Shown: positions 1 to 40,448 of the stretch, piece by piece
How positions within the stretch are numbered: position 1 is the stretch's first letter
Layout of the letters: the number at the start of each line of letters is the position of its first letter
Assembly (NCBI GenBank): GCA_017412245.1
Contig: JAFPYI010000040.1
Location: 1-40,448, forward strand
Direction: 5' to 3'
Source of the DNA: Paludibacteraceae bacterium
GTDB taxonomy: Bacteria; Bacteroidota; Bacteroidia; Bacteroidales; Paludibacteraceae
DNA length: 40,448 nucleotides
The notes under the pieces: model-generated
Told to the model about the DNA's origin: nothing
The model's input: only the letters and a program-made list of their open reading frames with translations
The model's database searches: none
Translations under genes and position numbers: made by a program

Positions 1-1111
1 AACCATCTTGGAAGTTACCCAACATCGTTGCGATAACCTCGTTTGCGCACGGGTTGAGGTTATAGAGAATGGTCTTGGCGAGGTGTCCTTCGCTGTTCAT
101 TTCGTCGAGGAAATGGCTCATGGCTTTTGCGGTCGTGAACTCGCCGATGGAGTCAAAACCGGTGTCTGCGCCGAGGGCTGCGAACATCTTGGAGTTGTTG
201 TTACGGATAGCGCCGTAGTGGTACTGCTGGGTCCAACCCGAAGCGTAGTCCATCTCAGCCTGCGCGTGCAGATAAGCGTGCTTGTACTGGCGAATCTCAT
301 ATACGCTGAGCTCTTTACCTGCAAGGGCTTTCTGGAAGATAGCGTTGATCTCAGCGTCGGTGTACGGTTCGTCGTAGAACTCCTCGATACCGTGGTCGGA
401 AAGACGGCAACCCATCGACTCAAAGAAGTCATGGCGTTTCTGGAGCGCATCTACCATATCCGCGAAAGTTCTGATAGTTACACCGCTGACGGCTGAAAGC
501 TTTTCTACGTATGCTTTCCAAGTAGCGGCTTCGATGTTCATGCCTGCGTCCGGACGCCAAGTAGGTAACATGCGAACCTCAGCTTTCGGATCATTCTTCA
601 GCATCTTGTGCCACTCAAGGCTATCTGCAGGATCGTCAGTGGTGCAGACGAGTTCAACATGGTAATGTTTCATCAATCCCTGCGGACAGAATTTCGGATC
701 ATTAGCAATCAGGTCGTTGCACTTATCATAAATCGCACGTGCGGTTTCCGGATTCAAGCGCTCCTCAATACCGAAAGCGGTCTTGAGCTCCAGATGGGTC
801 CAGTGGTACAACGGGTTGCGGAAAGTATAAGGAACGGTCTCTGCCCATTTCTCAAATTTCTCCCAGTCTGTTGTGTCCTTGCCTGTGCAGAAACGCTCAT
901 CCACACCATTCGAACGCATAGCACGCCATTTGTAGTGGTCGCCCATGAGCCAGATCTGTGCGATGGATTCGAAACGTTTGTTCTCTGCTACCATCTGCGG
1001 AATTAAATGACAGTGATAATCGATAATCGGCATCTTAGCCGCATGATTGTGATACAACTCCTGTGCGGTCTCTGTCTGCAGCAGGAAATCTTTGTCCATG
1101 AATGCTTTCAT
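1..1111 (-). CDS. uxaC: Glucuronate (uronate) isomerase, C-terminus cut by the window edge
   Basis: UxaC converts D-glucuronate to D-fructuronate and D-galacturonate to D-tagaturonate in the cytoplasm, the first step of hexuronate catabolism. Translating the minus strand from the ATG at 1109-1111 gives an open frame of about 370 residues to the window edge, starting MKAFMDKDFLL. The metal-binding H-x-H of the amidohydrolase fold is seen in IIDYHCHL (His33, His35), followed by the family stretches RSNGVDERFCTGKD and FRNPLYHWTHLELK. Full-length members are about 470 residues, so roughly 100 C-terminal residues lie outside the window. The start is supported by a Bacteroidetes-type promoter about 75 bases upstream and by the family N-terminus. 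Two plus-strand open frames over this gene are shadows. Identification is firm; no neighbouring hexuronate gene is visible on this side. Confidence 0.93.
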   Translation of the reverse strand, partial: MKAFMDKDFLLQTETAQELYHNHAAKMPIIDYHCHLIPQMVAENKRFESIAQIWLMGDHYKWRAMRSNGVDERFCTGKDTTDWEKFEKWAETVPYTFRNPLYHWTHLELKTAFGIEERLNPETARAIYDKCNDLIANDPKFCPQGLMKHYHVELVCTTDDPADSLEWHKMLKNDPKAEVRMLPTWRPDAGMNIEAATWKAYVEKLSAVSGVTIRTFADMVDALQKRHDFFESMGCRLSDHGIEEFYDEPYTDAEINAIFQKALAGKELSVYEIRQYKHAYLHAQAEMDYASGWTQQYHYGAIRNNNSKMFAALGADTGFDSIGEFTTAKAMSHFLDEMNSEGHLAKTILYNLNPCANEVIATMLGNFQDG

Positions 1112-1184
1112 AAAATAGAATATATAATTGTGTTAAATGTGTTCGTTTCTTGCGCATGTTATACTTGCGCGCACTTTGCGACTG

Positions 1185-1216
1185 CAAAGATAGTAAAAAA
1201 AAATGACATATGCAAG
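1185..1216 (-). promoter_or_regulatory. Promoter of uxaC with a CATATG inverted repeat at the -33 box
   Basis: On the minus strand the -7 box TATCTTTG (1185-1192) fits TAnnTTTG, and a -33 TTG (1213-1215) lies 20 bp upstream. The -33 box is embedded in an inverted repeat, CATATG at 1207-1212 and again at 1217-1222, separated by 4 bp. That could be an operator, although the half-sites are short and AT-rich. Confidence 0.7.
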
Positions 1217-1351
1217 CATATGCCATTCTTTAAGAACTTTTTAACCTTTTTTGTCAATTTTTCCACATTAGAACCACTCACTCCAATTCCATAATCCCAA
1301 TGGACTTGTTACGGATGTACTACGTGGTTTTAACGTATCCCGGTGCACCCT

Positions 1352-1375
1352 ATATATATTATATATAATATATAT
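1352..1375. repeat. 24-bp perfect AT-only palindrome
   Basis: Positions 1352-1375 consist only of A and T and read the same on both strands. The palindrome lies just downstream of the superoxide dismutase stop codon (1386). It has no T-run on the transcribed strand, so it is not a classical terminator. It may be an extrusion-prone or transcription-end element. Confidence 0.6.
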
Positions 1376-1385
1376 CCCGTGATTT

Positions 1386-1973
1386 TTAACCTATATACCG
1401 ACGATTGATTTCGGACCAGTTGATAATCGACCAAAGAGCTTGCAGGTGTGCAGCACGACGGTTTTGATAATCCAAATAATATGCGTGTTCCCACACATCC
1501 ATGGTCAACAGAGGACGCAAATCTTTGGTCAAAGGATTATTGGCATTCGATTCCTGCGTGATAAACAACTTACCGTCCTTATCTGCCGACAACCAAACCC
1601 AACCGGAGCCGAAAAGTGTTGTGCCGGCTTTCTCAAACTCCGCCTTGAATTGTTCAACCGAACCAAAGTTTAGAATCAGAGCTGTCGTAATCGCCAATCC
1701 TTCTGAAGGTTCGCTGTGTTGCGCTACGGGCGCGAACTGCGTAAAATACAGATTATGATTGAGTATCTGACCGGCATTATTGAATATTCCGCCTTGCGAA
1801 CTACGCACAATTTCCTCCAAACTCATGGACGCATATTCGGTGCCTTCTATCAACCGATTGAGATTATCCACGTATGTTTGCAAGTGTTTTCCGTGATGAA
1901 AAGCAATGGTCTCCGAACTGATGACCGGTTGCAGAGCTTCTGCAGAATAAGGTAAAGAAATCAAAGTAAACAT
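1386..1973 (-). CDS. sodB: Superoxide dismutase, iron or cambialistic type
   Basis: It dismutates superoxide to peroxide and oxygen in the cytoplasm. The 195 residues are the normal length for the Fe/Mn family. Metal ligands are visible: His26 in AFHHGKH, the second His in NHNLYF, and Asp and His in DVWEHAYYLDY. The Gln in NAGQILNH sits where iron enzymes carry their active-site glutamine, so an iron or metal-tolerant enzyme is likelier than a strict manganese one; that is inferred from family knowledge. There is no signal peptide. The gene follows the Fib_succ/DUF4846 gene by 43 bases on the same strand. No TAnnTTTG box lies in that gap, so it may be read through from upstream or use a promoter inside the upstream gene. 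A perfect 8-bp-arm palindrome occupies the gap. Confidence 0.95.
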   Translation of the reverse strand: MFTLISLPYSAEALQPVISSETIAFHHGKHLQTYVDNLNRLIEGTEYASMSLEEIVRSSQGGIFNNAGQILNHNLYFTQFAPVAQHSEPSEGLAITTALILNFGSVEQFKAEFEKAGTTLFGSGWVWLSADKDGKLFITQESNANNPLTKDLRPLLTMDVWEHAYYLDYQNRRAAHLQALWSIINWSEINRRYIG

Positions 1974-1995
1974 AATTCTATTTTTTTATATTGGC

Positions 1996-2013
1996 AAAAC
2001 CAAGATTGGTTTT
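1996..2013. repeat. Palindrome AAAACCAA-GA-TTGGTTTT upstream of sodB
   Basis: Two perfect 8-bp arms with a 2-bp centre fill the 43-base gap between the upstream stop codon and the sodB start. It could be an operator for oxidative-stress control of sodB or a weak terminator of the preceding gene. The sequence alone does not decide between them. Confidence 0.55.
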
Positions 2014-2016
2014 TAG

Positions 2017-3663
2017 TTATTCAAAGCATTTGAGATCCGTGAGAGTACTGAACGCATAATTCGGGAAAATGAAAAGTGAACTGAACTCGAGGTATTTATC
2101 AATCATATACCACGGAGAATCTTCTCCGTGCTCAAGATTAGTAACCACATGAATACTTTGTGCCGGAAGCATTCCTTGCGCAAAAAGAAGTGCACGGTTA
2201 CCATCCTTATCTACCGCCATATCGACAACAATCATAGCATGTCCGGGCGAACCTCCGACAATAAACACATCGCCGATTTGAACATCTTCTATCTTACGCG
2301 GTTTCATTTCTTTCACAAGCGAAAGCGTGCTGGCATAGGCAGCGACATAATCGATGTATTTGCGGAACTTGGCATACGAATAATCGCCGTTGACATAATC
2401 CAAATAATTCATCCGTTTGCCGCTGACGGAATTGAAATGAATCTCTTTGTATCGTTTCTGCGAATAGAGATATTCAGCACGCAGAAGCATAACTGCATCC
2501 GCACATTGAATGAGGTCGCGTGTGCCGATATCGATATCCAGCACCGCAAAGCAACCAAACTGAACTTGCATTCCTAATTTTTTGCCGGTGTAATCATATA
2601 TAGCCCAATCTTCTTTCAATTTATAGTTTCTCAAGAACTCTGCAAACGAACCTTCGGGCACTTTGACTCGCCGAAATCCTTCATACGGGTTGATATCTCC
2701 AACCTTGAACATCTCTGCATACAGTTTCCATTCCTGTTCAGGTTCGAGCTCCGGCAGAGCCGCTAATTGTTCAGGTGTGACATCATCCCAAACGCTGACT
2801 TTCTTGGGTGCTACAAAATCGACATTCTGCACCAACCGAACACACATTCCGTGATGCCAAGTGTCGTACATATTCGCACTCGCCTTATCTGCCGTAAAGT
2901 AGATATTTTTTGCATCTACGTCTTGTTGTCCATTCTGACGATACATAGTTGATGACCAGTAAGCGCCAATAACATTGATACCTTGCACCTGTTTGCCGTT
3001 TCTTACACCTGCAGCAGGCAGAAAAACTGCCCCTGCTTTCTCCATCAGCGACCACTGAGTCTCAGAATAAGTATTCGTAGTCCAGTTAGATGGTTGCGGG
3101 CGGAACGAAAGTCCTTGTGGCTGTTGCCAATTATCAGGAAGAATAATATATCCGTGATGGTTATTGACGGTTGCTTGTCCTCGAAGATTACGGGCATTAG
3201 GACGTTTGTCAAAGAGATAAATCCACTCGTCGGAAGTCAGTGTGCGCCAGTAGTCCTCCTTGTCTTCGGCATTTTCATATCTCCAACTACCCCACTCTTC
3301 GTAACCAAAGAAATCATAGACATATTTAGCAGAGTTCTGTCCCATCCAACCTCCCCATTCATGAAGATCAATCCATCCTGCATAACCTCTGTTAGCTTTA
3401 TTATTATCTGATTTAACGCCCCGATAATAGACATCTCCATGCGTTGCATCTCCTACGAATTCCCATTGGTGGTCTGCAAATTTAGCCGAACCATAATAGC
3501 CATCCTCGTTATACTGTGCATTTCCCATAGAGAAATACACTTTCTGAGTCGGACTGACAGAGAAAATGCCCGGAAGACCTCCTTTCGGCACAGGGTTAAT
3601 ATCGGTTGCTACCATTGTGAGAGACGACAAGAGAGCAACTAAAGAGAGAATGAGTTTTTTCAT
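2017..3663 (-). CDS. Secreted Fib_succ/DUF1566-like protein fused to a DUF4846 domain
   Basis: The function is unknown. The chosen start (ATG at 3663) gives a signal peptide MKKLILSLVALLSSLTMVA; a longer frame reaches 3852 but would run across the promoter and has no signal sequence at its N-terminus. Residues about 30-280 match the Fib_succ/DUF1566 style found in many Bacteroidales secreted proteins: KVYFSMGNAQYN, WRTLTSDEWIYLF, GYIILPDNW, GAVFLPAAGVR, GAYWSST, GMCVRLV. Residues about 300-535 match DUF4846, with QCADAVMLLRAEYL (Cys387) and GDVFIVGGSPGHAMIVVDM (His475). The order Cys in a helix, then His at a strand, recalls NlpC/P60 and CHAP cysteine hydrolases; this is my inference. The product is probably periplasmic or secreted. 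No lipobox and no C-terminal sorting tail are seen. The gene has its own promoter, divergent from and overlapping that of the polyprenyl synthase. Confidence 0.8.
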   Translation of the reverse strand: MKKLILSLVALLSSLTMVATDINPVPKGGLPGIFSVSPTQKVYFSMGNAQYNEDGYYGSAKFADHQWEFVGDATHGDVYYRGVKSDNNKANRGYAGWIDLHEWGGWMGQNSAKYVYDFFGYEEWGSWRYENAEDKEDYWRTLTSDEWIYLFDKRPNARNLRGQATVNNHHGYIILPDNWQQPQGLSFRPQPSNWTTNTYSETQWSLMEKAGAVFLPAAGVRNGKQVQGINVIGAYWSSTMYRQNGQQDVDAKNIYFTADKASANMYDTWHHGMCVRLVQNVDFVAPKKVSVWDDVTPEQLAALPELEPEQEWKLYAEMFKVGDINPYEGFRRVKVPEGSFAEFLRNYKLKEDWAIYDYTGKKLGMQVQFGCFAVLDIDIGTRDLIQCADAVMLLRAEYLYSQKRYKEIHFNSVSGKRMNYLDYVNGDYSYAKFRKYIDYVAAYASTLSLVKEMKPRKIEDVQIGDVFIVGGSPGHAMIVVDMAVDKDGNRALLFAQGMLPAQSIHVVTNLEHGEDSPWYMIDKYLEFSSLFIFPNYAFSTLTDLKCFE

Positions 3664-3685
3664 GTTCGGTGTGAGTTTTGAGTTG

Positions 3686-3717
3686 CAAAAGTAATAATAA
3701 ATTTTGATATATGCAAA
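3686..3717 (-). promoter_or_regulatory. Promoter of the Fib_succ/DUF4846 gene
   Basis: Minus-strand -7 box TACTTTTG (3686-3693) and -33 box TTTG (3714-3717) are separated by 20 bp. The -33 is extended as TTTGCATATATCA. The -33 boxes of this promoter and the divergent one (3703-3706) lie only 7 bp apart, so the two probably compete for polymerase. Confidence 0.75.
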
Positions 3718-3733
3718 TTTTTGTTTATCTTTG
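3703..3733 (+). promoter_or_regulatory. Promoter of the polyprenyl synthase gene
   Basis: The -33 box TTTG (3703-3706) and -7 box TATCTTTG (3726-3733) are 19 bp apart. The implied transcript begins about 10 bases before the ATG at 3751, giving a very short leader and arguing against the upstream TTG start at 3721. Confidence 0.72.
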
Positions 3734-3750
3734 CACGATTTTTCGCAAAT

Positions 3751-4746
3751 ATGGCTACAATATCTGAAATACGACAGCCGATTGAGGCGCAATGGAAGCA
3801 GTACGAGCGAATGATGGAACAAGCCTTGCGTGCAGACAACAAACTGCAGCAAGAAGTGCTTCGTTACGTAGGTTCACGTCGTGGCAAACAGTTGCGTCCG
3901 TTATTGGTATTGCTCAGCGCACAGTTATGTAATCCCATAACCGACAAGACTTTACGCGCAGCCGCAGCATTGGAATTATTACACACCGCCAGCCTGATTC
4001 ACGACGATGTGGTGGATAATTCCGAGACGCGGCGTGGTGTTGCGTCCGTACAAGCTAAATGGACCAATAAAGTGGCAGTTCTTATCGGCGATTATATGTT
4101 AGCGAAAGTGATTGGATTGGTAGCCGAAGTACGGAATATTCGTATTCTTGAAATCGTTTCTAATTTAGGCAAGAGTCTGTCCGGCGGAGAGATGGTTCAG
4201 TTGCATGTAGGTCAGAGTATGTGGATAGACGAGGAACGGTATTTTCAAGTGATTGAACAAAAGACGGCACATCTGTTTCAGGCTTGTGCAGAAGCAGGTG
4301 CAGAGAGTGCGGGTTGCACGCCTCGTCAACGAGGAGCGCTGAGAGAATACGGACGATTATTAGGTTTGTGTTTCCAAATCAAAGATGATATCTTTGACTA
4401 CAGCGATTTGGAAGAGATAGGCAAGCCGACAATGAGTGATCTTCGTGACGGAAAAGTAACACTGCCGCTGATAGAAGCACTTCGCAGAGCGCCACAGAAC
4501 GAAGCAGAGCATATACGCGAATTAGGAGAACGGATTAGCGGATTAGTGGTTAGCGGAGATGATGAAGCACGGATGTTAGAAGAGATAAAAGCATTTGTGT
4601 TGCGGTTCAAAGGAGATGAATATGCCGTGCAGAAGATGTTGGAATATAAAAAGAAAGCCACAGAAGCATTGAATGTCTTCCGTGACAGTCCTGAAAAAAG
4701 AAGTCTTCTCAGCTTATTGGACTTTGCGATAAACAGAGTTCAGTAA
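3751..4746 (+). CDS. ispB: Long-chain polyprenyl diphosphate synthase
   Basis: This trans-prenyltransferase condenses isopentenyl diphosphate onto allylic diphosphates to make the side chain of menaquinone in Bacteroidales. The 331 residues match the usual length. Visible motifs are GKQLRP (45-50), the first aspartate-rich motif DDVVD (85-89) and the second DDIFD (212-216), with GDYMLAK between them. The residue five places before the first motif is small (Ala80), which in this family goes with long rather than farnesyl or geranylgeranyl products; the exact chain length cannot be read. The ATG at 3751 is preferred over an in-frame TTG at 3721 because the latter lies upstream of the -7 box. 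The gene is monocistronic and convergent with sufD. Confidence 0.92.
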   Translation: MATISEIRQPIEAQWKQYERMMEQALRADNKLQQEVLRYVGSRRGKQLRPLLVLLSAQLCNPITDKTLRAAAALELLHTASLIHDDVVDNSETRRGVASVQAKWTNKVAVLIGDYMLAKVIGLVAEVRNIRILEIVSNLGKSLSGGEMVQLHVGQSMWIDEERYFQVIEQKTAHLFQACAEAGAESAGCTPRQRGALREYGRLLGLCFQIKDDIFDYSDLEEIGKPTMSDLRDGKVTLPLIEALRRAPQNEAEHIRELGERISGLVVSGDDEARMLEEIKAFVLRFKGDEYAVQKMLEYKKKATEALNVFRDSPEKRSLLSLLDFAINRVQ

Positions 4747-4803
4747 AGACCGCTGCGCTCAAAGAGAAAAGAACAAAGGACAAAGACCACTGCTCTAAAA
4801 GAG
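4745..4803 (+). repeat. Imperfect 22-nt direct repeat in the ispB-sufD convergent gap
   Basis: Copies at 4745-4766 and 4782-4803 match at 19 of 22 positions and are 37 bp apart. They share AAAGACC, CTGC and AAAGAG. The second contains a small hairpin, TGCTCT-AAA-AGAGCA. The gap between the two convergent genes holds nothing else recognisable. Confidence 0.6.
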
Positions 4804-4811
4804 CAAAGATT

Positions 4812-5456
4812 TTAATCCAAAGAAAGAGTATTGATCAAATTCTCTCTAAGGGATTCTTCGGAGATAGTATTGATAACATCCATCATAAACGCGTTAACGA
4901 GGAGTTGACGCGCTTTTTGTTTGCTGATGCCCCGTTGCTGCATATAGAAGAGTGCCGCCTCATCCAGTTGTCCTGTAGAAGCACCGTGTGAGGCTTGTAC
5001 GTCGTCCGCATAGATTTCCAATTGTGGCTGAGTGCGCATTTCGGCATCGGCAGAAAGGACGAGATTACGATTTGTCTGATGTGACTCCACTTTTTGTGCA
5101 TCAGGTGCAATTTTCAATTCGCCCAAGAAACGTCCTTGTGCTTGGTCCTCCAAAACAAACTTGATCAGTTGGTCTGATTTGCCTTCACCTACAAGATGAT
5201 TGACATGTGTCTCCGTGGTTACTTTTGCCTCTCCTTGCAAGTACGCCAAACCGTAAATCTCTGTCGTACAGTTCGGTCCTGTTTGGTCGATGATGATACG
5301 ATTAAGCCTCTCCTCGTTCTTCTCCTGAAGGGAAGGAAGGTTTAGTATATGGATTTTCACAGTTGAACCGGCCTCTTGGATAATATGAATATCCACAGGC
5401 TCGTTGAGAAACACATGTTCAAACCGATCTCCTTTATGTAAGGTGCTCGTATCCAT
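4812..5456 (-). CDS. sufD: SufD-like Fe-S assembly protein, short form lacking the N-terminal domain
   Basis: SufD joins SufB and the ATPase SufC in the SufBCD scaffold that builds Fe-S clusters in the cytoplasm. The 214 residues correspond to the C-terminal core and tail of SufD. The strongest block is [20 protein letters not shown] (about 155-174), with the conserved His157 matching the SufD histidine at the SufB interface, followed by the C-terminal helices [19 protein letters not shown]. Typical SufD proteins are about twice this length, so the N-terminal helical domain is missing. The upstream bases are occupied by sufC, so it is not hidden elsewhere in the window. The ATG at 5456 overlaps the sufC end by 23 bases; an alternative ATG at 5477 adds seven residues. 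The pair is probably translationally coupled. Confidence 0.85.
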
Positions 5457-6180
5457 GTTCTTCAAGTTCAAGTGCAAGTGATTTGTCGCCCGTTTTGATT
5501 ATTTGTCCGTCAGCGAGTACGTGCACAAAATCCGGAACAATATAATCGAGCAAACGCTGATAGTGGGTGATGACGATAGACGCGTTGTGCGGCGTTTTGA
5601 GACGATTTACACCTTCTGCTACGATGCGCAAAGCATCTATGTCGAGACCTGAGTCTGTCTCATCCAGAATAGAGAGGCAGGGTTCGAGCATTGCCATTTG
5701 GAAGATTTCGTTTTTCTTCTTCTCTCCGCCTGAGAAACCTTCATTGACCGAACGATTGCTCAGCTTATCGGCCATCTCAACGAGTTTACGTTTCTCGCGC
5801 ATGAGGGTTAAGAATTCTTTCGCCGAAAGCGGTTCTTTTCCTTCGTATGCACGTTTTTCGTTGATAGCCGCGCGCATGAAATTTGTCATGCTCACACCGG
5901 GAATCTCAACCGGATATTGGAAACTAAGGAATACTCCTTCTCGTGCACGAATCTCGGGTTCCATTGCCAAGAGGTCTTTTCCGCGAAGGAGGACTGAACC
6001 TTCTGTGACGGTATAAGCAGGATGTCCTGTCAGGACGGCAGAGAGTGTTGATTTTCCTGCTCCGTTTCGTCCCATAATAGCATGAACCTCACCTTCGTTG
6101 ATGGTAAGATTAACGCCTCGCAGGATTTCTTTGCCTGCTATGGAAGCATGGAGATTTTTTATCTCTAATAGTTTAGCCAT
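5434..6180 (-). CDS. sufC: SufC, Fe-S cluster assembly ATPase
   Basis: SufC is the cytoplasmic ABC-type ATPase that powers SufB-SufD. The 248 residues are the family length. Walker A is GRNGAGKST (37-45), the signature [11 protein letters not shown] (149-159) is the SufC-specific form, Walker B ends in [10 protein letters not shown] (171-180), and the H-loop is ITHY (204-207). The ATG at 6180 gives the standard N-terminus [14 protein letters not shown]; the longer open frame to 6234 has no homology. sufB, which normally precedes sufC, is absent. Upstream lie a hairpin and three tRNA genes. No TAnnTTTG box is visible between 6181 and 6258, so expression may depend on read-through from the tRNA promoter or on an atypical promoter. 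Confidence 0.95.
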
Positions 6181-6212
6181 AGTGTGTATCCGGTTTGGAT
6201 TTCCGGTAAAAC

Positions 6213-6241
6213 AAAACGGTGCGGAAACCCACACCGTTTTT
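6213..6241 (-). terminator. Hairpin with flanking A/T runs between tRNA-Leu and sufC
   Basis: On the minus strand, stem AAAACGGTG pairs with CACCGTTTT around a short loop with two further base pairs, followed by TTTTGTTTTA. It is symmetrical enough to act on either strand. It probably ends the tRNA transcript, perhaps incompletely, since sufC lies immediately beyond without an obvious promoter. Confidence 0.65.
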
Positions 6242-6258
6242 GCCCGAAAAAAGTTCTG

Positions 6259-6342
6259 TGCGCAGGATGAGACTCGAACTCACACGATCTTGCGACCACT
6301 ACCCCCTCAAAGTAGCGTGTATACCAATTTCACCACCTGCGC
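6259..6342 (-). tRNA. tRNA-Leu(GAG)
   Basis: This is an 84-nt class II tRNA. The acceptor arms GCGCAGG and CCTGCGC pair perfectly, with discriminator A at 6259. The D arm contains AAATTGGTATAC, the anticodon loop is TTGAGGG (anticodon GAG at 6306-6308), there is a long variable arm, and the T loop is TTCGAGT. The 3' CCA is not encoded. Confidence 0.93.
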
Positions 6343-6376
6343 ATTCGCGTTCGCACTATTTAGTGCTATTGACGCG

Positions 6377-6458
6377 TGCCCGGAACAGGACTCGAACCTG
6401 CACACCTCGCGGCATGCGCACCTGAAACGCACGCGTCTACCAATTCCGCCATCCGGGC
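6377..6458 (-). tRNA. tRNA-Leu(CAG)
   Basis: This is an 82-nt class II tRNA. The acceptor stem is GCCCGGA with TCCGGGC and discriminator A. The D loop contains AATTGGTAGA, the anticodon stem-loop is TGCGT-TTCAGGT-GCGCA with anticodon CAG, and a long variable arm and T loop TTCGAGT are present. CCA is not encoded. The 34-bp spacer to the next tRNA contains a hairpin (GCACTA-TT-TAGTGC), plausibly a processing site. Confidence 0.93.
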
Positions 6459-6469
6459 AAAAAAAAAGG

Positions 6470-6542
<73 letters not shown>

Positions 6543-6610
6543 ATACTTTTTTACGTGTAAAAGAGCACAACTTTTGATTGAAAAACAACCCTTTCATTCA
6601 AAAGCGGGTG

Positions 6611-6642
6611 CAAAAGTACTGCTTTTTTTTGATATACGCAAA
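6611..6642 (-). promoter_or_regulatory. Promoter of the tRNA cluster
   Basis: Minus-strand -7 box TACTTTTG (6611-6618) and -33 box TTTG (6639-6642) are 20 bp apart. The extended -33 TTTGCGTATATCA and the A-run in the spacer closely resemble the promoters at 3686 and 17142. The transcript leader is about 60 bases before tRNA-Gly. Confidence 0.75.
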
Positions 6643-6686
6643 TATTTTTACAAAAAAATGCAATAATTTTTATTTTTTGCCCTTCG

Positions 6687-6718
6687 GCACTCTCTATTTA
6701 GGCTTGCTTAGAGAGTGC
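6687..6718 (-). terminator. Hairpin spanning the stop codon of the Nfn-like gene
   Basis: Nine-base arms GCACTCTCT and AGAGAGTGC (6710-6718 and 6687-6695) enclose a 14-base loop containing the TAA stop (6698-6700). No T-run follows on the transcribed strand, so intrinsic termination is doubtful. It may be an mRNA 3' stabiliser or a factor-dependent end. Confidence 0.5.
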
Positions 6719-9016
6719 TTCATGCATAGCAGCCGCTGCTTTTCGTCCATCGCTCATCGCGAGAATGACAGTAGCACCACCACGGACAATATCTCCTCCG
6801 GCGAAGAGTGTAGGAATAGCGGATTGCATCTGTTCGTTGACTACAATCGTTCCTTTTTTGCTTATCTCCAGACCTGCAACCGTGGAAGGAATAAGCGGGT
6901 TAGGACTTACTCCGACTGCAACGATAACAAGGTCCGCAGGAATAGTAACTGTTTTTCCTTCTACAGGAACAGGACTACGTCTTCCGCTCTCGTCAGGTTC
7001 TCCTAACGTCATTACCTGCAGCACAGCCTCGCACACGCGTCCGCCCGCGTCTGCGTGGTATTCAATAGGATTATGAAGCGTCATGAACTCAATACCTTCT
7101 TCTTTGGCGTGACGTACTTCTTCTATACGCGCAGGCATCTCTTCCTCGCTACGACGATAAACGATAATTGCATGTTCTGCACCTAAACGTTTTGCAGTAC
7201 GTACAGCATCCATGGCTGTATTTCCTCCACCGACAACGATGATATTCTTACCATAGAGCAGCGGTGTGTCGGTAGCAGGATTGGATGCATCCATCAGGTT
7301 CACACGCGTGAGATATTCATTGCAGGAGAGTACACCATTGAGGTTCTCACCCGGAATATTCATGAAACGCGGCAGACCTGCTCCCGAACCCACGAAGATT
7401 CCTTTGAATCCTTGTGCCTGAAGTTCATCAACGGTAATTGTCTTTCCAATGATAGTATCTGTATGGAACTGAACACCTAAAGCGCGCAGACCATCAATCT
7501 CTTTATCCACAATATAATTCGGCAGACGGAACTCCGGAATACCGTATTTGAGCACACCGCCTATCTCGTGCAGGGCTTCGAAAACATGCACTTCGTATCC
7601 GTATTTAACGGCGTCTCCTGCAAAAGTCAGACCTGCAGGTCCTGAACCTACGACTGCAATCTTGGCGCCTGTAGGTGCTTTATGATTGGTGACTTGTGAT
7701 TTATGCGCATTGGCATAATCGGCCACAAAGCGCTCGAGATAACCGATAGCGACCGGTTGTTTACCCATCTTGAGATGAATACAATGCGCTTCACATTGTT
7801 TCTCCTGCGGGCATACACGACCACAAACAGCAGGAAGAGAAGAACTCTCTTTGATAACCTCGGCTGCTCCTGCAAAATCACCTTGCTCGATGCGTTTGAT
7901 GAATGACGGGATTTGGATATTTACCGGACATCCTTGCACACAAGTCGGGTTCTTACAATTGAGACAACGATGGCTTTCCGTGATGGCTTGTTCAGAAGTG
8001 AGACCTTGGTTCACTTCTTCATGCAGACTTTTCACACGCACTGCAGGTGTCAATTCCGGCATTTTAACACGCGGAATAGCTACACGGTCTTTAGCTGTAC
8101 CCGTAAACGGTTGAATATCAATATTTTGACCCTTATCCTCCGTAGCAGACTCGAGATTGGTTCGAGATTGGCTCGAGATTGACTCGATATTTCCCCGATT
8201 CGCATTGTATGCTTCCAACGCTGCTGTCTCTTCGGCTTTGTAAGAACGCATACGAACTAACATCTCGTCCCAGTTGACTTGATGTGCATCGAATTCCGGT
8301 CCATCGACACAGACGAACATTGTTTTGCCACCAATCGACACACGACAAGCGCCACACATTCCTGTGCCATCAACCATGATGGTATTCAGGCTGGCTTCGG
8401 TAGGAATATTATATTTCTGCGTGGTCAGTGCCACAAATTTCATCATGATAGCCGGACCAATTGTGATACATTTGTCCACTTTCTCGCGTTGGATAACTTG
8501 CTCTACGCCTACTGTAACCACTCCTTTCTGACCCATTGAACCATCATCGGTCATGACGATCACTTCGTCTGACCATTGAGCGAGTTCATCTTTGAGAATA
8601 ATCAGTTCCGCAGTACGGGCAGCAAGGACTGTAATCACTCTGTTTCCTGCTTTCTTCAACGCCTCAGCGATAGGTAACATAGGCGCAGCGCCTACTCCAC
8701 CACACGCACAAACCACTGTTCCGTAGTTCTCAATACGCGTAGCTCTTCCAAGCGGTCCTACTATGTCATGCAGGCAATCACCGGGATTGAGCGCCAGCAG
8801 TTTATGAGTGGAAGCTCCTATTTGCTGCACTACGAGTGTGATTGTACCTTTCTCCACATCCGCTCCGGCGATAGTAAGCGGTACACGTTCTGACTGAGCG
8901 TCCACACGAATGATAACAAAATGACCGGCCTTACGGCTACGAGCGATAAGCGGTGCTTCTACCACGATTTCAGCCACATTGGCAGAAAAGAAGCGTTTAG
9001 AAATAATCTTATTCAT
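6698..9016 (-). CDS. Fused NfnA-NfnB-type flavoprotein: ferredoxin-NADP reductase alpha domain plus GltD-like domain
   Basis: The 772 residues join two proteins that are separate subunits in many anaerobes. Residues about 1-260 are a PyrK/NfnA-like FAD and NAD(P) domain with CACGGVGAAPMLPIAEAL and a [2Fe-2S] site DGTGMCGAC with C221, C224 and C236. Residues about 305-772 are NfnB/GltD-like, with two [4Fe-4S] cysteine sets (C351, C354, C359, C363; C398, C402, C408, C412), an FAD motif VVGSGPAGL (455-463) and an NADP motif VVGGGNTAMDA. Such fusions are usually annotated as dihydroorotate dehydrogenase B NAD-binding subunit/glutamate synthase. The likely role is NADH-dependent reduced-ferredoxin:NADP+ transhydrogenation in the cytoplasm. 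The linker (about 275-310) is encoded by an 11-bp tandem repeat. The gene follows the PNGase F-like gene by 21 bases, probably as one transcript. Confidence 0.9.
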   Translation of the reverse strand: MNKIISKRFFSANVAEIVVEAPLIARSRKAGHFVIIRVDAQSERVPLTIAGADVEKGTITLVVQQIGASTHKLLALNPGDCLHDIVGPLGRATRIENYGTVVCACGGVGAAPMLPIAEALKKAGNRVITVLAARTAELIILKDELAQWSDEVIVMTDDGSMGQKGVVTVGVEQVIQREKVDKCITIGPAIMMKFVALTTQKYNIPTEASLNTIMVDGTGMCGACRVSIGGKTMFVCVDGPEFDAHQVNWDEMLVRMRSYKAEETAALEAYNANRGNIESISSQSRTNLESATEDKGQNIDIQPFTGTAKDRVAIPRVKMPELTPAVRVKSLHEEVNQGLTSEQAITESHRCLNCKNPTCVQGCPVNIQIPSFIKRIEQGDFAGAAEVIKESSSLPAVCGRVCPQEKQCEAHCIHLKMGKQPVAIGYLERFVADYANAHKSQVTNHKAPTGAKIAVVGSGPAGLTFAGDAVKYGYEVHVFEALHEIGGVLKYGIPEFRLPNYIVDKEIDGLRALGVQFHTDTIIGKTITVDELQAQGFKGIFVGSGAGLPRFMNIPGENLNGVLSCNEYLTRVNLMDASNPATDTPLLYGKNIIVVGGGNTAMDAVRTAKRLGAEHAIIVYRRSEEEMPARIEEVRHAKEEGIEFMTLHNPIEYHADAGGRVCEAVLQVMTLGEPDESGRRSPVPVEGKTVTIPADLVIVAVGVSPNPLIPSTVAGLEISKKGTIVVNEQMQSAIPTLFAGGDIVRGGATVILAMSDGRKAAAAMHEALSKQA
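8150..8193 (-). repeat. 11-bp tandem repeat inside the NfnA-NfnB linker
   Basis: On the plus strand three units (CTCGAGATTGG, TTCGAGATTGG, CTCGAGATTGA) and a decayed fourth (CTCGATATTTC) run from 8150 to 8193. The unit is not a multiple of three, so gain or loss of one unit would shift the frame between the two enzyme halves. Confidence 0.85.
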
Positions 9017-9037
9017 GATGTTTGTATTATAGTCTGT

Positions 9038-10180
9038 TTAGCGATAAAAGAAGGCATCTACCATCACGTAGTAGCAAGCCACTTTATCATCATTGGGTTT
9101 GGTGCAAGGAGAGATATACTCATCGAGGTCAAAATTGAGCGTGAGTGTTTCTCCTTTCGGCGGAATTTGTCCGATGAGCCAGTGCTGTACGTTGCACGGT
9201 TTTCCCGGTCCCCATCCTGCACGATTGTATTTGTATGTACCTGCCTGAGAGTAGTTGTTACTACCGGAATTCATCTCCCATATATTGCCTTGTTTTTCCA
9301 TCCTCTCTCCATTGATGAAGATAGTATAGAAATTGCGGTCAAACTCTGCACAATTGGTTGCTGTAGAGGGTGTTCGTTGCGGGAATTTACCTGTACCGTT
9401 ATAGGCATCTTGCCCATGGCCCGTGATGCAAACACGCAAGAGCACGTGATTGGTTCCGGCAGGAACATCTAAAGTCCGATTTCCTAATCGTGTAGAGTCC
9501 TCAATTGACCATCCCGGCACACCGTAAGACCAAGCTCGATAACCGTTTCCGCCTTCATTAGGCAGTGTAGAGTCGTACACTTTCTGCCAACCCAGACACT
9601 CTCCGTAATAGGGTTTTTCGTCCATGAAAGAGAATGTCATTTGCGCTGTGTGTGCGCGTTTGTCCGTTGCATCCCAACCGCAATAGAAAATACGAAAATC
9701 AACGTCTCCTTGCAACAACGGCAAGAACTCTGTGACATCAATATAGAATTTCTTCTCCCAATTGGATTTGAACGAGCCTCCGTAGGGAGTGATCGCTCTT
9801 ACGAACTCCAACCACTGGTTGTTTTTCTTGTCGTAGATCTTTATCATTGTGGTCATATCCCACTCTGCCGGTCCCTGGTTCCAACCGCCCATTCGATAGG
9901 TGAGCCAAACACGTCCACTATTCTGTACGGAATTCGGGAAAGTGACTGTGAATAGTGAATCCTCTTCTGCCGACCAACCGAAGAAATGCAAGCGAAGTGT
10001 ATCCGTAGAGACGGTAGTGATGACTTTTCGGAGGTCGAAAGGACGATCTTCCTCCCAATCCCAGCCAAGACTATCCAACTGCGACAAACGCGGTAGTTCA
10101 CGATAACGAATATCAGGTTTATAACAACCCGTGAACGTCATTGCGACCAACAAACAGACTATCGGAAAACGCCTCCACAT
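9038..10180 (-). CDS. PNGase F-like lipoprotein (peptide:N-glycosidase F family)
   Basis: PNGase F enzymes cleave the amide bond between asparagine and the first GlcNAc of N-glycans. The ATG at 10180 gives a lipoprotein signal ending TFTGC (Cys19), so the product should be anchored in the cell envelope. Two-domain similarity is clear: GPAEWD (Asp108, matching catalytic Asp60 of Elizabethkingia PNGase F), a VRAITPY block matching GRFITPY, IDVTEFLPLLQG, GHG near 254-256, TNCAEF (Glu279, matching Glu206) and NRAGWGPG near the C-terminus. The position matching Glu118 appears to be Cys167 in IFYCGW, so one of the three known active-site acids is missing. The length of 380 residues is close to the family. 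It is the first gene of a unit with the Nfn-like gene and is divergent from the DUF4874/NahK unit. Confidence 0.85.
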   Translation of the reverse strand: MWRRFPIVCLLVAMTFTGCYKPDIRYRELPRLSQLDSLGWDWEEDRPFDLRKVITTVSTDTLRLHFFGWSAEEDSLFTVTFPNSVQNSGRVWLTYRMGGWNQGPAEWDMTTMIKIYDKKNNQWLEFVRAITPYGGSFKSNWEKKFYIDVTEFLPLLQGDVDFRIFYCGWDATDKRAHTAQMTFSFMDEKPYYGECLGWQKVYDSTLPNEGGNGYRAWSYGVPGWSIEDSTRLGNRTLDVPAGTNHVLLRVCITGHGQDAYNGTGKFPQRTPSTATNCAEFDRNFYTIFINGERMEKQGNIWEMNSGSNNYSQAGTYKYNRAGWGPGKPCNVQHWLIGQIPPKGETLTLNFDLDEYISPCTKPNDDKVACYYVMVDAFFYR

Positions 10181-10201
10181 GATACTTTTAAAAATGCAGC
10201 A

Positions 10202-10233
10202 CAAAAGTAGTATAAAAAAACGAAATCACCAAA
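10202..10233 (-). promoter_or_regulatory. Promoter of the PNGase F-like gene
   Basis: Minus-strand -7 box TACTTTTG (10202-10209) and -33 TTTG (10230-10233) are 20 bp apart. It faces away from the plus-strand promoter 10289-10320. Confidence 0.72.
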
Positions 10234-10288
10234 TTTTAGTCATTTTATTTAGATATTTCGTCAGTTTTTACAAAAGTTTGCACTTTTT

Positions 10289-10320
10289 TTTGGTCATTTC
10301 GTATATTTTTTGTAAATTTG
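10289..10320 (+). promoter_or_regulatory. Promoter of the DUF4874/HAD-NahK/CBM9 unit
   Basis: The -33 TTTG (10289-10292) and -7 box TAAATTTG (10313-10320) are 20 bp apart, with about 24 bases from there to a transcript leader before the ATG at 10351. Confidence 0.7.
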
Positions 10321-10350
10321 CCGCGTAATAACAATTAACACTCACAACGT

Positions 10351-11874
10351 ATGAAAAAACTTGTTTTTTTAGTCTGTTTATTAGCCGGATTTGTATTAAC
10401 CGCTAATGCTATTCGTGTGGTGTATACCGCGGACAACAAAACGATTTTCAAGAACCCTGAAAGAGGTTTCACAGAAGAGTTAAGCAAAATAGTAAGCACA
10501 GCAAAACCCAATGTAGTCAAAGGCAATGTAAGCAGTAGTTGGGGAAATAATTACAAGATGTCCATGCCAATGGTGTTGTATAATTTCAACAAGTTCAAGG
10601 CTCAAGATTTACCCGACGAGATTCTTGCCGGTTTTGACGAGGATATGGGTGTTTTGCGTAGTAATGGTTTGAAATGCGTATTGCGTTTCGCCTACACGGA
10701 AATCGAGAGTGATAAAATTGACGCTACGCCGGATTGGGTAGAACGTCATTTAGCGCAACTGAAGCCTTATTTGAAGAAGAACGCGGATGTGATTTATGTG
10801 CTGGAGGCGGGATTTGTTGGCGTTTGGGGTGAGTGGTACTACACAACGAACTACAGCAATGAATCTCAGCATATGAACAAAAACCGTCGCCGAGTAGTAG
10901 AGGCTCTTTTTGCTAATGCACCCGAGGACCGTTTTGTACTTTTCCGTTACCCGATGCTCAAAACTGAATATTTCAGCAATTCCAATCCATTGAGCGACGC
11001 AGAAGGCTTTAACGGTTCTATGAAATCTCGCTGGGGTTGCCATAACGATGCCTTTCTAAACGATTGGGGAAATGATGGCACTTACGCCAGCAATAGCAAA
11101 AGTGACGACCCTGCAGTACGGCAATTCATAGCCCAAGAGACGCTTTATGTGCCAAATGGAGGAGAAACAAATGTAGAGTCTGGAACAGCAGCAGAGAAAG
11201 TTTACAAAGACGGTCCGTCAGAGATGAGTACCTACCACTGGTCTTTCTGCGGAAGTTCATATGCCGCCGCTGTTACCAACCGTTGGAAAAACAGCGGTTT
11301 GTTTGACACGCTGAATATTCATATGGGTTATAGATATAACCTGTTGCAGGCAGAATTCAGCGACCAAGCTGCTCCGGGCGGAAAAGCGAATGTAGCGATT
11401 GAGTTGAAGAACGTAGGTTACGCTCCGTTGTACAACAAACGCACGGCTTATCTGGTTTTGAAGAGCAGCAGTAAGACTTATACCATTGCTCTGCAAGCCG
11501 ATCCTCGTCGCTGGTTGCCGAACAATGCGTGGAGTGCTATTCGCGAGCAAGTAAGTATTCCGAGCAATGTAGCGGAAGGAACTTATCATCTCTATCTGTG
11601 GTTGCCTGACCAGTACGAGAGTATCAAGAATGACTCCCGTTACGCTATTCGCTTTGCGAACACGAACGTGTGGGATTCGAGTACGGGATACAATGATTTG
11701 AAAGCAAGTATCAATATCAGCAATTCCGCTCCGAAAGACCCGGGAGCATTACCTCAATCAATAGACGAGACACAAGAACAAGCAAAGAACCAACCCAAAA
11801 AAATAATAGAAAACGGAATATTTTATATTCTATACCCGGACGGGACTAAATACACAATCTTAGGTCAGAAATGA
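10351..11874 (+). CDS. Secreted DUF4874/DUF4832 protein with a C-terminal sorting-like tail
   Basis: The function has not been established; proteins of this pair of families sit among carbohydrate-active enzymes and have a glycosidase-like barrel appearance. The signal peptide is MKKLVFLVCLLAGFVLTANA. The DUF4874 part opens with NPERGF (35-40) and contains LRFAYTE, WVERHLAQLKPYL and LEAGFVGVWGEWYYT; the acidic residues of the last block look like active-site candidates. The DUF4832 part follows, with GCHNDAFL, GGETN, YHWSFCGSSY and a beta-sandwich from about 340 to 450. The last 22 residues, GIFYILYPDGTKYTILGQ plus one residue, are a variant of the tail on four other secreted proteins here. 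Its TGA overlaps the ATG of the HAD-kinase gene (ATGA), which argues for coupled translation. Confidence 0.85.
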   Translation: MKKLVFLVCLLAGFVLTANAIRVVYTADNKTIFKNPERGFTEELSKIVSTAKPNVVKGNVSSSWGNNYKMSMPMVLYNFNKFKAQDLPDEILAGFDEDMGVLRSNGLKCVLRFAYTEIESDKIDATPDWVERHLAQLKPYLKKNADVIYVLEAGFVGVWGEWYYTTNYSNESQHMNKNRRRVVEALFANAPEDRFVLFRYPMLKTEYFSNSNPLSDAEGFNGSMKSRWGCHNDAFLNDWGNDGTYASNSKSDDPAVRQFIAQETLYVPNGGETNVESGTAAEKVYKDGPSEMSTYHWSFCGSSYAAAVTNRWKNSGLFDTLNIHMGYRYNLLQAEFSDQAAPGGKANVAIELKNVGYAPLYNKRTAYLVLKSSSKTYTIALQADPRRWLPNNAWSAIREQVSIPSNVAEGTYHLYLWLPDQYESIKNDSRYAIRFANTNVWDSSTGYNDLKASINISNSAPKDPGALPQSIDETQEQAKNQPKKIIENGIFYILYPDGTKYTILGQK

Positions 11875-13568
11875 AGAGAAACACATTCACTACCGTTGTA
11901 TTTGATTTAGGCGGAGTGATTATTGATTTGAATGTACCTCGTTGCGTAGCCAATTTCAAACGCTTGATGGGCGAAGAGAACGTACGCAACGTGCTTGGTA
12001 TTGACGATGAAGGCGAAGGCGTAGTAGCCGTTAGTGCAGCCACAAGGCAGTTGATGCATGACTACGAGTACGGAAATATCAGTACCGATGAGTTTTTAGA
12101 GACATTGGTATCCTATTGCGCAGAAGGCACGACTGCAGCGGAAGTACGCGAGTCATGGATGAGTATGCTTGGCGAGTTGCAGCAAGAGAAACTGGATTAT
12201 ATTGCCGGCTTGCGCAAGGCGGGGTATAAGACTTATCTGCTGTCTAACTCCAATCAGATGCACTGGGACCCTATCTACGAGCAATACCATCTGGAGCGTT
12301 ATTTCGACGGTATTTTTGCATCGCATCATTTGCACATTGCCAAGCCTTCGCAAGCTATCTTCGAGCACGTCATCCGTGAGACGGGTTTGGACTCCACGCA
12401 GACGGTTTATGTCGATGATTTGGAGAAGAACCGTGCCGCAGCGAATAAGTTTGTAGGTTGGCAGACCTGCGCATCCATTGAGGAGTTACGGGTAAAGGAG
12501 GTGCTGAACCATTTTGCTATTCCTAACGAGATCGAAGACCCGCAACCTTTGCGGATAGGATTTATCAATGACTCTTTTGTGGTGCATTCCAAACGTGTGG
12601 GCGAGAAATCGTACTGTCTGCAGCGTATTAACCATCATGTTTTCAAGAACGTAGAGGGTCTGATGCGCAATATTCAGATAGTGACGGACCATATTCGCAA
12701 GAAACTGCAGGAAGCGGGAGAGCGCGATATTGAACGCAAGGTGCTTCAGTTAGTGCAGACGAACGAAGGGACACTATACCACAAGAGTTTTGACGGCAGT
12801 TACTGGCGGTTATACGTGTTGGTAGAGCCTGCTACGTCTCAAGAGAAAGTGACTCCTATGTCTGCAGAGCTGACGGGCGAGGCTTTCGGACGATTCCAAA
12901 GACAGTTGGCAGATTTGCCGTTTGATGCGTTGTGTGAGTCGATACCTAATTTCCATAATATGGAGTTCAGGTTGCAAGAGTTAGACGAGGCATTGGCGCG
13001 TGACGCGGCAGGACGCAAAGAGTCATGCCAAGAGATTATTGATGCCATTAACAGTCGGCGTGAGGAGATGTGCTTGGCAGAGCGGTTATTCCGCGAAGGT
13101 AAGTTGCCGAAGCATATCAACCATTGCGACACGAAGGTGAATAATGTTCTTTTTGACGAACAAGGCCGACCTATCTGTATCGTTGATTTAGATACGGTAA
13201 TGCCGGGATTTGTGTTCAGTGATTTCGGCGATTTCATGCGCACGGCTGCTAACACAGGCGATGAGGACGACCGCAATTTAGATAATATCCATGTGGATAT
13301 GAATGTCTTCGAGGCATACACGCGCGGTTATCTGCGCGAAGCCACTTTCCTGACGGATCTGGAAAAGGACTTGCTGCCTTACGGATGCAGACTGCTGAGT
13401 TATATGCAGACTGTTCGTTTCTTCACGGATTATATCAACGGTGACACGTATTACAAGATACAGTTCCCGAAGCATAATCTTGTTCGCACACGCGCTCAGT
13501 TGCGGTTATTAGAAGAACAGGAGAAAGTGGAGGAGCAAATGCAAGAGATACTCAAAAGATTATCTTAA
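11871..13568 (+). CDS. HAD-family sugar-phosphate phosphatase fused to a NahK-like N-acetylhexosamine 1-kinase
   Basis: This is one 565-residue cytoplasmic frame with two enzyme domains. Residues about 1-210 are a HAD subfamily IA (YihX-like) phosphatase: motif I FDLGGVIIDL with nucleophile Asp12, motif II LLSNSN (123-128), Lys158 in AKPS, and acidic motif VDDLEKN (Asp182, Asp183). YihX hydrolyses glucose-1-phosphate. Residues about 225-555 are an APH/choline-kinase-fold phosphotransferase: catalytic loop HCDTKVNN (418-425, Asp420) and metal motif IVDLDTVMPG (Asp439, Asp441), best matching N-acetylhexosamine 1-kinases. No frameshift or stop separates the domains. Having a phosphatase and a sugar-1-kinase in one chain suggests either a regulated kinase/phosphatase pair or two steps on one glycan product. 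The start overlaps the previous stop by 4 bases. Confidence 0.88.
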   Translation: MKRNTFTTVVFDLGGVIIDLNVPRCVANFKRLMGEENVRNVLGIDDEGEGVVAVSAATRQLMHDYEYGNISTDEFLETLVSYCAEGTTAAEVRESWMSMLGELQQEKLDYIAGLRKAGYKTYLLSNSNQMHWDPIYEQYHLERYFDGIFASHHLHIAKPSQAIFEHVIRETGLDSTQTVYVDDLEKNRAAANKFVGWQTCASIEELRVKEVLNHFAIPNEIEDPQPLRIGFINDSFVVHSKRVGEKSYCLQRINHHVFKNVEGLMRNIQIVTDHIRKKLQEAGERDIERKVLQLVQTNEGTLYHKSFDGSYWRLYVLVEPATSQEKVTPMSAELTGEAFGRFQRQLADLPFDALCESIPNFHNMEFRLQELDEALARDAAGRKESCQEIIDAINSRREEMCLAERLFREGKLPKHINHCDTKVNNVLFDEQGRPICIVDLDTVMPGFVFSDFGDFMRTAANTGDEDDRNLDNIHVDMNVFEAYTRGYLREATFLTDLEKDLLPYGCRLLSYMQTVRFFTDYINGDTYYKIQFPKHNLVRTRAQLRLLEEQEKVEEQMQEILKRLS

Positions 13569-13628
13569 TTTACCATTTGGTCATTTACTATTTACCATTT
13601 ATTTTGTCATTTTGTCATTTTTTCATTT
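13569..13628 (+). repeat. Simple AT-rich direct repeats upstream of the CBM9-like gene
   Basis: TTTACCATTT occurs twice and GTCATTT-type units occur three or more times within 60 bases between the HAD-kinase stop and the CBM9-like start. No promoter box is evident, so the gene is probably co-transcribed. Confidence 0.55.
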
Positions 13629-14195
13629 ATGCTTTATAGAATAAATCAGGTGAACTGGCCGGAGTATAGTTATTGTCCGGAAGCGAGTGTAGAGGTGAGC
13701 AACGACCATGAGTATCTGCATTTGTGTTACAACGTTCGTGGAGAGCAGTTACGCGCAGTGACGACAGAGGACCAAGGTCCGGTTTGGGAAGACTCCTGTG
13801 TGGAGTTTTTCTGCCAAGTGCCGGGCGAAAAGCATTATATGAATTTTGAATGCAACTGCATCGGTGCTATGGTTGCGAGTCGCCGTTTAGGTCGGGCGGA
13901 GGATGTATGTCCGTTGAGTGCAGAGGAAATGCAGCAGATAGAGAGACATTGCAGTTTTCCGCACGAGCAGATAGAAGAACGTGATGGTGTCTTTTCGTGG
14001 AGCGTAGAATTAAGGATTCCTTTGTCGCTTATCTTTCGAAATAGTGCACCTGTATTTCCGCAGGAGTTGAAGGTTAATTTCTATAAATGTGGTGACAAGA
14101 CGAAGAAACCTCATTTCGTCAGTTGGAATCCGATAAAATTGACAAAACCGGATTTTCATTGCCCTCAGTTCTTTGGCAAAATAGTACTAAAATAG
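13629..14195 (+). CDS. CBM9-like (DOMON-type) protein without signal peptide
   Basis: The 188 residues match the stand-alone carbohydrate-binding family 9-like proteins of Bacteroidales. Visible blocks are LHLCYNVRGEQLRAV, the signature GPVWEDSCVEFFCQV (about 58-72), MNFECNCIGAM, WSVELRIPLSLI and the C-terminal KVNFYKCGDKTKKPHFVSWNPI with LTKPDFHCPQFFGKIVL. The family is a beta-sandwich that in xylanases binds sugar ends; for this short stand-alone form ligand and role are not established. No signal peptide or lipobox is visible, so it is predicted cytoplasmic, which would be odd for a simple binding module. It is the last gene of the plus-strand unit, 60 bases after the HAD-kinase. Confidence 0.8.
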   Translation: MLYRINQVNWPEYSYCPEASVEVSNDHEYLHLCYNVRGEQLRAVTTEDQGPVWEDSCVEFFCQVPGEKHYMNFECNCIGAMVASRRLGRAEDVCPLSAEEMQQIERHCSFPHEQIEERDGVFSWSVELRIPLSLIFRNSAPVFPQELKVNFYKCGDKTKKPHFVSWNPIKLTKPDFHCPQFFGKIVLK

Positions 14196-14257
14196 GTCAT
14201 TTTAGGTACGTGTAAAAAACGGGTCATAACCGAAGGATAGAGGTAGTCATGACGAAA

Positions 14258-14312
14258 CCAGGTTAAAACCACGTTAAAACCAGGTTCAAACCACGTTCAA
14301 ACCACGATAAAG
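14258..14312. repeat. Five-unit 11-bp tandem array in a convergent intergenic region
   Basis: Units start at 14258, 14269, 14280, 14291 and 14302: CCAGGTTAAAA, CCACGTTAAAA, CCAGGTTCAAA, CCACGTTCAAA, CCACGATAAAG. Each contains a near-palindromic AACCAGGTT or AACCACGTT core. It is followed by the palindrome CGATAA-AG-TTATCG (14305-14318). Confidence 0.85.
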
Positions 14313-14343
14313 TTATCGCACGATAAAAAATATACGAAACGAC

Positions 14344-14379
14344 AAAAAACAGCCCGCATTTCTGCGAGCTGTTTTTTTT
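14344..14379 (+). terminator. Intrinsic terminator, probably bidirectional
   Basis: Stem CAGCCCGCA pairs with TGCGAGCTG (one C-A mismatch) and is followed by eight T residues; on the other strand an A-run becomes a T-run. It ends the plus-strand CBM9 unit and may also stop transcripts from the minus-strand beta-helix gene. Confidence 0.85.
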
Positions 14380-14385
14380 GAAAGG

Positions 14386-14415
14386 ACTAGTTGACTAGTG
14401 AACTAGTAACCTAGG
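14386..14415. repeat. Four CTAG palindromes at exact 8-bp spacing
   Basis: ACTAGT occurs at 14386, 14394 and 14402, and CCTAGG at 14410, each start 8 bp from the last. The array is immediately downstream of the minus-strand stop codon at 14423. Confidence 0.9.
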
Positions 14416-14432
14416 ATGCGTTTCAACGCATC
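14415..14432 (-). other. Inverted repeat across the stop codon of the beta-helix gene
   Basis: Arms GATGCGTT (14415-14422) and AACGCATC (14425-14432) are separated by two bases inside the TGA stop (14423-14425). It could form an RNA hairpin at the end of the message, as also seen at the end of the Nfn-like gene. Confidence 0.6.
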
Positions 14433-17068
14433 ACTTCACCTTGAGCGTTGTAGGTCTTGCCATCACGAATGATGTAGAGTACGCCATCGCGAATGAACTT
14501 AACGGCTTTTACACCATCTTCGATATCGTTCAAACCTGTTGGAATCTCACCGGTGGTAAAGAATACAGAGAACATTACTCTGTCCTGGAAAATGTCTGTA
14601 TCAAAATCAGACGATTCCGGTTGTTCGCCATTTACCGTTACCTGGTCTACCGTCAAAGTATTAGGAACGGTATAACCCTCTTTCGGATAGACATAGAAGC
14701 GAACTCGATAGGTCTTCTGCGGAAGGAGTTCAGTCTCTGGATATTTATCAAAGTTATCTACCCAGAAGTCTACTCCGTCGCAATAGTAAGCATCTGCATC
14801 GCCGGAAGTGATTTGCATAGGGATATTTTCGTCACAATAATAATCACCGCTTACGATTGCATCACCATAATCCGGGAAAGTAACAGTCAGGTCAACATTT
14901 TCAATCGCAATCACAGGAATCTCACCGGTGGTGAAATTTACTGTTATACCGAAATATCCACATCCGTTATATGGGTTATACGAAGTTCCGTTGTGGTTGA
15001 CAGTCAGGTTGAGTTCATCCAGTTTAATGGATGTATTATCCTCCATCGGGAATGCATAACCTGTCTTCGGAGCAATATTAATTCCCATCCTATAAGTAGT
15101 ATTGGCTGCCAAAGTACTATTATCATCCACAAAATTGCCGTCCTCTGTGTAGAAATTGAAGAGGTCTATCTCATAGTTAGCACCGGCAGGGAGCGTAACC
15201 ATACTTGCGAATGTGTCAAACAAGGCATCTCCCTTATAGATTCTAGACTCTACAGCATCCCCTGCTTGTGGAACAGTCACATCGAGTTCCACATCCTTAA
15301 TCTCAATTGCCCCTGTGGTGAAGGTGTATTCAAAAGAGAAGATACCATCTCCCAGTCCGAAGCCACTACTAAAATCAGTTATAAGTTGATCATTGATTGT
15401 AATAGCCATATTTGCCAAATCCGGCTCTCCGTCACCATTCAACGGGAAAGAGTAGCCGTCTAATGGTTCTACCAATGCGATCATTTTGTAAGTGGTGTTC
15501 GGCAAGAAGTTGTCTTCGTCAGGAGTGTCTCCTTCTGAATTGTAATAGGTATATTGCGCGATTTGGTATTTCGCACCATCCGGTAAAACAATGCCACCTA
15601 TCACATTGAATTCAGGATATGTCGGCCAGAGCGTTTTATGAGGCAATGCTTCTCCGGCTTTTGGCTCATTGATGGTCAATTCTACACTGCTAACCTCGAT
15701 TGGTCCTGCAGCCGGTTCGCATAATTCGTCATTCTCAAGGTCAATAGTTACACCTTGTACCATCCAGCGTCCAGTCCAACCTGGAGTACTCCAAAGGATT
15801 TCGAGGTTCTCGAGTTTCGTTACGCCTGCAGGAAGCGTATAAGTTCCGGAGATGGACTCCTCGCCTGTATCTGCATCAGCACCTACTTGTACGCCAATCG
15901 GGTTGATGAGCAGATAGTCGAAGGTTTGCGTATTCTTTGCCGCATCGTTAGCAATCTTGAAGGTAATAGTACCATCTTCATTGTCGATAACGCTGAGGAT
16001 TGCGTAAGAGTTAGGATCACCACTTTCTGCTGAGCCATAGAAATGCCAAATCTCCAATTCGCACCAGTCTTTTGCTGCCGGAGCAGCGGGCCACCAACGC
16101 GGGTCACCAAGGTTGCTGCCGTCTGTGCCTGCGCCAAGAGCTGGCGAACCTTCGCCAAGGGTATAGTCGCCGTTAGCTGCATCAACGAAGAGAGGGTCTG
16201 TATTTTCAATCAGGCCACTAATCGTTGGGCCGCTACGATGGTTCTTGGTGTTATAGGAAAGAATATTACTAATCGTTCCGCCGTAGCAATAAGTAGGATA
16301 GAGGTAGTCTGCCTTGTCTGCAGGCTCTACAATAATACAGTTGGTAATGGTTACATCCGTAGATTTATAGGATTGAATACCGCGCTCGTATCCAGCTACA
16401 TTATACATGGTAACGTGGTCAACATATAATTTGTTGTATACACCTTCTTTGCTTCCGTTACTGCGTAAATCGATAGCGGCAGCGCCACTTAGCGCGCTGA
16501 CGTTTGCGATAGTAGTATTGGTCACTTTCAGATAGTCACATACATGAGTTCCTTCTGCATCAGAACTTGCGGCGAAATAAACTGCAGCACGTCCGTTGTC
16601 GTGGAAATAACAATTATTGAGGACGAGAGAATCCATATGCATTGTCCCTTCACCAGTGATTACGTTTTTCGTGAACCCATAGAACTCGCATCCTTCGAAA
16701 ACTACGCTGGACCGACTATTGTCATAAGGGCGCAATGCGTATTCGCAAGTTTCTTTTCCATCAAACTTCAATCCGTAGATTTTTGCGTTTGCATCCAATG
16801 CCAATTTACAGTAATAAGTAAGTTGTACAACCGGATTAACACCTGCTTTTGCCATAATCACGATATTCTTGTTGATAAGAATAGCGTCCGACTCACCATA
16901 AGGACCATCCTCGGTTAACAGAATAGTGTCACCAGCCGCAGCATTGTCACGCAAGCAATAGCGGATGTTGTCTTTTTCACGCGGAGAGGTAGGAGTAATC
17001 TCCCAAACCTTTGCGTAAGCAGTAAATGCCATCAGCATCACTGCCAAAAATGTAAATAATTTTCTCAT
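14423..17068 (-). CDS. Secreted parallel beta-helix protein with three Ig-like repeats and a sorting-like tail
   Basis: The substrate is unknown. The signal peptide is MRKLFTFLAVMLMAFTAYA. Residues about 20-330 form a right-handed beta-helix of the DUF4957/DUF5123 type found with pectate-lyase-like proteins, closing with NTDPLFVDAANGDYTLGE and GTDGSNLGDPRW. Residues 333-450 form another beta domain. Three repeats follow (about 457-585, 588-713 and 720-840), each opening with a hydrophobic VELT or VDLT strand and a P..G.A turn, and closing with F..TTG. The tail KFIRDGVLYIIRDGKTYNAQ (857-876) precedes the end. No catalytic residues are obvious, so adhesion or glycan binding is as likely as lyase activity. 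It has its own strong promoter. It shares the beta-helix end with the 17197-20595 protein but has no phosphoesterase domain. Confidence 0.8.
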   Translation of the reverse strand: MRKLFTFLAVMLMAFTAYAKVWEITPTSPREKDNIRYCLRDNAAAGDTILLTEDGPYGESDAILINKNIVIMAKAGVNPVVQLTYYCKLALDANAKIYGLKFDGKETCEYALRPYDNSRSSVVFEGCEFYGFTKNVITGEGTMHMDSLVLNNCYFHDNGRAAVYFAASSDAEGTHVCDYLKVTNTTIANVSALSGAAAIDLRSNGSKEGVYNKLYVDHVTMYNVAGYERGIQSYKSTDVTITNCIIVEPADKADYLYPTYCYGGTISNILSYNTKNHRSGPTISGLIENTDPLFVDAANGDYTLGEGSPALGAGTDGSNLGDPRWWPAAPAAKDWCELEIWHFYGSAESGDPNSYAILSVIDNEDGTITFKIANDAAKNTQTFDYLLINPIGVQVGADADTGEESISGTYTLPAGVTKLENLEILWSTPGWTGRWMVQGVTIDLENDELCEPAAGPIEVSSVELTINEPKAGEALPHKTLWPTYPEFNVIGGIVLPDGAKYQIAQYTYYNSEGDTPDEDNFLPNTTYKMIALVEPLDGYSFPLNGDGEPDLANMAITINDQLITDFSSGFGLGDGIFSFEYTFTTGAIEIKDVELDVTVPQAGDAVESRIYKGDALFDTFASMVTLPAGANYEIDLFNFYTEDGNFVDDNSTLAANTTYRMGINIAPKTGYAFPMEDNTSIKLDELNLTVNHNGTSYNPYNGCGYFGITVNFTTGEIPVIAIENVDLTVTFPDYGDAIVSGDYYCDENIPMQITSGDADAYYCDGVDFWVDNFDKYPETELLPQKTYRVRFYVYPKEGYTVPNTLTVDQVTVNGEQPESSDFDTDIFQDRVMFSVFFTTGEIPTGLNDIEDGVKAVKFIRDGVLYIIRDGKTYNAQGEVMR

Positions 17069-17141
17069 GATAGTTAATTGTTTGTTTGTAATTAGTAAAT
17101 ATCTTTATTTGTGGTAAAAGATAACTTTCATTACATGATTG

Positions 17142-17173
17142 CAAAAGTACTATATTTTTTTGAAATATGCAAA
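17142..17173 (-). promoter_or_regulatory. Promoter of the beta-helix gene
   Basis: Minus-strand -7 box TACTTTTG (17142-17149) and -33 TTTG (17170-17173) are 20 bp apart, with an A-rich spacer. The -33 box lies inside a 20-bp perfect palindrome (17165-17184). The leader is about 70 bases. Confidence 0.78.
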
Positions 17174-17184
17174 TATTTGCATAT
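17165..17184. promoter_or_regulatory. 20-bp perfect palindrome over the -33 box
   Basis: ATATGCAAATATTTGCATAT is identical on both strands. It places a -33-like TTTGCATAT in each direction, but only the minus-strand one has a -7 box and gene. It may be an operator or simply a duplicated -33 element. Confidence 0.6.
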
Positions 17185-17196
17185 AAAATTAATTTT

Positions 17197-20100
17197 TTAA
17201 TGGATTTTTTGTCCTAAAACAGTATAAACACCTGCGTTTCGTTGGATAAACAGGCAGCCATTTTGCAGATATTTATGTGCTGTCGTCTCTCCATCCGCCG
17301 TTTGTCCTATACCGCTTCCGGGTTGCACGTCTTCGGAAATCCATTGTGCACTTTCTGCCGGAGCCGACCAGTTATTTCTATCGTCCGAAGCAAAAGCAGC
17401 ATAGTAATACACCTGTCCCACTATCGCCGTAGCATCCACACAGGTCTCTACCGTTCCTCGATAGATTTCCGTACCATCGGCGACCGAGAGAGGAAAAGCA
17501 TTATCCTTACGCATGATAACCGTCTGCTGATAGTCCGGAGCCGGATAAACATCTCCGCTCAAATGAAGGTCATCAATATAAAACGTCCCATTGACCGCTG
17601 TGCCTGTGGATACCCCAAAAGAGAGACGCACCAGTCCTTCCAATTGGTTTTTCTCATCGGTATTGGCATACCAATCGAAGGACGACAAGGTACGCAAGTC
17701 GAGAGAAACCGTTTGCCAATTGGCATTGGAGAGATTAATGCTCTCTGTAAACCACCAGTCTTCATGACCGTTAGACATATTCTTGCACACTATACGCAAG
17801 GCTGTATTCGTTCCGTTGCCTTTCAAGCGGAAAGAGAGTGTAGGCGTCCGGTGTGCATCTGTAGCCGCATCCAGTACATAATCCGCAGAAGCCGTTGTCC
17901 ACGCTGTGGAGATGGCATAGTCGCATTTGAGCGTTCCATCAGCCACTGCTACTGTCATCATGGCTCCGGATTCGCTTTCTGCAACCATCTTTCCTACTCC
18001 ATCGCTGAAGTCAGTAAGCAGTTCATCCAAATGAACCAGATGGGTAGGATTAGCCCATGTGAGATGGTATTTGTCGTCTTTCAGATACCCACCCAAAGCC
18101 GTTGGAGCAGGCGGAGGAGTAGTGTCCTCCAAAAGATTGACTACAGCGGGTTTATTGCCCATGAACGTCTGCCCGCCGGAACGAATAACGGCGTAGACAT
18201 AATACTTGCCCTTCGGCATAATATCCCGTGTATGCCACATATATTTCTCCACTGTGCCGGATAAGCCTGTTACAATAGGCGTCATTCCTTCCACACTTGC
18301 AGCATTAGCCGTTTGGGAATAGTAAAACGACACTTCCGCATCACCCGCAGGGTCGAAAGTGAACCATCGGAGGAGAATAGAGTCCTCAACATTGACCTCC
18401 TGAGTGGGCACGGTAAAATTGACAGAAGGATTGATAATCTCACCGGAGAGCAAGAAATCATAAGTGTAGAATATATTGCCTACAGAGTCATACGCCGTGA
18501 GCGCAATCTTAGACGCATCAGCCGCCATATCCAAAGTCGAGAAACAAGAGACTTTCTTATAGAACATCGAGTACTGATAGTCCTTGAGTTGTTTTTGCTG
18601 GTCATAATTAGCGTCACGTCCACAGCCCGGACGGACATAATGAACTCCGTCCTTATAGAGGTGCTCGAACGAGTGGTCATCGCCTGAGAGACTGATGATA
18701 TGCTTGCCTTGCGCTGCATATTTCTCAAAGAGCGTTCCCATCTGGCGTGGTTCGTCTGCCCACTGGCCATGATAACCTGTGGTATGCACACCTACGTGGT
18801 GGCAGATGATAATCCACGGTCTGGAACAGACATTCAGAATAGAGTCCGCCCATTGGTATTGCCTGCTTCCCGGCAAGAAATGCGGTGAAGAAGGGTCTCC
18901 ATTGATATTAAGCATCACGATATCCGCGTTGCCATAGACGAAATGGAAATAAGCCTCTCCACGCGGATCGATTGTATCACCCTCAGACGCGCCCTCATGG
19001 CTGAACTGGTGGAAATAATCGTAATAAGACGACCAGCGGAAAGTGTTCGGATCGCCTGTCTCATGATTGCCGACAGACGACATCGTAGGCACTTGGCCCA
19101 GGAACTGTGCTCCGGGCGTGAAGAAATAGTTATTCCAGTTCCGGTCATTACCTTTGCTGCTGACGAAATCGCCGTTCATCAGGGAAATGTCGCAATTGAG
19201 CGCGCAGATGAAATCCTGCATATTGGACCAGTTATTGCGCGCATTGCCATGAATATCGGAAATCGAGAATATACGATAGGCGGTACCTGCCTCCGGTGCG
19301 GTTTTTGTAGAAGAGAGTTTATCGCAACGACGTGTAGCATTGGCGCCTACGGTAAAATAATAGCGCGTATTGGGTTGCAAGCCCGTGAGAGTGACTACGT
19401 GTACATAACCTTCGTCCGCAACATTCCATCCGCTGTTGGTCGTAATCTGTTGGTCCAGATGGTCAGGGTCTGTACCGTAATACACCAGCGCCTCGGTAGC
19501 TTCCGTCTCATCGTTCATCTGCCAGATGACCTTGACGGAATTAGTAGTTGGTGCCATAGAGTACGGCATTTTGGTAGGCACGTAGGGTTCGTCACTACTG
19601 TCGTGTTCTTCCGTAGAAACACCCCACCGCGGGTCACCGATGGTAGAACCGTCCGTGCCCATACCGACAGCAGGGCTGTTGGCGTAGAGTTGGAAATTAC
19701 CGTTCGGTGCATCTACGAAATACGGATTTCGATTCGGGCAGTTGGTCTGCACAGCACCTGTACCCAGTTTAATAGGAGCATTGAAACAGAGCGAGTTCTC
19801 TATCTTGGAGTTCGCTCCGTAGAGTGCATAACTGACCGATCCGGATATCTCTGCGGGATTCATAAAGATACAGTTGCTCACATACGCGCCGTCGATGTTC
19901 GCCAAATACACACCACGTGTGTCGGCACTGTTATAGAACGTGCAATGGTCAACTTTCAAGGTTCCCTGCAATGGCAAGGCCAGTTCCTCGTCTCCCGAAT
20001 GCAGGTAAATCATTCGCCCTGCACCATTCACTCCACCGTCGAAAGTACTATTTGTAATCAACAAACTCTTCAATTGTTTGGGTGTGACGGTAGCGGCAAC

Positions 20101-20595
20101 AGCACGAGGTAGGCCTTCTGCACCCTCAATCTTTTCCATTCGAAAGATACAATCATCGATAGTAAGAACATTCACATACGGAGCCGTTTGGTCGGTATTA
20201 TACGCGCGAATGAAATAAGAAGGACATCCGCTCAGTTCACACTTGCGTACGGTTACATCATACGCATTATCTCCCGGCACCATACGAATCGCTTCTGCGG
20301 TACTGTTAATCTTGATACCTTCAATAGTAAAGTCTGCTTTTACCTCAAAACGACTGGACAGAGAGAGCTCCGGTTTCGTGTTGTCAGCCGCTTTGATAGT
20401 TAGTGCTACTGTGGGTTTGACGGAAGATTCAGTATACGTTCCGTCTGTCAATACAAGAATATCTCCGGCAGAAGCATTGGTCACGGCCGTCTTTAATGTT
20501 CCCGAACCCGGAGAGACATTGACAGTAGCCGCGTTTACGCTATTGATTGCTGCCGAAAACAACAAGAAAATGCAAAAAGATAAATGTTTGTTCAT
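17197..20595 (-). CDS. Secreted beta-helix/metallophosphoesterase with CBM-like module and sorting-like tail
   Basis: The 1132-residue protein has a signal peptide ending near NSVNA. A beta-helix covers about 23-325, ending GTDGSTIGDPRW. A purple-acid-phosphatase-style fibronectin domain covers about 345-435, and a calcineurin-like phosphoesterase about 440-660. Metal motifs are SDIHGN (Asp447, His449), NGDF (Asp476), GNHE (Asn510, His511) and CHH (599-600), with SGDDHSFEH (638-645) where the family normally has GHxH; the first histidine is Asp639. Two beta domains follow: about 725-850, and a carbohydrate-binding-like sandwich at about 860-1030 (RLKGNGTNTALRIVCKN, YIDDLHLSG). The tail ends YTVLGQKIH. 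It is the most divergent of the four phosphoesterases. Substrate is unknown; phosphomonoester, phosphodiester and nucleotide hydrolysis are all possible. It follows the previous gene by 94 bases without a clear promoter. Confidence 0.82.
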   Translation of the reverse strand: MNKHLSFCIFLLFSAAINSVNAATVNVSPGSGTLKTAVTNASAGDILVLTDGTYTESSVKPTVALTIKAADNTKPELSLSSRFEVKADFTIEGIKINSTAEAIRMVPGDNAYDVTVRKCELSGCPSYFIRAYNTDQTAPYVNVLTIDDCIFRMEKIEGAEGLPRAVAATVTPKQLKSLLITNSTFDGGVNGAGRMIYLHSGDEELALPLQGTLKVDHCTFYNSADTRGVYLANIDGAYVSNCIFMNPAEISGSVSYALYGANSKIENSLCFNAPIKLGTGAVQTNCPNRNPYFVDAPNGNFQLYANSPAVGMGTDGSTIGDPRWGVSTEEHDSSDEPYVPTKMPYSMAPTTNSVKVIWQMNDETEATEALVYYGTDPDHLDQQITTNSGWNVADEGYVHVVTLTGLQPNTRYYFTVGANATRRCDKLSSTKTAPEAGTAYRIFSISDIHGNARNNWSNMQDFICALNCDISLMNGDFVSSKGNDRNWNNYFFTPGAQFLGQVPTMSSVGNHETGDPNTFRWSSYYDYFHQFSHEGASEGDTIDPRGEAYFHFVYGNADIVMLNINGDPSSPHFLPGSRQYQWADSILNVCSRPWIIICHHVGVHTTGYHGQWADEPRQMGTLFEKYAAQGKHIISLSGDDHSFEHLYKDGVHYVRPGCGRDANYDQQKQLKDYQYSMFYKKVSCFSTLDMAADASKIALTAYDSVGNIFYTYDFLLSGEIINPSVNFTVPTQEVNVEDSILLRWFTFDPAGDAEVSFYYSQTANAASVEGMTPIVTGLSGTVEKYMWHTRDIMPKGKYYVYAVIRSGGQTFMGNKPAVVNLLEDTTPPPAPTALGGYLKDDKYHLTWANPTHLVHLDELLTDFSDGVGKMVAESESGAMMTVAVADGTLKCDYAISTAWTTASADYVLDAATDAHRTPTLSFRLKGNGTNTALRIVCKNMSNGHEDWWFTESINLSNANWQTVSLDLRTLSSFDWYANTDEKNQLEGLVRLSFGVSTGTAVNGTFYIDDLHLSGDVYPAPDYQQTVIMRKDNAFPLSVADGTEIYRGTVETCVDATAIVGQVYYYAAFASDDRNNWSAPAESAQWISEDVQPGSGIGQTADGETTAHKYLQNGCLFIQRNAGVYTVLGQKIH

Positions 20596-20642
20596 GACTT
20601 TAGGTGGTTTTTAAAGATTTTAAGGTGAGTGGCATTGTCTCA

Positions 20643-20673
20643 CTCCTCCCCTCCCGCAAAAGGAGAGGAGGAG
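20643..20673. other. Strong GC-rich hairpin between two phosphoesterase genes
   Basis: CTCCTCCCCTCC (20643-20654) pairs with GGAGAGGAGGAG (20662-20673) with one mismatch around a 7-base loop. No T-run follows on the minus strand. GTGAG and CTCAC just beyond can form a second, competing stem. The element may set relative expression of the two genes or cap a processed transcript. Confidence 0.65.
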
Positions 20674-20689
20674 AAAGGCAATTATTATT

Positions 20690-23600
20690 TTATTCTTGTG
20701 CTACTTTTTGGCCAAGAACATTATAGATTTGTCCATTGAGGCGGATGAATACTTGTCCGTCGCGGATGAATTTCTCACCATCACGAGCAGGATTTGTATT
20801 GATTTCCTCAACACCTGAAGGAATAGTGTGCGGTTTGGTACGTTTCACGTTAATTGTGTTATAAACCGTCTTGTTGCCTGCGGCATCCGTCTTGTAGGTC
20901 TGTACTTCGATTCCTTCACTTGTCACATTGAACCGGCTGTAGCTTGGTGCACCCGGTTGGCCGAACTTCGTTGTGAAGAGATCAAACAAGTTCTGTACAT
21001 TATGGTGTTTGTAGTCATAGAGCAACGCCGGGTCGGTGGTGTATTCCTCCTCCATTGTCGCGCGGTTATACGGTTCGTAGCGCTTGCGTCCGCAAGTAGC
21101 TCCGATGAAATAGAGCGTACCGTCATTGGTGGTAAATGTGCCGCCTTCCAGACCGGTCTTGTTGTCACTGCTTCCCCAGCGGGAGTTATCCTCTGCGTGC
21201 ACGCGGGTGACGTCTGCAACGGCACCTTGCACCACAGTTTTGGTATCCGGATTGACCGGTCCAATCACTTCGTAGCAGTGGTCGTGCCCTTGAATAGCCA
21301 GGTCAATTTCACACTCTTTGAAGATCGGCAGCATCAGTGTGCGAATCAATGTACACTCGTCATCGGTATGGTGTCCGGCGCCGGAGAAGATATTCTTGTG
21401 CGAGAGAGTAACACGGTATTTCGCCTCAGGATGCGCAGCAATCTGCTCAACGAACCAGTTACGGATATCCTGTGTGAAATAAGTGGATTTCATTACGCTT
21501 TCGCTTGTCCCTGACTCACGCCACCAGTCTTGCATAGAGAAGACGAGGAAGAGCACGTCGCCATAGACGAAGCTATAGGTGATACCTTTGAATTGCGGTT
21601 TCACGGATGCCGCGTTGGCAAATCCCCAGTCCGTATTGAAGTGGTAGTCATAGTTCAGACTCGGGCTGTCGTCATGGTTTCCGTCCGTCGGCACTACAGT
21701 CATCTTGTTCAGCATCGGTCTCATGGACCCTTCGAACCAGCGTTCCCATTGCCACTCAGAGTTGGTGGAGCCTCCCGTATCTACGAAATCGCCCGGGAAG
21801 AGGCAGAACTTGACATCCGTCTCGTTCTTGGCTACCGCCTTTGCACATTGAAGTGCCTGCTCGATATACTCGGCATCCTGTATATGGCTGTCGGACATAT
21901 ATACGAACGAGAAATCGCCTTGGTTCTCATCCTTGGTCACAAACTGCGCTATCTCGCTCCAATGTCCGTCAAATCCTACACGCCAGCTGTAGGTAGTACC
22001 CGGTGTTAAGTTGGTAGCCTGAGCTTTATGGCTAACATAGTTGAACTTCGTGTTACGCGGCAGTCCTGCTGCAGTACAGATATCGTATTTAGGACTCTCA
22101 GAAGCCTGAATAGGTGTGTAGTGGAGAGTTGCAGGTTTGGTATCAGCAGAGAAAGTGAGCACCCCGTTGACAGAAGCGAAATCGTCCGCTGTAGCATTCG
22201 CCATCGGCAGCAGTTGTACTACACCATCCGTAATACCACCGTTGGTGAACCAGCAGAAGGCCATATTCGTTGCAGGATCGCCATTGATAGTAGCAATCTG
22301 GTTGTACGGATTCTCCTTCGGTTGGAGACGTGCAATAGCTTCGTTCATCAGAGCAATATTGCCTGCGATAGTCGGCAGCAGTTCTGCGTTATCAGGATCG
22401 AGACTATCGATTTTAGCAGCCGTCTTAGGAACGAGGAACTCGATATAGGAAGGAATAGTATAATCTTCCATCAGGTAGTTAGCCTCAGCGTCCAACACTT
22501 CCTGCGGATAGGTTACAGGCGGTTTCGGGGTAATAATTACCGTAGCTGCAGCAGGGTATGAGCCATCCTGAGTAACTACACGAGCAGTAGTCGTTCCGGG
22601 TGCTACACCGGTCACTTTACCGTTTTTGATGGTAGCAATAGTCTCATCGTCAATCGACCACTCAACGCGTTTGTTGCTGGCGGTCAGAGGTTCTACTTGT
22701 GCTACCAGAGTACCTGTCTTGCCTTCGATGATTTCGATAGAAGCAGGTACAATGCTAACACCTGTTACAGCAATTTTTACTGCATCCGGGTCGTATTCAT
22801 AAGCACCTACGTCAATGCCTGTTCCTTTTGGACGTACAACACCATTGATATCCTTTGCGGGTGCACCATCAGCAGCACCTAAGTCAAGAAGTGTAGCAGA
22901 AGCATCGGTGATAGCGAAACTAGCATTACGCATCGCTTCTTTTTCAACATCCGTCTTCGGCAAACCGATAAAACCTGTAGGGTTCAGGAAGTTAGGACCT
23001 GTTGCATCGCTATTGTTTGCAGACAGACTACGATTGATAAAACAAGCAGATTCAGAACCTGCATCGCCTACGTTATTGGAACCACCTGTAGCAACGAAGT
23101 TTACATTCGAATAATCCGTTGTGTTGCCCCAGAAAACATTATTGACTCCTTTACCGGAAATACGGCTACCGGCATAACGAGTACCGGTGTTGTTACAAAC
23201 CGTATTGTTGTAGAACGTACCTGCGCCATACAAACATCCGTTGTAGTCGGAATGGTTGTTATAGAGGACACAGTTGCGAACCTCAGCACCTGCATCAGCA
23301 CGAATACCGCCGACAGCAGCAGTACAGCCACGAATGATACAGTTCTCAACGATAGTTCCTGTTTGGGCACGAATAGCACCGGCTCCACTCTCGGCTGCTG
23401 TAGATGAGCAGTACTCAAAAAGACAGTTGCTAATCGTTGCCGGCATGGTTGTAGCACCTTGCTCCGTAAAGATTGCTCCGGCATTAGAGGTGCTCGCACA
23501 GTTACGGAAAACACAATTGTTAACCGTCATATTTCCACGCATAAACATTCCTGCTGCTCCCCATTCGCTATGGTTAGCATTTTGGAATACAAGACCATCG

Positions 23601-23953
23601 ATTATGATTAGGTTGGCAGGAGGAGCATCATACTTCACGAGCAGCCAAGAGGTCAGACCTGTACCGTCCAAAATGGACTCATACAACTCCGGGTCACGCT
23701 CACCTGTCTCGGCATTGTAACCACCAAGATAGATGGCACCGTTTTGGGCTGAAATAGACTCGTTGTAAACACCTTCGGCAATAAACATTGTATCACCTAC
23801 TCCAACACTCCAAATGGCCTGTGCAATAGTATGCACGGCATTTGCCCATGATTTACCGTCACCATCGCTTCCTGTCGGAGAAACGTAACGGTTGCTTGCT
23901 GACGCGCACAGCACCGCTGTGCAAAGCGTCAAGATTGTGAATAGTTTTTTCAT
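20690..23953 (-). CDS. Secreted beta-helix/Big2/metallophosphoesterase with sorting-like tail
   Basis: The 1087-residue protein starts MKKLFTILTLCTAVLCASAS. Residues about 21-390 form a beta-helix of the polymorphic-membrane/right-handed type (NRYVSPTGSDGDGKSWANAV, repeated NNCVFRNC-like turns, ending GTGIDVGAYEYDPD). A bacterial Ig-like (Big2) domain lies at about 395-475, a helical linker at about 485-548 and a fibronectin-like domain at about 550-675. The metallophosphoesterase spans about 680-940: DSH (688-690), GDFVD (721-725), DGNHDD (757-762), His852 in LSHKN and GHDHCYE (889-895). All metal ligands of the family are present. The Tyr of true purple acid phosphatases (GDxxY) is Asp here, so the enzyme should not be purple. 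The tail KFIRDGQVFIRLNGQIYNVL is followed by GQKVAQE. It is the third member of the cluster in transcription order. Confidence 0.85.
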   Translation of the reverse strand: MKKLFTILTLCTAVLCASASNRYVSPTGSDGDGKSWANAVHTIAQAIWSVGVGDTMFIAEGVYNESISAQNGAIYLGGYNAETGERDPELYESILDGTGLTSWLLVKYDAPPANLIIIDGLVFQNANHSEWGAAGMFMRGNMTVNNCVFRNCASTSNAGAIFTEQGATTMPATISNCLFEYCSSTAAESGAGAIRAQTGTIVENCIIRGCTAAVGGIRADAGAEVRNCVLYNNHSDYNGCLYGAGTFYNNTVCNNTGTRYAGSRISGKGVNNVFWGNTTDYSNVNFVATGGSNNVGDAGSESACFINRSLSANNSDATGPNFLNPTGFIGLPKTDVEKEAMRNASFAITDASATLLDLGAADGAPAKDINGVVRPKGTGIDVGAYEYDPDAVKIAVTGVSIVPASIEIIEGKTGTLVAQVEPLTASNKRVEWSIDDETIATIKNGKVTGVAPGTTTARVVTQDGSYPAAATVIITPKPPVTYPQEVLDAEANYLMEDYTIPSYIEFLVPKTAAKIDSLDPDNAELLPTIAGNIALMNEAIARLQPKENPYNQIATINGDPATNMAFCWFTNGGITDGVVQLLPMANATADDFASVNGVLTFSADTKPATLHYTPIQASESPKYDICTAAGLPRNTKFNYVSHKAQATNLTPGTTYSWRVGFDGHWSEIAQFVTKDENQGDFSFVYMSDSHIQDAEYIEQALQCAKAVAKNETDVKFCLFPGDFVDTGGSTNSEWQWERWFEGSMRPMLNKMTVVPTDGNHDDSPSLNYDYHFNTDWGFANAASVKPQFKGITYSFVYGDVLFLVFSMQDWWRESGTSESVMKSTYFTQDIRNWFVEQIAAHPEAKYRVTLSHKNIFSGAGHHTDDECTLIRTLMLPIFKECEIDLAIQGHDHCYEVIGPVNPDTKTVVQGAVADVTRVHAEDNSRWGSSDNKTGLEGGTFTTNDGTLYFIGATCGRKRYEPYNRATMEEEYTTDPALLYDYKHHNVQNLFDLFTTKFGQPGAPSYSRFNVTSEGIEVQTYKTDAAGNKTVYNTINVKRTKPHTIPSGVEEINTNPARDGEKFIRDGQVFIRLNGQIYNVLGQKVAQE

Positions 23954-24074
23954 ACGCGTTACTTTTAAATGTTTAACGTTAGTGTATTTTGAATTTAGTT
24001 ATTGCGTTTTTTTATCCAACTAATTATAGCATACGATAAATTTCGTTCCCTAATTTCTATATAGTTAATTAGAT

Positions 24075-25883
24075 TTATTCAGTTACAAACTGGCCGAATA
24101 TGTTATAGATGCGCCCATCACGACGGATGAATAGCATGCCATCCCTGATAAATTTATCTCCTTCTCCCATAACCTTTGGGATTTCTACTCCTTCTGGAAG
24201 TTCCGGAACAGTATGTTCTTGTGTTCGTACCATGCGCATCGTATTAATGAGCGTTGCCGTTCCATCGGTATTTGCAGTATAAGAGTTAAACTCCAAGCAA
24301 TCAGATTTGACAGTAATTTTAGTAAACGAGGGGGCTTCCGGTTGACCAAACATTCCTGTAAACAAATCGAAATAATTCTTTACATTATGATGCTTACCAT
24401 CTTTTAATTTAGTTGGATCATACTCAGACTCCATACGTGAACGACTATGAGGATAATAACGTTTACGTCCGCATGTTGCACCTATAAAGTATAATGTTCC
24501 TTCATCTGTGCAATAAGTTCCACCTTTTTTACCAGTAATATTTTTATTATTATCCACAGGAACCTCTTCTCGACCAGAAATAGCACTCATTATCGGTGTG
24601 CAGTCATCCGGATTTACCGGACCGATTACTTCGTATGTATGGTCATGGCCTTGCAGCGCAACATCAATCTCGCAATCTTTGAAAACCGGGAGCATACAAT
24701 TACGGAACATCGGTGGTGCTGCATCGGTAGAATGATCCGAACCGGAGAATAAATTAAAATGCGAAAGCGAGACACGATATTTGGTATCAGGATTAGCAAT
24801 TACCTGTTGATAGAACCATGGGCCAACATGATTTTCTAAATATGCGGAAGATAGTAAATCAGGGTTATAGTCATCACGCCAATAGTCTTGCATTGAATAT
24901 ACCAAGAAAAGCACATCCCCATATACAAAACTGTAAATAATACCTTCGAACTGTGGTTTTTTATAGGTTTGATTAAAAGTGTTATCTGTATTAAAATGAT
25001 ATGTATAATTAAGGTTTGGACTATCGTCATGATTTCCATCGGTTGGAACGATAGGCATATGTTTAATAACAGGCTCCATCGATTCTTCAAACCAACGCTC
25101 CCACTCCCACTCACTATTTCCGGCTTCCCCGTCTTCTACGAAATCACCGGGAAATACACAGAAACGAGCTTCCGGTACTGTATTCACTGCTGCTATCGCA
25201 CAACGACGAGCATAATCAATGTACTCTTGATCTTGAATATGGCTATCACTCATATATATAAAAGAATACTCACCTTGATTTTCATCAGCAGTGCGGAATT
25301 GAGCTATCGGGCTCCAATGTCCCGTGTAACCCACGCGCCAAGAATACTCTGTTCCCGGAGTAAGATTTTCTGCGAGCGCCTTGTGACTTATATACTTGTA
25401 TTTAACCGTTTTACCTATACCCGAAGCATTGATAATGTACATTACCACGCCGGAATAACGCAGTTCTTTTTTAGTTCTTGTCGGCGTTGCCGGTATTGTA
25501 ATTACTTCACCAGCGAAATCTGCTTCTGTCGCATTCGCTTTTGCCACTAATTGTACTTCACCATCGAAGATACTATCGTTTGTAAACCAGCAAAAACTCA
25601 TGCGAGTTTTAGGGTCCCCATTAATAGTAGCTACCATGTTATATGGTTGTTCTTTACTTTGCAACCCAGCTACTTTATCTACTAATCTTTGCAGATTGGA
25701 TTGAGAGGGATCTGCCACAGCTGCCCTTTTAGCTATGAGAAACTCTGTGTAGGACGGTCTTGTGTAATCCTTTGCAGCATACATCGTGTCCGCTAACACT
25801 ACATTGGGATCTAAATCTAACGTGGTTGCAAACATCCCGACAGACATGCTGCAACATACTAAAAATAAGTAGAACTTTTTCAT
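24075..25883 (-). CDS. Secreted metallophosphoesterase with sorting-like tail, no beta-helix
   Basis: At 602 residues this is the minimal form of the paralogue set. The signal peptide is MKKFYLFLVCCSMSVGMFA. A short helical region (about 25-80) corresponds to the linker of the larger paralogue, followed by the fibronectin-like domain starting MVATINGDPKTRMSFCWFTN and the phosphoesterase from about 205: DSH (213-215), GDFVEDGE, DGNHDDSP, a conserved LSHFN histidine and GHDHTYE. The tail contains KFIRDGMLFIRRDGRIYNIF. The start codon lies one base after the stop of the preceding paralogue, so the two are almost certainly translated from one message. The coding DNA is visibly richer in A and T than the 20690-23953 gene, which suggests a different age or origin. 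A 121-base gap separates it from the next gene; no clear TAnnTTTG promoter lies there. Confidence 0.87.
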   Translation of the reverse strand: MKKFYLFLVCCSMSVGMFATTLDLDPNVVLADTMYAAKDYTRPSYTEFLIAKRAAVADPSQSNLQRLVDKVAGLQSKEQPYNMVATINGDPKTRMSFCWFTNDSIFDGEVQLVAKANATEADFAGEVITIPATPTRTKKELRYSGVVMYIINASGIGKTVKYKYISHKALAENLTPGTEYSWRVGYTGHWSPIAQFRTADENQGEYSFIYMSDSHIQDQEYIDYARRCAIAAVNTVPEARFCVFPGDFVEDGEAGNSEWEWERWFEESMEPVIKHMPIVPTDGNHDDSPNLNYTYHFNTDNTFNQTYKKPQFEGIIYSFVYGDVLFLVYSMQDYWRDDYNPDLLSSAYLENHVGPWFYQQVIANPDTKYRVSLSHFNLFSGSDHSTDAAPPMFRNCMLPVFKDCEIDVALQGHDHTYEVIGPVNPDDCTPIMSAISGREEVPVDNNKNITGKKGGTYCTDEGTLYFIGATCGRKRYYPHSRSRMESEYDPTKLKDGKHHNVKNYFDLFTGMFGQPEAPSFTKITVKSDCLEFNSYTANTDGTATLINTMRMVRTQEHTVPELPEGVEIPKVMGEGDKFIRDGMLFIRRDGRIYNIFGQFVTE

Positions 25884-25884
25884 A

Positions 25885-28329
25885 TCAATGAGTTATTTTA
25901 ATGGTGTTAAATAATTCTGTTTTTCCGTTAGGTAACACCTTGAAGGATTCTAACAATAAATGTTTTTTCTTAACCGTTACCCGTGTGTAACTCGGAGCTC
26001 CCGGTTGGCCAAACATACCCGTGAACAAGTCGAAATAATTCTCCACCTGATGAATATGTTTTGAGGTCTCCATCTCTTCGCGTGACAACGGAGTATAGCG
26101 TTTAGCTCCGCATGTGGCGCCAATAAAATACAAGGTTCCCTCACTTACGTCATAAGTACCGTTTTTATAACCGGTAATATTGCTTACGGCATCTACAGCA
26201 ACCTTCTTGCGATGACTAATCGCTGATGTGATGGGTTGCCGTGTTTCTGGATCTACAGGCCCTATCACTTCGTATGTATGGTCATGCCCTTGGAGCACAA
26301 GATTTATCTTGCAGTCTTTCATCACCGGCAGTAATGTCGCACGAAGTAAGGGTGTCTCTTTATCACGCTGATGGTCCGAACCCGAGAACAAATTCTTATG
26401 CACCAATCCTACTCGCCATTTAACATTCGGTGCTGTCGCTACCTGCCTGCGGAACCAACCTCCAAGGTCGCGCTCTAAATATTCCGATGTTTGCGTTTGA
26501 TAGTCATATTCGCCTCTCCAGAAATCCTGCTCGGAGAAAGCAATTAACTGCAAATCACCATAGACAAACGAATAGTTGATACCTGCGAATTGCGGGCGGA
26601 CTTTTGTAACCAAATTAAAGGTTGTATCCGTATTAAAATGGTAGGTATAATTCAGCAGCGGTGAGTCATCATGATTGCCGTCCGTAGGTACTAACGGCAT
26701 CTGCTGCAGTACAGGTCTGAGCGCCTCTTCAAACCAGCGTTCCCATTCCCATTCAGAGTTATTTTCGGTTCCCGTATCTACAAAATCACCGGGGAACACA
26801 CAAAAACGAGCAGACTTTTCGTTTTTGGCTACAGCCTCAGCACATAATCGAGCTGCGTCTATATATTCCTGATTTTGAATATGACTGTCTGTCATATAAA
26901 TGAACGAGAACTCGCCTTGCCGTTCGTCTGCTGTACGAAAGTGACCTATCTCGCTCCAATGACCGTTGTATCCGACACGGTAAGAATAATCTATTCCCGG
27001 ACTCAGTTGAGTCGCCAATGCTTTGTGACTCACATAACGGAAAGCAGTATTTTTATTCAGTTTGGCTGTTTTAAGAAGACCGGAAGTAGAAATAGCATAA
27101 TGCAACGGCATCGTTGTAGTTGCGGTAGCCGGAATAGTGAGTAGTTTATCGGCTTTCTCAAAATCGCCTGCCGAGGCTTTTTTCTTAGCTATAATCTGTA
27201 CCTCTCCCTCTGTTATTCCTTCATTAGTAAACCAACAGAATCCCATCCTCGTACGCGGGTCACCGTTAATAGTTGCCACCATACAATAGGGTTCTTCTTT
27301 CGTGACGAGTGTACTTGTCGAATCTTGAAGGAATTGAATAAACGAAGGAATGGTATAATCGATAGAGCGATAAATCGTATTATTTACCTGTTTCTCATAT
27401 GGGAACGACACTAAATTAGCCGAGTTGTAAGCACGTGGAGAAACAGGAGGCATCGATGCAATATGATGAGTCGGTTCTCCTATACTATAATCCGCTGCAA
27501 GCATGATAGCCTGTTCGGCATCCGTAGTCGGCACACCTGCAAACGTAGCCGGATCACGGAAATGCGGTCCGTCTGCAGCCTCGTTTTCTGCTGCTAACCA
27601 CGGTTTAACGAAGAAATGATCTTCAAATCCCTCGTCCGCTCTGCTAATGCCGGACTCGCTCTCATCGGAGATATAGTTAGCCGGATCTACAAAACCGTAC
27701 TCATTGCGATTGCCCCACAATGTACAGTTGTAAACCGAACTCTCCGAGTGAATGCCTCCATAGCGATCACCATAACAATTGACTATGGTACAGTGGTTCA
27801 ATATGCCGTCAAAATTTGCCACACCGCCTGCATCCGGCCATTCGCGTCCCGTAGCAGAGCAGTTGTGTATTAAACAATCTTCTAAGGTAGCACCCAATGC
27901 TGAAGCTTCCGGCAGATTGCCTTTGATAAGCACACCACCGCATTGTACACCGCTACATCCGCGAATAATGCAATGACGCATCGTTACTTTTCCGCGTAAC
28001 CATGCACCTCCACCCAATTGGTCATGACGTGCATTTTGAAGAATGAGATTCTGCACCAGAGTCGGAGATTGGCAATCCTCATTGCAGGTGATGAGTCGTG
28101 TACTAAGTCTGTTTCCGTCTAATATAACCGTACCCACACCTATAATCGCCACGCCATCTTTAAGTACAATACTCTCTTGATAGACACCTTCATCGATATA
28201 TAAGGTATCACCTGATTGCGATTGATTGATGAGTGGTTGGATGGACGTATTATGCACATACCATGCAGCCGCTGACGTGTTAATCGCCAGCGCCACAAAG
28301 CATATAAATATGTAAATCCTACGACTCAT
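25885..28329 (-). CDS. Secreted beta-helix/metallophosphoesterase lacking the sorting-like tail
   Basis: The 814-residue protein has a signal sequence in MSRRIYIFICFVALAINTSA. The beta-helix spans about 22-300 (VRLKD-type strands such as NLILQNARHDQLGGGAWLRG and repeated C-I-I-R/H turns). The fibronectin-like domain starts MVATINGDPRTRMGFCWFTN (350-369). The phosphoesterase begins at 473: DSH (481-483), GDFVDTG, DGNHDDSP, a VHKN histidine and GHDHTYE. The protein stops at LFNTIKITH, exactly where its neighbours continue into the 40-60 residue segment carrying the shared tail, so it should be localised differently (periplasmic or freely secreted). It lies 30 bases after the PfkB kinase gene and 1 base before the next paralogue, which ties the phosphoesterases to the sugar-catabolic operon. 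Confidence 0.86.
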   Translation of the reverse strand: MSRRIYIFICFVALAINTSAAAWYVHNTSIQPLINQSQSGDTLYIDEGVYQESIVLKDGVAIIGVGTVILDGNRLSTRLITCNEDCQSPTLVQNLILQNARHDQLGGGAWLRGKVTMRHCIIRGCSGVQCGGVLIKGNLPEASALGATLEDCLIHNCSATGREWPDAGGVANFDGILNHCTIVNCYGDRYGGIHSESSVYNCTLWGNRNEYGFVDPANYISDESESGISRADEGFEDHFFVKPWLAAENEAADGPHFRDPATFAGVPTTDAEQAIMLAADYSIGEPTHHIASMPPVSPRAYNSANLVSFPYEKQVNNTIYRSIDYTIPSFIQFLQDSTSTLVTKEEPYCMVATINGDPRTRMGFCWFTNEGITEGEVQIIAKKKASAGDFEKADKLLTIPATATTTMPLHYAISTSGLLKTAKLNKNTAFRYVSHKALATQLSPGIDYSYRVGYNGHWSEIGHFRTADERQGEFSFIYMTDSHIQNQEYIDAARLCAEAVAKNEKSARFCVFPGDFVDTGTENNSEWEWERWFEEALRPVLQQMPLVPTDGNHDDSPLLNYTYHFNTDTTFNLVTKVRPQFAGINYSFVYGDLQLIAFSEQDFWRGEYDYQTQTSEYLERDLGGWFRRQVATAPNVKWRVGLVHKNLFSGSDHQRDKETPLLRATLLPVMKDCKINLVLQGHDHTYEVIGPVDPETRQPITSAISHRKKVAVDAVSNITGYKNGTYDVSEGTLYFIGATCGAKRYTPLSREEMETSKHIHQVENYFDLFTGMFGQPGAPSYTRVTVKKKHLLLESFKVLPNGKTELFNTIKITH

Positions 28330-28359
28330 CTAAATCTCTTCTCTTCAGCAATGGTTTCG

Positions 28360-29304
28360 TCAATTCCAACCGAATCTTTCTCTACCAATACGTTCCACAT
28401 CCTCACGATTGGTAAAAGCGGTGGTGCCACCTGCGGCAGTAGTATTGACCGCTCCGGTCATATTACCATATTGTTGGCAGATATCCAATGCATCACCGGC
28501 AGCGAGACGAGTAATAAATCCAGAGTTGAAAGAATCTCCGGCACCTATACAATCTACCACATTCTTATTCAGAAGCGCTGCTTGCATGCGATCCGGTTGA
28601 CCTTTACGCATCAATAGCGAACCTCGACTACCGCATTTGATAACTGCCGCATTGGCGTACGGACGTATCTTCTCGATTGCCTCCTCCAAAGATTGGCTAT
28701 GTGTCAAGAATTTCAATTCGGTCTCGTTTGGCATAAATACCGTCAACATCGGCAATACTGCCTTGTAGTCCAAGTCCCATTGCTCTACAGGATCCCATTG
28801 AGTATCTAACGAGGTGGTTACACCATTCTCTTTGCAGAGCGCCAGAATCTTCATCAAATCACGTTTCACACCACTCTGCATAAAGATAGAAGAAATATGA
28901 ATATGTTTTGCCTCTTTGAATACCTCAGGATTAATATCTTCCAGCGACATAAAATCCATAGCTCCCTGATAGGTCAAATTAGCACGATCTTCATCGTAAC
29001 TCATACAAATAGTAGCACCTGTAGCATATTTGTCTTGACGAATGAGATAGCGGGTGTCAACACCTTTTTTCTGCAGACTGGTTTCTACTAAATCTCCGAA
29101 ACTATCATTACCGATCATTCCGCAGAAAGCTACTTTGGCTCCCAATGCAGCTGCATTGGCAGCAAAAATAGCGGTTGAACTACCCAAGGTAAGCGTCATC
29201 TGCTTAGCAAATTTCTCTTTACCTATTTCCGGTTCGCTCTCAATCTGATTGAGAATTAAATCTACGTTTAATTCGCCTAAGGCGATAATATCAAATTTTT
29301 TCAT
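28360..29304 (-). CDS. PfkB-family sugar kinase, candidate tagatose-6-phosphate kinase
   Basis: This is a cytoplasmic ribokinase-fold kinase of 314 residues. Motifs are the N-terminal ALGELNVDL, the glycine-rich GSSTAIFAANAAALGAKVAF (41-60) followed by GMIGNDSFG, and the C-terminal PfkB signature DCIGAGDSFNSGF with catalytic Asp257. The sequence does not define the sugar. Its position between AgaS- and GatZ-like genes makes tagatose-6-phosphate (to tagatose-1,6-bisphosphate) the best guess; ribose, fructose or ketodeoxygluconate kinases look similar. The ATG at 29304 gives the normal N-terminus MKKFDIIALG; the longer frame to 29394 overlaps the esterase gene and adds an unrelated tail. The gap to the upstream gene is 19 bases. 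Confidence 0.88.
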   Translation of the reverse strand: MKKFDIIALGELNVDLILNQIESEPEIGKEKFAKQMTLTLGSSTAIFAANAAALGAKVAFCGMIGNDSFGDLVETSLQKKGVDTRYLIRQDKYATGATICMSYDEDRANLTYQGAMDFMSLEDINPEVFKEAKHIHISSIFMQSGVKRDLMKILALCKENGVTTSLDTQWDPVEQWDLDYKAVLPMLTVFMPNETELKFLTHSQSLEEAIEKIRPYANAAVIKCGSRGSLLMRKGQPDRMQAALLNKNVVDCIGAGDSFNSGFITRLAAGDALDICQQYGNMTGAVNTTAAGGTTAFTNREDVERIGRERFGWN

Positions 29305-29323
29305 GGGGTCTATTTTTTGCTTA

Positions 29324-30703
29324 TTACATGAATTTTCTGAAGAAGGCCAGAGGGCTCCATCCTGAAGGATAATCATGCCCCATCTCCGGTCCAAAGATGT
29401 ATTGTTTCTTCGATTCCTCTGTGGCTAAGTTATTAAATGGCACTACGTTGGTTCGTGGAGGACATACACGATCCTGCAAGCCACTGCTGGCCATTACGGC
29501 TGCAGAGATACGGGTTGCTAAGTTTTTGGTATCGAAATAAGAGAAGAAAGCCACCATTTCTTCTTTGGTCATCGAGCCTTGACAACTCTTGGCTGTCTCT
29601 GCCGCCAATCCGCCCACATCGATACCCTCATCAAAATCGCCCAAGAATGCCACGTTTGCAGCAATGGCGGTAAATGGATAGTCGCTCAATCCGGCAGCGG
29701 CATAACAGAGTGCGCCGCCCTGACTGGAACCTTCCGCAAAAAGTTTCGTCATGTCACTTGTAGAGCGAGTAGCCATAAAACGTACTGCCTGTACGCAGTC
29801 CATAAACGCGCCACGGTAGTAATAACTATCTTTGTCTCCAAAATGATACGAGAACCAATCACCATAGATATTAGTCAAATCACCTAATCCGTCGGGTTCA
29901 CGTGACGATTCCGGACGGTTGTTGATATACTGGCCACGATGCGACAGATAGAACTCTGCATACTGTGAAGAACCTCCGGAAGGGCACTCCACTCGAGTGG
30001 TTACATTTTGGTAGTCATACCCGTAGAAATGCATGATTACCGGATGTTTCTGACCATCTTGCGGTTCACAGTAATAACCGCGAACTACTACCGGTTCTCC
30101 TGTTAGGCCATCCGGGACAGAATTGAGTTCCACCAGATACACTTTGCGTGAAGCACTGCTCTTGTTGGGCAGCTCAATCAGATGCGCATTCATATCAATA
30201 TCTGCCAATTGATTTTTAGCGGTTTGCCAGAACTCGTCATAATCCGTTTGCTTGGTAGGACCGGATACGATGTCAAACGGATCGATTCCAAAATAGAAAC
30301 CCTTAGCCGTTTTACCATTCACATAACAATAAGCATAATAGAATCCCGGTTCCAGATTGTCAGGCGTGGTGACGATGACATCTATCGAATTATTTGCCGG
30401 CACATCCACACTATCTGTCAAAGTCACTACAGCCGCTTTTTTATCAGTTATAATCCTTACCATTGTTCCAACTTTTACCTTCATCTTGTTACCATTCTCA
30501 ATATGAATAGTAATCTGAGGTTTACCGCTCCAAACCCAATTATTCGTAACCGGTACTGATTGCTTGATTAACGACAAATCGGGTTTTTCTTGAGGAGTTG
30601 GGTCTGGTTCTGTACTCGGAGTTGTTCTCTCGCACCCGCACGCACCCATTAAAACTATGGACGCGAGCGCGAGTGCAAAGATATAAAATCGTGTGTGTTT
30701 CAT
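29324..30703 (-). CDS. CE7-like acetyl xylan esterase family lipoprotein
   Basis: The 459-residue protein starts with a lipoprotein signal whose lipobox is LMGAC (Cys22), followed by a Ser/Thr/Pro-rich linker. Residues about 40-145 form an N-terminal beta domain. Residues about 150-459 are an AXE1/CE7 alpha/beta hydrolase: DEFW (156-159), MHFYGYD oxyanion region, RGQYINN, nucleophile Ser327 in GSSQGG, Asp411 in GLQDRVCPP and His443 in MGHDYP. CE7 enzymes remove acetyl groups from sugars; here the acetyl could be on a galactosamine glycan, which is inference. The product is predicted to face the periplasm or surface. It sits between the aldolase-subunit gene (29 bases) and the kinase gene (19 bases), so it is co-transcribed with amino-sugar catabolism. 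Confidence 0.87.
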   Translation of the reverse strand: MKHTRFYIFALALASIVLMGACGCERTTPSTEPDPTPQEKPDLSLIKQSVPVTNNWVWSGKPQITIHIENGNKMKVKVGTMVRIITDKKAAVVTLTDSVDVPANNSIDVIVTTPDNLEPGFYYAYCYVNGKTAKGFYFGIDPFDIVSGPTKQTDYDEFWQTAKNQLADIDMNAHLIELPNKSSASRKVYLVELNSVPDGLTGEPVVVRGYYCEPQDGQKHPVIMHFYGYDYQNVTTRVECPSGGSSQYAEFYLSHRGQYINNRPESSREPDGLGDLTNIYGDWFSYHFGDKDSYYYRGAFMDCVQAVRFMATRSTSDMTKLFAEGSSQGGALCYAAAGLSDYPFTAIAANVAFLGDFDEGIDVGGLAAETAKSCQGSMTKEEMVAFFSYFDTKNLATRISAAVMASSGLQDRVCPPRTNVVPFNNLATEESKKQYIFGPEMGHDYPSGWSPLAFFRKFM

Positions 30704-30732
30704 TTCTTGGATTTTTAATCGTTGAATGTGTA

Positions 30733-31962
30733 TTATTTTAGATAATCATTCAAATTCACGATATTGAATGCATTGTAGTATTTATCCATATTGTGCTCAA
30801 TACGCATCAACACTACCTCTTCTGCGTGGATACCTAAACGCTCCAAGTTATCATATAGTGTCTGACGTGCTACTAATGCTTCAGGTTTTTGCCAGATGTA
30901 ACGGCAACCGGTTTTAACTAACCATAACTGACGCTCTTTTGTGCAGTCCTTTAGGTCTTTTCCTACTTCCTCTCCGTGTAACCATTTTTTCCAACGGTTG
31001 GACTCATACACACATTGCCAAAGCACATCTGTCATGTGGCTCAATTGAGCTACCTTGCCCTCTGCGAACAGTTTCTTTTCCTCTTCTTCCAATTCTGCCA
31101 ATGCATCGTATTCGTTCATTGTAAACTCCGGTCCTACATTAGCGGCACCCATGCCTGCCTTTGGATAATCCTCAGGATTCTCCACGTCATCACTATAGTG
31201 ACCCTTGATATAACTACCGTAAGGACGAACCTTAGCCGTCAATTTACGTGCCACTTCCGGATCAAAGAAAGTGGTATGCAGATCCGTACCTACCTTACCT
31301 ACAATGAAGCATGGCCAGATATCATCCAAACCTACCTCATGCAGACCTTGTTTCAGTCCCTCGAGGAAAGTGTCAAAAGTTTTCTCGTCTGCCAGACCTC
31401 CGTGAACCTCTTCAGTACCTACTTCGTAGCTGATTGGAGCTATATTATGTGCTTTGCGGAAATCCTCAGCATGCTTAATCAACTCCACTGTACGTTTAAC
31501 CACTACATGGATATCAATAATCTCGCCTTTCGGTAGGAAAATATCTACAGTCGGGTCTACGTGAATCAAGTCGTAACCTGCCAAAATAGCAGCCTCATAA
31601 CTCTTCTTCACACCGTTCATTGCACGCTCAGTATCCCAACGCTCAATGCTTTGTTTGTCTTTCAACCACGGGCCTCCGTGATCGATAGCTACTACATACG
31701 GGCCTGTATAATGAACAGCAGCAGCCTCACGAGCTAAAATCTTCGTGAACATCTCCTGTGTCATACCTGTATAACCACCATCACAATCAACTTGATTCAG
31801 TGTGGTAGCGAAATAGATAGGTGAGTTATTACGTTTCGCTGCGCGGAACGAAGCCTTGATTACTGATAAGGAGTTCGGGCAAGCTGCAAATAGTGTCATA
31901 GGAACTCCGGTTGCTTTTTTTCTTTCCTCCATCACGCGGAGGATGTTTTCAGTCTTTGCCAT
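30733..31962 (-). CDS. gatZ: GatZ/KbaZ-type D-tagatose-1,6-bisphosphate aldolase subunit
   Basis: Members of this family are annotated as the non-catalytic, stabilising subunits of class II tagatose-bisphosphate aldolase, which splits tagatose-1,6-bisphosphate to DHAP and glyceraldehyde-3-phosphate. The 409 residues are the expected length. Characteristic blocks are PMTLFAACPNSLSVIKASFR, FATTLNQVDCDGGYTGMT, VVAIDHGGPWLKD, IHVDPTVD, ISYEVGTEEVHGG and KVGTDLHTTFFDPEVA. No GatY/KbaY catalytic partner is in the window, so either it lies elsewhere or this homologue is active alone or on another sugar. It follows the AgaS-like gene by 56 bases that include a GCGGC hairpin. Confidence 0.88.
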   Translation of the reverse strand: MAKTENILRVMEERKKATGVPMTLFAACPNSLSVIKASFRAAKRNNSPIYFATTLNQVDCDGGYTGMTQEMFTKILAREAAAVHYTGPYVVAIDHGGPWLKDKQSIERWDTERAMNGVKKSYEAAILAGYDLIHVDPTVDIFLPKGEIIDIHVVVKRTVELIKHAEDFRKAHNIAPISYEVGTEEVHGGLADEKTFDTFLEGLKQGLHEVGLDDIWPCFIVGKVGTDLHTTFFDPEVARKLTAKVRPYGSYIKGHYSDDVENPEDYPKAGMGAANVGPEFTMNEYDALAELEEEEKKLFAEGKVAQLSHMTDVLWQCVYESNRWKKWLHGEEVGKDLKDCTKERQLWLVKTGCRYIWQKPEALVARQTLYDNLERLGIHAEEVVLMRIEHNMDKYYNAFNIVNLNDYLK

Positions 31963-31983
31963 AATATTTTGTTTTTGATTATT

Positions 31984-32024
31984 GGTCTTTATTCTTTTAG
32001 CGGCCCTGCCGCGGTCTTTTATTC
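31984..32024 (-). repeat. GCGGC hairpin flanked by GGTCTTTATTC direct repeats
   Basis: GCGGC (32000-32004) and GCCGC (32008-32012) enclose CCT. GGTCTTTATTC (31984-31994) and GGTCTTTTATTC (32013-32024) flank the hairpin in direct orientation. On the minus strand the AAAAGACCGC stretch recalls AAAGACCGCTGC in the repeat at 4745-4803. Confidence 0.55.
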
Positions 32025-33140
32025 ATAAATAATCACGCCTTCCACTACACGGTGGATATTTCCACTTACGCTCGGAGCATCAGGATTCAATCCGTGTGCT
32101 TTGGAAGCATAGAAACCTAATAACTGACCTACCAGCACAAACGGGACAATACCGTAAAAATCGTTATCAGCATAGCCGTAAGGCATTTTTACTACCAGAT
32201 CAGCCTTTACATCCGGCAACTCGGGTTGTTTGCCGGCACAAACAATAACTTGTGCCACAGGTTTGTTGTTGGCATCCACTTGCTTAACCAAATCGCGCTC
32301 ATAGCGTTGTACTGCTTCTTGATCGGTCATCAGATATACAACGAGCGATTTGTTATTTACTACTGCTTTCGGTCCGTGACGGAAACCGAGGAAGGAATCA
32401 AACTTGCAGACTACTGCTCCGTCTGTCAATTCCTGAACTTTCAAGTGGCACTCTTCAGCAATACCTTTCAGCGCACCCGAACCAAGGAACACGCCACGCT
32501 CGAACTTGCGCTCTGCAATAGCTTTCAGTTTATCCTCATACTCTGCAATAACAGTTTCAGCGTTCTTCGCTGCTTTTTCTACTTTTTCTGCATCCTTCTC
32601 CAGATTGTCAATATGACCCAACATCAGACAAGTCAGTAACATGGTAGAAAAACTACTTGTCATTGCCAATGATTTGTCATCGGTTTCTTCCGGCAACAGC
32701 AATAAAAGAATATTATCTTTGCCTGCTGCTTGTTGCGCAAGTTTTCCGTTTTTGTTGCAAGTAATATAAACGTGTGCTACATTCTTGCAGAGTTTATTAG
32801 CCAGATTAACCGCGCCTACACTCTCCGGGCTGTTTCCCGAACGAGCAAAACTAATGAGCAATAACGGACGTTCTTTGTCTAACAGATACTTCGAGTGAGT
32901 AATCAAATCTGTGGTCGGCACCGAACGAACGTTTCGCCATATGCCACGCATTACCGGACAAATAGCATCACCAATAAATGCTGATGTGCCGGCACCGGTC
33001 AGAACGATATCTGTATCAGAGGTGAGATACTTGTGCATAAATGCACTGATTTCTGCTTTGGCGCTTAATAATGCCTGAAGTTCCTTGCGCCACATTGCCG
33101 GTTGTTGATGAATCTCATCAAATGTAAAAGAAGTTGCCAT
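32019..33140 (-). CDS. agaS: AgaS-type SIS-domain galactosamine-6-phosphate deaminase/isomerase
   Basis: AgaS converts galactosamine-6-phosphate to tagatose-6-phosphate and ammonia in GalNAc/galactosamine catabolism; older annotations say tagatose-6-phosphate ketose/aldose isomerase. The 373 residues carry two SIS domains: the first with VLTGAGTSAFIGD (46-58) and ISFARSGNSPES (96-107), the second with VFLGSGALKGIAEE, ELTDGAVVCKFDSFLGFRHG and PKAVVNN. The FRHGPKA motif is typical of AgaS and GlmS isomerase domains. It is cytoplasmic. It lies 38 bases after the DeoR regulator and leads the catabolic genes, which matches known aga clusters in other bacteria. Confidence 0.9.
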   Translation of the reverse strand: MATSFTFDEIHQQPAMWRKELQALLSAKAEISAFMHKYLTSDTDIVLTGAGTSAFIGDAICPVMRGIWRNVRSVPTTDLITHSKYLLDKERPLLLISFARSGNSPESVGAVNLANKLCKNVAHVYITCNKNGKLAQQAAGKDNILLLLLPEETDDKSLAMTSSFSTMLLTCLMLGHIDNLEKDAEKVEKAAKNAETVIAEYEDKLKAIAERKFERGVFLGSGALKGIAEECHLKVQELTDGAVVCKFDSFLGFRHGPKAVVNNKSLVVYLMTDQEAVQRYERDLVKQVDANNKPVAQVIVCAGKQPELPDVKADLVVKMPYGYADNDFYGIVPFVLVGQLLGFYASKAHGLNPDAPSVSGNIHRVVEGVIIYE

Positions 33141-33178
33141 GTTGTATATTGTTTTTGAATTAATAAAAATCGTTGTTT

Positions 33179-33958
33179 TTATACCGCTTTCACCTCAATA
33201 CCTATGCCGCGAAGACGAGAAGCTATACCTGCCGGAATCACGCGGTCGGTTACTATACAGTCCAGTTCATTCACGTCAGCTACATGGACATAACTGCGTT
33301 TATTGAATTTCGAGGAATCAAAAACGGCTATCACTTTCGCTGCTTGTTGAATCATCACTTGGTTTAGCAATGCCTCTTCAAGACTCGGTGTGGATACTCC
33401 GTTCTCTAATGAGAATGAGTCTACACCCAGGAATAACTTATATCCACTAAAATTACGAAGCACCGACAAGGCTAATGGTCCTACTGTTGAGTGACTATTC
33501 ACACGAACATTTCCACCCAGCAGCACAACGTCAAATCGCTTATACGTCATCAACTCTGTAGCTATATTCATCGCATTGGTGATGATATGCAGATTATGGA
33601 AACTGCCTAAATGACGTGCTACCTCCAACGTGGTTGTACCGGAATCTAACATTATAAAATCACCATCCTTAATCATCTTGGCGGCCTCTGCTCCAATACG
33701 TTCTTTCTCGCGAACATTGAACATCTGCTTTTTTGTAATCGCAGTATCACCGTTCTCATTCTCAATTGGTTTACGCATTGCTCCACCACGAGTGCGAACA
33801 ATCAAATTTCGGTTTTGAAGAACTGTGAGATCTTTGCGAATCGTGACCTCCGAAATACCGGTCTCGCGACTGAGGTCGGTTACCTTGACCTCTTCGCTAT
33901 GCTCTAAAAGTCTTAAAATAAGGGCTCTACGCTCTTTTGCTGATGATGTCATATTCAT
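33179..33958 (-). CDS. DeoR/GlpR-family repressor, candidate AgaR-like regulator
   Basis: The 259-residue cytoplasmic regulator has an N-terminal DeoR helix-turn-helix (KVTDLSRETGISEVTIRKDL, 25-44) and the GGAMRK linker. The C-terminal sugar-phosphate sensing domain has the family motif LDSGTTT (104-110), followed by GGNVRVNSHSTVGPLAL and VFDSSKF. The ATG at 33958 is chosen because it lies downstream of a good promoter; the open frame to 34204 would extend over that promoter. It heads the catabolic operon and is divergent from the lipoprotein/GH36/SusC operon. The intergenic region contains many TTTCG half-sites, as expected for DeoR-family operators, so it probably represses both directions until a sugar phosphate binds; that is inference. 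Confidence 0.88.
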   Translation of the reverse strand: MNMTSSAKERRALILRLLEHSEEVKVTDLSRETGISEVTIRKDLTVLQNRNLIVRTRGGAMRKPIENENGDTAITKKQMFNVREKERIGAEAAKMIKDGDFIMLDSGTTTLEVARHLGSFHNLHIITNAMNIATELMTYKRFDVVLLGGNVRVNSHSTVGPLALSVLRNFSGYKLFLGVDSFSLENGVSTPSLEEALLNQVMIQQAAKVIAVFDSSKFNKRSYVHVADVNELDCIVTDRVIPAGIASRLRGIGIEVKAV

Positions 33959-33991
33959 GATATTTTGCTTTAAATCTACGATTTGACGGCG

Positions 33992-34021
33992 CAAAAATAC
34001 TACTTTTTTTTGATTTGTCAA
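33992..34021 (-). promoter_or_regulatory. Promoter of the DeoR/catabolic operon
   Basis: Minus-strand -7 box TATTTTTG (33992-33999) and -33 TTG (34019-34021) are 19 bp apart, with an A-rich spacer. Confidence 0.7.
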
Positions 34022-34308
34022 TAGTTTATTTATATGTTTTGTAACATATTTCCGAAACATTTGCCAGTAAAACACTGAAAATGAGCTATTTATACTTTCG
34101 CAAACCATATTTCGTAATGTTTCGATAATAGACCTTCCATATACATTACTCAAAAAAAAATTGCCCAAAAAGGTGATTTTATTATTTCGATAATTTCGAA
34201 ACATTGCGAAATATGGTTTCGATGTTTTTATGCGACACTAATCGTTTGATTTTGTGAAAGTTATATGCATTTCGCGGAAAATATGTTGTAAAGCATAATA
34301 TCAATATA

Positions 34309-34339
34309 TTGTTTTATTCCATAAAAAGTAGTAACTTTG
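34309..34339 (+). promoter_or_regulatory. Promoter of the amidohydrolase/GH36/SusC operon
   Basis: The -33 TTG (34309-34311) and -7 box TAACTTTG (34332-34339) are 20 bp apart; the leader to the ATG at 34384 is about 35 bases. Confidence 0.72.
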
Positions 34340-34383
34340 CGCCACATTTGAAATAAAAGCAACACGCTTAACACTTTTGAATT

Positions 34384-35481
34384 ATGAAAAAACACGTATT
34401 ATTTCTTCTTGCTGCAGCAGCCTTTACATTCTCTGCATGCGGCAGTCATGAAAACACAACCGAAACATCTTCGGCTGACAAAATCCTACTGAAGGATTTC
34501 AGTCCTGTAGTGGTCAACAACATTCCTGTTACCAAGGTAGAACGTGCAAAATTCGACATCATCGACATGCATGCTCACGATTATGCTTCGAATCTTGAGG
34601 AGATTGAGCAATGGACTAAGGTCATGGACCAAGTGGGTGTGCTCAATACAGCTGTTATGCACTGCTCATGGATCGGACGTCCGTTTGAAGAGTATGTAGA
34701 AGCATATGCTCCGTTTAAGGATCGTTTCCGTTTCTGGTGCTGCTTCGATTATACCGATATGAGCGAAGAGGGTATTCAAAAAGCTTGCGAGACCTTGGAA
34801 CGCTATCATGAGATGGGTGCTATTGGTGTAGGCGAGTTAGGAGACAAAGGTGAAGGTGATACATATGCTCGTCCCGGTGACGGAAAAGGCATTCATATTG
34901 ACGACCCGCGTATCAAACCGCTTATTGAAAAAGCCGGCGAATTGAAGATGCCTATCAGCATCCATATTGCAGAACCATATTGGATGTATCTGCCGATGGA
35001 CGAAACTAACGATGGTTTGGTAAATGCTGTAACATGGCATGTTGACACAACCAATTGTTTGGGTTATAACCAGTTGGTGCAAACATTCGAGAATGCAATA
35101 CGTGATAACCCGAATACCATTTTTATCGCGTGCCACTATCTGAACATGTCGCATGATTGGCCACGTCTGGGTGCGCTGCTTGATAAATATCCGAATATGT
35201 ATGTGGACATTGCAGCACGTGTAGCAGAGTCTGCTCATACTCCGCGTGCGACGCGCGAGTTCCTTATTAAGTACCAAGACCGCGTACTCTTCGGTACGGA
35301 CAATGGAATGGAAGCTTCTATGTATCAAACCATCTTCCGTGTATTGGAGAGTAATGATGAGCATTTCTATGCTCCGGAACTCGGATACCATTGGGCTCTC
35401 TCCGGATTCAATCTGCCGGACGAAGTGCTGAAGAAAATTTATCACGACAACGCAGAGCGTATCTTGACCGAATATAAATAA
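34384..35481 (+). CDS. Amidohydrolase-2 family lipoprotein
   Basis: The 365-residue protein has a lipoprotein signal MKKHVLFLLAAAAFTFSAC (Cys19), so it should be in the envelope, which is unusual for this mostly cytoplasmic family. The TIM-barrel metal residues are visible: DMHAHD (His63, His65), IHIAEP (His194), ACHYLN (His251) and the aspartate of FGTDNG (Asp306). The family covers decarboxylases and lactonases acting on varied carboxylated or cyclic substrates, so the substrate cannot be read. It is the first gene of the plus-strand operon, followed after 39 bases by the GH36 enzyme, suggesting it acts on the same glycan or a modification of it. Confidence 0.85.
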   Translation: MKKHVLFLLAAAAFTFSACGSHENTTETSSADKILLKDFSPVVVNNIPVTKVERAKFDIIDMHAHDYASNLEEIEQWTKVMDQVGVLNTAVMHCSWIGRPFEEYVEAYAPFKDRFRFWCCFDYTDMSEEGIQKACETLERYHEMGAIGVGELGDKGEGDTYARPGDGKGIHIDDPRIKPLIEKAGELKMPISIHIAEPYWMYLPMDETNDGLVNAVTWHVDTTNCLGYNQLVQTFENAIRDNPNTIFIACHYLNMSHDWPRLGALLDKYPNMYVDIAARVAESAHTPRATREFLIKYQDRVLFGTDNGMEASMYQTIFRVLESNDEHFYAPELGYHWALSGFNLPDEVLKKIYHDNAERILTEYK

Positions 35482-35520
35482 GGTTATCACGATAAGCAGA
35501 CATACGAAAAAACAGGTCTC

Positions 35521-37395
35521 ATGAAAAGAATAGCACTATACACATTGGTACTTGCGGCAGGCTTTTTAACCGCTTGTGCGCCTAAATCCGAAACGGAAAA
35601 ACTTTTCTGCGCTGAAGTAGAAATGGCATCTTTCCCATTCAAACAAGATGGTTTCAATGTAGTTAAGCAGCAGACTGTAACGCCGGTGGAAGGTGTTGAA
35701 GGACTGGAAGTGATTGAGACTTCGTTCATCAACTTGGGCAAGCCGATTACCGTAAATGCCTACGAACTATGTCGTACTTCGATGGAGGCGAAAGACACGG
35801 TAGTTTGGTCACTTCAACCCAGCAGTTCTTCCGCACGACAAGATTGGGTACTGCCTGTTACGCCGGGATTCCAAAAAGAGAATTATCTCGGTATGAATAA
35901 CTGCGATTATGGCGGCGGTATTCCAATGATTGACCTTTGGCAACGCGATGGTGGTATGGCTATCGGATTGTTTGAGCCTGTGTTGCGTATGATTTCTATG
36001 CCAATTGAGTGGAAGGCTTACAGTAAAGATGTTACTGCTTCTCTACATTATAACCTACCGGAACCGATCGTTTTGGAGAAAGGTGACACACTCCAATGTT
36101 TCAAAGCATTCCGCTATACGCATACCGGAGACTATTTCAACGCATTACGCACCTTCTCGGAATATATGCAGCAAAACGAAGGAATCCGTATGCAACCTTC
36201 TGAGCCCGAAGCATTCGAACCTGTTTGGTGCGCTTGGGGATATGGACGTATGTTTACTATCAATGAGGTTATCGGAACCTTAGATAAAGTAGCAGAATTA
36301 GGATTCAAATGGGTGGATGTAGATGACGGTTACCAAATTGCAGAAGGAGATTGGAATACCAATAGTCGTTTCCCGGGAGGAGACAAAGACATGCGTCGCA
36401 TGACCAATGAGATTCACCGTCGCGGCATGAAAGCCAAACTATGGTGGGCACCATTGGCTGCTGACCCTGGAACAAAAATACTCAAAGAGCATCCGGAGAT
36501 GTTACTCCGTACTGAAGAGTGGGCACCCGAGTTCATTACTTGGTGGGATAGTTGGTATCTGTCACCTGTCAATCCTGCCGTAGATGCCTATACTAATGAC
36601 CTGCTGAAGATGTTCTTACAGACATGGAATTTCGATGGTCTCAAGATTGACGGTCAACACCTCAATTGTTGTTTACCGGACTACAACGAAGCTTCTCAAC
36701 TGGAGAGTCCTTGGCAAGCACCGGAAGAGATGCCAACGTATTTCGGCAAAGTATTGGCTGAAGCACGTCAGTATAAACCGGATGTTGTGGTGCAAGTTTG
36801 CCCGTGCGGATGTGCAGTTAATTATTTCATTCTGCCTAACATCAACCAAGCAGTAGCTTCTGATCCGATGTCCTCTTGCCAAGTGCGCATGAAACGTAAA
36901 GCATATGCAGCTATGGCTCCGGATCTCGCATATTATGGCGACCATGTGGAACTCACGGACGGAGGAAACGATTTTGCTTCGCAGATTGGTACCGGTTCTG
37001 TGATTGGTACAAAATTCACATGGCCGAAAGATAATCCTCTTTGGGCCGAAGGTCCGTTTGTTCTCACTCCCGAGAAAGAAGCCCTCATACGCAAATGGGT
37101 ACGTATATATAAGGAGAACAATCTCGCTCGCGGTGAGTATATCAATTTATACAGTTGGGGATTCGATTATCCGGAAGGACACGTCATCCGTCAGAACGGA
37201 GCACTCTACTATGCTTTCTATGCCGATTCATTTGACGGTACCATCGAGCTCCGCGGATTGGAACCGGGCATGACCTATACCGCAGTTGAATATACGGCTG
37301 ACGAACCTCGTTCATTTAAGGTAAAAGGAGACGATCCTTATATTACAGCGCAGTTTAAACGTGATTATCTAATCAAACTAACAGCAGATAACTAA
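35521..37395 (+). CDS. GH36-type alpha-galactosidase or alpha-N-acetylgalactosaminidase lipoprotein
   Basis: The 624-residue lipoprotein (lipobox FLTAC, Cys19) carries a beta-sandwich N-terminal domain (about 25-225), a clan-D TIM barrel (about 230-545) and a C-terminal beta domain. Barrel motifs are WCAWGYG (236-242), WVDVDDGYQ (264-272), RGMKAKLWWAP (301-311), DGLKIDGQH with nucleophile Asp377, and the SDP motif with candidate acid/base Asp448 followed by Q-x-R. These positions follow GH36/GH27 alpha-galactosidases. With an AgaS-type pathway divergently encoded, terminal alpha-GalNAc is an attractive substrate, but alpha-galactose cannot be excluded. It lies 39 bases after the amidohydrolase and 32 bases before SusC. 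Confidence 0.87.
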   Translation: MKRIALYTLVLAAGFLTACAPKSETEKLFCAEVEMASFPFKQDGFNVVKQQTVTPVEGVEGLEVIETSFINLGKPITVNAYELCRTSMEAKDTVVWSLQPSSSSARQDWVLPVTPGFQKENYLGMNNCDYGGGIPMIDLWQRDGGMAIGLFEPVLRMISMPIEWKAYSKDVTASLHYNLPEPIVLEKGDTLQCFKAFRYTHTGDYFNALRTFSEYMQQNEGIRMQPSEPEAFEPVWCAWGYGRMFTINEVIGTLDKVAELGFKWVDVDDGYQIAEGDWNTNSRFPGGDKDMRRMTNEIHRRGMKAKLWWAPLAADPGTKILKEHPEMLLRTEEWAPEFITWWDSWYLSPVNPAVDAYTNDLLKMFLQTWNFDGLKIDGQHLNCCLPDYNEASQLESPWQAPEEMPTYFGKVLAEARQYKPDVVVQVCPCGCAVNYFILPNINQAVASDPMSSCQVRMKRKAYAAMAPDLAYYGDHVELTDGGNDFASQIGTGSVIGTKFTWPKDNPLWAEGPFVLTPEKEALIRKWVRIYKENNLARGEYINLYSWGFDYPEGHVIRQNGALYYAFYADSFDGTIELRGLEPGMTYTAVEYTADEPRSFKVKGDDPYITAQFKRDYLIKLTADN

Positions 37396-37427
37396 TAACT
37401 ATTTTTACTAACTAATATCTCTATTTC

Positions 37428-40400
37428 ATGAAACGATTACAAGCAATCTTTTTCAGCCTACTGATCGCTGGTATTGCTTTCGCTAACATCAACGTGAAAG
37501 GTAAGGTTATCGATGCCGACACTTCGGAACCGATGATTGGTGTAAGTGTCTTGGTAATGGGTACAACTTCTGGTACGGTGACGGACTTTGACGGTAATTT
37601 TGAACTATCAGTACCGGACAAAGCTACTCTTCAATTATCGTATCTTGGTTACAAAACCATTGAGATTCGTGCTATGGAAAACATGTCTATTATCATGGAA
37701 ACCGATGCACAACAACTTCAAGAAGTTGTCTCTTTAGGTTATTCTGCCGTAAAAAAAGCAGAGTTGAGTTCTGCTGTTGTAACGGTATCCGCAGATCAAC
37801 TGACAGATGTTACAACTAGTGATGTCGGTAACATGCTACAAGGTAAAATCGCCGGTGTTCAAATTAGCAACTCAACAGGTCAACCGGGTGCAGGCGCCGA
37901 AATCCGTATCCGCGGTACAGGTTCTATCACAGCTGCTGCTGATCCTGTGTATGTCGTAGATGGTGTCATGGGTGGTAATTTTAACCCTAACGATGTAGAA
38001 AGCATCTCAGTATTGAAAGATGCAGGTGCCACCGGTATTTACGGTGCAGCCGCGGCAGGTGGTGTTATCGTTGTCACCACAAAATCGGGTAAACGTAACG
38101 AAAAACCCCGTATTACCATGCGTGCTACAGTAGGTGGAACTCAACCTTTGTTTGGTAATTTTGTAACGATGAAATCAGAGGAGTTATACAATTATCAAAA
38201 GCAAATGTACAAAGATAAAGGTTTCAAAGGATCTGCTATTAACGGCGAGATTCCTGCCACATTACTCGATGAAGATCATGATTGGAAGAAGTTCTTCTTC
38301 AAGAATGGCCTAACCCAAAACTACTACGTCTCAATTGCAGGTGGTGGACAAAAACTTGGTTACTATGCATCGTTTGACTATTATAAACAAGATGGTACTT
38401 TTATTAATACCGGTTTTGAACGCTACTCTGGTCGTGTTAATTTGAATGCCGAAGTTGCCAAATGGTTAGATATGAAAGTAAGCGCCTATTTTGACAAATC
38501 CAAGTCAGAAAGCGAAGCTTCATGGAGAATGATGAATGATGCATACACCAAGTTGCCATGGGATAGCCCATATGATGCAGAAGGAAATCTTGTATACATC
38601 TCATCTCCAAAACGTCCGGATGGTGGCAAGTGGTACTCACAAGACAAATGGAATGCGCTTCACAATGCCCAATATGATTATTCGCGCGGTGGAGGACTCT
38701 CGATGGGGGTGGATATGCAACTTAACTTCCATATCACAGATTGGTTGACACTTCAATCATCCAACCGATTCTCACACAGTAATGGTAAGTGGACATCCTA
38801 TGAGGACCCACGTACTTTCCATCCGGAATATGCTAATGGTTATATGGAGGAATCCCTTGACCAATCAAATTCATTTGGTACAACCAACATCTTAAAGGCA
38901 CAATACCAATGGGGGACTCATTCTGTCAATGGTATGATTGGTTATGAGTATGGCCTCTGGAATAGCGAATATACCACTGCAGGCGGTACCGGCATGCCGA
39001 ATGGCGTGGATGCTCTCAATGCTACTGTTCCTCAAACAATTGCAGGTTATAAGACTCTTGGAGCCGGATGGGCCGCATTTATACAAGCGGGCTACGATTA
39101 TGGGAAACGTTATTTTATTAATGCCACATTCCGTGCAGAAGCTAGTTCGACATTTGCTCCTGAGCATCGTGTAGGTTACTTCCCATCTGTAGCCGCCAGT
39201 TGGTTAATTTCCAATGAAGAGTTTATGAAAGACCAAAAAGTGGTTAGTTTCTTAAAACTCCGCGCTTCCTATGGTATTACGGGTAATAACAACATACCGG
39301 CATATAAATATTTGTCTACGTATTCACTCAGTACCAAATATCAAAATGTCACAACCGCAGTTGCAACTCGTCTAAGCAATCCGCTGCTTTGTTGGGAAAC
39401 TGCACATATGGCAGCTATTGGTATTGATCTCACGTTCATCGATCGCATCGATATGTCTATTGACCTCTATAACACGGATAATACAGGTCTATTGCTCAAT
39501 GTACCGGTAGCTCCGTCTACGGGTTTCTTTGAGATTACCAAGAACGCAGGTACTGTTCGTAATCAAGGTATTGAATACCGTCTCGATGCACAAGTACTTA
39601 AAATGAAGGATGTACGTTGGGATCTCGGTTTCAACATTGGTTTCAACCGTAATCGCGTGACGTCATTGCCAAACCATATCCCATTCCTACAAAGTGCTAA
39701 TGCAGTTAACCAACAGGTTAAAGAAGGTCAAGATATTTTCTCTTGGTATTTGAAAGAATGGGCAGGAGTTGATCCTGAAAATGGTGATCCATTATGGTAT
39801 GTTATAGATGCAGATGGCAACAAAACAACCACTAATAAATATAATGATGCCACAGAACACGTAGTTGGGAAAGCTACTCCATTGTTCCAAGGTGGTTTAA
39901 ACACTCAAATTAGTTGGAAAGGTCTTGCACTTAATATCAACACAAACTTCACATACGGCAACAAAGTATATAACTATAATCGTCAGGCGTTGGATGCAGA
40001 TGGTGCATATCTCGGCTATGGACAATATTCCATTGAGCATTCAAAACTGGGGTGGAGTCGTTGGCAACAGCCGGGAGATATTGCGACCCATCCAAAGGCT
40101 GTGCTGAATGGAAATCAAAGTTCTAATGATGTATCTTCACGTTATTTAGAGGATGGTTCCTTCTTCCGTTTGAAGAATATCACTTTGAGTTATGATTTCT
40201 GTGCGACGCTAATTCCTAAAAAATACATGAGTAAACTCCGTGTGTACATCTCAGCAGATAATATTGCTACTGCGACCAAATTCTCTGGGATGGACCCAGA
40301 AGTTAGCATTAGCACTTCCACTTATTCATTGGCAGGTATGTATGCAGACCAATATCCTGTGGCACGTAATATCGTGGGAGGTATTGAGATAGAATTCTAA
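37428..40400 (+). CDS. SusC/RagA-type TonB-dependent outer-membrane transporter
   Basis: The 990-residue protein has a signal peptide (MKRLQAIFFSLLIAGIAFA). A carboxypeptidase-regulatory-like domain follows at about 23-95 (VKGKVIDADTSEPMIGVSV, GTVTDFDGNFEL, LSYLGYKT), then a plug (about 100-225) with GNMLQGKIAGVQIS, IRIRGTGSITAAADPVYVVD and LKDAGATGIYGAAAAGGVIV, and then a long beta-barrel ending in a C-terminal phenylalanine (GGIEIEF), as outer-membrane barrels do. It imports glycan fragments with a SusD lipoprotein partner, which should be encoded just beyond the right edge of the window. It is in the same operon as the amidohydrolase and GH36 genes and is complete in the window. Confidence 0.96.
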   Translation: MKRLQAIFFSLLIAGIAFANINVKGKVIDADTSEPMIGVSVLVMGTTSGTVTDFDGNFELSVPDKATLQLSYLGYKTIEIRAMENMSIIMETDAQQLQEVVSLGYSAVKKAELSSAVVTVSADQLTDVTTSDVGNMLQGKIAGVQISNSTGQPGAGAEIRIRGTGSITAAADPVYVVDGVMGGNFNPNDVESISVLKDAGATGIYGAAAAGGVIVVTTKSGKRNEKPRITMRATVGGTQPLFGNFVTMKSEELYNYQKQMYKDKGFKGSAINGEIPATLLDEDHDWKKFFFKNGLTQNYYVSIAGGGQKLGYYASFDYYKQDGTFINTGFERYSGRVNLNAEVAKWLDMKVSAYFDKSKSESEASWRMMNDAYTKLPWDSPYDAEGNLVYISSPKRPDGGKWYSQDKWNALHNAQYDYSRGGGLSMGVDMQLNFHITDWLTLQSSNRFSHSNGKWTSYEDPRTFHPEYANGYMEESLDQSNSFGTTNILKAQYQWGTHSVNGMIGYEYGLWNSEYTTAGGTGMPNGVDALNATVPQTIAGYKTLGAGWAAFIQAGYDYGKRYFINATFRAEASSTFAPEHRVGYFPSVAASWLISNEEFMKDQKVVSFLKLRASYGITGNNNIPAYKYLSTYSLSTKYQNVTTAVATRLSNPLLCWETAHMAAIGIDLTFIDRIDMSIDLYNTDNTGLLLNVPVAPSTGFFEITKNAGTVRNQGIEYRLDAQVLKMKDVRWDLGFNIGFNRNRVTSLPNHIPFLQSANAVNQQVKEGQDIFSWYLKEWAGVDPENGDPLWYVIDADGNKTTTNKYNDATEHVVGKATPLFQGGLNTQISWKGLALNINTNFTYGNKVYNYNRQALDADGAYLGYGQYSIEHSKLGWSRWQQPGDIATHPKAVLNGNQSSNDVSSRYLEDGSFFRLKNITLSYDFCATLIPKKYMSKLRVYISADNIATATKFSGMDPEVSISTSTYSLAGMYADQYPVARNIVGGIEIEF

Positions 40401-40448
40401 TGTGTGTAAGGTTACTGAATAATATTATATTTAATATATTTAATATAT

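Follow-up and report, generated by a model that had tools for sequence, protein, structure and literature searches.

A putative galactosamine utilization locus with a series of exported metallophosphoesterases in a Paludibacteraceae lineage

The 40,448-nucleotide contig JAFPYI010000040.1 of a Paludibacteraceae bacterium, analysed at full length (the window), probably carries a galactosamine-glycan locus under a DeoR/AgaR-type regulator, with exported metallophosphoesterases (MPEs) added in one rumen lineage of this family. The gene identities at family level, the operon layout, the linkage and co-occurrence within the genus and the shared operator word were read from the sequence. Open reading frames and profile families placed DeoR, AgaS, GatZ, CE7, PfkB and MPE1-4 in one minus-strand run, the order originally predicted, with gaps in transcription order of 38, 56, 29, 19, 30 (PfkB-MPE1), 1 (MPE1-MPE2), 121 and 94 bases; the predicted spacing of 30 and then 1 base after the kinase gene was thus confirmed. 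The PfkB start was placed at 29304, which leaves the 19-base gap and replaced a TTG start that made PfkB overlap CE7. The features of the window are as follows.

10351..11874, plus strand: DUF4874/DUF4832 protein
11871..13568, plus strand: fusion of a HAD phosphatase with a NahK-like hexosamine kinase
14423..17068, minus strand: beta-helix DUF5123/DUF4957 protein (Pfam), own promoter possible
17142..17149, minus strand: TACTTTTG, element resembling the Bacteroidetes -7 consensus, 5' of the beta-helix gene
17197..20595, minus strand: MPE4; DUF5123/beta-helix, PAP N-domain, Metallophos (GDxH variant), tail; distant lineage
20596..20689, minus strand: spacer between MPE3 and MPE4, containing a G+C-rich hairpin of 13 bp where transcription may end or the message be processed
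20690..23953, minus strand: MPE3; choice-of-anchor-Q region, Big_2, PAP N-domain, Metallophos, tail
24075..25883, minus strand: MPE2; PAP N-domain, Metallophos, tail similar to those on further proteins from this genus
25885..28329, minus strand: MPE1; beta-helix-like N-terminus, PAP N-domain, Metallophos, no sorting tail seen
28360..29304, minus strand: PfkB/ribokinase-type sugar kinase (PF00294; IolC and ribokinase models lead, under cut-off)
29324..30703, minus strand: CE7 (AXE1) esterase, putative lipoprotein (PF05448, 137 bits; lipobox LMGAC by eye)
30733..31962, minus strand: GatZ/KbaZ-like, predicted tagatose-6-phosphate/fructose-6-phosphate 4-epimerase (PF08013)
32019..33140, minus strand: AgaS-like galactosamine-6-phosphate deaminase/isomerase, SIS (TIGR02815, 371.7 bits; PDB 3odp, E 1e-80)
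33179..33952, minus strand: DeoR-family regulator, AgaR-like (Pfam DeoRC and HTH_DeoR; NCBIfam AgaR 240.8 bits, cut-off 260)
34110..34125, plus strand: operator copy TTTCGTAATGTTTCGA between DeoR and AmH
34196..34211, minus strand: operator copy TTTCGCAATGTTTCGA
34384..35481, plus strand: AmH, Amidohydro_2 putative lipoprotein (PF04909)
35521..37395, plus strand: GH36 putative lipoprotein, alpha-galactosaminidase-like (PDB 8x1b/9awt, E about 1e-55)
37428..40400, plus strand: SusC-family TonB-dependent transporter (TIGR04056, 768.9 bits); contig ends just after

Because AgaS, which also matched PDB 3i0z and 3c3j, and GatZ (87.4 bits) scored under the NCBIfam cut-offs of 529.2 and 568.8, their E. 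coli names are given by homology. SusC had been described as divergently encoded; it is divergent, and one operator word is common to both operons, but AmH and GH36 lie between it and DeoR. SusD directly follows SusC in three related loci (L065, L137 and L140), and the window's contig stops past SusC.

We examined the predicted linkage of AgaS-GatZ-PfkB to phosphoesterase genes in relatives and found it conserved within the genus, an MPE gene lying directly 3' of PfkB in 47 of 48 evaluable loci; in the sole exception (L124), AmH takes that place. The 48 were drawn from 56 loci of close relatives (AgaS 78-93% identical), which are not independent events; six had no PfkB on the stretch, and two ended soon after PfkB and were left unjudged. 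Across 35 genomes of the genus, the window's own included, MPE2-type matches (E < 1e-100) occurred in 11 of 12 with AgaS versus none of 23 without it (Fisher p 8e-8 for the 34 other genomes, kinship ignored), in a search that scored at most six candidates per genome and may miss a weak MPE. Set aside ahead of this count were seven genomes of the genus with only short tail matches at E 4e-5 to 8e-4 (G050, G070, G142, G150, G167, G175 and G183) and, as weak AgaS matches from other genera, G023, G037, G094 and G096. G111 and three other genera (G075, G168 and G031) have the core but no MPE2-type genes, and another family (G520) has it with no MPE on the stretches covered; the core therefore seems to be the older part, to which the MPEs were added later. 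Outside the genus, MPE2 relatives (E < 1e-40) were present in 12 sampled genomes of the family, all lacking a full-length AgaS, and in G006 and G164 these relatives adjoin SusC and DUF4832 genes. G111 and G138 carry GH31 genes in loci of this type, and G164 has them beside its MPEs; the GH31 of G164, the one compared with PDB, is close to the GH31 alpha-galactosidases 8j50 and 8j53.

A DeoR-type operator word, TTTCG-N5-TTTCG, recurs 5' of AgaS, DeoR and AmH. Within 350 bases upstream it was found for 46/60 AgaS, 20/21 DeoR and 7/13 AmH distinct sequences, rarely for MPE3 (2/37) and MPE4 (3/28), and for none of 51 CE7, 55 PfkB, 27 MPE1, 19 MPE2, seven HAD-NahK or 12 DUF4832 genes. The strict form gave no site in G111, and the pattern read backwards gave no match in 12 genomes. 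In G138 and G087 the word stands just 5' of MPE runs detached from PfkB; an alkaline phosphatase gene within the G087 locus was counted in favour of the galactosamine-glycan reading. The word is presumably bound by the locus's own DeoR protein, and the apparent placing of exported phosphoesterases under a sugar switch hints that the glycan carries phosphate. The original prediction had also assumed that nothing splits the run after the kinase gene, and the 30 bases 3' of PfkB hold no promoter-like or terminator-like match; both scans performed at chance (31 sigma-70 sites found versus 36.1 expected, and 16 terminators versus 15.1). The MPE3-MPE4 hairpin is strong (-30.4 kcal/mol, z -4.0, a single match in the genome), so MPE4 may be transcribed apart from MPE1-3, on a separate message.

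All four MPEs matched Metallophos and Pur_ac_phosph_N (Pfam), and signal sequences recognized by eye bear out their predicted export. Of 115 distinct MPE sequences, 112 carry the metal-ligand pattern, and catalysis is therefore likely. MPE4 also gave carbohydrate-binding-like matches under the cut-off. No curated C-terminal sorting domain of Pfam or NCBIfam was matched in the tails of MPE1-4; the MPE2 tail aligned over short lengths with further proteins from this genus, and SprA was found in at least seven of the 15 AgaS genomes (7/7 among those listed). A tree built from the window and 19 selected loci (40 sequences) recovered MPE2 and most MPE3 as old clades, with MPE1 as an open basal set and MPE4 on a very long branch, after which the idea of one recent tandem array was dropped. 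General phosphate scavenging, by phytase-like or nucleotide-directed MPEs that stand behind the sugar genes by chance, is unlikely. In its favour, phytate is abundant in the rumen, profile comparison puts purple acid phosphatases closest among solved structures (6gja and 6git first, the latter presumably a wheat phytase-type enzyme), and the 12 family genomes outside the genus hold MPE relatives without AgaS. Against this, strong MPE matches are missing from all 23 AgaS-less genomes of the genus, the operator of the sugar operon precedes the detached MPE runs, a DxH motif is present, and the iron-binding tyrosine of GDxxY is missing, for which reason the label purple acid phosphatase was dropped. 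The GDxxY position reads GDFVE in MPE2, GDFVD in MPE1 and MPE3 and GDFVS in MPE4, and the G-D-F-V-E-D-G columns are invariant in 24 MPE2 sequences.

The predicted amino-galactose catabolic operon is supported. Of the two amino-galactoses named in the original prediction, galactosamine (GalN) is favoured over N-acetylgalactosamine (GalNAc), because NagA (TIGR00221) was matched in one of 15 AgaS genomes (G168) and GH36 is closest to an alpha-galactosaminidase, and GalNAc was downgraded as the sugar reaching the cytoplasm. As far as homology can tell, the locus is better named a galactosamine utilization locus. Completeness is only 62% for the window's genome and at least 90% for 12 of the 15 AgaS genomes. 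The closest GH36 structures, 8x1b/9awt (the F. plautii alpha-galactosaminidase, FpGalNase), scored about 190 bits and the next entry 64. Eight of nine FpGalNase catalytic and patch residues, taken from PMC11762096, are kept in 14/14 GH36 sequences (W317, D346, D347, W387, K461, D463, C513 and D532) and Y464 is changed, a comparison blind to galactose versus galactosamine specificity; those kept may be general GH36 residues. GH36 was found in all 12 AgaS genomes of the genus, and none of the 23 AgaS-less genomes was among the GH36 matches. AmH, with H63, H65, H194, H251 and D306 invariant in 17 sequences, is a candidate extracytoplasmic N-deacetylase, or a lactonase; its relatives in G441 and G477 adjoin sugar dehydratase or oxidoreductase genes, so a lactonase fits equally. 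G031 has GH36, no NagA match and no AmH on the stretch covered. Ordinary catabolism of GalNAc from host mucin or salivary glycans, with GH36 freeing GalNAc, an unrecognized internal deacetylase and incidental MPEs, seems quite improbable. AgaS marks the GalNAc and GalN pathways alike (PMC5583593), and the window encodes a PNGase-F-like protein (9038-10204) and a NahK-like kinase domain (11871-13568); yet NagA is that rare although its search matched 14/14 control genomes (7 above cut-off), AmH and GH36 both bear lipoboxes (by eye), and GH36 best matches an enzyme that acts on the deacetylated sugar. PMC5583593 takes AgaS in the absence of AgaA as a sign of galactosamine use, and reports a GalNAc pathway from the Actinobacteria, Firmicutes and Proteobacteria in its human gut set.

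In the cytoplasm, GatZ copies keep D.GGPW or DHGGP and YEVGTEE (68/68) and [IK]GHYSD (57/68), and epimerase activity of GatZ in E. coli is reported in PMC11907403. Of the 15 AgaS genomes searched, the four lacking MPE2-type matches all have a GatY orthologue in the operon, and none was found in the 11 where such matches are strong; GatZ may therefore act as a lone 4-epimerase without GatY. Partial FbaA-type matches (35-47% identity) were left out of the GatY count. G520 has AgaS-PfkB-GatY without GatZ on the stretch covered, so PfkB there is most simply a tagatose-6-phosphate kinase; if this were so in the window too, a hexosamine 6-kinase would be missing. PfkB is nevertheless the best candidate in the operon for the presumed GalN kinase step. 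PF01869 exceeded its cut-off in four of the 15 AgaS genomes, the window's not among them.

On the galactosamine-glycan reading, exported enzymes would open the glycan, the MPEs would cleave its phosphate mono- or diesters, and the GH36 lipoprotein would free alpha-linked galactosamine, perhaps following N-deacetylation by AmH. The product would enter via SusC/SusD and an inner-membrane permease, be phosphorylated to GalN-6-phosphate by a kinase such as PfkB, be converted by AgaS to tagatose-6-phosphate and ammonia, and yield fructose-6-phosphate through GatZ alone. We infer the phosphate on the glycan, its removal by the MPEs before import and the substrate of every enzyme here; a teichoic-acid-like polymer, an example offered in the original prediction, is one possible form of the glycan. 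A bolder reading, possible if doubtful, is that phosphorylated alpha-galactosamine glycans are used through a Bacteroidota utilization locus of a new type, in which AmH represents a new deacetylase family acting with GH36 outside the cytoplasm, paralogous exported MPEs strip phosphate, and a shortened cytoplasmic route, AgaS followed by GatZ as lone epimerase, replaces both NagA and tagatose-bisphosphate aldolase. An unphosphorylated alpha-Gal/alpha-GalN polymer (galactosaminogalactan or a bacterial exopolysaccharide), which the MPE domains bind or from which they cleave minor ester groups, would suit the GH31 genes of G111, G138 and G164 but is hardly probable given the metal-ligand pattern of likely catalysts and the upkeep of MPE2 and MPE3 as old paralogue groups beside MPE1.

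The locus resembles the E. coli aga/kba operon in its AgaR-type regulator and its AgaS and GatZ/KbaZ homologues, and differs in the scarcity of NagA/AgaA, the lack of GatY in the MPE-bearing genomes, SusC-type uptake with no PTS among the genes annotated here, and exported phosphoesterases. The F. plautii FpGalNAcDeAc/FpGalNase pair includes the nearest solved GH36 relative; in contrast to that pair, Y464 is changed here and an amidohydrolase lipoprotein occupies the neighbouring place. SusC/SusD loci of Bacteroidota are usually regulated by hybrid two-component systems, SusR or ECF factors. The present locus shares with them SusC, SusD (in relatives), exported hydrolases and a common operator word, whereas its regulator is of DeoR type and its metallophosphoesterases stand in series. 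The MPEs share an N-terminal FnIII-like domain and the Metallophos domain with purple acid phosphatases, but have a DxH first motif and lack the GDxxY tyrosine, and three of the four carry beta-helix or anchor regions. No title among the top-ranked PMC literature describes a system of this kind, which does not imply absence from print. The locus offers a small testable enzyme set for a galactosamine glycan possibly used by rumen bacteria and indicates where to seek phosphate. If AmH deacetylates alpha-GalNAc, galactosaminidases would gain in it a second partner unrelated to the first; the deacetylase/galactosaminidase pair is now studied for type A blood cell conversion. The operator word provides a handle on the missing kinase and permease.

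Elsewhere in the window, the HAD-NahK fusion is frequently near AgaS in relatives, and the DUF4874/DUF4832 family is recurrent in loci of this type.

The linkage between the sugar genes and the metallophosphoesterase (MPE) genes was evaluated on 56 stretches from relatives (Paludibacteraceae and uncultured Bacteroidales MAGs), whose record titles, where they name an origin, point to a ruminant host or to the rumen, reticulum or omasum of one. PfkB was present on 50 of these stretches, and 48 were evaluable after L089 and L132, which were not judgeable, had been set aside. The placement of MPE genes beside PfkB seen in the original prediction recurred in the relatives: the next same-strand gene was an MPE at 47 of the 48 loci, the median spacing being 42 bases when ATG starts alone are counted, and the amidohydrolase putative lipoprotein (AmH) took this position at the sole exception, L124. 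DeoR, AgaS, AmH and GH36 were found together on stretches L094, L104, L120, L122, L124 and L125.

Full-length AgaS was detected in 15 of 200 family genomes, the window's own included, and in 12 of the 35 genomes of the genus. When the best six candidates per genome were scored, MPE2-type matches with E < 1e-100 occurred in 11 of the 12 AgaS genomes of the genus versus 0 of the 23 without AgaS, seven of which had short tail matches only; the p-value of this co-occurrence (Fisher 8e-8, 34 genomes) serves as a guide only because the genomes are related. GH36 was present in all 12 AgaS genomes of the genus and, among the matches listed, in none of the 23 others. Beyond the genus, MPE2 relatives (E < 1e-40; 34–52% identity over the best stretches) were found in 12 family genomes, none of which carried full-length AgaS. 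The association of MPEs with the sugar genes is claimed for this lineage, these relatives notwithstanding. In two genomes without an AgaS match (G006 and G164; stretches L142 and L143), MPE3-MPE4 lay next to SusC and DUF4832, with GH31 nearby in G164.

The window is the complete contig C24; the genome it belongs to measures 1.4 Mb in 41 contigs and is 62% complete. In the window, open reading frames and family profiles bore out the predicted gene identities and spacings of the sugar/MPE run, apart from small corrections such as the PfkB start, now placed at 29304. SusC is divergent from the DeoR run as described, but AmH and GH36 sit between DeoR and SusC. The gaps between MPE2 and MPE3 and between MPE3 and MPE4 are 121 and 94 bases, and the second holds one feature:
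20596–20689, strong G+C-rich hairpin without a T run, −30.4 kcal/mol, a single match in a 62%-complete genome.
Upstream of the beta-helix gene (14423–17068) lies a Bacteroidetes-type −7 element, recognized by its consensus.

The DeoR-type operator word TTTCG-N5-TTTCG was located upstream of AgaS in 46 of 60 distinct sequences (0.1 on average after shuffling), of DeoR in 20/21, of AmH in 7/13 and of the beta-helix gene in 20/35, the last spacer often being common to AgaS. It was found before none of the CE7 (0/51), PfkB (0/55), MPE1 (0/27) and MPE2 (0/19) genes, as expected if the AgaS promoter drives them, nor before HAD-NahK (0/7) or DUF4832 (0/12), and the counts were 2/37 for MPE3 and 3/28 for MPE4. 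The strict form TTTCGNAANNTTTCGA gave 37 placements across the 12 of the 15 AgaS genomes that were scanned, versus 0 for the backwards-read pattern; 31 were at the locus or adjoined locus genes on another contig, several of them being both strands of one palindromic site. G111 had no strict site, although its AgaS is preceded by the looser word (L136). The word is retained by MPE runs that have become detached. In G138, a site past the HAD gene precedes the MPE3-MPE4-beta-helix run, and a further one separates a second DeoR gene from an additional MPE3 gene; in G087, a site precedes CE7-beta-helix-MPE3-MPE4. The second MPE run of G087, after DUF4832, had no strict-form site of its own. Off the locus, sites were found before a DUF4832 gene and, in G165, in the spacer that recQ shares with a gene for an MFS sugar transporter (L208:3903-5249), ~80 bases upstream of the latter, making this transporter a candidate galactosamine permease. 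The other off-locus sites had no clear target gene; the window's own genome has one in L204 (G000:C22:25000-34500), flanked by a DUF6377 gene and by an fn3-protein gene with SusC-like genes after it.

Four genomes (G111, G075, G168 and G031) carried AgaS-GatZ-PfkB followed by a GatY-kind class II aldolase, with no MPE2-type match among the best six candidates per genome. The run continued with AmH, GH36, SusC and SusD in G111, with AmH and then the contig end in G075, and with GH36, SusC and SusD in G031. In G168, the sole NagA genome of the 15 with AgaS, an SSF symporter came next. G520, from a different family, had DeoR plus AgaS-PfkB-GatY-GH36, with SusC-SusD-DUF4832-EamA and AmH ~5 to 18 kb past AgaS, and neither GatZ nor an MPE was matched on the two stretches examined; besides the window's own, it was the only one of 395 class genomes sampled with a GH36 match of E 1e-30 or better. 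Where MPE2-type matches were strong (11 genomes), no GatY orthologue was found; 10 of these genomes (all except G193) had partial FbaA-like matches. From these gene contents, the AgaS-GatZ-PfkB core looks older and the MPEs look like later additions.

The MPE profile was closest to purple acid phosphatases, from which the MPEs differ in being without the tyrosine. Of 115 distinct sequences, 112 had the metal-ligand pattern (93 GHxH, 19 GDxH), and the three lacking it were all distant. An MPE gene directly followed a GH92 gene in G094 (L144:7817-12593), so other phosphoglycans may also be targets of the family. An alkaline phosphatase gene lay one gene on from MPE2 in G087. GH31 genes were present in G111, G138 and G164, and that of G164, the one compared, was close to GH31 alpha-galactosidases.

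The best PDB matches of GH36 were 8x1b and 9awt (F. plautii galactosaminidase), at ~190 bits versus 64 for the next entry. Eight of the nine residues given in PMC11762096 were kept in 14/14 sequences, Y464 being the exception; they would not fix the sugar specificity, as some may be general GH36 alpha-galactosidase residues. The GatZ motifs D.GGPW/DHGGP and YEVGTEE were found in 68/68 copies and [IK]GHYSD in 57/68; E. coli GatZ and KbaZ, according to PMC11907403, perform C4 epimerization of fructose-6-P to tagatose-6-P. AmH had invariant HxH, H, H and D across 17 sequences and no PDB relative by sequence search. Its relatives in G441 and G477 adjoin sugar dehydratase and oxidoreductase genes, which makes a lactonase plausible and a fair alternative for AmH.

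The catabolic half of the proposal, in which GH36, SusC/SusD, AgaS and GatZ would handle the sugar, has good support from homology and from how the genes are distributed. From the common operator word, the genus-level co-occurrence and the intact metal sites, we infer the phosphate half, in which the exported MPEs would take phosphate off the glycan. The substrate may be an alpha-Gal/alpha-GalN phosphoglycan, an identity proposed with low confidence, and other microbes of the rumen may carry it on their surface. The individual pieces are already known, and PMC5583593 places agaS-agaA pathway holders of a human gut set in Actinobacteria, Firmicutes and Proteobacteria, not Bacteroidetes. No description of the gene combination appeared among the matches listed in PMC literature searches; the locus is a variant form of utilization locus, a combination of known parts that is new among those matches.

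Elsewhere in the window, 11871–13568 encodes a fusion of a HAD phosphatase with an N-acetylhexosamine kinase of the NahK type (matches 4ocu and 4wh1), an odd union of kinase and sugar-phosphatase in a single chain; unfused counterparts were a NahK-like protein alone in L137 and a HAD alone in L077. A PNGase F C-terminal domain match (9038–10204) scored 25.6 bits against a cut-off of 25. A DUF4846 protein (2017–3852) shows no evident connection with the locus, and three consecutive tRNA genes (Leu, Leu, Gly) occupy 6258–6542.
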